A stretch of 64,000 nucleotides of DNA from Archivesica marissinica (lineage: Eukaryota; Mollusca; Bivalvia; Venerida; Vesicomyidae). Each line of letters begins with the position of its first letter. The stretch's first letter is position 1. The notes below the pieces were generated by a model that had not been told where the DNA came from, ran no database searches, and saw only the letters and a program-made list of their open reading frames with translations. The DNA lies in the NCBI GenBank assembly GCA_014843695.1, contig CM026401.1, positions 29,372,562-29,436,561 of the forward strand. Reading direction: 5' to 3'. This document shows positions 1 through 64,000 of this stretch, in pieces. A program made the position numbers and the translations under genes.

Positions 1-56
1 ATCTCCCCTGTATATATGTATGTATGTATGTATAGAGAGTTTAAATGTGTAATGTA

Positions 57-642
57 CCGTATTGTTCCTATTTAAATCGCCACCTCTAAAATAGGCGCTC
101 CCACGTAAAAAATGCAACATGAAAAATGAATGGTGCCCTTAAAAGGAAAGAATTGGCTTACCTGTCGGTAGTACTGTTGAGTAACGTAATCCATATATAT
201 ATAAACTCCAAGCTCATGAATCACTGTGGCACTAAGTATGCATGAATAATATGCGCATCACTTGTTGAACGTGTATCACTATAAAAAGTATGAATTTTCA
301 CAGAAGAATTCACACAATATCTACAATGCCTCGCGCTATTCAAACCGAAAGTACAAGGGTAGTTATTTACATAGACGCCGTATAACAGTTTGTAATGCGA
401 AACAATCAACAGAAACACGGGACTTGTAGCTACTCGCCATGTTTGCAATTCCTACATAGTACATATACCACATGTACATAACATATTGATCGATTTAGGT
501 AACAAACGATGAAGTAGTAGGCATCGCATTATGACGAGGCAAGGTCACTGAGCAGTTTCTTCCAATTAGTTGGCAATTACCGATATTGTCACAGAGATGT
601 ACTGCCACTTTTGCCCGGGCGCCATAAATAGGAACAATACGG
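57..642. mobile_element. MITE-A, TA-flanked, 586 bp
   Basis: Terminal inverted repeats CCGTATTGTTCCTATTTA (left) and TAAATAGGAACAATACGG (right), flanked by TA on both sides, as in Tc1/mariner-type insertions. No coding capacity seen inside. Confidence 0.8.
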
Positions 643-1036
643 TAGTTCATTCTAACATACGGATTTAAAGCAACAGTATACCTGTATCAAGGATGGTTTT
701 CGTTAAATAGTTTTTTATTTAAAGAATATAATTTCCAATGACTGTTTTAAAACATCCAAATATTCGCACAGAAACGGAAATAAACCAGGGCCCCGTTTTA
801 TCAACGGTCGTAAGTCAGTCTTAGTTAAGATTATTGCTTAAGACCGAGTTACGCCGTCGTAACGTCTAAGTTAAGACCACGGTCCGTTTTATCAACAAAG
901 TCGCAGCTAAGATATCGTAAATAAAGTCTTAACTTTACGACTGGTTCGATGCAGTCGCAACTTCGGAAAATGGCGGCCGAATCAGCAGAATCCGTGCATC
1001 AGAGACGTGATGCAAGAATATTCAGGGCCGGTAGAG

Positions 1037-2979
1037 ACATTGGAGAGGTGTGACACCAATATCCTGTCCCGATATCGCAGGACGAGGCTATGGATTGTCT
1101 TGCTTGATGATATGGTGGGGGGAATGACTTGGACAAGGGGACCAACCACTCTCATTCGATACCCGGTTTGACCTAGGTAAAGTGAAATTGATATATTTCT
1201 ATATCTTGCATTATTAAGGTGCATATGAGTGTTATTTGCGTACACATTTCTGTACAGTAGGCCCTTATTTCTATTTTAAGATTACAAGGGAGGCTACTTC
1301 CATAAGAATCTATTGCTATTTATATCGATACTACACACAAGTGTTATTATGATTTTGGAACTGAATGACGATACGTATTCTGTTTCTGCAACGCATTAAC
1401 TAAGTAAATTGATACATTGTGCAGGTAGGGAATTAAATGCTTGTGTTTATAATGTTGTCTGTTTCTTTTTAAATGCTCGTGTATTGCTACAGTATTCGTA
1501 CACATAATTAAACGTCCCCACATGTCCAAATGTTTTTCTGGACAGGCTTAGCCGACCTAAGCGGTTAACCAGTACTAAACTATGTATGTGAGGTGACTTG
1601 CTCAATGACACTACATACGTGGACTGACCGAGTATCGAACATGGGACAGTTTGATTCCAAATCCGACACCATGCCACGGACGCCCGGAGGAAATCGTCCT
1701 GTTCAATCTGTCACCGTACCATATCACATACTGTCCATCGAACCAGGGTTGAATTGGTGAGAAGCGAGCATGGCTAACTACTGCGCGAATTGGACAGCCA
1801 AAAGAAGTGTAATCCATATTACAAGTTGTCATGATTGATCTTAATGCGATGATAGACACGATGAGTCGGGATGACCATAATTATATATAGATACACTGTC
1901 CAGTTTGAAATCATTAGGAATATATCGAACTCTGTGTTTACATGTATATTGGGTTATGAACTACTACCACAACAAATGACCACAAAGTTGCATTGTAATA
2001 TAATAATAGTGTGTTGAAAACACTGACTGTTTTATGTATCAATAATAGTTGAAACGTTTTGTTCATTTCAGATGCTTATTGATTTAGATACCTATCAAAG
2101 GGTGATGTATTGTCCAAAGTCGCAGATTTTCATGGCATCAACAGGTAGGTGAACTCTGTTCGACGTGATCATTAATTGCTAAGTTTATTCGATTATCTGT
2201 GTGATTAGCGTAGTGATTAGCACGCTCGCTTCTAGTCAATGCATTCCAGGTTCCTTACAATGACTGAGAAGTGTGTGAGATGGTACGGTGGTCCCCAAAT
2301 TGGACATGTGAGTTTTCTCCGGTTATGTCCCACACAAATTACTACATAATTATACGCTTTCAATGAGAGTGCTTAATATTATAATCTTGTTTCGAAAATG
2401 TTGTAAAGTAAATAATATTTATACAGTTGATTATTCTAACATTAACACTGAAGAACGATGTAAAAACACAAAAGTTAACCATAGTTTTTTCAAAAACAGA
2501 ATTAGGCCGAACTCCAAATATATTTAGTTTCGTCACAGCAACCCAGATTTATGGAATAGTTTCCATCTTATTAATGTACATACACTGTACTAATCACTTA
2601 TACATTGTTTTTAAAAAAATTAATATCTGTCAGGTCCACCCTCACAAATGCATGTCCAAATTTGTTCACAATCATTCCAGTGTTCAAATTTATCAGATAG
2701 AAATGTAGAACTTTGATGTTAATAGAGTTTTTATATGTTATTTCTTGCAGATTCCCTGATGATATGGTTTTAATTGATGTACAGCAGGATTTTTATCGGA
2801 AGTGCCATATTATACAGAATACAGTTGGCTCAGTTGATGGTCTATTGATCTATGATTGTGTGATAGCATGGCCAAGAAAATCAAGAGTGGACAACAATAT
2901 TTCAACAGATCAGTTCATGCCTCTGTCAACACCACTTGATTTAAGGACACTAATCTTAGCTGTCATATTTACAGTTTAG
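1037..2979 (+). pseudogene. Harbinger transposase remnant (three exon-like blocks)
   Basis: Block 1 (1037-1168) reads TLERCDTNILSRYRRTR, like the N-terminal RYR helix region of HARBI1-type transposases. Block 2 (2072-2144), between TTTCAG and GTAGGTG, reads YLSKGDVLSKVADFHGINR, like the helix-turn-helix GD...S..TVSR segment. Block 3 (2751-2979), after TTGCAG, reads DFYRKCHIIQNTVGSVDG, like the FY.I.GFP.V.G.IDG segment with the first catalytic Asp, then a damaged AWPRKSR that may be the WPGS.HDSR motif. An upstream stop in block 2, an apparent deletion between the motifs in block 3 and the absence of the third acidic residue make this a pseudogene. Family assignment rests on motif recall. Confidence 0.65.
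2195..2365 (+). mobile_element. SINE-3 copy, diverged
   Basis: GTGATTAGCGTAGTGATTAG, CGCTCGCTTCTAGTCAATGC, GAGATGGTACGGTGGTCCCC, then decayed. It lies between Harbinger remnant blocks 2 and 3. Confidence 0.65.
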
Positions 2980-3517
2980 AAATCTTGAAAACTGATGAAA
3001 ACTGAGCAACTATCCGGTGATACAAATGCATACTGTTTGGTACTTTTCTTTTATAGACTATTAAGATTTCATTTTGACAAGCGGCACAGTTTTAAAAATT
3101 ATGAAAGAAATTTAAGGTTTCCACAAATAAAGCAAACAATAGATACATATATATATATATGCCAAACAAGCAAAATTAGATGTGCATGAAAACACCCTGG
3201 TAATTATATGGTATTGAAGCCTGTGTACAAACAAGATTGTCTATCATACTGTGTTCACTACAGATCTTCAATCTATATCTTGTGCAACTATGAAATCAGA
3301 AATGATGATGCAACAAAACACGAAAATAGATTCACAGTAAATATAATTTGTTGTATCAGATTGCATAGGGTGTGACAGACAGACTTTGGTGTGAAAATGT
3401 AACTGCTTCAATATACTTCCCACTACACTGTAACAGAAGCTGTAACATTACACAAAGCAATCCGATACAATATATATGTTGATATACATAATACATGAAT
3501 ACCTGTGAGTGTTTCAC

Positions 3518-3735
3518 GTTTATTTATCATAGTTACCAGTTGCCCATTTTAGCGACACCTACTGAAGAGATTAGTTATATTAGATTTGGAGGATAGTGCA
3601 ATGATGTCTCCTCCAGTTCTTTTATTTGCATTGTGTAAAGCACCGGCACAAGACCTCTGTTTAAATTCTCATCTGAAAGACTTATGATTTTAGTATGGTA
3701 TAGCGGGGTCTCGAACGGGGTAAAAAGCCCATGTG
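3518..3735 (-). mobile_element. SINE-5 copy
   Basis: Reverse-strand copy: 3' end TTTATCATAGTTACCAGTTG, then ...CTGAAGAGATTAGT..., then a diverged tRNA-like head. Aligns by eye with 13146-13420 and 14478-14730. Older looking than those two. Confidence 0.7.
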
Positions 3736-3794
3736 ATCTAGTTTTTTATTGTTTTTTCTTTCTTGTTCCTACGATATAATTATAAGAGGATATG

Positions 3795-3938
3795 TGTTTG
3801 TTTCAGTGTATGATCGAATAATATTTCACCAAATGAACATTGAAAGCATTATTACCAAGTGTGAAGCTAGTCACGAGTGGTATTAATAGCTTTCTATGTT
3901 TTTGAGTAAAGTATTATTCGATCATTCACTTAACAAAC
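3795..3938. repeat. Foldback element ~144 bp
   Basis: GTTTGTTTCAGTGTATGATC at the left is nearly the inverted complement of GATCATTCACTTAACAAAC at the right, with ATAATA runs inside. A non-coding palindrome inside the Harbinger element. Confidence 0.6.
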
Positions 3939-4530
3939 AAATTTTCTTTTTATTTTGGCTGACGTGTTTTTATGATAGAAAATGATGCAAATGTGCCATG
4001 GGCTAAATCGTACTTAGACAACAATATGTGACGTAATAAATGACTTTGCTCGAGTCCTTAAACGTACGTGCTGCCAACATTTCAACAAACACATTCTTTG
4101 TACCACAAATTCAAAGCATTGTTACTTTTAGCTTCCTACTTAATCCTTTTCATTATGTATGTTGTTGTATGTTATATGTGATTTATGGTTTGCAATACAT
4201 ATTGTTTAAACCAATTCATCTTGGCAATTCTATGATAATTCTATTCCATATATGCGAGGATTAAAAACTGCATTACCCATATTATCAGTAATGTTACAAG
4301 TGTCAATATGTATCTCTATATGTATTATAAAATTATATTGGGGTATATTTGCAGTGACATTATAAATAATGAAATTTAGAATAGTTCCGTTGTTTTATTT
4401 CTACTTCCTAACATCCATGATTGTGCTGGTTATAATTAGTTTCAATATAACTTACCGACCAAGTTAACTTGACAACAATTTGGTAGTTAAAGCGACCATT
4501 TATCATCATCTTTGATCTATTGTGTTTTTG

Positions 4531-5021
4531 AGCTTAATTATCGTCGCTACCGGTTGCCCATATGAGCGACGCCTCTTGAAGAGATTAGTCATTTTAGATG
4601 TTTGAGGATATTGCAGTGATAGAGACAGAGACGGAGTATGTGGTTGATTGGTTAATGTTGTTGACTTCGAATCACTTGCCTCTCACAGCTGATGTTTACA
4701 CTCTCACCAGGGGTGTCGGATTATTTCGTGCAAGGAAACTATTCGGAATGTTTGTGGTTCTACCCAGGCAGGTGACCTTTCACACTTGTCATACTGTATG
4801 GAGGGGCGCACAGGATCTTCCTCCACCAATAATAGTTGGAAAGTCACCATATTTCTTGAGCTGTTGGTGATACATTAAACCCCAAAAACAAACAGAGACC
4901 CATGCCAGAGTATTATCGGGTTTTTTTTACGTGAACGGTGTTATTCACGGACTTAAAGACTGATGATCGAACCTTGGATCTACAGACCAATGTGTTCACC
5001 ACTGAACTATTGACCCGTCTG
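4531..5021 (-). mobile_element. SINE-5 copy interrupted by SINE-4
   Basis: Reverse SINE-5 at 4531-4632 (TCGTCGCTACCGGTTGCCCA...) resumes at 4892-5021 with the tRNA-like head on the complement. The interruption is exactly one SINE-4. Confidence 0.8.
4633..4891 (+). mobile_element. SINE-4 inserted in SINE-5, with TSD
   Basis: Flanked by the 8-bp duplication ACAGAGAC (4625-4632 and 4892-4899). Body includes GATCTTCCTCCACCAATAAT and AGTTGGAAAGTCACCATAT, shared with the copies at 13700, 15610 and 18222. It is the only copy here with a clear TSD. Confidence 0.85.
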
Positions 5022-6244
5022 TATTTGATCCATTAATCTCATCACACAGATATATACGACTAATGTATGACCAGTCTATGACAGCTTGTACATTTGTATA
5101 TTATATATGCTAGAATCGCCGTTATAAAAAGACATGCTGATACAAAAGTGTGTATTAATGAATGGAGTCTATTCAATATTTACATCACTAGATATTGTGG
5201 TAACATGTAAATACCGTAGGCCCTATTCAATTGCCTCAACATTATTTACAGACACAAATCTGGAACATACCCTTGAAAATGAAATAATATTTAACAACAT
5301 AATCCTATTAGCAAAGAAGTTTTGGGGTGGGAGCACTGTTTTGCATTTACGCAAAAACGATGTATAAGTTATTTAAAGTATAATAAAAAAAGTCTGAAAT
5401 GTTTAACAATTCAATATATGAAAACAACGTATCAGATTTAAAATATTGTTGCACGATGGAATCATACCAGTTATACTGAAATAGATTATACATGCACAGT
5501 ACCAAGGAAGATTTAGTGGGGCCGTGTTTTCCTTTCCAATACCGGCGTGTTAAAACATCTCTTCTACGGATTTGACCAACTACGTCGTATTGGATTTAAT
5601 ATATATTGCATGTCTGGAGAGGCCTGTGCGTAAGGTTTAATTCAATATAAGAAATATTAACATATTCCAAGATAAAAAGAAGTTATGAATAATATATACA
5701 GGGGCGCCGTGTTTTAAACATGTCCGATGTTGACATTTGCGCGCGAAGATGTGTGCACCGGAAGTTTACATTTCGGACTGTGTCACTGTTTTTAAGGTCG
5801 TACGACGAAAGAAAATCTTAGCTGCGACCGAAGACTTACGACCGTGTTGATAAAACGGTCGTACGATTGTCGCAGGAAACGTCGCAAGTAGCGGTCTTAA
5901 GATAAGACCGACTTGCGACCGACGTTGTTGATAAAACGGGGCCCAGAACTATATAGCATCATCGTATATGCGGATTGTTTATCAACAAACTTATGCATGG
6001 ATGTTGAAACAGTTGTCTTTTTTTTGTGTTTTAGATGTTTGTACTGGTTACTGACGGAGGGCAAATGCTTTCCGAATGTACGCAAGGTGTGGCGAAATGA
6101 TTCAAGAAAGTCGTACTTTCAGTTTGTTATATTGCAAATACACACAGTTTACCGACTGAAATTAATTGTTCACATTTTAAAGGAAGAATGTGAAGTTGCA
6201 TTGCATTGTGTACATAAACTTTTAAAAGTTTTATTCCATACGAT

Positions 6245-6475
6245 ATAGCTTAATTTAGTAAGCTCGATTGCAAAACAAGTTTTTACAACTTATATTAATC
6301 ACTCTTGAGACCTCATTCCTGGTGGAATCCATTGCCACGAGGGAGAGAGAAGAGGCAACGTGGTATTTAAATGCCTTGTCTAAGGGCACAATCGTAATGG
6401 CTACAGCATGGTTCAAACTCTGGGCCTTTCGCACCTGAAGCGATTGTGCTACTCATTGCGCTATGGTGATGATAT
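6245..6475 (-). mobile_element. SINE-1 copy
   Basis: Reverse complement of the tRNA-headed family seen at 12564 and 42855: tail (GCTCGATTGCAAAACAAG), ATGGATTCCATCAGGAATGAG block, head with a B-box-like GGTTCAAACTC. Confidence 0.8.
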
Positions 6476-6707
6476 ACATACTATGTAGTGTTGCTTTAAT
6501 TGTTTTATGTTGTTATATTGTCTTTCATGTCAAGACACAAATGTTTGTTCAACAATTTAAAGAATGCTAGAATTCTATTTAACATGCAAATAAGTTGATT
6601 TCATAATCTGGCCATCCCATCCCTTGTGACTGAAACTGCAGTTCAGAAAATCAAATCTCCAATTTTGTGATATCACAGTGCTCATAATATTTCTCAAATT
6701 ATTTCAG

Positions 6708-6806
6708 ACAAAGGTCGCCGAGAAGCATTTCTCAGGTCATCAGTTAACTCCGGAGAACATACAGCTCATTCACCAATCATTGCAACATAGAATGCAGTAT
6801 CTCAGG
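6708..6806 (+). CDS. UBE4B: UBE4B exon 1 of window (Ufd2 core)
   Basis: 33 codons in phase 0, beginning TKVAEKHFSG and ending HRMQYLR. It matches the UBE4B segment with VxEKYFSG...SLQHYLE. The acceptor is ATTTCAG at 6701-6707 and the donor is AGG|GTAAGTG at 6807. It joins in phase to exon 2, where EELYKILHG continues the family pattern. The last ~25 nt and the donor are the founder of the adjoining 45-bp array, so this exon end is repeated about 36 times downstream. Confidence 0.93.
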
Positions 6807-8410
6807 GTAAGTGTACGTGTGTCATGGCAACATAGAATGCAGTATCTCTGGGTAAGTGTACGGGTGTCATGGCAACATAGAATGCAGTATCTCAGGGTAA
6901 GTGTACGTGTGTCATGGCAACATAGAATGCAGTATCTCAGGGTAAGTGTACGTGTGTCATGGCAACATAGAATGCAGTATCTCAGGGTAAGTGTACGTGT
7001 GTCATGGCAACATAGAATGCAGTATCTCAGGGTAAGTGTACGGGTGTCATGGCAACATAGAATGCAGTATCTCAGGGTAAGTGTACGTGTGTCATGGCAA
7101 CATAGAATGCAGTATCTCAGGGTAAGTGTACGGGTGTCATGGCAACATAGAATGCAGTATCTCTGGGTAAGTGTACGGGTGTCATGGCAACATAGAATGC
7201 AGTATCTCAGGGTAAGTGTACGTGTGTCATGGCAACATAGAATGCAGTATCTCAGGGTAAGTGTACGGGTGTCATGGCAACATAGAATGCAGTATCTCTG
7301 GGTAAGTGTACGGGTGTCATGGCAACATAGAATGCAGTATCTCAGGGTAAGTGTACGGGTGTCATGGCAACATAGAATGCAGTATCTCTGGGTAAGTGTA
7401 CAGGTGTCATGGCAACATAGAATGCAGTATCTCAGGGTAAGTGTACGGGTGTCATGGCAACATAGAATGCAGTATCTCTGGGTAAGTGTACGGGTGTCAT
7501 GGCAACATAGAATGCAGTATCTCAGGGTAAGTGTACAGGTGTCATGGCAACATAGAATGCAGTATCTCAGGGTAAGAGTATGTGTGTCATGGCAACATAG
7601 AATGCAGTATCTCTGGGTAAGTGTACAGGTGTCATGGCAACATAGAATGCAGTATCTCAGGGTAAGTGTACGGGTGTCATGGCAACATAGAATGCAGTAT
7701 CTCAGGGTAAGTGTACGGGTGTCATGGCAACATAGAATGCAGTATCTCTGGGTAAGTGTACGGGTGTCATGGCAACATAGAATGCAGTATCTCAGGGTAA
7801 GTGTACGGGTGTCATGGCAACATAGAATGCAGTATCTCTGGGTAAGTGTACGGGTGTCATGGCAACATAGAATGCAGTATCTCAGGGTAAGTGTACGGGT
7901 ATCATGGCAACATGAATGCAGTATCTCAGGGTAAGTGTACGGGTGTCATGGCAACATAGAATGCAGTATCTCAGGGTAAGTGTATGGGTGTCATGGCAAC
8001 ATAGAATGCAGTATCTCTGGGTAAGTGTACGGGTGTCATGGCAACATAGAATGCAGTATCTCAGGGTAAGTGTACGGGTGTCATGGCAACATAGAATGCA
8101 ATATCTCTGGGTAAGTGTATGGGTGTCATGGCAACATAGAATGCAGTATCTCTGGGTAAGTGTATGGGTGTCATGGCAACATAAAATGCAGTATCTCTAG
8201 GTAAGTGTATGGGTGTCATGGCAACATAGAATGCAGTATCTCTAGGTAAGTGTATGGGTGTCATGGCAACATAGAATACAGTATCTCGGGGTAAGTGTAT
8301 GGGTGTCATGGCTACATAGAATGCAGTATCTCTGGGTAAGTGTATGGGTGTCATGGCAACATAGAATGCAGTATCTCGGGGTAAGTGTATGGGTGTCATG
8401 GCTACATAGA
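6784..8410 (+). repeat. 45-bp array seeded on exon 1 3' end and 5' splice site
   Basis: About 36 units. Each contains GCAACATAGAATGCAGTATC, TCAGG or TCTGG, then GTAAGTGTACGGGTGTCATG. The first unit is exon 1 itself. The period equals 15 codons and the exon frame stays open to about 7911, where a one-base deletion shifts it. Distal units (after ~8100) are more diverged (GGTAAGTGTATGG). Two site variants, TCAGG|GTAAGT and TCTGG|GTAAGT, alternate irregularly. Confidence 0.95.
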
Positions 8411-8515
8411 GTTTGCCAAATATTTTCGCCAATTCACAAAGTTTAGTGCCAGTATTTGTTTAGCGCCAGTATTTGTTTTTTGTCACCATTGGTGACTGAC
8501 AGCGGGAACTCTGTA
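8411..8515 (+). repeat. Dispersed repeat R-9
   Basis: TTCGCCAATTCACAAAGTTT ... CATTGGTGACTGACAGCGGG is shared with 20418-20515. No TIR or tRNA head recognised. It directly follows the 45-bp array. Confidence 0.6.
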
Positions 8516-8611
8516 AATGTTCAGTTTTCATTACAACATAAAAAGCAGTATCGCACGGTAAAGTGTTCGGTTTTCATGACAAAAATAGAATGTAGTATCT
8601 CAAGGTGGGTG

Positions 8612-8976
8612 TATGGCCGTCCTTGAATGTTTAGTACTGTTTGGTGCTGTACAATCTGTCCTGTCCTTGAATGTTTAGTACTGTTTGGTGCTGTACAATC
8701 TGTCCCGTCCTTGAATGTTTAGTACTGTTTGGTGCTGTACAATCTGTCCTGTCCTTGAATGTTTAGTACTGTTTGGTGCTGTACAATCTGTCCTGTCCTT
8801 GAATGTTTAGTACTGTTTGGTGCTGTACAATCTGTCCCGTCCTTGAATGTTTAGTACTGTTTGGTGCTGTACAATCTGTCCCGTCCTTGAATGTTTAGTA
8901 CTGTTTGGTGCTGTACAATCTGTCCCGTCCTTGAATGTTTAGTACTGTTTGGTGCTGTACAATCTGTCCTGTCCTT
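8612..8976 (+). repeat. 44-bp array, ~8 copies
   Basis: Unit GTCCTTGAATGTTTAGTACT + GTTTGGTGCTGTACAATCTG + TCC(T/C). Units are nearly identical, differing at one C/T. Founder not recognised. Confidence 0.95.
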
Positions 8977-9147
8977 GTACAAGGAGCTCAATAGGCTGTA
9001 AGTTCGATCCCCAGTAAATATTTTTAAATGTTTTATGTTGATTTTCAAGTTTTCAAATTTCTCCATAAAGTTGCAAAACCGGTCAAAGGGCGACTAGATA
9101 TATGTTAAATCCCTGACTTCAGTGGAAGAGGAAAGGTGCTAGTTTAT

Positions 9148-9375
9148 TGATATAGGTACAGACTCGACACCTTGTTGTGAAGCTGATATAGGTACAGACC
9201 CGACTCCCTTGTTGTTGTGAAGCTGATATAGGTACAGACTCGACTCCCTTGTTGTGAAGCTGATATAGGTACAGACACGACTCCCTTGTTGTGAAGCTGA
9301 TATAGGTACAGACTCGACTCCCTTGTTGTGAAGCTGATATAGGTACACACGACTCCCTTGTTGTGAAGCTGTTGT
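9148..9375 (+). repeat. ~37-bp array, ~6 copies
   Basis: Unit GACTCCCTTGTTGTGAAGCT + GATATAGGTACAGACTC, with 2-3 bp length variation. It ends about 220 nt before exon 2. Confidence 0.93.
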
Positions 9376-9595
9376 CCGCAAATACATACTATACATGTGT
9401 AGTGAAACATTTTTAGTAGAAAGTGTACTGTGGATACATTTTGAATTTTATATTTTGACAATGTACATGACCTATCTATACTTACACTACATGTAGCTGG
9501 AGTACGGGCATGATGTGGAAATATCCGTGAGCTTAGCGTAAACATACCTGTTATGGGTTGAGATTCGGTGTCGTAAAGTGTACATATACTTTCAG

Positions 9596-9709
9596 GAGGA
9601 ATTGTATAAGATACTTCACGGTGTACTGGTGAATGCAGAGACTCGGGAAGCAGCCATGACATATATATCTACAGCTCTGGACAGAAATTCAAAGAAATCT
9701 CAAATTGTG
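9596..9709 (+). CDS. UBE4B: UBE4B exon 2 of window
   Basis: 38 codons, phase 0 at both ends, running EELYKILHGVLVNAETREAA to NSKKSQIV. The NxETREAA block is diagnostic of Ufd2/UBE4B. The acceptor is TACTTTCAG and the donor is GTG|GTATGG at 9710. An alternative donor three bases earlier would drop one Val; the chosen one keeps the alignment length of the family. A compound 18/11-bp array starts about 30 nt inside the following intron. Confidence 0.93.
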
Positions 9710-9754
9710 GTATGGATAGTGTTTACTTTAGAGGCAGTATTCCAATAATGCGAC

Positions 9755-11030
9755 TTTACCCAATATTGGATATTACCCAAATATTACCTACTGCCCAAAT
9801 ATTACCCAAATATTACCTACTTCCCAAATATTACCCAAATATTACCTACTGCCCAAATATTACCCAAATATTACCTACTGCCCAAATATTACCCAACTAT
9901 TACCTACTGCCCAAAATACTGCCCAAATGTTACCCAAATATTACCTACTGCCCAAATATTACCTACTGCCCAAATATTACCTACTGCCAAAATATTACCT
10001 ACTGCCCAAATATTACCTACTGCCCAAATATTACCTACTGCCCAAATATTACCCAAATATTACCTACTGCCCAAATATTGCCCAAATATTACCTACTGCC
10101 CAAATATTGCCCAAATATTACCTACTGCCCAAATATTACCTACTGCCGAAATATTGCCCAAATATTACCTACTGTCCAAATATTACCCAAATATTACCTA
10201 CTGCCCAAATATTACCTACTGCCCAAATATTACCTACTGCCCAAATATTACCCAAATATTACCTACTGCCCAAATATTACCTACTGCCCAAATATTACCT
10301 ACTGCCCAAATATTACCCAACTATTACCTACTGCCCAAATATTGCCCAAATATTACCTACTGCCCAAATATTACCTACTGTCCAAATATTGCCCAAATAT
10401 TACCTACTGCCCAAATATTACCCAAATATTACCTACTGCCCAAATATTACCCAAATATTACCTACTGTCCAAATATTACCTACTGCCCAAATATTACCTA
10501 CTGTCCAAATATTACCTACTGCCCAAATATTACCTACTGCCCAAATATTACCTACTGCCCAAATATTACCTACTGCCCAAATATTGCCTACTGCCCAAAT
10601 ATTGCCTACTGCCCAAATATTACCTACTGCCCAAATATTACCCAAATATTACCTACTGCCCAAATATTACCTACTGCCCAAATATTACCTACTGCCCAAA
10701 TATTACCTACTGCCCAAATATTATCTACTGCCCAAATATTACCTACTGCCCAAATATTACCTACTGCCCAAATATTGCCTACTGCCCAAATATTACCTAC
10801 TGCCCAAATATTACCTACTGCCCAAATATTACCTACTGCAAATATTACCTACTGCCCAAATATTACCTACTGCCCAAATATTGCCTACTGCCCAAATATT
10901 ACCTACTGCCCAAATATTACCCAAATATTACCTACTGCCCAAATATTACCTACTGCCAAAACTGCCCAAATATTACCTACTGCCCAAATATTACCTACTG
11001 CCCAAATATTGCCTAATTTTCCAAATATTG
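9755..11030 (+). repeat. Compound 18/11-bp array
   Basis: Mixture of CCAAATATTACCTACTGC (18 bp) and the shorter CCAAATATTAC (11 bp), with G/A and T/C variants; degenerates after 11010. The open frames across it (PNITYC-type heptads) are by-products of simple composition. It starts ~45 nt after the exon 2 donor. Confidence 0.95.
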
Positions 11031-11239
11031 CCTATGTTTTCAAATACTGCCTGTTTGCCCATATATTGCCTATTTCCCATTTATTGCCTACTCCCCCAAG
11101 CAGAATGGACATGCTCCCCCCCCCCCCCCAATTTCATTATCCCTCTCACACACAACAAAACCACATAGCAATAATGTAGTTTAATAGTATGGTTTAAGTT
11201 CATATTATCATAATCTAATATAAATGTGCTACAAAACAA

Positions 11240-11330
11240 CAGGGTCTCATTGGCCGAGTGGTTATTGTCGTTAACTTCACATCACTTGCCCCTCACCACT
11301 GTAGGGTCGAAGGGCATCCAAGGTCTTCCT
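11240..11330 (+). mobile_element. SINE-4 fragment, array founder
   Basis: Head GGCCGAGTGGTTATTGTCGT and B-box-like TGTAGGGTCGAAGG, then directly GGTCTTCCTTCCACCAATAA. Compared with intact SINE-4 (15610-15860) the middle is missing. Confidence 0.75.
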
Positions 11331-12250
11331 TCCACCAATAATAGCTGAAAATGTAGGGTCGAAGGGCATCCAAGTTCTTCCTTCCACCAATAATAGCTGT
11401 AAATGTAGGGTCGAGAGGCATCCAAGGTCTTCCTTCCACCAATAATAGCTGTAAATGTAGGGTCGAGAGGCATCCAAGGTCTTCCTTTCACCAATAATAG
11501 CTGTAAATGTAGGGTCGAGAGGCATCCAAGGTCTTCCTTTCACCAATAATAGCTGTAAATGAAATGTAGGGTTGAGAGGCATCCAAGGTCTTCCTTTCAC
11601 CAATAATAGCTGTAAATGAAATGTAGGGTTGAGAGGCATCCAAGGTCTTCCTTTCACCAATAATAGCTGTAAATGTAGGGTCGAGAGGCATCCAAGGTCT
11701 TCCTTTCACCAATAATAGCTGTAAATGAAATGTAGGGTTGAGAGGCATCCAAGGTCTTCCTACCACCAATAATAGCTGTAAATGTAGGGTCGAAGGGCAT
11801 CCAAGTTCTTCCTTCCACCAATAATAGCTGTAAATGTAGGGTCGAGAGGCATCCAAGGTCTTCCTTCCACCAATAATAGCTGAAAATGTAGGGTCGAAGG
11901 GCATCCAAGTTCTTCCTTCCACCAATAATAGCTGTAAATGTAGGGTCGAAGGGCATACAAGTTCTTCCTTCCACCAATAATAGCTGTAAATGTAGGGTCG
12001 AAGGCCATCCAAGTTCTTCCTTCCACCAATAATAGCTGTAAATGTAGGGTCGAAGGGCATCCAAGTTCTTCCTTCCACCAATAATAGCTGTAAATGTAAG
12101 GTCGAAGGGCATCCAAGTTCTTCCTTCCACCAATAATAGCTGTAAATGTAGGGTCGAAGGGCATCCAAGGTCTTCCTTCCACCAATAATAGCTTAACTGT
12201 AGGGTCGAAGGGCATCCAAGGTCTTCCTACCACCAATAATAGCTGAAAAT
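11303..12250 (+). repeat. ~52/58-bp array derived from SINE-4
   Basis: About 17 units of TGTAGGGTCGAAGGGCATCC + AAGGTCTTCCTTCCACCAAT + AATAGCTGTAAA; some carry an extra 6 bp (ATGAAA). The unit joins the SINE-4 B-box segment to its 3' segment, so it was seeded from the internally deleted copy at 11240. Confidence 0.92.
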
Positions 12251-12296
12251 GTCCATATGACATAAATTACCATTTTTTAAAATTTAGGTTTAATTA

Positions 12297-12480
12297 ACGT
12301 CGCTACCGGTTTCCCATTTGAGCGACGGGCAGTTTACCTAACAACACCTTTCCTGGGAAGGCTCCAGCGGTTAACCAGTACTTGGTGCACCAACCTCCGT
12401 AAGAAACTGCCAACTTTTTCATATAAATGACACGGTTTGAGCGGGGCTCGAACCCTTGACCATCAGAGATGATATAAATT
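12297..12480 (-). mobile_element. SINE-2 copy with the alternative 3' tail
   Basis: Reverse copy: tail CGTCGCTACCGGTTTCCCAT, then GGGCAGTTTACCTAACAAC..., head with GAGCGGGGCTCGAACCC (B box on the complement). The tail is the SINE-5-like hairpin tail, unlike the copies at 15028 and 17320. Confidence 0.8.
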
Positions 12481-12563
12481 ACCATCGCCCTAAAACAAGC
12501 AAACAATCTAGTGACCATCTCCAATGACATGCGATTAAATTGAGGACATTTCCTTACATTTAA

Positions 12564-12798
12564 GTGGAAGTCGTGATAGCGCAGTGGATGGGCGTTCGCT
12601 TCAGGTGCGAAACGTCCGGAGTTCGAGCCCCACTGGAGCCGTTACGATTGTGCCCTTAGGCAAGGCATTTAAATTCCACGTTGCCTCTTCTCTCTCCCTG
12701 GTGGCGATGGATTCCATCAGGAATGAGGTCTCGAGAGTGATTTATATAAGTTGAAATAACTTGTTTCGCAATCGAGCTAAAATAAATTTGTATAAACT
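12564..12798 (+). mobile_element. SINE-1 copy, full length
   Basis: tRNA-like head GTGATAGCGCAGTGGATGGG and GGAGTTCGAGCCCC (A and B box), body CCTTAGGCAAGGCATTTAAA, tail AATAAATTTGTATAAAC. It ends about 50 nt before exon 3. Confidence 0.85.
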
Positions 12799-12846
12799 AC
12801 ATTGATCGATATACATTGATTTGCACATGCATTGTGGTTATTACAG

Positions 12847-12936
12847 GTGAATGAAAATCTGGTAGCGGGAGAGGGATTCATGCTAAACATGCTCAGTGTA
12901 CTTCAAAAACTCTCCATGAAAGTTTCGCTAGACAAG
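12847..12936 (+). CDS. UBE4B: UBE4B exon 3 of window
   Basis: 30 codons, phase 0 at both ends (VNENLVAGEGFMLNMLSVLQ to VSLDK). It matches the GFMLNxLxVLQxLS helix of the Ufd2 core. Acceptor TTATTACAG, donor AAG|GTAGGTG. Confidence 0.94.
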
Positions 12937-13017
12937 GTAGGTGCTTAGCGCTGCATGTACTATATCATTTCACAGTAGCAATATCGTCTTATGTCAGTGA
13001 TTAATATATTATACATG

Positions 13018-13634
13018 CCGTCCACACTCGCCTACAAGACGATCTCGCCTATAAGATGACCCACCTACTTTGGTCCTGAAATCTGTGGGGTTTGGCATGC
13101 ACTCCTCGCATATAAGATTGGGTTGATGAAATGGACACCAGACACACAGACGGATCTGTAGTCCAGTGGTTTACATACTGGACTGGTAATCCAGGGATCG
13201 CAGGTTCAATCCCCGTCTGACCCTAATAAAATTAACAGTCTTTCAGATGGGACTTTAAACCGAGGGCTCGTGTCGGTGCTGTACACCGTGCACGTAAAAG
13301 AACCGGAGGAGATTCTGAAATGGGTCTCTGTCTGTATCATTGCACTATCCTCCAAAAATGCACACTGTCCCCCAAAAATCTAAAATGACTAATCTCTTCA
13401 GGAGGCGTCGCTCATATGGGCACCAGACACAAGAATAAATTGCATGTTTGGCCCCAGTGCAAGTTGAAGAGACTTTCAGTGATTTCTTTTCTGAAACGTA
13501 TTTATGGATACCATTTTAACACATTTAAAAAAAATGTGTTTAATTTGTTTTTTTAAGAACTTACATAGACGGGAAGCCACTATGAGTCCATAATCTTGTG
13601 GTAAAGAACTCTTCTTATAGGCGAGTATGGACGG
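13018..13634. mobile_element. MITE-C interrupted by a SINE-5
   Basis: Ends CCGTCCACACTCGCCTACAA and ...CTTATAGGCGAGTATGGACGG are inverted repeats. The same element occurs uninterrupted at 41186-41504. Interior at 13136-13430 is a later SINE-5 insertion with its TSD. Confidence 0.8.
13146..13420 (+). mobile_element. SINE-5 copy with 10-bp TSD
   Basis: Flanked by CACCAGACAC at 13136-13145 and 13421-13430. Head TGTAGTCCAGTGGTTTACAT and GGTTCAATCCCC (A and B boxes). Body ...CACGTAAAAGAACCGGAGGA..., end TCAGGAGGCGTCGCTCATAT. It lacks the last part of the hairpin tail present in the reverse copies. Confidence 0.88.
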
Positions 13635-13699
13635 TGTGAGGCATAATTGAATATTTTTATTGTGTGTTGCAAATTATCTACTTGGCTATTAGTATGTGC

Positions 13700-13912
13700 C
13701 ACCATGGTCGAGTTGTTAAGGTCGTTGACAGATCATTTGCCACTAATCACTGTAGGTTCGAATACCATAGAAGCTATCCAGGTTATTACTGGAAGGTTGG
13801 AGGTTCTACCCACCAAGTACTCGCTAGTGCCTGAAATACTGCCCATATGGGCTCCTGGGTTCTTCTTCCACCAATAACAGTCGGTTTGGTGTGATTTTGA
13901 TCCCCAAAAACA
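13700..13912 (+). mobile_element. SINE-4 copy
   Basis: Head ATGGTCGAGTTGTTAAGGTC, TGTAGGTTCGAATACC (B box), GGTTCTTCTTCCACCAATAA near the end, then CCCCAAAAACAAAAAC. Confidence 0.8.
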
Positions 13913-13937
13913 AAAACATGTTAGTAAATTTGTTTTT

Positions 13938-14135
13938 AAGTTAACGGCACTACCGGTTGCTCATATGAGCGAGGGACAGTTTACCTAACAATACCTTTCT
14001 TTGGCCGACTCCAGCAGTTATCCTGTACTTAGTGCACCAATCTCCGTAAGAAACTGCCAACTTGTTCATATAAAGAGCCATGGTCTGAGCAGGGCTCGAA
14101 CCCGTGTCCATCAGTGATGATAGGTTACGGTGATA
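13938..14135 (-). mobile_element. SINE-2 copy with the alternative 3' tail
   Basis: Reverse copy: tail CACTACCGGTTGCTCATATG, ACAGTTTACCTAACAATACC, head with GCAGGGCTCGAACCCGTG. Diverged compared with the copies at 15028. Confidence 0.78.
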
Positions 14136-14192
14136 TACAGTGAATGCAGATGCCTTTACCTCACATAGATGCCATACAACACATTTATGGCT

Positions 14193-14352
14193 TCCCATAG
14201 TATGGTGGTCGCCAGATCGGAGAGGTGGGTTTTCTCTGGGTACTCCGGTTTCCTCCCACACGAATGACCACATTTACGCTTTCAACCGTGCCAACAAGAG
14301 TGATCAATATAAGTTGTTAAAACTTGCTTCACAATTGTAAAATAAATAAAGT
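14193..14352 (+). mobile_element. SINE-3 3' part
   Basis: TATGGTGGTCGCCAGATCGG, TTTCCTCCCACACGAATGAC, tail TTGTAAAATAAATAAAGTTT. The tRNA-like head seen at 54828 is missing. Confidence 0.8.
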
Positions 14353-14477
14353 TTAAACTTTTTTTTACCCCCAAGCTCTGTGATCATAACTGGCACTCTT
14401 GTTCGGCATTATATTCAAGCATAATGAAATACTAGATTGGGAATCTGGAAACTGGCTGTTTGTGTGTGTTTTATGCT

Positions 14478-14730
14478 TATTTATCGTCGCTACCGGTTGC
14501 CCATATGAGCGACGCCTCCTGAAGAGATTAGTCATTTTAGATTTTTGGAGGATAGTGCAATGATACAGACAGAGACCCATTCCATAGTCTCCTCTGGTTC
14601 TTTTACGTGCACAGTGTACAGCACCGACATGAGACTGAAAGACCATTTTATTAGGGTCAGACGGGGGAATGAACCTGCGATCCCTGGATTACCAGTCCAG
14701 CGTGTTACCACAGGACTACAGTCTGTAACT
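14478..14730 (-). mobile_element. SINE-5 copy, full length
   Basis: Reverse copy from tail TTATCGTCGCTACCGGTTGC to head ATTACCAGTCCAGCGTGTTA. The terminal CGTCGCT...AGCGACG forms a 7-bp hairpin. It ends about 95 nt before exon 4; a fragment resembling MITE-B (GGTTGGTTGCCTAATTGAGG) lies between. Confidence 0.83.
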
Positions 14731-14823
14731 GGCTGTTTATTACAGGTTGGTTGCCTAATTGAGGTGACTAACACAGATTTGGTACTATATAATGTTATTG
14801 AAAGTATACGGATTATGTTTCAG

Positions 14824-14929
14824 GTTGATCAGTACTATATGTTCCACCCTCAATGTCGTGTGACGTACAAGTCAGAAGCCAGGTTGAAAATGTCCTCACA
14901 AGAAGCCGATGAATGGACGGAAAACCTGA
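14824..14929 (+). CDS. UBE4B: UBE4B exon 4 of window
   Basis: 35 codons plus one base, from VDQYYMFHPQCRVTY to DEWTENL. The FHPxCRxT motif matches UBE4B. Acceptor TATGTTTCAG, donor CTGA|GTAGGA. It ends in phase 1; the leftover A joins GG of exon 5 to give Arg, keeping the core alignment without a gap. Confidence 0.93.
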
Positions 14930-15027
14930 GTAGGAATTATAGCGATATAACTTTTATCTTTACCTATGAGTTAAGACTTGTGTCCGGCTGCATGCATGTA
15001 TGTACAGAATTCAGTTTCCTTTGAGCG

Positions 15028-15300
15028 GCCGCCTCCGTGGTTGAGTGGTTACGGTCGCTGACTTGTATACCACTGTAACCTATCATCACTGATGGTCACG
15101 GGTTCGAGCCCCGCTCAGGCCGTGTCTCATTTATATGAAAAAGTTGGCAGTTTCTTACGGAGGTTGGTGCACCCAAGTACTGGTTAACCGCTGGAGCCTG
15201 CCCAGGAAAGGTGTTGTTAAGTAAACTGCCCGCCGGCGATATAGCCCAAAATGGTGCTGATGCAGGCGTAAAACCCGAAATATAACATATAAATATAATA
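15028..15300 (+). mobile_element. SINE-2 copy, first of a tandem pair
   Basis: Head GTGGTTGAGTGGTTACGGTC and GGTTCGAGCCCCGCTCAGGC (tRNA Leu/Ser-like A and B boxes), body TGGTGCACCCAAGTACTGGT, tail CGTAAAACCCGAAATATAAC. With flanking TTTCCTTTGAG it is duplicated head to tail at 15318. Confidence 0.88.
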
Positions 15301-15317
15301 TATAACTGTTTCCTTTG

Positions 15318-15598
15318 AGGGGCCTCTGTGGTCGAGTGGTTACGGTCGCTGACTTGTATACCACTGTAACCTATCATCACTGATGGTCACGGGTTCGAGC
15401 CCCGCTCAGGCCGTGTCTCATTTATATGAAAAAGTTGGCAGTTTCTTACAGAGGTTGGTGCACCCAAGTACTGGTTAACCGCTGGAGCCTGCCCAGGAAA
15501 GGTGTTGTTAAGTAAACTGCCCGCCGGCGATATAGCCCAAAATGGTGCTAATGCAGGCGTAAAACCCGAAATATAACATATAAATATAATATATAACT
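15318..15598 (+). mobile_element. SINE-2 copy, second of a tandem pair
   Basis: Nearly identical to 15028-15300 including the flank CTGTTTCCTTTGAGGGGCCT, so this is a ~290-bp tandem duplication of SINE plus flank rather than two insertions. The flank repeats once more at 15598. Confidence 0.88.
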
Positions 15599-15609
15599 GT
15601 TTCCTTTGA

Positions 15610-15860
15610 GGGGCCTCTGACAAACCACTTGTCCCCTCACCGCTGTAGGTTCGAATCCCACGTGTGGTGTTGAATTATTTTATGTGAGGAATCTATCCAG
15701 CTGGCTTGCAGAAAGTTGGTGGTTCTATCCGGGTAATCTTCCGTGCCAGAAATACTGCTTGTAGGACCACCCGGGGTCTTCCTCCACCAATAGCTGGAGA
15801 GTCACTATATAGGACTTAAGCTGTTGGTGCGACTTTAACCCCTCATATCAATTAAACCCC
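15610..15860 (+). mobile_element. SINE-4 copy, best preserved body
   Basis: TGTAGGTTCGAATCCCACGT (B box), AATCTATCCAGCTGGCTTGC, GGTCTTCCTCCACCAATAGC, CTGTTGGTGCGACTTTAACC. The 5' head is cut by the end of the SINE-2 duplication. This copy shows the segments that seeded three arrays. Confidence 0.83.
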
Positions 15861-15924
15861 CCCCCCCTCCCTCATAACAAGCCTCAGGTTCCTTTGTTTG
15901 AATGCGGTTATATCATACTTGTAG

Positions 15925-16137
15925 ATGCTCGCTTCAGGTGTGAGAGACCCAGAGTTATCACCCAGCTGTAGCCGTTACGAGTATGTCCTTAGGCAAGGCA
16001 CTTAAATTCCACATTGCCTCTTCACTCTCTCCCTCAAGGCGATGAATTCCATCAGGAATGAGGCGTCGAGAGCGATTAGACTAATGTTGTAAGAACTTGT
16101 TTCGCAATCGGGCTAAAATAAATTTGTATAAATTAAG
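15925..16137 (+). mobile_element. SINE-1 copy, diverged
   Basis: GCTCGCTTCAGGTGTGAGAG, CCTTAGGCAAGGCACTTAAA, tail AATAAATTTGTATAAATTAA running straight into the 46-bp array. Confidence 0.8.
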
Positions 16138-16139
16138 GT

Positions 16140-16735
16140 ATTGCTAAGGTGGTGTATTTAGGCATGTGAACTTTGTTAAATTAGTATTGCCAAGGTGGTG
16201 TATTTAGGCGTGTGAACTTTGTTAAATTAGTATTGCTAAGGTGGTGTATTTAGGCGTGTGAACTTTGTTAAATTAGTATTGCCAAGGTGGTGTATTTAGG
16301 CGTGTGAACTTTGTTAAATTAGTATTGCCAAGGTGGTGTATTTAGGCGTGTGAACTTTGTTAAATTAGTATTGCTAAGGTGGTGTATTTAGGCGTGTGAA
16401 CTTTGTTAAATTAGTATTGCCAAGGTGGTGTATTTAGGCGTGTGAACTTTGTTAAATTAGTATTGCCAAGGTGGTGTATTTAGGCGTGTGAACTTTGTTA
16501 AATTAGTATTGCTAAGGTGGTGTATTTAGGCGTGTGAACTTTGTTAAATTAGTATTGCCAAGGTGGTGTATTTAGGCGTGTGAACTTTGTTAAATTAGTA
16601 TTGCCAAGGTGGTGTATTTAGGCGTGTGAACTTTGTTAAATTAGTATTGCTAAGGTGGTGTATTTAGGCGTGTGAACTTTGTTAAATTAGTATTGCCAAG
16701 GTGGTGTATTTAGGCGTGTGAACTTTGTTAAATTA
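16140..16735 (+). repeat. 46-bp array, 13 copies, trimer order
   Basis: Unit TTGC(T/C)AAGGTGGTGTATTT + AGGCGTGTGAACTTTGTTAA + ATTAGTA. The T/C site reads T C T C C T C C T C C T C, so the recent amplification unit is three monomers (138 bp). It ends 65 nt before exon 5. Confidence 0.95.
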
Positions 16736-16800
16736 GTATATAAGTCAAGTACTAACCCACTACGTCATATATCAGTTATTCATGTGTCTGATGTCCACAG

Positions 16801-17042
16801 GGAAGGAAACCAACCCGCCATGGCAGAATCCGAAATTCCCAACGGAATGTTTCACTGTGACGATATTCTCTCATCATCTGTCTATATTACCCGCCGTCCG
16901 CAAATACCAGCGATGTCTGCGTGCAGTGCGCGAACTCTCTCGTATCGTCGAGGAGATGGAGAGCTCAGAATCTCTGTGGCGACACTTGCCGCAGGCACAT
17001 AGGAACCGAGAGATCATGAAGAAATACAAGTACCAGCACCAG
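16801..17042 (+). CDS. UBE4B: UBE4B exon 5 of window
   Basis: Two bases plus 80 codons. It contains NPKFPTECF and FSHHLSILP, the family's highly conserved stretch, then a basic helical region ending KYKYQHQ. Acceptor GTCCACAG at 16793-16800, donor CAG|GTATGAG. A 46-bp array ends about 65 nt upstream of the acceptor. Confidence 0.95.
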
Positions 17043-17319
17043 GTATGAGAACATTGCTTAAAGGGAAAATGTCGACGGCGTTTTCATGTCCTGCAATCAA
17101 TTTCAGAAATGTTTTCAAAATAATTTTAAATCAAAAATCGAATTGTGTACATAAATTAAAAATAAATTGTGCTATTTAAAATTAGTGATGTGACAGTGAT
17201 ATAGGTGAGCATCATTTTGTTACCTATGTGGCGACATCGCTGTAGTTTCCATACAAGGCAATACAGTGCTCGAAATATAAATTCTAAATTGCGTTAAAAT
17301 TGCGTTTTTTTTATAAAAA

Positions 17320-17591
17320 CGTCTGCCTCCGTGGTCGAGTGGTTAAGGTCGCTGACTTGTATACCACTGTAACCTATCATTACTGATGGTCACAGGTTCG
17401 AGCCCCGCTCAGGCCGTGTCTCATTTATATGAAAAAGTTGGCAGTTTCTTACGGAGGTCGGTGCACCCAAGTACTGGCTAACCGCTGGAGCCTGCCCAGG
17501 AAAGGTGTTGTTAAGTAAACTGCCCGTCGGCGATATAGCCCGAAATGGTGCTGATGCAGGCGTAAAACCCGAAATATAACATATAATATTA
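17320..17591 (+). mobile_element. SINE-2 copy with 10-bp TSD
   Basis: Flanked by TTTATAAAAA at 17310-17319 and 17592-17601. Head GTGGTCGAGTGGTTAAGGTC, B box GGTTCGAGCCCC, tail ACCCGAAATATAACATATAA. A clean, recent insertion in the intron after exon 5. Confidence 0.88.
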
Positions 17592-17601
17592 TTTATAAAA
17601 A

Positions 17602-17956
17602 TGTTAAATTTGTGTGGAATGGAAGCCGAGGATATTTTCCTATTGCCATATAATCTTGAACTGGAATATGGAAGACGAATTACATACACTTGAAAGCGGC
17701 AACAGTGTCTTGGTTTGGATTCTTCTATGTCGCGGGTACTTCCAAGAAACATTTCCTCCCAGACGTCACCTGCATGGACAACCAAGTGGTGATGTTATAT
17801 TAACTGAAATAATAAACTGTTATAACCAGGAAAGGCCAGGCGGCCCGGCCCATTTTGCAATTTTTTATCTTCAGGAGGAAATATAAAAATACACACAAAC
17901 TTGTCCTGGAGTTTAAACTTTAGTAACCTGCAGGTTAATAATGAGTTAGGAATACA
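17602..17956. other. Intron stretch with nothing recognised
   Basis: Single-copy looking sequence. A short open frame here has no support from splice sites or homology. Confidence 0.5.
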
Positions 17957-18045
17957 TGATAGCGCAGTCAGTGGTAGCTCGTTCTCTTCAAGTGCGAAAG
18001 GTCCGGATGTTTGTACCAGCTGTACCCGTTACGATTGTGCCCCAT
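17957..18045 (+). mobile_element. SINE-1 head fragment
   Basis: ATGATAGCGCAGTCAGTGGT, GTGCGAAAGGTCCGGATG, GTTACGATTGTGCCC match the first ~90 bp of SINE-1; the body is missing. Confidence 0.65.
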
Positions 18046-18083
18046 CTTGATGATGCATATTGAGACTAGACTATGTATTACAG

Positions 18084-18211
18084 AGATTACAGAAGAGCAA
18101 GCTATGTGCTGAAGCTGCCATAATGGACGAGTGTTTGCTCAGAAGGTGTTTGCAGTTCTTTAGCCTGTTGTCTGATTATATGCTCAGGGTGGCTGACCCC
18201 GTACACAAAGG
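18084..18211 (+). CDS. UBE4B: UBE4B exon 6 of window
   Basis: 42 codons plus two bases, RLQKSKLCAEAAIMDECLLR to ADPVHK. Matches the ...DESFLRRCLNFY... helices. Acceptor TGTATTACAG, donor AAGG|GTGAGT. Ends in phase 2. A SINE-4 copy begins almost directly after the donor and runs into the 34-bp array. Confidence 0.92.
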
Positions 18212-18221
18212 GTGAGTAACT

Positions 18222-18440
18222 ATTGCAAGACGAGGGCCGAGTTGTGAAGGTCGTTGATTTCAAATCTCTTGCCCTTCACCGCTGTTCGAATCTCACTGGG
18301 GGTATAAAATTATTTCATGGTAGGAAGCTATCCAGTTGTCTTGTGGATGGTCAGTGGTTCTACCCAGTTACCTGTCCTTGCCGGAAATCCTGCTCAGAGG
18401 TGCACCCGGGGTCTTGCGCCACCATTAATAGCTAAAGAGT
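18222..18440 (+). mobile_element. SINE-4 copy feeding the 34-bp array
   Basis: GTTGTGAAGGTCGTTGATTT, GTAGGAAGCTATCCAGTTGT, CTTGTGGATGG, CCCGGGGTCTTGCGCCACCA. Its 3' end passes without a break into the 34-bp array. Confidence 0.8.
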
Positions 18441-19315
18441 TTCCATATTGCACTACCATTAATAGCTAAAGAGTTTCCATATTGCGCCACCATTAATAGC
18501 TAAAGAGTTTCCATATTGCGCCACCATTAATAGCTAAAGAGTTTCCATATTGCGCCACCATTAATAGCTAAAGAGTTTCCATATTGCACCACCATTAATA
18601 GCTAACGAGTTTCCATATTGCGCCACCATAATAGCTAACGAGTTTCCATATTGCACCACCATTAATAGCTAAAGAGTTTCCATATTGCGCCACCATAATA
18701 GCTAAAGAGTTTCCATATTGCGCCACCATTAATAGCTAAAGAGTTTCCATATTGCGCCACCATTAATAGCTAAAGAGTTTCCATATTGCGCCACCATTAA
18801 TAGCTAAAGAGTTTCCATATTGCGCCACCATAATAGCTAAAGAGTTTCCATATTGCGCCACCATTAATAGCTAAAGAGTTTCCATATTGCGCCACCATTA
18901 ATAGCTAAAGAGTTTCCATATTGCAACACCATTAATAGCTAAAGAGTTTCCATATTGCGCCACCATAATAGCTAACGAGTTTCCATATTGCGCCACCATT
19001 AATAGCTAAAGAGTTTCCATATTGCACCACCATTAATAGCTAAAGAGTTTCCATATTGTGCCACCATTAATTGCTAAAGAGTTTCCATATTGCGCCACCA
19101 TTAATAGCTAAAGAGTTTCCATATTGCACCACCATTAATAGTTAAAGAGTTTCCATATTGCACCACCATGAATAGTTAGTTTCCATATTGCACCACCATG
19201 AATAGTTAGTTTCCATATTGCACCACCATTAATAGTTAGAGTTTCCATATTGCACCACCATTAATAGTTAGAGTTTCCATATTGCACCACCATTAATAGC
19301 TAAAGAGTTTCCATA
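18416..19315 (+). repeat. 34-bp array derived from SINE-4 3' end
   Basis: About 27 units of GCGCCACCATTAATAGCTAA + AGAGTTTCCATATT, with single-base and short indel variants (CATAATAGC, AACGAG, shorter GTTAG units at 19160-19290). The founder is the SINE-4 end CCACCAATAATAGCTGGAGAGTCACC type. Confidence 0.93.
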
Positions 19316-19459
19316 TTACATAGATTGTCAATGCCACCAACCCCCCCAAACAATTGCAAGATTTATGTCGGTGTAGATTCTGTTTTTACTTTCATCAAAG
19401 ACTCGGTTACCGTTACCATGTAGAATGTCTCAAGAGGATAACACTATGTTTGATTTCAG

Positions 19460-19558
19460 TCGAGTGTTGCCGCTACCAGATGAAGTGTCACAAGTGTTTG
19501 CCGCCTTACCGGAGTTCTACTTGGAGGATGTAGCCGAATTTACTCTCTTCGTTGCTCA
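19460..19558 (+). CDS. UBE4B: UBE4B exon 7 of window
   Basis: One base completing Gly, 32 codons, then two bases. Encodes [20 protein letters not shown] and [12 protein letters not shown]; [15 protein letters not shown] is a hallmark of UBE4B. Acceptor TTGATTTCAG, donor GCTCA|GTAAGTTG. A 23-bp AT-rich array starts within about 15 nt of the donor. Confidence 0.95.
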
Positions 19559-19569
19559 GTAAGTTGTAT

Positions 19570-19722
19570 ATAAATATGGATATAAACGTAAAATAAATAT
19601 GGATACAAACGTATAATAAATATGGATATAAACGTATAATAAATATGGATATAAACGTATAATAAATATGGATATAAACGTAAAATAAATATGGATATAA
19701 ACGTAAAATAAATATGGATATA
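19570..19722 (+). repeat. 23-bp AT-rich array after exon 7
   Basis: About 7 units of TATGGATATAAACGTATAAT + AAA, starting just past the exon 7 donor. Confidence 0.9.
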
Positions 19723-19868
19723 TTCTGGACGATCCAGCTATGGATAGTCATTCAGTTGCTCATTGTGTAATGTTGTCTTGGTTACAGGGCGATGCCGCAT
19801 GTTCTGGACGATCCAGCTACGGATAAAGTCATTCAGTTGCTCATTGTGTAATGTTGTCTTGGTTACAG
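19723..19868 (+). repeat. Tandem duplicates of exon 8 acceptor and 5' end
   Basis: An 81-bp unit: exon 8 first ~62 nt (ending CAGTTGCTCATTGTGT) plus AATGTTGTCTTGGTTACAG. There is one partial diverged copy (19723-19787) and one near-perfect copy (19788-19868) before the real exon. Acceptors ending at 19787 and 19868 are identical over the final ~19 nt. Confidence 0.92.
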
Positions 19869-20104
19869 GGTGATGCCGCATGTTCTGGACGATCCAGCTA
19901 CGGATAAAGTCATTCAGTTGCTCATTGTGTTCACGTGTTCCTCTAACTATTCAAACAACCCGTATCTCAGGGCAAAACTCGTGGAAGTCATGTTTTACTT
20001 CAACCCGAACGTGCAGCCACGCATGGAGAAAATCCACGAACGCCTCCTCTTACACGACCTATCTCGAGAACACTTGGCGCCAGCCCTCATGCAGTTCTAT
20101 ACAG
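19869..20104 (+). CDS. UBE4B: UBE4B exon 8 of window
   Basis: One base completing Gln, 78 codons, then one base. Contains SNNPYLRAKLVEVMF and NPNVQPRMEKI, matching NPYLxAKLVEVMF...NPxVQPR of the family, and ends ALMQFYT. Acceptor TTGGTTACAG at 19868, donor ACAG|GTGAGC. The acceptor and the first ~62 exon bases are also present upstream as tandem duplicates (19723-19868). The correct copy is this one because the upstream copy runs into an in-frame TAA. Confidence 0.94.
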
Positions 20105-20417
20105 GTGAGCTGATTTCTCAACACATTCTCATCGTAACCCACTCAACCAGAGCTGGTCGATTTCATATTGGGCTTGTTTGTAAAAATTGCTGAAAATTAG
20201 TCTGTTTTGGACTATTACATTTGGTAATTTGAGACCGATAGTTAATCAGGCTAGTACATGTTACAGTAAACACCCTGAGTGTTTGTCTGCGCCACTTCTG
20301 TCGCCAATGAAAAACACTGGAGCCAATTAAAAAACTTGGAGCCAACTAAGAGCTATATAGTTCAAAAATAAATATTTGAAGCCATGTAATTGACAAAACA
20401 GGTGCCAAAAAAAAAAA

Positions 20418-20515
20418 AGTGCGCAAAATATTTTTGCCAATTCACAATATTTAGCTCCAATATTTGTTTTTTGTTGCAATTGGCGCCATTGGTGACCGAC
20501 AGCGGGAATCCTGAA
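20418..20515 (+). repeat. Dispersed repeat R-9
   Basis: TTGCCAATTCACAATATTTA ... CCATTGGTGACCGACAGCGG matches 8411-8515. Confidence 0.6.
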
Positions 20516-20654
20516 TATGAGGGGCAGAAATAGTCGACTTTCCTGAACTATTTGGCTTCCTACTGGTTTAATGTTGATAATGAACGATTTATTTTAATAG
20601 TTTTATTTAATGTAATGAGTTTTAAATTATATAAATTTATATTGACTTGAAACA

Positions 20655-20876
20655 AGCTCTTAATCACTCTCGATTTATGTTTTATAATCCTTATGCCTCT
20701 ACTTGGCTGGTTCTCATGGTGTTCTTAATCTCTACTTGGCTGGTTCTCAGTGTGTTCTTAATCACTCGATTTATGTTTTATAATCCTTATGCCTCTACTT
20801 GGCTGGTTCTCATGGTGTTCTTAATCTCTACTTGGCTGGTTCTCAGTGTGTTCTTAATCACTCTCGATTTATGTTT
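20655..20876 (+). repeat. Duplicates around the exon 9 5' end
   Basis: TTAATCACTCTCGATTTATG occurs at the left, a shortened form occurs at ~20759, and the last instance runs into exon 9. CTACTTGGCTGGTTCTCA recurs four times between. Unit about 110 bp with an internal ~35-bp repeat. Confidence 0.8.
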
Positions 20877-20953
20877 CGATATCATATCAGTATCATCTTC
20901 AAATCTATGTGGACCATTCCATCGCATCAGATTAAAATGATCGAGGAAGCAAA
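20865..20953 (+). CDS. UBE4B: UBE4B exon 9 of window (5' edge uncertain)
   Basis: The recognisable part reads RFMFRYHISIIFKSMW then SHQIKMIEEA, matching FTIRYHISTIFKSLW...MEEF of UBE4B. The donor GCAAA|GTGAGT at 20954 leaves phase 2, which fits exon 10. The 5' boundary is not resolved. Exon 8 leaves phase 1, but the only nearby AG (TTCTCAG, 20840-20846) gives a frame that stops at once, and about 10-15 residues expected between FYT and this block are not seen. The start given is the first in-frame codon I can support, not a splice site. Both ends of the exon lie in duplicated sequence. Confidence 0.75.
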
Positions 20954-23900
20954 GTGAGTATACATGGGTATTTTAAAATCTATAAATCTACATGATCCAT
21001 GCCATTACATCAGATCCAAGGAAGCAAAGTGAGTATACATGGGTATTTCAAAATCTATAAATCTACATGATCCATGCCATTACATCAGATCCAAGGCAGC
21101 AAAGTGAGTATACATGGGTATTTTAAAATCTATAAATCTACATGATCCATGCCATTACAGATCCAAGGCAGCAAAGTGAGTATACATGGGTATTTTTAAA
21201 TCTATAAATCTACATGATCCATGCCATTACATCAGATCCAAGGCAGCAAAGTGAGTATACATGGGTATTTTTAAATCTATAAATCTACGTGATCCATGCC
21301 ATTACAGATCCAAGGCAGCAAAGTGAGTATACATGGGTATTTTAAAATCTATAAATCTACATGATCCATGCCATTACCAGATCCAAGGCAGCAAAGTGAG
21401 TATACATGGGTATTTTTAAATCTACATGATCCATGCCATTACATCAGATCCAAGGCAGCAAAGTGAGTAACATGGGTATTTTAAATCTATAAATCTACAT
21501 GATCCATGCCATTACATCAGATCCAAGGCAGCAAAGTGAGTATACATGGGTATTTTTAAATCTATAAATCTACATGATCCATGCCATTACAGATCCAAGG
21601 CAGCAAAGTGAGTATACATGGGTATTTTTAAATCTATAAATCTACATGATCCATGCCATTACAGATCCAAGGCAGCAAAGTGAGTATACATGGGTATTTT
21701 TAAATCTATAAATCTACATGATCCATGCCATTACATCAGATCCAAGGAAGCAAAGTGAGTATACATGGGTATTTTTAAATCTATAAATCTACATGATCCA
21801 TGCCATTACATCAGATCCAAGGCAGCAAAGTGAGTATACATGGGTATTTTAAATCTATAAATCTACATGATCCATGCCATTACATCAGATCCAAGGAAGC
21901 AAAGTGAGTACATGTATTTTTAAATCTATAAATCTACATGATCCATGCCATTACACAGATCCAGGCAGCAAAGTGAGTATACATGGGTATTTTTAAATCT
22001 ATAAATCTACATGATCCATGCCATTACATCAGATCCAAGGCAGCAAAGTGAGTATACATGGGTATTTTTAAATCTATAAATCTACATGATCCATGCCATT
22101 ACAGATCCAAGGCAGCAAAGTGAGTATACATGGGTATTTTTAAATCTATAAATCTACATGATCCATGCCATTACAGATCCAAGGCAGCAAAGTGAGTATA
22201 CATGGGTATTTTTAAATCTATAAATCTACATGATCCATGCCATTACATCAGATCCAAGGAAGCAAAGTGAGTATACATGGGTATTTTTAAATCTATAAAT
22301 CTACGTGATCCATGCCATTACAGATCCAAGGCAGCAAAGTGAGTATACATGGGTATTTTTAAATCTTTAAATCTACGTGATCCATGCCATTACAGATCCA
22401 AGGCAGCAAAGTGAGTATACATGGGTATTTTTAAATCTATAAATCTACATGATCCATGCCATTACATCAGATCCAAGGAAGCAAAGTGAGTATACATGGG
22501 TATTTTTAAATCTATAAATCTACATGATCCATGCCATTACAGATCCAAGGCAGCAAAGTGAGTATACATGGGTATTTTTAAATCTATAAATCTACGTGAT
22601 CCATGCCATTACAGATCCAAGGCAGCAAAGTGAGTATACATGGGTATTTTTAAATCTATAAATCTACATGATCCATGCCATTACATCAGATCCAAGGAAG
22701 CAAAGTGAGTATACATGGGTATTTTTAAATCTATAAATCTACATGATCCATGCCATTACAGATCCAAGGCAGCAAAGTGAGTATACATGGGTATTTTTAA
22801 ATCTATAAATCTACGTGATCCATGCCATTACAGATCCAAGGCAGCAAAGTGAGTATACATGGGTATTTTTAAATCTATAAATCTATGTGATCCATGCCAT
22901 TACAGATCCAAGGCAGCAAAGTGAGTTTACATGGGTATTTTTAAATCTATAAATCTACATGATCCATGCCATTACATCAGATCCAAGGCAGCAAAGTGAG
23001 TATACATGGGTATTTTTAAATCTATAAATCTACATGATCCATGCCATTACATCAGATCCAAGGAAGCAAAGTGAGTATACATGGGTATTTTTAAATCTAT
23101 AAATCTACGTGATCCATGCCATTACAGATCCAAGGCAGCAAAGTGAGTATACATGGGTATTTTTAAATCTAAATCTACATGATCCATGCCATTACATCAG
23201 ATCCAAGGCAGCAAAGTGAGTATACATGGGTATTTTTAAATCTATAAATCTACATGATCCATGCCATTACAGATCCAAGGTAGCAAAGTGAGTATACATG
23301 GGTATTTTTAAATCTATAAATCTACATGATCCATGTCATTACATCAGATCCAAGGAAGCAAAGTGAGTATACATGGGTATTTTTAAATCTATAAATCTAC
23401 ATGATCCATGCCATTACATCAGATCCAAGGAAGCAAAGTGAGTATACATGGGTATTTTTAAATCTATAAATCTACATGATCCATGCCATTACAGATCCAA
23501 GGCAGCAAAGTGAGTATACATGGGTATTTTTAAATCTATAAATCTACATGATCCATGCCATTACATCAGATCCAAGGCAGCAAAGTGAGCATACATGGGT
23601 ATTTTTAAATCTATAAATCTACATGATCCATGCCATTACAGATCCAAGGCAGCAAAGTGAGTATACATGGGTATTTTTATATCTATAAATCTACATGATC
23701 CATGCCATTACATCAGATCCAAGGAAGCAAAGTGAGTATACATGGGTATTTTTAAATCTATAAATCTACATGATCCATGCCATTACAGATCCAAGGCAGC
23801 AAAGTGAGTATACATGGGTATTTTTAAATCTATAAATCTACATGATCCATGCCATTACAGATCCAAGGCAGCAAAGTGAGTATACATGGGTATTTTTAAA

Positions 23901-26900
23901 TCTATAAATCTACATGATCCATGCCATTACATCAGATCCAAGGCAGCAAAGTGAGTATACATGGGTATTTTTAAATCTATAAATCTACATGATCCATGCC
24001 ATTACATCAGATCCAAGGAAGCAAAGTGAGTATACATGGGTATTTTTAAATCTATAAATCTACATGATCCATGCCATTACAGATCCAAGGCAGCAAAGTG
24101 AGTATACATGGGTATTTTTAAATCTATAAATCTACATGATCCATGCCATTACATCAGATCCAAGGCAGCAAAGTGAGTATACATGGGTATTTTTAAATCT
24201 ATAAATCTACATGATCCATGCCATTACAGATCCAAGGCAGCAAAGTGAGTATACATGGGTATTTTTAAATCTATAAATCTACATGATCCATGCCATTACA
24301 TCAGATCCAAGGCAGCAAAGTGAGTATACATGGGTATTTTTAAATCTATAAATCTACATGATCCATGCCATTACATCAGATCCAAGGCAGCAAAGTGAGT
24401 ATACATGGGTATTTTTAAATCTATAAATCTACATGATCCATGCCATTACAGATCCAAGGCAGCAAAGTGAGTATACATGGGTATTTTTAAATCTATAAAT
24501 CTACATGATCCATGCCATTACATCAGATCCAAGGAAGCAAAGTGAGTATACATGGGTATTTTTAAATCTATAAATCTACATGATCCATGCCATTACATCA
24601 GATCCAAGGCAGCAAAGTGAGTATACATGGGTATTTTTAAATCTATAAATCTACATGATCCATGCCATTACATCAGATCCAAGGCAGCAAAGTGAGTATA
24701 CATGGGTATTTTTAAATCTATAAATCTACATGATCCATGCCATTACATCAGATCCAAGGCAGCAAAGTGAGTATACATGGGTATTTTTAAATCTATAAAT
24801 CTACATGATCCATGCCATTACATCAGATCCAAGGCAGCAAAGTGAGTATACATGGGTATTTTTAAATCTATAAATCTACATGATCCATGCCATTACATCA
24901 GATCCAAGGCAGCAAAGTGAGTATACATGGGTATTTTTAAATCTATAAATCTACATGATCCATGCCATTACATCAGATCCAAGGCAGCAAAGTGAGTATA
25001 CATGGGTATTTTTAAATCTATAAATCTACATGATCCATGCCATTACATCAGATCCAAGGCAGCAAAGTGAGTATACATGGGTATTTTTAAATCTATAAAT
25101 CTACATGATCCATGCCATTACATCAGATCCAAGGCAGCAAAGTGAGTATACATGGGTATTTTTAAATCTATAAATCTACATGATCCATGCCATTACAGAT
25201 CCAAGGCAGCAAAGTGAGTATACATGGGTATTTTTAAATCTATAAATCTACATGATCCATGCCATTACATATCCAAGGCAGCAAAGTGAGTATACATGGG
25301 TATTTTTAAATCTATAAATCTACGTGATCCATGCCATTACAGATCCAAGGCAGCAAAGTGAGTATACATGGGTATTTTTAAATCTATAAATCTACATGAT
25401 CCATGCCATTACATCAGATCCAAGGAAGCAAAGTGAGTATACATGGGTATTTTTAAATCTATAAATCTACGTGATCCATGCCATTACAGATCCAAGGCAG
25501 CAAAGTGAGTATACATGGGTATTTTTAAATCTGTAAATCTACGTGATCCATGCCATTACAGATCCAAGGCAGCAAAGTGAGTATACATGGGTATTTTTAA
25601 ATCTATAAATCTACATGATCCATGCCATTACATCAGATCCAAGGAAGCAAAGTGAGTATACATGGGTATTTTTAAATCTATAAATCTACGTGATCCATGC
25701 CATTACAGATCCAAGGCAGCAAAGTGAGTATACATGGGTATTTTTAAATCTGTAAATCTACGTGATCCATGCCATTACAGATCCAAGGCAGCAAAGTGAG
25801 TATACATGGGTATTTTTAAATCTATAAATCTACATGATCCATGCCATTACATCAGATCCAAGGAAGCAAAGTGAGTATACATGGGTATTTTTAAATCTAT
25901 AAATCTACATGATCCATGCCATTACAGATCCAAGGCAGCAAAGTGAGTATACATGGGTATTTTTAAATCTATAAATCTACGTGATCCATGCCATTACAGA
26001 TCCAAGGCAGCAAAGTGAGTATACATGGGTATTTTTAAATCTATAAATCTACATGATCCATGCCATTACAGATCCAAGGCAGCAAAGTGAGTATACATGG
26101 GTATTTTTAAATCTATAAATCTACATGATCCATGCCATTACATCAGATCCAAGGCAGCAAAGTGAGTATACATGGGTATTTTTAAATCTATAAATCTACA
26201 TGATCCATGCCATTACATCAGATCCAAGGAAGCAAAGTGAGTATACATGGGTATTTTTAAATCTATAAATCTACATGATCCATGCCATTACAGATCCAAG
26301 GCAGCAAAGTGAGTATACATGGGTATTTTTAAATCTATAAATCTACATGATCCATGCCATTACATCAGATCCAAGGCAGCAAAGTGAGTATACATGGGTA
26401 TTTTTAAATCTATAAATCTACATGATCCATGCCATTACATCAGATCCAAGGCAGCAAAGTGAGTATACATGGGTATTTTTAAATCTATAAATCTACATGA
26501 TCCATGCCATTACAGATCCAAGGTAGCAAAGTGAGTATACATGGGTATTTTTAAATCTATAAATCTACATGATCCATGTCATTACATCAGATCCAAGGAA
26601 GCAAAGTGAGTATACATGGGTATTTTTAAATCTATAAATCTACATGATCCATGCCATTACATCAGATCCAAGGCAGCAAAGTGAGTATACATGGGTATTT
26701 TTAAATCTATAAATCTACATGATCCATGCCATTACAGATCCAAGGCAGCAAAGTGAGTATACATGGGTATTTTTAAATCTATAAATCTACATGATCCATG
26801 CCATTACATCAGATCCAAGGAAGCAAAGTGAGTATACATGGGTATTTTTAAATCTATAAATCTACATGATCCATGCCATTACAGATCCAAGGTAGCAAAG

Positions 26901-29900
26901 TGAGTATACATGGGTATTTTTAAATCTATAAATCTACATGATCCATGCCATTACATCAGATCCAAGGCAGCAAAGTGAGCATACATGGGTATTTTTAAAT
27001 CTATAAATCTACATGATCCATGCCATTACAGATCCAAGGCAGCAAAGTGAGTATACATGGGTATTTTTATATCTATAAATCTACATGATCCATGCCATTA
27101 CATCAGATCCAAGGAAGCAAAGTGAGTATACATGGGTATTTTTAAATCTATAAATCTACATGATCCATGCCATTACAGATCCAAGGCAGCAAAGTGAGTA
27201 TACATGGGTATTTTTAAATCTATAAATCTACATGATCCATGCCATTACAGATCCAAGGTAGCAAAGTGAGTATACATGGGTATTTTTAAATCTATAAATC
27301 TACATGATCCATGCCATTACATCAGATCCAAGGCAGCAAAGTGAGCATACATGGGTATTTTTAAATCTATAAATCTACATGATCCATGCCATTACAGATC
27401 CAAGGCAGCAAAGTGAGTATACATGGGTATTTTTATATCTATAAATCTACATGATCCATGCCATTACATCAGATCCAAGGAAGCAAAGTGAGTATACATG
27501 GGTATTTTTAAATCTATAAATCTACATGATCCATGCCATTACAGATCCAAGGCAGCAAAGTGAGTATACATGGGTATTTTTAAATCTACAACCACCAACA
27601 CAACCAACAAAAAACAATTTAAAATCTACATGATCCATGCCATTACAGATCCAAGGCAGCAAAGTGAGTATACATGGGTATTTTTAAATCTATAAATCTA
27701 CATGATCCATGCCATTACATCAGATCCAAGGAAGCAAAGTGAGTATACATGGGTATTTTTAAATCTATAAATCTACGTGATCCATGCCATTACAGATCCA
27801 AGGCAGCAAAGTGAGTATACATGGGTATTTTTAAATCTGTAAATCTACGTGATCCATGCCATTACAGATCCAAGGCAGCAATGTGAGTATACATGGGTAT
27901 TTTTAAATCTATAAATCTACATGATCCATGCCATTACATCAGATCCAAGGAAGCAAAGTGAGTATACATGGGTATTTTTAAATCTATAAATCTACATGAT
28001 CCATGCCATTACAGATCCAAGGCAGCAAAGTGAGTATACATGGGTATTTTTAAATCTATAAATCTACGTGATCCATGCCATTACAGATCCAAGGCAGCAA
28101 AGTGAGTATACATGGGTATTTTTAAATCTATAAATCTACATGATCCATGCCATTACATCAGATCCAAGGAAGCAAAGTGAGTATACATGGGTATTTTTAA
28201 ATCTATAAATCTACATGATCCATGCCATTACAGATCCAAGGCAGCAAAGTGAGTATACATGGGTATTTTTAAATCTATAAATCTACGTGATCCATGCCAT
28301 TACAGATCCAAGGCAGCAAAGTGAGTATACATGGGTATTTTTAAATCTATAAATCTATGTGATCCATGCCATTACAGATCCAAGGCAGCAAAGTGAGTTT
28401 ACATGGGTATTTTTAAATCTATAAATCTACATGATCCATGCCATTACATCAGATCCAAGGCAGCAAAGTGAGTATACATGGGTATTTTTAAATCTATAAA
28501 TCTACATGATCCATGCCATTACATCAGATCCAAGGAAGCAAAGTGAGTATACATGGGTATTTTTAAATCTATAAATCTACGTGATCCATGCCATTACAGA
28601 TCCAAGGCAGCAAAGTGAGTATACATGGGTATTTTTAAATCTAAATCTACATGATCCATGCCATTACATCAGATCCAAGGCAGCAAAGTGAGTATACATG
28701 GGTATTTTTAAATCTATAAATCTACATGATCCATGCCATTACAGATCCAAGGTAGCAAAGTGAGTATACATGGGTATTTTTAAATCTATAAATCTACATG
28801 ATCCATGTCATTACATCAGATCCAAGGAAGCAAAGTGAGTATACATGGGTATTTTTAAATCTATAAATCTACATGATCCATGCCATTACATCAGATCCAA
28901 GGCAGCAAAGTGAGTATACATGGGTATTTTTAAATCTATAAATCTACATGATCCATGCCATTACAGATCCAAGGCAGCAAAGTGAGTATACATGGGTATT
29001 TTTAAATCTATAAATCTACATGATCCATGCCATTACATCAGATCCAAGGAAGCAAAGTGAGTATACATGGGTATTTTTAAATCTATAAATCTACATGATC
29101 CATGCCATTACAGATCCAAGGTAGCAAAGTGAGTATACATGGGTATTTTTAAATCTACATGATCCATGCCATTACATCAGATCCAAGGCAGCAAAGTGAG
29201 CATACATGGGTATTTTTAAATCTACATGATCCATGCCATTACAGATCCAAGGCAGCAAAGTGAGTATACATGGGTATTTTTATATCTATAAATCTACATG
29301 ATCCATGCCATTACATCAGATCCAAGGAAGCAAAGTGAGTATACATGGGTATTTTTAAATCTACATGATCCATGCCATTACAGATCCAAGGCAGCAAAGT
29401 GAGTATACATGGGTATTTTTAAATCTATAAATCTACATGATCCATGCCATTACATCAGATCCAAGGAAGCAAAGTGAGTATACATGGGTATTTTTAAATC
29501 TATAAATCTACATGATCCATGCCATTACAGATCCAAGGCAGCAAAGTGAGTATACATGGGTATTTTAAATCTATAAATCTACATGATCCATGCCATTACA
29601 GATCCAAGGCAGCAAAGTGAGTATACATGGGTATTTTTAAATCTATAAATCTACATGATCCATGCCATTACATCAGATCCAAGGCAGCAAAGTGAGTATA
29701 CATGGGTATTTTAAATCTATAAATCTACATGATCCATGCCATTACATCAGATCCAAGGCAGCAAAGTGAGTATACATGGGTATTTTTAAATCTATAAATC
29801 TACATGATCCATGCCATTACATCAGATCCAAGGCAGCAAAGTGAGTATACATGGGTATTTTTAAATCTATAAATCTACGTGATCCATGCCATTACATCAG

Positions 29901-32900
29901 ATCCAAGGCAGCAAAGTGAGTATACATGGGTATTTTTAAATCTATAATCTACATGATCCATGCCATTACATCAGATCCAAGGCAGCAAAGTGAGTATACA
30001 TGGGTATTTTTAAATCTATAAATCTACATGATCCATGCCATTACAGATCCAAGGCAGCAAAGTGAGTATACATGGGTATTTTTAAATCTATAAATCTACA
30101 TGATCCATGCCATTACATATCCAAGGCAGCAAAGTGAGTATACATGGGTATTTTTAAATCTATAAATCTACGTGATCCATGCCATTACAGATCCAAGGCA
30201 GCAAAGTGAGTATACATGGGTATTTTTAAATCTATAAATCTACATGATCCATGCCATTACATCAGATCCAAGGAAGCAAAGTGAGTATACATGGGTATTT
30301 TTAAATCTATAAATCTACGTGATCCATGCCATTACAGATCCAAGGCAGCAAAGTGAGTATACATGGGTATTTTTAAATCTGTAAATCTACGTGATCCATG
30401 CCATTACAGATCCAAGGCAGCAAAGTGAGTATACATGGGTATTTTTAAATCTATAAATCTACATGATCCATGCCATTACATCAGATCCAAGGAAGCAAAG
30501 TGAGTATACATGGGTATTTTTAAATCTATAAATCTACATGATCCATGCCATTACAGATCCAAGGCAGCAAAGTGAGTATACATGGGTATTTTTAAATCTA
30601 TAAATCTACGTGATCCATGCCATTACAGATCCAAGGCAGCAAAGTGAGTATACATGGGTATTTTTAAATCTATAAATCTACATGATCCATGCCATTACAT
30701 CAGATCCAAGGAAGCAAAGTGAGTATACATGGGTATTTTTAAATCTATAAATCTACATGATCCATGCCATTACAGATCCAAGGCAGCAAAGTGAGTATAC
30801 ATGGGTATTTTTAAATCTATAAATCTACGTGATCCATGCCATTACAGATCCAAGGCAGCAAAGTGAGTATACATGGGTATTTTTAAATCTATAAATCTAC
30901 GTGATCCATGCCATTACAGATCCAAGGCAGCAAAGTGAGTTTACATGGGTATTTTTAAATCTATAAATCTACATGATCCATGCCATTACATCAGATCCAA
31001 GGCAGCAAAGTGAGTATACATGGGTATTTTTAAATCTATAAATCTACATGATCCATGCCATTACATCAGATCCAAGGAAGCAAAGTGAGTATACATGGGT
31101 ATTTTTAAATCTATAAATCTACATGATCCATGCCATTACAGATCCAAGGCAGCAAAGTGAGTATACATGGGTATTTTTAAATCTATAAATCTACGTGATC
31201 CATGTCATTACATCAGATCCAAGGCAGCAAAGTGAGTATACATGGGTATTTTTAAATCTAAATCTACATGATCCATGCCATTACATCAGATCCAAGGCAG
31301 CAAAGTGAGTATACATGGGTATTTTTAAATCTATAAATCTACATGATCCATGCCATTACAGATCCAAGGTAGCAAAGTGAGTATACATGGGTATTTTTAA
31401 ATCTATAAATCTACATGATCCATGTCATTACATCAGATCCAAGGAAGCAAAGTGAGTATACATGGGTATTTTTAAATCTATAAATCTACATGATCCATGC
31501 CATTACATCAGATCCAAGGCAGCAAAGTGAGTATACATGGGTATTTTTAAATCTATAAATATACATGATCCATGCCATTACAGATCCAAGGCAGCAAAGT
31601 GAGTATACATGAGTATTTTTAAATCTATAAATCTACATGATCCATGCCATTACATCAGATCCAAGGAAGCAAAGTGAGTATACATGGGTATTTTTAAATC
31701 TATAAATCTACATGATCCATGCCATTACAGATCCAAGGTAGCAAAGTGAGTATACATGGGTATTTTTAAATCTATAAATCTACATGATCCATGCCATTAC
31801 ATCAGATCCAAGGCAGCAAAGTGAGCATACATGGGTATTTTTAAATCTATAAATCTACATGATCCATGCCATTACAGATCCAAGGCAGCAAAGTGAGTAT
31901 ACATGGGTATTTTTATATCTATAAATCTACATGATCCATGCCATTACATCAGATCCAAGGAAGCAAAGTGAGTATACATGGGTATTTTTAAATCTATAAA
32001 TCTACATGATCCATGCCATTACAGATCCAAGGCAGCAAAGTGAGTATACATGGGTATTTTTAAATCTATAAATCTACATGATCCATGCCATTACATCAGA
32101 TCCAAGGAAGCAAAGTGAGTATACATGGGTATTTTTAAATCTATAAATCTACATGATCCATGCCATTACAGATCCAAGGCAGCAAAGTGAGTATACATGG
32201 GTATTTTTAAATCTATAAATCTACATGATCCATGCCATTACAGATCCAAGGCAGCAAAGTGAGTATACATGGGTATTTTTAAATCTATAAATCTACATGA
32301 TCCATGCCATTACATCAGATCCAAGGCAGCAAAGTGAGTATACATGGGTATTTTTAAATCTATAAATCTACATGATCCATGCCATTACATCAGATCCAAG
32401 GCAGCAAAGTGAGTATACATGGGTATTTTTAAATCTATAAATCTACATGATCCATGCCATTACATCAGATCCAAGGAAGCAAAGTGAGTATACATGGGTA
32501 TTTTTAAATCTATAAATCTACATGATCCATGCCATTACATCAGATCCAAGGCGGCAAAGTGAGTATACATGGGTATTTTTAAATCTATAAATCTACATGA
32601 TCCATGCCATTACAGATCCAAGGCAGCAAAGTGAGTATACATGGGTATTTTTAAATCTATAAATCTACATGATCCATGCCATTACATATCCAAGGAAGCA
32701 AAGTGAGTATACATGGGTATTTTTAAATCTATAAATCTACGTGATCCATGCCATTACAGATCCAAGGCAGCAAAGTGAGTTTACATGGGTATTTTTAAAT
32801 CTAAATCTACGTGATCCATGCCATTACAGATCCAAGGCAGCAAAGTGAGTATACATGGGTATTTTTAAATCTATAAATCTACATGATCCATGCCATTACA

Positions 32901-33735
32901 TCAGATCCAAGGAAGCAAAGTGAGTATACATGGGTATTTTTAAATCTATAAATCTACGTGATCCATGCCATTACAGATCCAAGGCAGCAAAGTGAGTATA
33001 CATGGGTATTTTTAAATCTGTAAATCTACGTGATCCATGCCATTACAGATCCAAGGCAGCAAAGTGAGTATACATGGGTATTTTTAAATCTATAAATCTA
33101 CATGATCCATGCCATTACATCAGATCCAAGGAAGCAAAGTGAGTATACCTGGGTATTTTTAAATCTATAAATCTACATGATCCATGCCATTACAGATCCA
33201 AGGCAGCAAAGTGAGTATACATGGGTATTTTTAAATCTATAAATCTACATGATCCATGCCATTACATCAGATCCAAGGAAGCAAAGTGAGTATACATGGG
33301 TATTTTTAAATCTATAAATCTACATGATCCATGCCATTACAGATCCAAGGCAGCAAAGTGAGTATACATGGGTATTTTTAAATCTATAAATCTACGTGAT
33401 CCATGCCATTACAGATCCAAGGCAGCAAAGTGAGTATACATGGGTATTTTTAAATCTATAAATCTATGTGATCCATGCCATTACAGATCCAAGGCAGCAA
33501 AGTGAGTTTACATGGGTATTTTTAAATCTATAAATCTACATGATCCATGCCATTACATCAGATCCAAGGCAGCAAAGTGAGTATACATGGGTATTTTTAA
33601 ATCTATAAATCTACATGATCCATGCCATTACATCAGATCCAAGGCAGCAAAGTGAGTATACATGGGTATTTTTAAATCTATAAATCTACATGATCCATGC
33701 CATTACCGGTACATTAGATCCAAGGATGCAAAGTG
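20903..33735 (+). repeat. 72/75-bp array seeded on exon 9 3' end and 5' splice site
   Basis: About 170 units over 12.8 kb. Unit: ATCTACATGATCCATGCCAT + TAC(ATC)AGATCCAAGG + CAGCAAA, then donor-like GTGAGTATACATGGGTATTT + TTAAATCTATAA. The first unit is exon 9 itself (AAATCTATGTGGACCATTCC ... GAAGCAAA|GTGAGT). Variants (GGAAGC/GGCAGC, ATG/GTG, TTTATATC, TGAGTTTAC) recur in the same order over kilobases. A unique 40-bp interruption sits at 27587-27625. Confidence 0.96.
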
Positions 33736-33741
33736 AGTATA

Positions 33742-33919
33742 TAGTCAAACCTGTGTTAGTGGTCACCTCTATTAAGCAACCAACCTGTATTAAGCAGCCA
33801 GTTTCCAGATTCCAAATATGTTGTTTTATTATATATTTGACCTCTATTAAGCAGCCACCTGTGTTCAGCAGCCACTTTCTGTGACTCCCTTGACTGGCTG
33901 CTTAAGGCAGGTTTGACTG
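33742..33919. mobile_element. MITE-B, TA-flanked, 178 bp
   Basis: Ends TAGTCAAACCTGTGTTAGTG and CTTAAGGCAGGTTTGACTG are inverted repeats of the form CAGTCAAACCTG, with TA on both sides. It sits in the last array unit exactly at the TA of GTGAGTATACATGGG, splitting it. A relative is at 57136-57296. Tc1/mariner-type. Confidence 0.88.
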
Positions 33920-34205
33920 TACATGGGTATTTTAAAATCTATAAATCTACGTGATCCATGCCATTACATCAGATCCGAGGATGATTCATAAGCGAGGTGA
34001 GTTTAAAGGATGTATCTGTAAGCTGACGGTTAGAACCGCTAGAGGAAACAATTGAACTCGTACTTTATTAAATGTTCAGTTAATGGTGCGTAGATTGCCC
34101 CATCTATCTCTCGTATCGAGTTCCATGTGAGTTTGATTCTTTCAAATTTTTTTCTATAGTTGTAAAGAAAGACAATTGATATTTTATTTCAATAAATGGT
34201 AATAA

Positions 34206-35013
34206 TTTAACAACTAAATTAGTAAAGGGAGACAATTTAATTTGTATGTAGGCACAGGGCAGTGAGACTATCGGCAAAGGGAGACAATTTAATTTGTATG
34301 TAGGCACAGGGCAGTGAGACTATCGGCAAAGGGAGACAATTTAATTTGTATGTAGGCACAGGGCAGTGAGACTATCGGCAAAGGGAGACAATTTAATTTG
34401 TATGTAGGCACAGGGCAGTGAGACTATCGGCAAAGGGAGACAATTTAATTTGTATGTAGGCACAGGGCAGTGAGACTATCGGCAAAGGGAGACAATTTAA
34501 TTTGTATGTAGGCACAGGGCAGTGAGACTATCGGCAAAGGGAGACAATTTAATTTGTATGTAGGCACAGGGCAGTGAGACTATCGGCAAAGGGAGACAAT
34601 TTAATTTGTATGTAGGCACAGGGCAGTGAGACTATCGGCAAAGGGAGACAATTTAATTTGTATGTAGGCACAGGGCAGTGAGACTATCGGCAAAGGGAGA
34701 CAATTTAATTTGTATGTAGGCACAGGGCAGTGAGACTATCGGCAAAGGGAGACAATTTAATTTGTATGTAGGCACAGGGCAGTGAGACTATCGGCAAAGG
34801 GAGACAATTTAATTTGTATGTAGGCACAGGGCAGTGAGACTATCGGCAAAGGGAGACAATTTGACTCGTATGTCAATAAATGTAGACAATTTAATTAATA
34901 CATCAGCAAAGGGAGACAATTGTAAAGGGAAACAATTCAATTACTGTGCCAGTAAAGGGAGGACAATTTGTCTGTTATATGAGTAAAGGGAGACAATTTA
35001 ACTTTTATTTCAG
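34206..35013 (+). repeat. 52-bp array seeded on exon 10 start and 3' splice site
   Basis: About 12 near-identical units (34206-34866): GTAGGCACAGGGCAGTGAGA + CTATCGGCAAAGGGAGACAA + TTTAATTTGTAT. Then 4-5 increasingly diverged ones up to the exon. The core CAGTAAAGGGAAACAGTTTG of the acceptor and exon 10 (GKQF codons) is recognisable in each as C(G/A)GCAAAGGGAGACAATTT. Confidence 0.85.
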
Positions 35014-35158
35014 TAAAGGGAAACAGTTTGTCAAGTTTGTTAACATGTTGATGAATGACACGACGTTTCTCCTCGACGAGAGTTTAGACTGTCTCAAGAG
35101 AATACATGAAGTCCAGGATGAAATGGCCAACACAGAGGAATGGAACAAAAAATCCAGT
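35014..35158 (+). CDS. UBE4B: UBE4B exon 10 of window
   Basis: One base completing Asn, then 48 codons: [20 protein letters not shown], then [17 protein letters not shown], ending EEWNKKSS. This is one of the most conserved UBE4B blocks ([24 protein letters not shown]). Acceptor TTTATTTCAG, donor AGT|GTAAGC. The exon start and its acceptor are the apparent founder of the upstream 52-bp array. Confidence 0.96.
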
Positions 35159-35204
35159 GTAAGCTTTTCTAAATGAAATGTACTCGATCCAGTGCCTTTC
35201 CGAT

Positions 35205-38200
35205 TCATAAACATCCATCTCTCAATAATACTCATCTCTCATTAACATCCATATCTCATTAACATCCATCTCTCATTAACACTCATCTCTCATTAACATC
35301 CATCTCTCATTAACATCCATCTCTCATTAACATTCATCTCTCATTAACATCCATCTCTCATTAACATCCATCTCTCATTAACATCCATCTCTCATTACCA
35401 TCCATCTCTCATTAACATCCATCTCTCATTAACATTCATCTCTCATTAACATTCATCTCTCATTAACATCCATCTCTCATTAACACTCATCTCTCATTAA
35501 CACTCATCTCTCATTAACATTCATCTCTCATTAACATCCATCTCTCATTAACATTCATCTCTCATTAACATCCATCTCTCATTAACATTCATCTCTCATT
35601 AACATCCATCTCTCATTAACATTCATCTCTCATTAACATTCATCTCTCATTAACATCCATCTCTCATTAACACTCATCTCTCATTAACCTCTCATTAACA
35701 TTCATCTCTCATTAACATCCATCTCTCATTAACATTCATCTCTCATTAACATCCATCTCTCATTAACATTCATCTCTCATTAACATTCATCTCTCATTAA
35801 CATCCATCTCTCATTAACACTCATCTCTCATTACCTCTCATTAACATTCATCTCTCATTAACATTCATCTCTCATTAACATTCATCTCTCATTAACATTC
35901 ATCTCTCATTAACATCCATCTCTCATTAACCTCCATCTCTCATTAACATTCATCTCTCATTAACATCATCTCTCATTAACATCCATCTCTCATTAACATC
36001 CATCTCTCATTAACATCCATCTCTCATTAACACTCATCAACACTCATCTCTCATCAACACCCATCTCTCATTAACATCCATCTCTCATTAACATCCATCT
36101 CTCATTAACATCCATCTCTCATTAACATCCATCAACACTCATCTCTCATTAACACCCATCTCTCATTAACACCCATCTCTCATTAACATCCATCTCTCAT
36201 TAACACTCATCTCTCATTAACACTCATATCTCATTAACATCCATCTCTCATTAACATCCATCTCTCATTAATATCCATCATGCATTTACATCCATATCTC
36301 ATTAACATCCATATCTCATTAACATCCATCTCTCATTAACATCCATCTCTCATTAACACTCATCTCTCATTAACACTCATATCTCATTAACATTCATCTC
36401 TCATTAACACTCATCTCTCATTAACATCCATCTCTCATTAACACACTCATCTCTCATTAATATCCATCTCTCATTAACACTCATCTCTCATTAACATCCA
36501 TCTCTCATTAACACACTCATCTCTCATTAACATCCATCTCTCATTAACACACTCATCTCTCATTATCATCCATCTCTCATTAACATCCATCTCTCATTAA
36601 CATCCATCTCTCATTAACACCCATCTCTCATTAACATCCATCTCTCATTAACATCCATCTCTCATTAACACTCATCAACACTCATCTCTCATCAACACCC
36701 ATCTCTCATTAACATCCATCTCTCATTAACATCCATCTCTCATTAACACTCATCAACACTCATCTCTCATCAACACCCATCTCTCATTAACATCCATCTC
36801 TCATTAACATCCATCTCTCATTAACATCCATCTCTCATTAACATCCATCAACACTCATCTCTCATTAACACCCATCTCTCATTAACACTCATATCTCATT
36901 AACATTCATCTCTCATTAACACTCATCTCTCATTAACATCCATCTCTCATTAACACACTCATCTCTCATTAATATCCATCTCTCATTAACATCCATCTCT
37001 CATTAACACCCATCTCTCATTAACACCCATCTCTCATTAACATCCATCTCTCATTAACATCCATCTCTCATTAACACTCATCTCTCATTAACACTCATAT
37101 CTCATTAACATTCATCTCTCATTAACACTCATCTCTCATTAACATCCATCTCTCATTAACACACTCATCTCTCATTAATATCCATCTCTCATTAACATCC
37201 ATCTCTCATTAACACCCATCTCTCATTAACACCCATCTCTCATTAACATCCATCTCTCATTAACATCCATCTCTCATTAACACTCATCTCTCATTAACAC
37301 TCATATCTCATTAACATTCATCTCTCATTAACACTCATCTCTCATTAACATCCATCTCTCATTAACACACTCATCTCTCATTAACATCCATCTCTCATTA
37401 ACACACTCATCTCTCATTAACATCCATCTCTCATTAACATCCATCTCTCATTAACATCCATCTCTCATTAACACCCATCTCTCATTAACATCCATCTCTC
37501 ATTAACATCCATCTCTCATTAACACTCATCAACACTCATCTCTCATCAACACCCATCTCTCATTAACATCCATCTCTCATTAACATCCATCTCTCATTAA
37601 CACTCATCAACACTCATCTCTCATCAACACCCATCTCTCATTAACATCCATCTCTCATTAACATCCATCTCTCATTAACATCCATCTCTCATTAACATCC
37701 ATCAACACTCATCTCTCATTAACACCCATCTCTCATTAACACCCATCTCTCATTAACATCCATCTCTCATTAACACTCATCTCTCATTAACACTCATATC
37801 TCATTAACATCCATCTCTCATTAACATCCATCTCTCATTAATATCCATCATGCATTGACATCCATATCTCATTAACATCCATATCTCATTAACATCCATC
37901 TCTCATTAACATCCATCTCTCATTAACACTCATCTCTCATTAACACTCATATCTCATTAACATTCATCTCTCATTAACATCCATCTCTCATTAACATCCA
38001 TCTCTCATTAATATCCATCATGCATTGACATCCATATCTCATTAACATCCATATCTCATTAACATCCATCTCTCATTAACATCCATCTCTCATTAACACT
38101 CATCTCTCATTAACACTCATATCTCATTAACATTCATCTCTCATTAACACTCATCTCTCATTAACATCCATCTCTCATTAACACACTCATCTCTCATTAA

Positions 38201-39616
38201 TATCCATCTCTCATTAACATCCATCTCTCATTAACACCCATCTCTCATTAACACCCATCTCTCATTAACATCCATCTCTCATTAACATCCATCTCTCATT
38301 AACACTCATCTCTCATTAACACTCATATCTCATTAACATTCATCTCTCATTAACACTCATCTCTCATTAACATCCATCTCTCATTAACACACTCATCTCT
38401 CATTAACATCCATCTCTCATTAACACACTCATCTCTCATTAACATCCATCTCTCATTAACATCCATCTCTCATTAACATCCATCTCTCATTAACACCCAT
38501 CTCTCATTAACATCCATCTCTCATTAACATCCATCTCTCATTAACACTCATCAACACTCATCTCTCATCAACACCCATCTCTCATTAACATCCATCTCTC
38601 ATTAACATCCATCTCTCATTAACATCCATCTCTCATTAACATCCATCTCTCATTAACACTCATCTCTTATTAACACTCATATCTCATTAACATCCATCTC
38701 TCATTAACATCCATCTCTCATTAATATTCATCATGCATTGACATCCATATCTCATTAACATCCATATCTCATTAACATCCATCTCTCATTAACATCCATC
38801 TCTCATTAACACTCATCTCTCATTAACACTCATATCTCATTAACATTCATCTCTCATTAACACTCATCTCTCATTAACATCCATCTCTCATTAACACACT
38901 CATCTCTCATTAATATCCATCACACATTAACATCCATCTCTCATTAACACCCATCTCTCATTAACACCCATCTCTCATTAACATCCATCTCTCTTTAACA
39001 TCCATCTATCATTAACACTCATCTCTCATTAACACTCATATCTCATTAACATTCATCTCTCATTAACACTCATCTCTCAGTAACATCCATCTCTCATTAA
39101 CACACTCATCTCTCATTAATATCCATCACACATTAACATCCATCTCTCATTAACACCCATCTCTCATTAACACCCATCCTCATTAACATTCATCTCTCAT
39201 AACACTCTCATTAACATCCATCTCTCATTAACACTCATCTCTCATTAACACTCATCTCTCATTAACATCCATCTCTCATTAACATTCATCTCTCATTAAC
39301 ATCCATCTCTCATTAACATTCATCTCTCATTAACATCCATTTCTCATTAACACTCATTAACACTCATATCTCATTAACATCCATCTCTCATTAACATCCA
39401 TCTCTCATTAACACTCATCTCTCATTAACATCCATCTCTCATTAACATTCATCTCTCATTAACATCCATCTCTCATTAACACTCATCTCTCATTAACATC
39501 CATCTCTCATTAACACTCATCTATCATTAACATTCATCTCTCATTAACATTCATCTCTCATTAATATCCATCTCTCATTAACATCCATCTCTCATTAACA
39601 TTCATCTCTCATTAAA
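35205..39616 (+). repeat. 17-bp array, ~260 copies
   Basis: Unit CATCTCTCATTAACATC with CAC/CATT variants. Blocks containing ATGCATT(G/T)ACATCC recur at ~36280, 37848, 38020 and 38731, showing larger duplications. It begins ~45 nt after the exon 10 donor and fills most of that 5.2-kb intron. Confidence 0.96.
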
Positions 39617-39815
39617 GCCCCAATAAATGTTTACTTAGAATGTGCTGTACATTAAGATATTGTAAGGAGCAGATGATTAGATATTGTCCGATATTTTCAT
39701 TTTTCAATTATAGATTATTACGGTAGAAAGTAAAATTTGGAAAGTATGGTCTCACTTACCTGCTTTCGTGAAATAAACCATTTGTAAATTGCCTCCCTTT
39801 ATTGATATTTCCAAA
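39617..39815 (+). repeat. Dispersed repeat R-10
   Basis: AAGCCCCAATAAATGTTTAC, GATATTGTAAGGAGCAGATG, TTATTACGGTAGAAAGTAAA, TAAATTGCCTCCCTTTATTG are shared with 42830-43335. Confidence 0.75.
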
Positions 39816-39861
39816 CTTTGTAGCTCCGTTTCTCCGTAACAAATTATAATAGCAAAGTAAC

Positions 39862-40020
39862 GTCTAGTCTGATCAGGGTCTATGTTGTTTGCTAGTCAGA
39901 CAAATGTATTAGCTCCACTATCTGAATAGCAAACAGCATAGAGCATGGTCAGACGGAATGTGCCATCTGATCTGGCTGTTTGCTGTTTGCAAAAGCAACT
40001 TTAGTTGTGATTGGCAGGTA
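39862..40020 (-). mobile_element. MITE-D, double-hairpin element
   Basis: Contains TCTATGTTGTTTGCTAGTCA and TAGCAAACAGCATAGAGC as inverted modules and ends GCAACTTTAGTTGTGATTGG. Inverted relative to 42363-42585. Four copies in the window. Confidence 0.75.
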
Positions 40021-40145
40021 AATTTTATTCAAATTGTTGGCATAGAAAGTGGACACATACAGTGAATTTCTTTTTAGCATGAATATAAATTTAACAATAA
40101 TTATTTGTTTCCATCTTTGGAAACTGTGATCCTCGGACGTGGAAG

Positions 40146-40318
40146 TATGTGAGATGGTACAGTGGTCGCCAGATCGGACAGGTGGGTTTTCTCTGTGTAC
40201 TCCGGTTTCCTCCCACACGAATGACCACATATACGCTTTCATCCGCGCCAACGAGAGTGATTAATATAAGTTGTTAGAACTTGCTTTGCAATCGTTGTAA
40301 AATAAATATAGTTTAAAC
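40146..40318 (+). mobile_element. SINE-3 3' part
   Basis: GAGATGGTACAGTGGTCGCC, GTTTCCTCCCACACGAATGA, AACGAGAGTGATTAATATAA, tail TTGTAAAATAAATATAGTTT. It ends 40 nt before exon 11. Confidence 0.83.
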
Positions 40319-40358
40319 TTAACTGTGAAATGTTTATGGATTTTTTTTTTCACTTTAG

Positions 40359-40493
40359 GAACAGCAGAGAGTGCAGCAGCAACAGCTGTCAACGGACGAG
40401 AAACAGTGTAGATCATACCTCACCCTAGCAACCGAAACCGTGGACATGTTTCACTACCTTACAGACAAAATACAGACACCTTTCCTCATTCCT
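40359..40493 (+). CDS. UBE4B: UBE4B exon 11 of window
   Basis: 45 codons, phase 0 at both ends, [20 protein letters not shown] to [20 protein letters not shown] matches the family's [11 protein letters not shown]. Acceptor TTTCACTTTAG behind a run of 12 T, donor CCT|GTAAGT. Its 3' part and donor are repeated twice in the first 200 bp of the following intron. A SINE-3 copy ends only 40 nt before the acceptor. Confidence 0.95.
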
Positions 40494-40692
40494 GTAAGTC
40501 CCCCTGGCAACAGAAATAGTGTAGATCATACCTCACCCTAGCAACCGAAAATGTATACATGTTTCACTACCTTACAGACAAAATACAGACACCTGTCCTT
40601 ATTCCTGTAAGTCCCCCGGCAACAGAAATAGTGTAGATTATACCTCACTCTAGCAACCGAAACCGTGGACATGTTTCACTACCTTGCAGACA
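40494..40692 (+). repeat. Two tandem partial copies of exon 11 3' end plus donor
   Basis: Period ~113 bp. Copy 2 (to ~40606) repeats GTGTAGATCATACCTCACCC ... CTGTCCTTATTCCT|GTAAGTC; copy 3 stops within the exon-derived part (CTACCTTGCAGACAAATTG). Reading on from exon 11 into copy 2 meets a TAG. Confidence 0.92.
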
Positions 40693-40948
40693 AATTGATC
40701 TAAAAACACAAAAAACTTGTTGGAAAAAGTTTGGAAAATGACGTACCTAACCTAATTATAACATGAAATAACCTTGAAAATTTGAACAATCATAAAATAA
40801 TATAATTTTGCAAAATTTTGACTAGTTTTATATAAATTTCGCAGGTACTCTCGCCCATTTTTTACCCTTTTCTGACAAGATCAATTTTCACCTTTAGCTT
40901 ATTTGATTTTCCCCCATCACTGTCGTTCAACCGGAATATGTTTTATAG

Positions 40949-41140
40949 GAACTAGTCGACAGGTTGGCGGCCATGCTGAATTTCAATCTACAACAGTTAT
41001 GTGGTTCTAAATGCAAAGATTTGAAGGTGAAAACTCCGGAGAAGTACGGCTGGGAACCAAAGAAACTACTGAATTCTCTCACAGACATTTACCTTCATCT
41101 AGATTGCGCGAAGTTCTGTGAGGCCATCGCTAATGACGAG
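40949..41140 (+). CDS. UBE4B: UBE4B exon 12 of window
   Basis: 64 codons, phase 0 at both ends. It reads [20 protein letters not shown], then [20 protein letters not shown] and [13 protein letters not shown]. The [14 protein letters not shown]...DLKVxxPEKYGxEPKxLL signature is specific to UBE4B/Ufd2. Acceptor GTTTTATAG, donor GAG|GTAAGA. No array touches either edge. Confidence 0.97.
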
Positions 41141-41185
41141 GTAAGATAGATGGTTGAAGATACAAACGTTTCGTTTTTCAGAGTA

Positions 41186-41504
41186 CCGTCCAAACTCGTC
41201 TATAAGGCGATCTCACCTACAAGACGACCCACCTTAATTGGTCCTGAAATCTGTGTATTTTGGCATGCACTCTCATATAAGATGGGTTGATAAAATGGAC
41301 CCCAGACCATGTATAAATGGTATGTTTGTCCAGTGCAAGTCAGACATGTTCAGTGTCAGGGTGCTTGCTTTCTTTACGGAAACGTAATTATGGATACCAC
41401 ATTTAACACATTTTTTCATTAATTTTTTTGGTTTAAATTTTGGGAACCCACTTTGAAGCCATAATCTTGTGGTAAAAACTTGTCTTATAGGCGAGTATGG
41501 ATGG
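41186..41504. mobile_element. MITE-C, TA-flanked, 319 bp
   Basis: Ends CCGTCCAAACTCGTCTATAA and TTATAGGCGAGTATGGATGG are inverted repeats; TA at 41184-41185 and 41505-41506. The TIR style resembles pogo/Tigger elements, but I cannot settle the superfamily. Confidence 0.83.
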
Positions 41505-41681
41505 TAAGATAGGAAGCTATTTCATCGGTCACTATACTGAAATCTGATTTTCCATTAGTGAATGTTTGCGTCTATAATTTATTGGCAATCAGAAGTATTG
41601 TATTAAATCAGAAGTATTGCCTTTTGCAAAAATGAAATCTTTTCTAATGGGCTTTTTGCGACTTGCACAAATTGTCATTTC

Positions 41682-41768
41682 CGCCCGAAAGGTGGAATTG
41701 AACCACTATGACGCTAATCATCTACAGGTTTGAAGCCTGCACCCCGGACCACCGAGGGTCATTCGGGC
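41682..41768 (-). tRNA. tRNA-Sec (UCA), antisense in a UBE4B intron
   Basis: The minus strand holds an 87-nt gene starting GCCCGAATGACC and ending CTTTCGGGCG, the length of eukaryotic selenocysteine tRNA. Visible parts: acceptor stem GCCCGAA/TTCGGGC; a 6-bp D stem CCTCGG/CCGGGG with loop TGGT; anticodon loop in GCAGGCTTCAAACCTGT (anticodon TCA); a long variable arm ATGAT-TAGC-GTCAT; T arm GTGG-TTCAATT-CCAC. Against recalled vertebrate tRNA-Sec, differences in the D stem and variable arm keep base pairing, which argues for a working gene rather than a pseudogene. It supplies Sec-tRNA for UGA recoding in selenoproteins. It lies in the intron after exon 12, opposite to UBE4B. Confidence 0.93.
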
Positions 41769-41791
41769 AATAGTGGTCAGGTTGCCTCCTC

Positions 41792-41800
41792 ATTTATATA
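41792..41800 (-). promoter_or_regulatory. TATA box of tRNA-Sec
   Basis: On the minus strand TATATAAAT lies 24-32 nt upstream of the tRNA-Sec 5' end. Metazoan tRNA-Sec genes use an external Pol III promoter with a TATA box near -30 and a PSE near -60. I cannot identify the PSE with confidence. A minus-strand T5 run at 41628-41632, about 50 nt past the 3' end, could be the terminator. Confidence 0.65.
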
Positions 41801-42362
41801 GTAATGACGCAGACTATTGCTACATGAAGGACTTTCGAATTAGAATAAAATGGTTTCTTCGCACGAGATCATGTTTAATAATTCATGCAACTGTGCAATG
41901 AATTCTAAAACCAATGTTTCTCGAGTCTATAATGAAATTGCTTCTAAAATTGCGGAGCGGTGTATAATGTGTTGGGATAATTTTCTAGGAATTTTATTTT
42001 GGAACATGCCATCGATATCAAATGGGAGGCAATTTTGTTAGATTTTTTTATATTAAAACCCCACTTCAATCAAAAACATATAACTATATTTTAGATTAGA
42101 TTTATCACAACATTAACTTTGTTAAGGCATAATTTACATAATTACTGAGAATTTGTCTGGAAAATGTTATAAAGGGAGATAATTAATTTAATTATTAATA
42201 ATTTTTACAATCAATCTGATTAGTTAATATCTAGAGGGTGATTTTGGAGAAGCAGACTGACTGAGCTGGCTCGCTGCTCCATGTTGTAGCGTAGTGAGAG
42301 GTTTTATGTATAGCATATAAAGCAGACAACTAGGCGAGTCAACTGACTTCTCCTTGTGTACC
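41801..42362. other. Intron stretch with nothing recognised
   Basis: AT-rich single-copy sequence upstream of tRNA-Sec. The proximal 60-80 bp may hold its PSE and activator elements. Short open frames are unsupported. Confidence 0.5.
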
Positions 42363-42585
42363 TTAACCCGTAACCTGCCAATCACAACTAAAGTCGCTTT
42401 TGCAAACAGCATAGAGCCAGATCGGACGATAACAGGGTGTTAGATCTGGCTCAATGTTGTTTGCTATTCGGATAGTGATGTTCAAATACTTGTCTGAATA
42501 GCAAACAACATAGATCCTTATCAGGCGTAACGCCGTGGCTGATCTGGATCTATGTTGTTTGCACATTCTGTTCAATTTATTCGGC
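42363..42585 (+). mobile_element. MITE-D, double-hairpin element
   Basis: Starts CCAATCACAACTAAAGTCGC. Hairpin 1 pairs CAGCATAGAGCCAGATC with GATCTGGCTCAATGTTG; hairpin 2 pairs AACAACATAGATCC with GGATCTATGTTGTTTGC. No coding capacity. Confidence 0.8.
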
Positions 42586-42829
42586 AGATTAAGCTTCTCC
42601 GTAGTTTGATTGTGTGGCTTTCAAGCCCTGGGATGTTCATTAAAATAACATTTCAAGTATATTTGTTTTGCATGAATATTGATTGCTTTCACCGGTACAG
42701 TCCTGCATAACTTTTATTATTTTTAAGCACATTTAAAATAAAATCCGAAGCCAATTGATTACTCTTGCCATTTCATATTCGTCAGGATACCAATTCAACG
42801 AATTTGCTTGTTTGAACTGGAATATATCT

Positions 42830-43335
42830 TTAAAGCCCCATTCAGCATTTACTTGTGGAAGTCGTGATAGCTCAGTGTTAGCGCGTTTGCTTCACGTGCG
42901 AAAGGCCCGGAGTTCGAGCTCCGCTGCAGCCGTTACGCGTGTGTCCTTAGGCAAGGCATTTAAATTCCACATGCCTCTTCTCTCTCCCTCGTGGCGATGG
43001 ATTCCATCAGGAATGAGGTCTCAAGAGTGATTAAGTTGTAAGAACTTGTTTCGCAATCGAGCTCAAATATATTTGTATAAACTAAACAGCATTTACTTAG
43101 AATGTGCTGCACATCGAGATTACTTAGAATGTGCTGCACATCGAGATTACTTAGAATGTGCTGCACATGGAGATATTGTAAGGAGCGGATGATTAGATAT
43201 CGTGATTATTGTCTTATATTTTCATTTTTTCAATAATAAATTATTACGGTAGAAAGTAAAATTTGGCCACAAACTAACCTGTTTTTGTGAAATTACCGTT
43301 TGTAAATTACCTCCCTTTATTTGTATTTTTTAACA
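42830..43335 (+). repeat. Dispersed repeat R-10 split by SINE-1
   Basis: AAAGCCCCATTCAGCATTTA continues after the SINE with CAGCATTTACTTAGAATG. A 27-bp piece (TTACTTAGAATGTGCTGCAC + ATCGAGA) is present three times at 43092-43170. It ends at the start of the 44-bp array. Confidence 0.8.
42855..43086 (+). mobile_element. SINE-1 copy with 12-bp TSD
   Basis: Flanked by CAGCATTTACTT at 42843-42854 and 43087-43098. It gives exact ends for the family: starts GTGGAAGTCGTGATAGCTCA and ends AATATATTTGTATAAACTAAA. B box GGAGTTCGAGCTCC. Confidence 0.9.
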
Positions 43336-46300
43336 AAATCACCAATAACTCTGTAAATGGTGGTTTACTAAAGTTAACACTAGGATAAATAACTCTGTAA
43401 ATGGTGGTTTACTGAAGTTAACACTAGGATAAATAACTCTGTAAATGGTGGTTTACTAAAGTTAACACTAGGATAAATAACTCTGTAAATGGTGGTTTAC
43501 TAAAGTTAACACTAGGATAAATAACTCTGTAAATGGTGGTTTACTGAAGTTAACACTAGGATAAATAACTCTGTAAATGGTGGTTTACTAAAGTTAACAC
43601 TAGGATAAATAACTCTGTAAATGGTGGTTTACTAAAGTTAACACTAGGATAAATAACTCTGTAAATGGTGGTTTACTAAAGTTAACACAAGGATAAATAA
43701 CCCTGTAAATGGTGGTTTACTAAAGTTAACACTAGGATAAATAACCCTGTAAATGGTGGTTTACTAAAGTTAACCCTAGGATAAATAACCCTGTAAATGG
43801 TGGTTTACTAAAGTTAACAATAGGATAAATAACTCTGTAAATGGTGGTTTACTAAAGTTAACACTAGGATAAATAACTCTGTAAATGGCTGGTTTACTAA
43901 AGTTAACAATAGGATAAATAACTCTGTAAATGGTGGTTTACTAAAGTTAACACTAGGATAAATAACTCTGTAAATGGCTGGTTTACTAAAGTTAACACTA
44001 GGATAAATAGCTCTGTAAATGGCTGGTTTACTAAAGTTAACACTAGGATAAATAACTCTGTAAATGGTGGTTTACTAAAGTTAACACTAGGATAAATAAC
44101 TCTGTAAATGGTGGTTTACTAAAGTTAACACTAGGATAAATAACTCTGTAAATGGCTGGTTTACTAAAGTTAACACTAGGATAAATAACTCTGTAAATGG
44201 TGGTTTACTAAAGTTAACACTAGGATAAATAACTCTGTAAATGGTGGTTTACTGAAGTTAACAATAGGATAAATAACTCTGTAAATGGTGGTTTACTAAA
44301 GTTAACACTAGGATAAATAACTCTGTAAATGGTGGTTTACTAAAGTTAACACTAGGATAAATAACTCTGTAAATGGTGGTTTACTAAAGTTAACACTAGG
44401 ATAAATAACTCTGTAAATGGTGGTTTACTAAAGTTAACACTAGGATAAATAACCCTGTAAATGGTGGTTTACTAAAGTTAACACTAGGATAAATAGCTCT
44501 GTAAATGGTGGTTTACTAAAGTTAACACTAGGATAAATAACTCTGTAAATGGTGGTTTACTAAAGTTAACACTAGGATAAATAACCCTGTAAATGGTGGT
44601 TTACTAAAGTTAACACTAGGATAAATAGCTCTGTAAATGGTGGTTTACTAAAGTTAACACTAGGATAAATAACTCTGTAAATGGTGGTTTACTAAAGTTA
44701 ACACTAGGATAAATAACCCTGTAAATGGTGGTTTACTAAAGTTAACACTAGGATAAATAGCTCTGTAAATGGTGGTTTACTAAAGTTAACACTAGGATAA
44801 ATAACTCTGTAAATGGTGGTTTACTAAAGTTAACACTAGGATAAATAACTCTGTAAATGGTGGTTTACTAAAGTTAACACTAGGATAAATAATTCTGTAA
44901 ATGGTGGTTTACTTATGGTTAACACTAGGATAAATAACTCTGTAAATGGTGGTTTACTAAAGTTAACACTAGGATAAATAACTCTGTAAATGGCTGGTTT
45001 ACTAAAGTTAACACTAGGATAAATAACTCTGTAAATGGTGGTTTACTAAAGTTAACACTAGGATAAATAACTCTGTAAATGGTGGTTTACTAAAGTTAAC
45101 ACTAGGATAAATAACTCTGTAAATGGTGGTTTACTAAAGTTAACACTAGGATAAATAACTCTGTAAATGGTGGTTTACTAAAGTTAACACTAGGATAAAT
45201 AACTCTGTAAATGGTGGTTTACTAAAGTTAACACTAGGATAAATAACTCTGTAAATGGTGGTTTACTGAAGTTAACACTAGGATAAATAACTCTGTAAAT
45301 GGTGGTTTACTGAAGTTAACACTAGGATAAATAACTCTGTAAATGGTGGTTTACTAAAGTTAACACTAGGATAAATAACTCTGTAAATGGTGGTTTACTG
45401 AAGTTAACACTAGGATAAATAACTCTGTAAATGGTGGTTTACTGAAGTTAACACTAGGATAAATAACTCTGTAAATGGTGGTTTACTAAAGTTAACACTA
45501 GGATAAATAACTCTGTAAATGGTGGTTTACTAAAGTTAACACTAGGATAAATAACTCTGTAAATGGTGGTTTACTAAAGTTAACACTAGGATAAATAACT
45601 CTGTAAATGGTGGTTTACTAAAGTTAACACTAGGATAAATAACTCTGTAAATGGTGGTTTACTAAAGTTAACACTAGGATAAATAACTCTGTAAATGGTG
45701 GTTTACTAAAGTTAACACTAGGATAAATAACTCTGTAAATGGTGGTTTACTAAAGTTAACACTAGGATAAATAACTCTGTAAATGGTGGTTTACTAAAGT
45801 TAACACTAGGATAAATAACCCTGTAAATGGTGGTTTACTAAAGTTACACTAGGATAAATACCCTGTAATGGTGGTTTACTAAAGTTAACCAGGATAAATA
45901 ACCTGTAAATGGTGGTTTACTAAAGTTAACCCTAGGATAAATAACTCTGTAAATGGTGGTTTACTAAAGTTAACACTAGGATAAATAACTCTGTAAATGG
46001 TGGTTTACTAAAGTTAACACTAGGAAAATAACACTGTAAATGGTGGTTTACTAAATTTAACACTAGATAAAAAACTCTGTAAATGGTGGTTTACTAAAGT
46101 TAACACTAGGATAAAAACTCTGTAAATGGTGGTTTACTAAAGTTAACACTAGATAAATAACTCTGTAAATGGTGTTTACTAAAGTTAACACTAGGATAAA
46201 TAACTCTGTAAATGGTGGTTTACTAAAGTTAACACTAGGATAAATAACTCTGTAAATGGTGGTTTACTAAAGTTAACACTAGGATAAATAACTCTGTAAA

Positions 46301-49300
46301 TGGTGGTTTACTAAAGTTAACACTAGGATAAATAACTCTGTAAATGGTGGTTTACTAAAGAAAACACTAGGATAAATAACTCTGTAAATGGTGGTTTACT
46401 AAAGCTAACACTAGGATAAATAACTCTGTAAATGGTTGTTTACTAAAGTTAACACTAGGATAAATAACTCTGTAAATGGTGGTTTACTAAAGCTAACACT
46501 AGAATAAATAACTCTGTAAATGGTGGTTTACTAAAGTTAACACTAGGATAAATAACCCTGTAAATGGTGGTTTACTAAAGCTAACACTAGGATAAATAAC
46601 CCTGTAAATGGTGGTTTACTAAAGCTAACACTAGGATAAATAACCCTGTAAATGGTGGTTTACTAAATTTAACACTAGGATAAATAACCCTGTAAATGGT
46701 GGTTTACTAAAGCTAACACTAGGATAAATAACCCTGTAAATGGTGGTTTACTAAAGCTAACACTAGGATAAATAACTCTGTAAATGGAGGTTTACTAAAG
46801 TTAACACTAGNNNNNNNNNNNNNNNNNNNNNNNNNNNNNNNNNNNNNNNNNNNNNNNNNNNNNNNNNNNNNNNNNNNNNNNNNNNNNNNNNNNNNNNNNN
46901 NNNNNNNNNNNNNNNNNNNNNNNNNNNNNNNNNNNNNNNNNNNNNNNNNNNNNNNNNNNNNNNNNNNNNNNNNNNNNNNNNNNNNNNNNNNNNNNNNNNN
47001 NNNNNNNNNNNNNNNNNNNNNNNNNNNNNNNNNNNNNNNNNNNNNNNNNNNNNNNNNNNNNNNNNNNNNNNNNNNNNNNNNNNNNNNNNNNNNNNNNNNN
47101 NNNNNNNNNNNNNNNNNNNNNNNNNNNNNNNNNNNNNNNNNNNNNNNNNNNNNNNNNNNNNNNNNNNNNNNNNNNNNNNNNNNNNNNNNNNNNNNNNNNN
47201 NNNNNNNNNNNNNNNNNNNNNNNNNNNNNNNNNNNNNNNNNNNNNNNNNNNNNNNNNNNNNNNNNNNNNNNNNNNNNNNNNNNNNNNNNNNNNNNNNNNN
47301 NNNNNNNNNNNNNNNNNNNNNNNNNNNNNNNNNNNNNNNNNNNNNNNNNNNNNNNNNNNNNNNNNNNNNNNNNNNNNNNNNNNNNNNNNNNNNNNNNNNN
47401 NNNNNNNNNNNNNNNNNNNNNNNNNNNNNNNNNNNNNNNNNNNNNNNNNNNNNNNNNNNNNNNNNNNNNNNNNNNNNNNNNNNNNNNNNNNNNNNNNNNN
47501 NNNNNNNNNNNNNNNNNNNNNNNNNNNNNNNNNNNNNNNNNNNNNNNNNNNNNNNNNNNNNNNNNNNNNNNNNNNNNNNNNNNNNNNNNNNNNNNNNNNN
47601 NNNNNNNNNNNNNNNNNNNNNNNNNNNNNNNNNNNNNNNNNNNNNNNNNNNNNNNNNNNNNNNNNNNNNNNNNNNNNNNNNNNNNNNNNNNNNNNNNNNN
47701 NNNNNNNNNNNNNNNNNNNNNNNNNNNNNNNNNNNNNNNNNNNNNNNNNNNNNNNNNNNNNNNNNNNNNNNNNNNNNNNNNNNNNNNNNNNNNNNNNNNN
47801 NNNNNNNNNNAAATAACTCTGTAAATGGTGGTTTACTAAAGTTAACACTAGGATAAATAACTCTGTAAATGGTGGTTTACTAAAGTTAACACTAGGATAA
47901 ATAACTCTGTAAATGGTGGTTTACTGAAGTTAACAATAGGATAAATAACTCTGTAAATGGTGGTTTACTAAATTTAACAATAGGATAAATAACTCTGTAA
48001 ATGGTGGTTTACTAAATTTAACACTAGGATAAATAACTCTGTAAATGGTGGTTTACTAAAGTTAACACTAGGATAAATAACTCTGTAAATGGTGGTTTAC
48101 TGAAGTTAACACTAGGATAAATAACTCTGTAAATGGTGGTTTACTAAAGTTAACACTAGGATAAATAACTCTATAAATGGTGGTTTACTAAAGTTAACAC
48201 TAGGATAAATAACTCTGTAAATGGTGGTTTACTAAAGTTAACACTAGGATAAATAACTCTGTAAATGGTGGTTTACTAAAGTTAACACTAGGATAAATAA
48301 CTCTGTAAATGGTGGTTTACTGAAGTTAACACTAGGATAAATAACTCTGTAAATGGTGGTTTACTAAAGTTAACACTAGGATAAATAACTCTGTAAATGG
48401 TGGTTTACTTATGGTTAACACTAGGATAAATAACTCTGTAAATGGTGGTTTACTTATGGTTAACACTAGGATAAATAACTCTGTAAATGGTGGTTTACTT
48501 ATGGTTAACACTAGGATAAATAACCCTGTAAATGGTGGTTTACTAAAGTTAACACTAGGATAAATAACTCTGTAAATGGTGGTTTACTTAAGTTAACACT
48601 AGGATAAATAACTCTGTAAATGGTGGTTTACTAAAGTTAACACTAGGATAAATAACTCTGTAAATGGTGGTTTACTAAAGTTAACACTAGGATAAATAAC
48701 CCTGTAAATGGTGGTTTACTAAAGTTAACACTAGGATAAATAACTCTGTAAATGGTGGTTTACTAAAGTTAACACTAGGATAAATAACCCTGTAAATGGT
48801 GGTTTACTAAAGTTAACACTAGGATAAATAACCCTGTAAATGGTGGTTTACTAAAGTTAACCTAGGATAAATAACCCTGTAAATGGTGGTTTACTAAAGT
48901 TAACCTAGGATAAATAACCCTGTAAATGGTGGTTTACTGAAGTTAACCCTAGGATAAATAACCCTGTAAATGGTGGTTTACTAAAGTTACCCTAGGATAA
49001 ATAACCCTGTAAATGGTGGTTTACTAAAGTTAACCCTAGGATAAATAACCCTGTAAATGGTGGTTTACTAAAGTTAACACTAGGATAAATAACTCTGTAA
49101 ATGGTGGTTTACTAAAGTTAACACTAGGATAAATAACCTGTAAATGGTGGTTTACTAAAGTTAACACTAGGATAAATAACCCTGTAAATGGTGGTTTACT
49201 AAAGTTAACACTAGGATAAATAACTCTGTAAATGGTGGTTTACTAAAGTTAACACTAGGATAAATAACTCTGTAAATGGTGGTTTACTAAAGTTAACACT

Positions 49301-50812
49301 AGGATAAATAACTCTGTAAATGGTGGTTTACTAAAGTTAACACTAGGATAAATAACTCTGTAAATGGTGGTTTACTAAAGTTAACACTAGGATAAATAAC
49401 TCTGTAAATGGTGGTTTACTAAAGTTAACACTAGGATAAATAACTCTGTAAATGGTGGTTTACTAAAGTTAACACTAGGATAAATAACTCTGTAAATGGT
49501 GGTTTACTAAAGTTAACACTAGGATAAATAACTCTGTAAATGGTGGTTTACTAAAGGTTAACACTAGGATAAATAACTCTGTAAATGGTGGTTTACTAAA
49601 GTTAACACTAGGATAAATAACTCTGTAAATGGTGGTTTACTAAAGTTAACACTAGGATAAATAACCCTGTAAATGGTGGTTTACTAAAGTTAACACTAGG
49701 ATAAATAACCCTGTAAATGGTGGTTTACTTATGGTTAACCCTAGGATATATAACCCTGTAAATGGTGGTTTACTAAAGGTAACACTAGGATAAATAACCC
49801 TGTAAATGGTGGTTTACTAAAGTTAACACTAGGATAAATAACCCTGTAAATGGTGGTTTACTAAAGTTAACACTAGGATAAATAACCCTGTAAATGATGG
49901 TTTACTTATGGTTAACACTAGGATAAATAACCCTGTAAATGGTGGTTTACTAAAGTTAACACTAGGATAAATAACCCTGTAAATGGTGGTTTACTAAAGT
50001 TAACCCTAGGATAAATAACCCTGTAAATGGTGGTTTACTGAAGTTAACCCTAGGATAAATAACCCTGTAAATGGTGGTTTACTAAAGTTAACCCTAGGAT
50101 AAATAACCCTGTAAATGGTGGTTTACTGAAGTTAACCCTAGGATAAATAACCCTGTAAATGGTGGTTTACTAAAGTTAACACTAGGATAAATAACCCTGT
50201 AAATGGTGGTTTACTAAAGTTAACACTAGGATAAATAACCCTGTAAAAATGGTGGTTTACTAAAGTTAACCCTAGGATAAATAACCCTGTAAATGGTGGT
50301 TTACTAAAGTTAACCCTAGGATAAATAACCCTGTAAATGGTGGTTTACTGAAGTTAACCCTAGGATAAATAACCCTGTAAATGGTGGTTTACTAAAGTTA
50401 ACCCTAGGATAAATAACCCTGTAAATGGTGGTTTACTGAAGTTAACCCTAGGATAAATAACCCTGTAAATGGTGGTTTACTAAAGGTAACACTAGGATAA
50501 ATAACCCTGTAAATGGTGGTTTACTAAAGTTAACACTAGGATAAATAACCCTGTAAATGGTGGTTTACTAAAGTTAACACTAGGATAAATAACCCTGTAA
50601 ATGATGGTTTACTTATGGTTAACACTAGGATAAATAACCCTGTAAATGGTGGTTTACTAAAGTTAACACTAGGATAAATAACCCTGTAAATGGTGGTTTA
50701 CTAAAGTTAACACTAGGATAAATAACCCTGTAAATGGTGGTTTACTTATGGTTAACACTAGGATAAATAACCCTGTAAATGATGGTTTACTTATGGTTAA
50801 CACTAGGATAAA
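43336..50812 (+). repeat. 44-bp array, >147 copies, holds an assembly gap
   Basis: Unit AAATAACTCTGTAAATGGTG + GTTTACTAAAGTTAACACTA + GGAT. Variants: GGCTGG, TTATGG, TAACCCTAGG, ACCCTG, clustered by region (ACCCTG/CCCTAGG forms dominate after ~48800). Indel-rich units near 45840-46180 look like sequence error or decay. No exon, SINE or other founder recognised. Confidence 0.96.
46811..47810. other. Scaffold gap, 1000 N
   Basis: Exactly 1000 N with the same 44-bp array on both sides, so the true length is unknown and probably all array. Confidence 0.98.
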
Positions 50813-50907
50813 TTTGCATATGAATTATAGTATTATTTTTCCAACTTAAGAAAAACATCATAAAGAGACTTTAACCAGTCAGCCTTAAAGCGAGATGTAT
50901 CTATATG

Positions 50908-51082
50908 TATGTGAGATGGTACGGTGGTTGCCAGATCGGACAGGTGGGTTTTATCCGGGTACTCCGGTTTCCTCCCACACGAATGACCACATATATGCTT
51001 TCATCCACGCCAACGAGAGTGATTGATATAAGTTGTTAAAACTTGCTTCGCATTCGTTGTAAAATAAATCAAGTTTAAACTT
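50908..51082 (+). mobile_element. SINE-3 3' part
   Basis: GAGATGGTACGGTGGTTGCC, TTTCCTCCCACACGAATGAC, tail TCGTTGTAAAATAAATCAAG. Confidence 0.83.
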
Positions 51083-51254
51083 CTTTTTTTAAAACTTTAT
51101 TCTAACAGTTAGGCTGCCACTGCACCACAACCGTGGACAGGGCTGTGCAAGTAATGCTGCTAAAATTTGTATTCAATGTATCACACGCCGCTGTCTGATT
51201 TCTTATGATTACAATAATGCTGAAGAATATGTTTGAATTTTGTGTTTTAAACAG

Positions 51255-51429
51255 AGATCATACCGGAAGGCGTTGTTCGATGACGCCTTGATAAGAATAC
51301 GACGAGCGTGTATTAAAACTGAGAGGGAAATAGAGAAGTTCAAATCCATGCAGGACAAGGTCGACGAAATTGTGATACAGAAAGCGAGAGAGGAGAGGGA
51401 CTATGGAGAAATTCCAGATGAATTTAGAG
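51255..51429 (+). CDS. UBE4B: UBE4B exon 13 of window
   Basis: 58 codons plus one base: RSYRKALFDDALIRIRRACI, IEKFKSMQDKVDEIV, ending YGEIPDEFR. Matches RSYSKELFE...IEKF...PDEFRDPLMD. A lysine- and glutamate-rich helix precedes the U-box linker. Acceptor TTTTAAACAG, donor AGAG|GTACCG. The final ~22 nt and donor found the 57-bp array that follows. Confidence 0.95.
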
Positions 51430-52215
51430 GTACCGTATTAACATGTGTATTATACATATACGGATAAATTCCAGATGAATTTAGACGTACCGTATTAACA
51501 TGTGTATTATACATATACGGATAAATTCCAGATGAATTTAGACGTACCGTATTAACATGTGTATTATACATATACGGATAAATTCCAGATGAATTTAGAC
51601 GTACCGTATTAACATGTGTATTATACATATACGGATAAATTCCAGATGAATTTAGACGTACCGTATTAACATGTGTATTATACATATATGGAGAAATTCC
51701 AGATGAATTTAGAGGTACCGTATTAACATGTGTATTATACATATACGGATAAATTCCAGATGAATTTAGACGTACCGTATTAACATGTGTATTATACATA
51801 TACGGATAAATTCCAGATGAATTTAGACATACCGTATTAACATGTGTATTATACATATACGGATAAATTCCAGATGAATTTAGACGTACCGTATTAACAT
51901 GTGTATTATACATATACGGATAAATTCCAGATGAATTTAGACGTACCGTATTAACATGTGTATTATACATATACGGATAAATTCCAGATGAATTTAGACG
52001 TACCGTATAACATGTGTATTATACATATACGGATAAATTCCAGATGAATTTAGACGTACCGTATTAACATGTGTATTATACATATACGGATAAATTCCAG
52101 ATGAATTTAGACGTACCGTATTAACATGTGTATTATACATATACGGATAAATTCCAGATGAATTTAGAGGTACCGTATTAACATGTGTATTATACATATA
52201 CAGATCAATTCCAGA
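51401..52215 (+). repeat. 57-bp array seeded on exon 13 3' end and 5' splice site
   Basis: About 14 units: AAATTCCAGATGAATTTAGA + (C/G)GTACCGTATTAACATGTG + TATTATACATATACGGAT. The first unit is exon 13's GAAATTCCAGATGAATTTAGAG|GTACCG region. The copies at ~51690 and ~52168 keep the exon-like AGAGGTACC; most read AGACGTACC. Most copies read TAA where the exon has GAA. Degenerate units follow to ~52310. Confidence 0.95.
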
Positions 52216-52479
52216 TGAATTTAAAGATACTGTATTGCCCTGTGAATACAGCTTATATGGGTAAATTCAAGATCAATTTCGATGTACCGGTGTACGAATA
52301 AATTCCACATTAATTTTTGTTGTGTATTTTATTGATCAGAAATAGCCTTCTCCTAGTTGTGGAAATGTTGCACCCAGACTGCACACTGCCTCACTAAACA
52401 TAAATTTGTCTGACTGGAGGTTTGGAGGACACATGTTTTAATACACTACATGATATCAAAAGCAATTTTTCCCCTGTAA

Positions 52480-53050
52480 ATAGTGGAACTTGTACTTATT
52501 GTAATTAACCGGACTGTTACTTTGGAAATAGTGGAACTTGTTCTTGTTGTAATTAACCGGACTGGTACTTTGGAAATAGTGGAACTAGTACTTGTTGTAA
52601 TTAACTGGACTGGTACTTGGGAAATAGTGGAACTAGTACTTGTTGTAATTAACCGGACTGTTACTTTGGAAATAGTGGAACTTGTACTTGTTGTAATTAA
52701 CCGGACTGGTACTTGGGAAATAGTGGAACTTGTACTTGTTGTAATTAACCAGACTGGTACTTTGGAAATAGTGGAACTTGTACTTGTTGTAATTAACCGG
52801 ACTGGTACTTGGGAAATAGTGGAACTTGTACTTGTTGTAATTAACCAGACTGGTACTTTGGAAACAGTGGAACTTGTACTTGTAATTAACCGGACTGGTT
52901 CTTTGGAAATAGTGGAACTTGTACTTGTAATTAACCGGACTGGTTCTTTGGAAATAGTGGAACTTGTACTTGTTGTAATTAACCAGACTGGTACTTTGGA
53001 AACAGTGGAACTTGTACTTGTAATTAACCGGACTGGTTCTTTGGAAATAT
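52480..53050 (+). repeat. 48/45-bp array, ~12 copies
   Basis: Unit GTAATTAACCGGACTGGTAC + TTTGGAAATAGTGGAACTTG + TACTTGTT, some lacking GTT. Both strands are open because periods are multiples of three. Confidence 0.95.
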
Positions 53051-53082
53051 TCATTTTTAAAGACGTTTATCCATTACAATCC

Positions 53083-54270
53083 ATCAGTTCTCCGGTATAA
53101 TCCATCAGTTCTCCGGTACAATCCATCATTTCTCCGGTACAATCCATCAGTTGTCCGGTACAATCCATCATTTCTCCGGTACAATCCATCAGTTGTCCGG
53201 CGGTACAATGCATCAGTTCTCCGGTACAATCCATCAGTTCTCTGGTACAATCCATCAGTTCTCTGGTACAATCCATCATTTCTCCGGTACAATCCATCAG
53301 TTCTCCGGTACAATCCATCATTTCTCCCGTACAATCCATCATTTCTCCCGTACAATCCATCATTTCTCCCGTACAATCCATCATTTCTCCGGTACAATCC
53401 ATCATTTCTCCCGTACAATCCATCAGTTCTCCGGTACAATCCATCAGTTCTCCGGTACAATCCATCATTTCTCCCATACAATCCATCAATTCTCTTGTAC
53501 AATCCATCAGTTCTCCCGTACAATCCATCAGTTCTCCCGTACAATCCATCAGTCCTCCGGTACAATCCATCATTTCTCCTGTACAATCCATCAGTTCTCC
53601 GGTACAATCCATCATTTCTCCTGTACAATCCATCAGTTCTCCTGTACAATCCATCAGTTCTCCGGTACAATCCATCAGTTCTCCGGTACAATTCATCAGT
53701 TCTCCTGTACAATCCATCAGTTCTCCGGTACAATCCATCAGTTCTCCGGTACAATCCATCAGTTCTCCGGTACAATCCATCATTTCTCCTGTACAATCCA
53801 TCAGTTCTCCGGTACAATCCATCATTTCTCCGGTACAATCCATCATTTCTCCGGTACAATCCATCAGTTCTCCGGTACAATCCATCATTTCTCCCGTACA
53901 ATCCATCATTTCTCCGGTACAATCCATCAGTTCTCCTGTACAATCCATCATTTCTCCGGTACAATCCATCAGTTCTCCGGTACAATCCATCTGTTCTCCG
54001 GTACAATCCATCATTTCTCCGGTACAATCCATCATTTCTCCGGTACAATCCATCAGTTCTCCTGTACAATCCATCATTTCTCCTGTACAATCCATCAGTT
54101 CTCCGGTACAATCCATCATTTCTCCGGTACAATCCATCATTTCTCCGGTACAATCCATCATTTCTCCCGTACAATCCATCATTTCTCTGGTACAATCCAT
54201 CATTTCTCCGGTACAATCCATCAGTTCTCCCGTACAATCCATCATTTCTCTGGTACAATCCATCAGTTCA
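53083..54270 (+). repeat. 21-bp array abutting the U-box exon acceptor
   Basis: About 57 units of TCAGTTCTCCGGTACAATCC + A, with CAG/CATT and GG/CC/CT variants. The last unit passes into TCAGTTCACCATTGCAG, the acceptor of exon 14. The + strand frame across it is open and in frame with the U-box. Confidence 0.96.
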
Positions 54271-54279
54271 CCATTGCAG

Positions 54280-54426
54280 ATGCTCTCATGGACACGTTGA
54301 TGAAGGACCCAGTCGAGTTACCAAGCGGCAATATAGTAGATCGACATATCATTGTGAGGCATCTCCTTAACTCACAGACTGACCCCTTCAACAGACAACC
54401 TCTCAGAGAGGAAGGGCTCATTCCCA
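54280..54426 (+). CDS. UBE4B: UBE4B exon 14 of window (U-box)
   Basis: Two bases completing Asp, 48 codons, then one base. It encodes most of the U-box, the RING-like E2-binding fold without zinc: [38 protein letters not shown]. The DPV and PFNR loops that contact the E2 in this family are intact, so the ligase end looks functional. Acceptor CACCATTGCAG; its pyrimidine tract is provided by the last, diverged unit of the 21-bp array. Donor CCCA|GTAAGT. Confidence 0.97.
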
Positions 54427-54827
54427 GTAAGTATACTGGGCCATTTATATATAGATTTTGTATTTTATAATGCTGTTCAAGATGGTGGCATATAGATTAG
54501 CCCTTGTGAATCTGTACATTCATAAGTATAATTAATAACAGTCAACGGAAGCTGAGGTGAGTGGTTGTTGATTTTGCCCCTCCCTCACGCAGATGGTTCT
54601 TCTGTTGTAAGGATCAATAAATATTAAGTGTAGCATTGATGGAGCACATTTACACCAACATTTATTTCCAAATGTTGCCAAAGTTTTTGCATGTTAAAAA
54701 TGTTCATGGATCGCCAGCGAAAATCTACTCTCACAAACTTTTAACAACTTTTACTATCGGAGCTGGCACTGGACGTTTGCCCAAACGTCTGTCCAAACGT
54801 TGTAGTGTGAACCCATCTTTAATAACA

Positions 54828-55076
54828 GTCTGATTAGTGCAGTGGTTACGCTCGCTTCTCATTAAAGCAACCCGAGTTCGAACATCGGAGAGAAGTACGT
54901 GAGATGGTACGGTTGTCGCCAGATCGGACATGAGGGTTATCTCCGGGTACTCCGGTTTCCTCCCACACGAATGACCACAGTTACGCTTTCATCTGCGCCA
55001 ACGAGAGTGATTAATATAAATTGCTAAAGCTTGTTTCGCAATCGTTGTAAAATAAATATAAAGTTTAAACTTTAAG
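54828..55076 (+). mobile_element. SINE-3 copy, full length
   Basis: tRNA-like head CTGATTAGTGCAGTGGTTAC and CCGAGTTCGAACATCGG (A and B boxes), body GAGATGGTACGGTTGTCGCC, tail TCGTTGTAAAATAAATATAA. A diverged full-length relative lies at ~2195-2365. Confidence 0.83.
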
Positions 55077-55352
55077 CTAACTCACGCACAGGGATCCAGT
55101 GCATACGCTGGATCCCATCCCTGGGTTACAACCTTAAATAGTCGACATACATGTATCAATCAAATCTAGTAAACAAGTTTAAAAGTTTACAATTTTTCGA
55201 CAATATCTACTGTAGAAATTAGAGTATCTCGGAGCTGTGAAATCATGATGTCGCACCCAATTAAATAGTAAAATATTGCTCTATATTTCCATCAACAATC
55301 TACAAATACATTGTACATTGTATCCGCTTTCTTTCTTGTTTTGATACGTTTA

Positions 55353-55467
55353 TTTAGTTTTATACAAATTTATTTTAGCTCGATTGCGAAACAAGTTCTT
55401 ACAACCTCTATTAATCACTCTCGAGACCTCATTCCTGATGAAATCCATCGCCACGAGGGAGAGAGAA
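55353..55467 (-). mobile_element. SINE-1 3' part
   Basis: Reverse copy from TTTATACAAATTTATTTTAG to ATCGCCACGAGGGAGAGAG; the head is missing. Confidence 0.78.
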
Positions 55468-55606
55468 TACGTTTATTTATCTTCGCCCCTTGGTAAAAAA
55501 GTATATTAGTCATTGTTGCCGTCACTCGTAAACTGATCTAGTGCTCTATCTCCACGATAGCCCCATGAAAAAGTCAAATATAATCTCGCTGACTTTGTAC
55601 TTGCAG

Positions 55607-55665
55607 GAAGTGATTTGAAGAAGAAAATAGAAGCTTGGATCAAAGGCAAAGAGCAGCCAAAATAA
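55607..55665 (+). CDS. UBE4B: UBE4B last exon (U-box end and stop)
   Basis: Two bases completing Arg, 18 codons and TAA: SDLKKKIEAWIKGKEQPK. It matches the last U-box helix ELKEQIQAWMREK of UBE4B. Acceptor TACTTGCAG. The C-terminus ends two or three residues from where vertebrate UBE4B ends. Confidence 0.96.
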
Positions 55666-56154
55666 GTTATCTCCATCTAGTCATACTTCATTATCGCCGT
55701 AAAATAATCATTTAAATGACACGGAGCTGTAAACTGTAGGAAGTTGATCCGATTGGCTACAGAAATTATGTTCCGTTTTCTTTGATTCCAGACATGTGCA
55801 AATTTGTGTGTAATTTGATTGGCTACAGAAATTGTAATAAGTTTCGATTGGTTTAAAGGCATTTGCAAATTTCAGCTGTAATCTGATTGGCTACAGAAAT
55901 TGTGATACGTTTCGATCGGTTTAAAGGCATTTGCAAATTTCAACTGTGGTCTCATTGGCTGCATAAATTGTGATCTGTTTCCATTGGTTACAGACATTTG
56001 CAAGTTTGAACCGGGTTACAATCAGAACGGTGAAGTGTGATCACTTCTGATTGGCTACAGACAAGTGCTTCAGTCTGATTGGTTGCTAAGCTTGTGTTCA
56101 TAGTTGACTTGTTGCACAGTTTGGACTGCAATCCGTTGTAATTAATTGCTATAT

Positions 56155-56200
56155 CAGGTCTGCTTCTGTGGTCGTGTGGTTATGGTCGCTGACTTGAAAA
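56155..56200 (+). mobile_element. SINE-2 head fragment
   Basis: GCTTCTGTGGTCGTGTGGTT + ATGGTCGCTGACTTG matches the SINE-2 head, then stops. Confidence 0.6.
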
Positions 56201-56249
56201 CAAATATTTTATTAGCCAAAGTCATTGAAAATCATAAAAGAAAAAGATT

Positions 56250-56345
56250 TGTGTTTATTACCATAGTGTAAGATAGGATCTTATTCCATCTCGTGATCAC
56301 TTGATGAAATAAAGTCCTATCTGACACTAATAAACACAAATATCC
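56250..56345. repeat. Foldback element
   Basis: ATTTGTGTTTATTACCATAG ... TAAGATAGGA pairs with TCCTATCTGACACTAATAAA ... CACAAATAT. Confidence 0.7.
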
Positions 56346-56512
56346 AATGTCTTACCATGTCAGGATTTCCATGTGAACACATTTGATTGGTTGAATATAC
56401 TAATCTGCAACCAATCAGAATTATCAACACTGAGTGTAAGATTTGATTAGTTAGATATGAGAGCCAATCAAAACATAGAATTGAAACTTTGTTTAATATG
56501 CTTGGGTAGTAC

Positions 56513-57003
56513 TTTGGCCGGGTGAGAAGAACGGGGTAGCGTTGGTCGCAGTACATATAACAACCTGGCCGGGTGAGAAGAACGGGGTAGCGTTGGTCGC
56601 AGTACATATAACAACCTGGCCGGGTGAGAGGAACGGGGTAGCGTTGGTCGCAGTACATATAACAACCTGGCCAGGTGAGAGGAACGGGGTAGCGTTGGTC
56701 GCAGTACATATAACAACCTGGCCAGGTGAGAGGAACGGGGTAGCGTTGGTCGCAGTACATATAACAACCTGGCCAGGTGAGAGGAACGGGGTAGCGTTGG
56801 TCGCAGTACATATAACAACCTGGCCAGGTGAGAGAAACGGGGTAGCGTTGGTCGCAGTACATGTAACAACCTGGCCGGGTGAGAAGAACGGGGTAGCGTT
56901 GGTCGCAGTACATGTAACAACCTGGCCGGGTGAGAAGAACGGAGTAGCTTTGTTCGCAGTACATATAACAACCTGGCCGGGTGAGAAGAACGGGGTAGCT
57001 TTG
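56513..57003 (+). repeat. 51-bp array, ~10 copies
   Basis: Unit GGGTGAGAAGAACGGGGTAG + CGTTGGTCGCAGTACATATA + ACAACCTGGCC. The middle copies carry AGGTGAGAGG. Period is 17 codons, so five frames are open; none is supported as a gene. Confidence 0.95.
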
Positions 57004-57135
57004 AATATTTCACACAAATTTGCCTTTACAATTTTGTTTAAAAAGACTTAAAAAAAGACTTTTAAAGTGACAGCATTTCCAGTGTCACTAAATATATGAG
57101 GGAGAAAGGCAGAATGTTTTGTCATTTCTAGTATA

Positions 57136-57296
57136 CAGTCGAACCTGTCTTAAGCAGCCAGCCTAGGGAATCACAGAAAGTGGCTGCTTAATAGAGGTTA
57201 AATGTATAAACAATGTGACATATTAGGACTCTGAACACTGGCTGCTTAGCACAGGAGGTTGCTTAATAGAGATGACCACTAACACAGGTTTGACTG
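57136..57296. mobile_element. MITE-B, TA-flanked, 161 bp
   Basis: CAGTCGAACCTGTCTTAAGC and ...AACACAGGTTTGACTG are inverted repeats with TA outside. Same family as 33742-33919. Confidence 0.87.
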
Positions 57297-57298
57297 TA

Positions 57299-58110
57299 GT
57301 CAAATGTACATTTCTAACTGTACCCCCCTCCTCCCCCCACTTGAAATGTTTCCTTGTGGATGGGTGGGGTATATGGTAAGTATTAATATGCAAACATAAC
57401 TTTGGGCATTACATTTCTTTTTAATTCTCTACTTAGTGACAGTAATATACTTACGCAATACAACAGTAGAATGTTTCTTATTTGGTTGTCTCCATGACCT
57501 TGGATTCTGCTCTAAGCGTAATTGCTTTCTTCAGTTTTTACCGTTGATTCTTTTGCACCACATGCTATCAATTTTCATCCTTTTTCTCATCTTATAATTA
57601 TTAAATCTCGACAGACATCCTACAGCATATCCAATGGATACTTTACTGTAAATATGTGTTATCAATTAATTAGCAGTAAGCAGTAGTAAGATACACTGGC
57701 CCATTCATTATAAAGCACTCCTTCTATTCAAATGGTGTATATAATGGTTGTACTGTGCATTTTAACCCTATTTTGCAGAAGTATATTAAAGAACACCATT
57801 TAAGGAAGCGATCACGCACTTTCTCACTTCTCCCAAAAATTCTGACCTAGAATGAACCCTGAAGGACCAATAGACATTTAGGGATAAATCAGACTTTGTC
57901 TGTCAAGGGAGGTAATAGAAAAGCCGTCTTAATTGGAGCAACACCCCCATCAGTAAAAAGTAAAGTAAAATGTGTTTGTTTATTATAGTGTCACCCTTAT
58001 TTAAAGGGCCAGCCATTTCTGACCTATGAGACACCTCTTTTTATGAACATCAGTACTTCCCGAATCCTGTGCTTGTATGCCAGATGCCAGGCTGGTAGGC
58101 AATCGGTAAC
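57299..58110. other. Intergenic stretch with nothing recognised
   Basis: No exon-like block, tRNA head, TIR or tandem array seen. Confidence 0.5.
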
Positions 58111-58116
58111 CATTAT

Positions 58117-58235
58117 TTAACTAGCTGGCGGCTCACCAACCGGCCATATCAGAACGAACCCCTGACGAGATTCGAAACTACGACATCCCGCTCCGTAGGC
58201 GGACGGACGCCTTAACCACTGGGCCATGAAGACGG
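58117..58235 (-). mobile_element. tRNA-derived SINE or tRNA pseudogene
   Basis: Minus strand ATGGCCCAGTGGTTAAGGCG (A box) and GTAGTTTCGAATCTCGTC (B box), followed by non-tRNA sequence CCGGTTGGTGAGCCGCCAGC. There is no closed acceptor stem, so it is not a working tRNA. Confidence 0.65.
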
Positions 58236-58324
58236 TATAGGAGTTAGTCATATTATTGTATGGCGGAAGATACAGAAGATACTCTAATTCCAGAACCATC
58301 TCTGGTTCGTTTAAATGATCGGGT

Positions 58325-58586
58325 CCGCCTCCGTGGTCGAGTGGTTAAGGTCGCTGACTTGTATACCACTGTAACCTATCATCACTGATGGTCACGGGTT
58401 CGAGCTCTGCTCAGACCGTGTCTCATTTATATGAAAAAGTTGGCAGTTTCTTACGGAGGTTGGTGCACCCAAGTACTGGTTAGCCGCTGGAGCCTGCCCA
58501 GGAAAGGTGTTGTTAGGTAAACTGCCTGCCGGCGATATAGCCCAAAATGGTGCTGATGCAGGCGTAAAACCCGAAATATAACATAA
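58325..58586 (+). mobile_element. SINE-2 copy
   Basis: Head CCGTGGTCGAGTGGTTAAGG, B-box region GGTTCGAGCTCTGC, tail ACCCGAAATATAACATAATA. Confidence 0.85.
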
Positions 58587-58602
58587 TAACATATTATTAT
58601 TT

Positions 58603-58757
58603 GCAAACAACATAGAGCCAGATCAGATGGCACATAATGTGCCGTCTGATCAGGCTCTATGCTACTTGGATAGTGGAGCTGGAATAGCAAACAACATAGA
58701 TCTGGATCAGACACGGCGTGATCTGGATCTATGTTGTTTACACATTACCTACAATTT
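58603..58757 (+). mobile_element. MITE-D, double-hairpin element
   Basis: Hairpin 1: AACATAGAGCCAGATCAGAT...GTCTGATCAGGCTCTATG. Hairpin 2: AACAACATAGATCTGGATCA...GATCTGGATCTATGTTG. The cleanest copy in the window. Confidence 0.83.
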
Positions 58758-59039
58758 TTTGTGTTTGGACACGTTTGACTGGAAATACAACTTCAGTGTC
58801 CAGCTTGTTTATATCATTGAACAGAATATTTGTTGTTGTAAGTCTACTACGGTATGGTACAATAGTTGTGATCGTTAAATTGCGGTTTTTTCACCCAAAT
58901 GTGTATATTTGAAATGCGTTGCTAGGCAACACAATTTTGATGGATTACAGACTTGTGAAACATGTCCATGAGTAAATAAAAGTTTTGATTCTACATGGAG
59001 ATAACTCTTATTTTATTTTCCAATATGAATGAGTCGTGT

Positions 59040-60608
59040 GGTGTAGTCCATACAATCTGGATAGATCTGGTGCTTGCAGTCCATACAATCTGGATAGATC
59101 TGGTGCTTGCAGTCTATACAATCTGGATTGATCTGGTGCTTGCATTCCATACAATCTGGATAGATCTGGTGCTTGCAGTCCATACAATCTGGATAGATCT
59201 GGTGCTTGCAGTCTATACAATCTGGATTGATCTGGTGCTTGCAGTCCATACAATCTGGATAGATCTGGTGCTTGCAGTCCATACAATCTGGATAGATCTG
59301 GTGCTTGCAGTCCATACAATCTGGATTGATCTGGTGCTTGCATTCCATACAATCTGGATTGATCTGGTGCTTGCAGTCTATACAATCTGGATTGATCTGG
59401 TGCTTACAGTCCATACAATCTGGATTGATCTGGTGCTTACAGTCCATACAGTCTGGATTGATCTGGTGCTTACAGTCTATACAATCTGGATATATCTGGT
59501 GCTTGCAGTCTATACAATCTGGATTGATCTGGTGCTTGCAGTCCATACAATCTGGATTGATCTGGTGCTTGCAGTCTATACAATCTGGATTGATCTGGTG
59601 CTTGCAGTCTATACAATCTGGATATATTTGGTGCTTGCAGTCTATATAATCTGGATATATCTGGTGCTTGCAGTCTATACAATCTGGATATATTTGGTGC
59701 TTGCAGTCTATACAATCTGGATATATTTGGTGCTTGCAGTCTATACAATCTGGATATATCTGGTGCTTGCAGTCTATACAATCTGGATTGATCTGGTGCT
59801 TGCAGTCTATACAATCTGGATTGATCTGGTGCTTGCAGTCTATACAATCTGGATATATTTGGTGCTTGCAGTCTATACAATCTGGATTGATCTGGTGCTT
59901 GCAGTCTATACAATCTGGATATATCTGGTGCTTGCAGTCTATACAATCTGGATTGATCTGGTGCTTGTAGTCCATAAAATCTGAATAGGTCTTGTGCAGT
60001 GTAGTCCATAAAATCTGGATTGATCTGGTGCAGTGTAGTCCATAAAATCTGAATAGATCGTGTGCAGTGTAGTCCATAAAATCTGGAATGATCTTAAAAT
60101 CTGGAATGATCTGGTGCAGTGTAGTCCATACAATCTGGATTGATCTTGTGCAGTGTAGTCCATAACATCTGAATAGGTCTTGTGCAGTGTAGTCCATAAC
60201 ATCTGAATAGGTCTTGTGCAGTGTAGTCCATAACATCTGAATAGGTCTTGTGCAGTGTAGTCCATAACATCTGAATAGGTCTTGTGCAGTGTAGTCCAAA
60301 CATCTGAATAGGTCTTGTGCAGTGTAGTCCATAACATCTGAATAGGTCTTGTGCAGTGTAGTCCATAAAATCTGAATAGGTCTTGTGCAGTGTAGTCCAT
60401 AAAATCTGAATAGGTCTTGTGCAGTGTAGTCCATAACATCTGAATAGGTCTTGTGCAGTGTAGTCCATAACATCTGAATAGGTCTTGTGCAGTGTAGTCC
60501 ATAAAATCTGGATTGATCTGGTGCAGTGTAGTCCATAAAATCTGAATAGGTCTTGTGCAGTGTAGTCCATAAAATCTGGAATGATCTGGTGCTTGCAGTC
60601 CATAAAAT
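59040..60608 (+). repeat. 33-bp array changing to a ~34-bp form
   Basis: About 29 units of TCTATACAATCTGGATTGAT + CTGGTGCTTGCAG up to ~59970, then about 18 units of GTCCATAACATCTGAATAGG + TCTTGTGCAGTGTA. The two forms are clearly related; the last unit (to 60608) returns to GGTGCTTGCAGTCC. Confidence 0.95.
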
Positions 60609-60610
60609 CT

Positions 60611-60778
60611 GCTAAAGCTGTTTTCGCAAACAGCATAGAGCCAGATCAGATAGCTGTTTGCTATTCGGATAGTAGGGTTAATTCACTTGGCTGAATAGAA
60701 AACAACATAGATCCTGCATCGCGACTGATCTGGATCTATATTGTTTGCACAGTCCTTCCAATTTATTCAGCATTCTAC
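60611..60778 (+). mobile_element. MITE-D, double-hairpin element
   Basis: CTAAAGCTGTTTTCGCAAAC, CAGCATAGAGCCAGATCAG, AACAACATAGATCCTGCATC, GATCTGGATCTATATTGTTT. It abuts the 33/34-bp array. Confidence 0.78.
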
Positions 60779-60870
60779 GGGTTAATGATGCTCTTAGGAT
60801 ACCAATAGTTGGATGGCAAATTAGTATCGAAATATACTCAACAAATTTTCTCAACGGTCACCTAGTCTCG

Positions 60871-61003
60871 AGGTTATAAAACTTTTTCCTATCTCAAACT
60901 CGGTCTCAAGCTTCTGATTGGTTCAGCTGGCAGTAAAACTCGGAGTCAACCAATCAAATCATTTGAACTTGAGTTTGAGATGTGAGAAAAGTGTTATAAC
61001 CTC
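60871..61003. repeat. Foldback element ~133 bp
   Basis: CGAGGTTATAAAACTTTTTC + CTATCTCAAACTC pairs with GAGTTTGAGATGTGAGAAAA + GTGTTATAACCTCG. The inner part pairs GATTGGTT with AACCAATC. Confidence 0.8.
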
Positions 61004-61275
61004 GGGCACTTGTGTTTTATAATATTTGGAGTCGACAAATAATTATAAAATTTAAATATTCTCAAATTGTCAAAGCATTTTATTGATCATGATTATACAG
61101 TAATTCATTGCATAAAGATCCGTAATAAAATGTATGAAATAAGATGATATTCATGTTGCTATTATATGGTTATTAATTTGCTCCAAATACTGTAAAACAC
61201 CAGGTGACCGATTAGGAATTTTGTAGTGTAATGCACAGAAAATTGAGGGTAAATTCCATCAAACCACAACTGACC

Positions 61276-62275
61276 NNNNNNNNNNNNNNNNNNNNNNNNN
61301 NNNNNNNNNNNNNNNNNNNNNNNNNNNNNNNNNNNNNNNNNNNNNNNNNNNNNNNNNNNNNNNNNNNNNNNNNNNNNNNNNNNNNNNNNNNNNNNNNNNN
61401 NNNNNNNNNNNNNNNNNNNNNNNNNNNNNNNNNNNNNNNNNNNNNNNNNNNNNNNNNNNNNNNNNNNNNNNNNNNNNNNNNNNNNNNNNNNNNNNNNNNN
61501 NNNNNNNNNNNNNNNNNNNNNNNNNNNNNNNNNNNNNNNNNNNNNNNNNNNNNNNNNNNNNNNNNNNNNNNNNNNNNNNNNNNNNNNNNNNNNNNNNNNN
61601 NNNNNNNNNNNNNNNNNNNNNNNNNNNNNNNNNNNNNNNNNNNNNNNNNNNNNNNNNNNNNNNNNNNNNNNNNNNNNNNNNNNNNNNNNNNNNNNNNNNN
61701 NNNNNNNNNNNNNNNNNNNNNNNNNNNNNNNNNNNNNNNNNNNNNNNNNNNNNNNNNNNNNNNNNNNNNNNNNNNNNNNNNNNNNNNNNNNNNNNNNNNN
61801 NNNNNNNNNNNNNNNNNNNNNNNNNNNNNNNNNNNNNNNNNNNNNNNNNNNNNNNNNNNNNNNNNNNNNNNNNNNNNNNNNNNNNNNNNNNNNNNNNNNN
61901 NNNNNNNNNNNNNNNNNNNNNNNNNNNNNNNNNNNNNNNNNNNNNNNNNNNNNNNNNNNNNNNNNNNNNNNNNNNNNNNNNNNNNNNNNNNNNNNNNNNN
62001 NNNNNNNNNNNNNNNNNNNNNNNNNNNNNNNNNNNNNNNNNNNNNNNNNNNNNNNNNNNNNNNNNNNNNNNNNNNNNNNNNNNNNNNNNNNNNNNNNNNN
62101 NNNNNNNNNNNNNNNNNNNNNNNNNNNNNNNNNNNNNNNNNNNNNNNNNNNNNNNNNNNNNNNNNNNNNNNNNNNNNNNNNNNNNNNNNNNNNNNNNNNN
62201 NNNNNNNNNNNNNNNNNNNNNNNNNNNNNNNNNNNNNNNNNNNNNNNNNNNNNNNNNNNNNNNNNNNNNNNNNNN
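61276..62275. other. Scaffold gap, 1000 N
   Basis: Exactly 1000 N. The right edge is already inside the 22-bp array; the left edge is unrelated sequence, so the array's start is hidden. Confidence 0.98.
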
Positions 62276-64000
62276 GCTTGTGGAAGCTATCTAGTTGGCT
62301 TGTGGAAGCTATACAGTTGGCTTGTGGAAGCTGTCTAGTTGGTTTGTGGAAGCTATCTAGTTGGTTTGTGGAAGCTATTTAGTTGGTTTGTGGAAGCTAT
62401 CTAGTTGGCTTGTGGAAGTTATCTAGTTGGCTTGTGGAAGCTATACAGTTGGCTTGTGGAAGCTATACAGTTGGCTTGTGGAAGCTACCAGTTGGCTTGT
62501 GGAAGCTATCATGTTGGCTTGTGGAAGCTATACAGTTGGCTTGTGGAAGCTATACAGTTGGCTTGTGGAAGCTATACAGTTGGCTTGTGGAAGCTATCTA
62601 GTTGGCTTGTGGAAGCTATCCAGTTGGCTTGTGGAAGCTATACAGTTGGCTTGTGGAAGCTATATAGTGGCTTGTGGAAGCTATACAGTTGGCTTGTGGA
62701 AGCTATCTAGTTGGCTTGTGGAAGCTATCGTTGGCTTTTGGAAGCTATCAGTTGGCTTGTGGAAGCTATACAGTTGGCTTGTGGAAGCTATCTAGTTGGC
62801 TTGTGGAAGCTATACAGTTGGCTTGTGGAAGCTATATAGTTGGCTTGTGGAAGCTATATAGTTGGCTTGTGGAAGCTATACAGTTGGCTTGTGGAAGCTA
62901 TCCAGTTGGCTTGTGGAAGCTATCCAGTTGGCTTGTGGAAGCTATACAGTTGGTTTGTGGAAGCTATCCAGCTGGCTTGTGGAAGCTATCTAGTTGGCTT
63001 GTGGAAGCTATACAGTTGGCTTGTGGAAGCTATCTAGTTGGTTTGTGGAAGCTATCTAGTTGGCTTGTGGAAGCTATCTAGTTGGCTTGTGGAAGCTATC
63101 TAGTTGGCTTGTGGAAGCTATACAGTTGCCTTGTGGAAGCTATCTAGTTGGATTGTGGAAGCTATCCAGCTGGCTTGTGGAAGCTATCTAGTTGGCTTGT
63201 GGAAGCTATCTATCTGGCTTGTGGAAGCTATACAGTTGGTTTGTGGAAGCTAGACAGATGGCTTGTGGAAGCTATACAGTTGGCTTGTGGAAGCTATCAA
63301 GTTGACTTGTGGAAGCTATACAGTTGGCTTGTGGATGCTATCTAGTTGGTTTGTGGAAGCTATCCAGTTGGCTTGTGGAAGCTATCCAGTTGGTTTGTGG
63401 AAGCTATAGAGCTGGTTTGTGGAAGCTATACAGTGGCTTGTGGAAGCTATCCAGTTGGCTTGTGGAAGCTATACAGTTGGCTTGTGGAAGCTATACAGTT
63501 GGTCTGTGAAAGCTATCCAGTTGGCTTGTGGAAGCTATACAGTTGGTTTGTGGAAGCTATCAAGTTGGCTTGTGGAAGCTATACAGTTGGTTTGTGGAAG
63601 CTATCCAGTTGGCTTTTGGAAGCTATACAGTTGGTTTGTGGAAGCTATCAAGTTGGCTTGTGAAAGCTATCAAATTGTCTTGTGGAAGCTATACAGTTGG
63701 CTTGTGGAAGCTATACAGTTGGCTTGTGGAAGCTATACAGGTGGCTTGTGGAAGCTATACAGTTGGCTTGTGGAAGCTATACAGTTGGCTTGTGGAAGCT
63801 ATCTAGATGGCTTGTGGAAGCTATACAGTTGGCTTGTGGAGGCTATCCAGTTGGCTTGTGGAAGCTATCTAGTTGATTTGTGGAAGCTATCCAGTTGGCT
63901 TGTGGAGGCTATCCAGTTGGTTTGTGGAATCTATCTAGTTGATTTGTGGAAGCTATCCAGTTGGCTTGTGGAAGCTATCCAGTTGGCTTGTGGAAGCTAT
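62276..64000 (+). repeat. 22-bp array, ~78 copies, runs off both ends
   Basis: Unit TTGGCTTGTGGAAGCTATAC + AG, with ATCTAG/ATCCAG/ATACAG variants. It closely matches the SINE-4 internal segment GGAAGCTATCCAGTTGTCTT + GTGGATGG (18325-18352), so a SINE-4 copy is the likely founder. Confidence 0.94.

Follow-up and report, generated by a model that had tools for sequence, protein, structure and literature searches.

Minisatellites across exon–intron boundaries in UBE4B and other genes of the bivalve Archivesica marissinica

Introduction

Minisatellites that span exon–intron boundaries, referred to as "mirage" minisatellites, have been described for lancelets, gene by gene in the reports drawn on here. 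In amphioxus they are found in Adh3, the globin genes BflGb6 and BflGb9, PGBD5 and TnC (PMC3087553, PMC3902484), and RT-PCR data from this animal suggest that splicing is regular despite the repeats (PMC3087553). The amphioxus arrays and those of the clam discussed below share tandem units that extend across the boundary, at both donors and acceptors, and in both the AG or GT is often kept (PMC3087553, PMC3902484). As described in the relevant parts of these reports, the BflGb6 arrays are short, with 6 and 3 repeat units in two haplotypes, 150–160 bp each, and the units in Adh3 measure 10–72 bp and show somatic length instability. Mirages are further characterized by units restricted to their locus and by concerted evolution that leaves out the copies at the boundary. 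The clam, in contrast to this cephalochordate, is a bivalve, harbors up to 173 extra copies across 12.8 kb, and displays such arrays at seven edges of one gene.

Human genes in segmental duplications contain internal tandem repeats that resemble the clam minisatellites in being located on exon–intron boundaries and that are able to alter splicing (PMC2812944). They were identified from differences in repeat number between recent paralogues and are linked to novel introns as well as to alternative transcripts; unlike in the present analysis, array density is not compared in the parts of that study considered here (PMC2812944). A related model, proposed by Rogers, is intron gain by a tandem duplication that carries AG/GT signals (described in PMC3087553). 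In this type of gain, as outlined there, an intron arises anew within an exon, whereas in the clam existing borders are duplicated, with copies that apparently remain intronic. Zhuo et al. are said to have described, in 2007, human introns that originate from tandem arrays.

Results

Gene model

The window, i.e., the whole stretch of 64,000 nucleotides that was analyzed, contains 15 exons of a bivalve UBE4B gene, which form a clean GT-AG model with a spliced reading frame that is open except for one gap, at the start of exon 9. The best named relative is Mercenaria mercenaria (85% identity across 97% of the draft). In total, 28 splice edges could be located in the window. The exons at which boundary-spanning arrays were found are

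6708..6806, + strand, exon e1 of UBE4B, not the first exon of the gene (gene model, tblastn)
19869..20104, + strand, exon e8 (gene model)
20879..20953, + strand, exon e9, truncated, lacking in the window its acceptor and first ~50 nt (tblastn, gene model, reading of the second assembled copy)
35014..35158, + strand, exon e10 (gene model)
40359..40493, + strand, exon e11 (gene model)
51255..51429, + strand, exon e13 (gene model)

Arrays that span exon–intron boundaries

A scan of all 28 edges placed six of them, i.e., the donors of e1, e9, e11 and e13 and the acceptors of e8 and e10, within tandem arrays whose unit is composed of exon, splice site and intron:

6777..8410, + strand, 45-bp array on the e1 donor, 30 nt of exon and 15 nt of intron beginning GTAAGT
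19723..19930, + strand, 81-bp array on the e8 acceptor, about 20 nt of intron end with AG and about 61 nt of exon, 2.6 copies
20944..33706, + strand, 72/75-bp array on the e9 donor, 12.8 kb, 173 extra copies, GT kept in all
34224..35032, + strand, 52-bp array with degenerate ~30-bp copies on the e10 acceptor, exon start TAAAGGGAAACA
40399..40694, + strand, 113-bp array on the e11 donor, 95 nt of exon and 18 nt of intron beginning GTAAGT, 2.6 copies
51405..52289, + strand, 57-bp array on the e13 donor, 14 extra copies, GT kept in 12

Alignment yielded 37 extra copies at e1, the last two of which, reaching to about 8610, are degenerate, as well as one each at e8 and e11 and 18 at e10, where AG is kept in 4. 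The unit lengths at these six edges agree with those given in the sequence-only reading. That reading had counted about seven of some 30 edges; the scan gives exactly six of 28, i.e., the six edges named there without the 5' side of exon 9. Its description of introns that each contain tens to hundreds of duplicate splice sites applies to introns 1 and 9, where all 37 and 173 copies keep GT, and to intron 13 (12 of 14), but not to e8, e11 or e10. The proposal that the arrays originate from independent events is consistent with what was found: the units are unrelated, they differ in length, and the two units that were searched in the genome are listed at their own locus only.

Arrays that adjoin an edge and the acceptor of exon 9

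Three further arrays are located next to splice edges:

19570..19722, + strand, 23-bp array, starting about 12 nt past the e7 donor, adjoining without crossing
53075..54269, + strand, 21-bp array, ending about 10 nt ahead of the e14 acceptor, adjoining without crossing
20658..20876, + strand, 96-bp array 5' of exon 9

The sequence-only reading had also given the 5' side of exon 9 as duplicated, which was not confirmed. The acceptor and first ~50 nt of this exon were not found in the window by tblastn. A second assembled copy, located upstream, does contain them, and its sequence reads as similar to the 96-bp unit up to about 10 nt before the acceptor. The array thus only adjoins the acceptor, and a duplicated 5' edge was rejected. 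A contig of 17 kb located upstream repeats positions 11126–20876 of the window at 99.6% and the following array at 95%. The e9 array differs between the two copies, possibly from assembly error, and the assembly is doubtful at exon 9. Gaps of 1000 N are found within the window.

Divergence of the copies and locus specificity

In the vicinity of the splice site, the copy attached to the exon departs from the consensus at 2 of 45 positions in e1, 2 of 50 in e9 and 1 of 52 in e13, and the most distal copies of the same arrays carry 12–17 differences. Farther away from this site, the similarity between exon 9 and the array copies amounts to only about 82%, which indicates that the exon is not being homogenized there.

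Two of the six units in the window, those of e1 and e9, were searched in 1.54 Gb of sequence with a search that skips very common words. All 16 matches listed for e1 fall at its own locus, and all 102 listed for e9 at its own locus or the second assembled copy, with one of three candidate places unscored. Within these bounds, a dispersed or transposon-borne repeat was rejected as the source of the two units.

Splice signals and reading frame

In 14 arrays, GT is kept in 276 of 293 decoy donor copies, 210 of which are from e1 and e9; averaged per array, this retention is about equal to that of neighboring dinucleotides. Most decoy donors are lost in two arrays, L056 (1 of 10 kept) and L071 (0 of 2). 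One frame is open through 408 codons of exon e1 and its array. Read-through past the e9, e11 and e13 donors encounters a stop within about 15 codons, and the unit lengths of 52 and 113 bp are not divisible by 3.

Comparison with chance and with other genes

Tandem arrays make up 40–63% of the genic sequence sampled (a share of 0.62 in the window, 0.40 in 29 kinesin loci, and 0.47 and 0.63 in two UBE4A-like regions). The six edges in the window compare with 1.5–2.0 expected from array placement (P 0.004–0.008) and with 2.9 from an alignment-based estimate, i.e., the count in UBE4B is above chance, about 2–4 times the expectation, in a gene that was selected post hoc. With one edge upstream of the window, UBE4B has seven such edges in total; 7 of its 34 edges compare with 10 of 161 in the rest sampled by then (Fisher P 0.014).

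The kinesin sample comprised 68 of 125 match rows: the first 30 less one duplicate, 40 further ones less two duplicates, and L053, chosen for the repeats already visible in the table. For every kinesin edge, the expected rate was derived from the first batch of loci only. Edges in batches 2–4 were picked by script, without hand correction; a few look misplaced. Splice edges that coincide with the ends of the kinesin domain, the L034 and L035 donors, and the duplicate rows C2063:10601, C18:61495215 and C18:61453085 were dropped or moved prior to the count, and edges in L025, L033, L045, L052 and regions A and B were reassigned.

A boundary within the tandem unit, as in a mirage, was found at 12 of 176 edges outside the window, as compared to 6 of 28 inside it. 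For the outside edges, 7.1–10.4 were expected from array density, with a P value that shifts strongly, between 0.06 and 0.35, with the choice of unit length; the smallest period gives 1.7 times the expectation (P 0.06) and, for donors, P 0.008. The proposed test of overlap between arrays and edges, run on this sample, thus does not establish splice junctions as preferred seeds. Donors outside the window were found in arrays at 9 of 83 edges (3.3–4.9 expected) and acceptors at 3 of 93 (3.8–5.5 expected). Overall, boundaries of both kinds are duplicated, 13 of 97 donors versus 5 of 107 acceptors (Fisher P 0.046). Among the kinesins, none of the first 49 edges was within an array (3.1 expected), as compared to 8 of the next 72.

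Results at earlier stages were 14 of 132 versus 12.4 expected (8 of 104 versus 9.5 without the window) in a first, uncurated alignment-based test, and 9 of 130 versus 7.5 in a curated TRF test prior to the extra kinesin exons. A count that contained these exons, retained the duplicate rows and took the smallest period as the unit gave 17 of 195 versus 8.3 (P 0.005), or 11 of 167 versus 6.7 (P 0.08) without the window. Copies seen by alignment only are present at three or four further outside edges (donor 5165 of region A, the L031 acceptor, the L064 donor and the L075 acceptor). Junction arrays are found on other chromosome-scale contigs as well, in the two UBE4A-like genes and several kinesins. 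The myosin locus L054 was rejected as a mirage; it contains three distinct exons that each carry splice sites of their own and are presumably mutually exclusive.

Discussion

The clam mirages probably reflect ordinary minisatellite turnover in an array-crowded genome, where the founding unit happened to take in an exon–intron border. A founder would arise, like any other array here, through slippage during replication or through a short unequal exchange, and subsequent unequal exchange or conversion may lengthen and homogenize the array. Such a duplication would be close to neutral because the exon-attached site presumably keeps being spliced and, assuming normal splicing, the other copies would be treated as intron. 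Founder positions may be set mostly by chance and array density, possibly with a filter by which downstream decoy donors are tolerated better than upstream decoy acceptors. Observations in favor of ordinary turnover are the six unrelated junction units, the exon-attached copies near consensus with decayed distal copies, the two searched units listed at their own locus only, the array-rich genic sequence, the outside count of 12 against 7.1–10.4 expected, the retention of GT, the spliced frame that is open apart from the exon 9 gap, and the RT-PCR data from amphioxus; counted against it are the excess in UBE4B, the smallest-period P values, the 82% similarity in exon 9, and the loss of decoy donors at L056 and L071.

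Outside the window, about one 5' splice site in nine is found within an array of its own copies, and acceptors about three times less often. A tentative interpretation is that duplication starts preferentially at donors or, alternatively, that decoy acceptors are eliminated, in the latter case because an upstream AG would capture splicing and downstream decoy donors would be ignored. Donors alone may be favored, considering the 9 of 83.

It is rather doubtful that tandem duplication begins preferentially at splice junctions, or at donors only, e.g., due to breaks, stalled forks or RNA-DNA hybrids at the borders. The excess in UBE4B, that of outside donors, the difference between donors and acceptors, and the edges with alignment-only copies are consistent with such a preference, but the outside edges taken together (12 against 7–10 expected) do not establish a general one, the first 49 kinesin edges gave none, the alignment-based count outside the window (edges not yet curated) was below expectation, acceptors are at or below theirs, and the choice of unit length moves P strongly. 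Alternatively, but improbably, arrays may form uniformly and survive unequally, if selection holds the exon-attached copy, which would re-seed the array so that junction arrays outlast intronic ones. The gradient in e1, e9 and e13, from near consensus at the exon end to decayed at the far end, fits such survival; the diverged part of exon 9 does not, and acceptors should have been favored along with donors. That the arrays are adaptive, with decoy sites that control splicing or serve as a source of new introns or protein repeats, is very improbable: the open frame of e1 and the alternative introns that similar repeats yield in human genes, as described in part of PMC2812944, would be compatible with a role, but read-through at the other donors soon meets a stop, two unit lengths break the frame, and splice-site dinucleotides are not clearly better kept than their neighbors. 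Assembly artefact is a most unlikely explanation of the arrays, as the gaps, the repeated upstream contig and the absence of the exon 9 edge from one of two copies are outweighed by scattered substitutions between copies, decayed distal copies and similar arrays on other contigs.

New here are the lineage, a bivalve, the scale of up to 12.8 kb, and the frequency, roughly 1 splice edge in 15. The occurrence in UBE4B as well as in two UBE4A-like genes and several kinesins suggests that the mirages are a general by-product of high minisatellite turnover. Such introns confront the spliceosome with up to dozens or hundreds of donors that are nearly identical, so that natural variation could serve to test both splice-site choice and the birth of introns. 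If one of the two readings of the difference between donors and acceptors holds, this genome would be a natural experiment in splice-site choice, with up to hundreds of near-identical sites.

Gene and tandem arrays in the window

The gene in the window (C16:29372562-29436561, where C16 denotes contig CM026401.1, in an assembly of 1.54 Gb) was identified by translation and comparison with relatives as the C-terminal part of UBE4B, encoded on the + strand. The spliced model is composed of 15 exons (e1-e15, where e1 is not the first exon of the gene) with GT-AG borders and a single open frame, except at the start of exon 9. The named top matches are from Mercenaria, Dreissena, Mactra and Mya, which are heterodont bivalves; of the named relatives, Mercenaria mercenaria is nearest (85% identity). 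TRF reported 49 tandem-array rows in the 64-kb window, and arrays account for a fraction of 0.62 of its bases. A 291-bp element at 15014-15619 is present as a tandem pair, and a tRNA-like stretch was called within it (15321-15413); in view of this stretch, and of related peptides found again at 17433 and 58435, the element is possibly a tRNA-derived SINE.

Arrays that span splice junctions

For each of the 28 splice edges (donors or acceptors) that could be located, the 40 nt to its left and right were compared with the whole window, which revealed tandem copies across the junction at six edges.

Junction-spanning arrays in UBE4B, with copy numbers obtained by alignment
e1 donor: 37 copies
e9 donor: 173 copies
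e11 donor: 1 copy
e13 donor: 14 copies
e8 acceptor: 1 copy
e10 acceptor: 18 copies

The scan showed no junction-spanning tandem copies at the remaining 22 edges, of which two (e7 donor, e14 acceptor) border on an array without being crossed by it. Tandem repeats across exon-intron borders are known in amphioxus as mirages (PMC3087553, PMC3902484), which the clam UBE4B arrays resemble in this respect, and repeats at exon-intron boundaries are described in human duplicated genes (PMC2812944); among the titles and abstract openings listed for the open-licence literature, no mirage report was found for a bivalve or other mollusc. The kind of repeat itself is already known, while its occurrence in this lineage is without a report found. 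The mirages of UBE4B are a real and striking set.

About seven duplicated edges had been counted in the sequence-only reading, of which the six listed here were recovered. The other, the 5' side of exon 9, was not. The window does not contain the exon 9 acceptor and the first ~50 nt of the exon (around 20860-20880). An upstream contig between two 1000-N gaps (C16:29349316-29366735) repeats exons 3-9 and window 11126-27588, and is the only one of the two assembled copies with a complete exon 9; the window is therefore defective at this acceptor, either in assembly or as an allele (misassembly or a deletion allele). In the upstream contig, the similarity of a 96-bp unit ends ~10 nt before the acceptor. 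This contig is 99.64% identical to window 11126-20876 and 95% identical within the e9 array. The 33 differences outside that array comprise 8 substitutions and 25 gaps, each of 1-2 nt, and 27 of them fall in repeats. The contig is probably the same haplotype assembled twice.

Probable origin, decay and presumed splicing of the copies

In a genome search, the matches listed for the e1 unit (16) were all at the window locus, and those listed for the e9 unit (102, with one of three candidate places unscored) were all at the window locus or its second assembled copy; both units therefore seem to have arisen in place. Around the splice site, the exon-attached copies of the e1, e9 and e13 arrays stay close to the array consensus (differing at 2/45, 2/50 and 1/52 positions), while the copies at the far end have decayed, with 12-17 differences. 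For e9, intron makes up most of the stretch compared, and deeper in the exon the similarity to the copies is only ~82%.

Among decoys, i.e., array copies other than the exon-attached site, GT is kept in 276/293 donors from 14 arrays (210 of these from e1 and e9), with low retention in two kinesin arrays (L056, 1/10; L071, 0/2). AG is kept in 17/34 decoy acceptors; of the 17 that lost it, 14 belong to the e10 array and three to the kinesin locus L053. A single reading frame of 408 codons, encoding a 15-residue repeat, stays open through the e1 exon and its array (window 6708-7931); read-through of the e9, e11 and e13 donors meets stops soon after the exon. Normal splicing presumably uses the exon-attached site.

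Splice edges outside the window

To estimate chance overlap in UBE4B, each array was collapsed to one unit, which reduces the gene from 49 kb to ~14.6 kb, and founders were placed at random. Between 1.8 and 2.0 arrays on an edge are expected, and at least six were obtained in 0.4-0.8% of trials; a second estimate gave 1.5 and an alignment-based one 2.9. UBE4B does show an excess, but that excess was the reason for selecting the gene.

The outside sample was composed of six upstream UBE4B edges, two genes that we infer to be UBE4A-like (24 and 23 edges; regions A and B) and kinesin exons located by profile search of the same genome.

Junction-spanning arrays outside the window
Upstream UBE4B, exon at C16:29369012: donor covered by a 109-bp unit
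UBE4A-like gene, U-box exon: donor covered by a 43-bp unit
Second UBE4A-like gene: donor B:8587 covered by an array
Kinesin L053 (C6:90883900-90885700), 485-1162: six 113-bp copies, each comprising the acceptor plus 86 exonic nt
Further kinesin loci: L056, L066, L070 (both edges), L071, L079, L084, L088
By alignment only: L031, L064, L075, donor A:5165

The 86 nt in the L053 unit encode the nucleotide-binding P-loop, and AG is lost in 3/6 copies. Most of the upstream UBE4B intron (C16:29369012-29369540) is made up of a 109-bp unit that copies the end of the exon before it together with the donor. L054 (C5:100288900-100290300) harbors three myosin exons that resemble one another and have separate splice sites, like mutually exclusive exons. 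At C18:61.44-61.51 Mb near-identical kinesin exons are found twice, ~50 kb apart, which is either a recent duplication or another stretch assembled doubly.

In a first round, 3/102 curated outside edges were in arrays (5.75 expected); further kinesin batches gave 5/39 and then 2/24, and batches 2-4 without duplicate rows gave 8/72 (2/37 acceptors, 6/35 donors). An intermediate count of 17/195 (8.3 expected, P 0.005; smallest period, duplicates and window included) owes its excess largely to the window. The outside total, which includes L053 (1/2 edges), a locus chosen because its repeats had already been seen, is 12/176 vs 7.1 expected (P 0.06) with the smallest period as unit and 10.4 (P 0.35) with the best-scoring period. 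A general preference of tandem duplication for starting at splice junctions, as had been proposed from the sequence, is therefore not established.

Donors and acceptors

Over all sampled edges, 13/97 donors vs 5/107 acceptors were in arrays (Fisher P 0.046; leaving out the window gives 0.070, and leaving out L053 as well gives 0.026). Outside the window, the figures were 9/83 donors (3.3-4.9 expected, P 0.008-0.06) and 3/93 acceptors (3.8-5.5 expected). Because this asymmetry came to light post hoc, in a small set that includes related genes, it is a lead. Decoy donors, sitting downstream of the true donor, may be ignored, while decoy acceptors, sitting upstream of the true acceptor, would be encountered first. 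What deserves testing is a preference or filter confined to donors.
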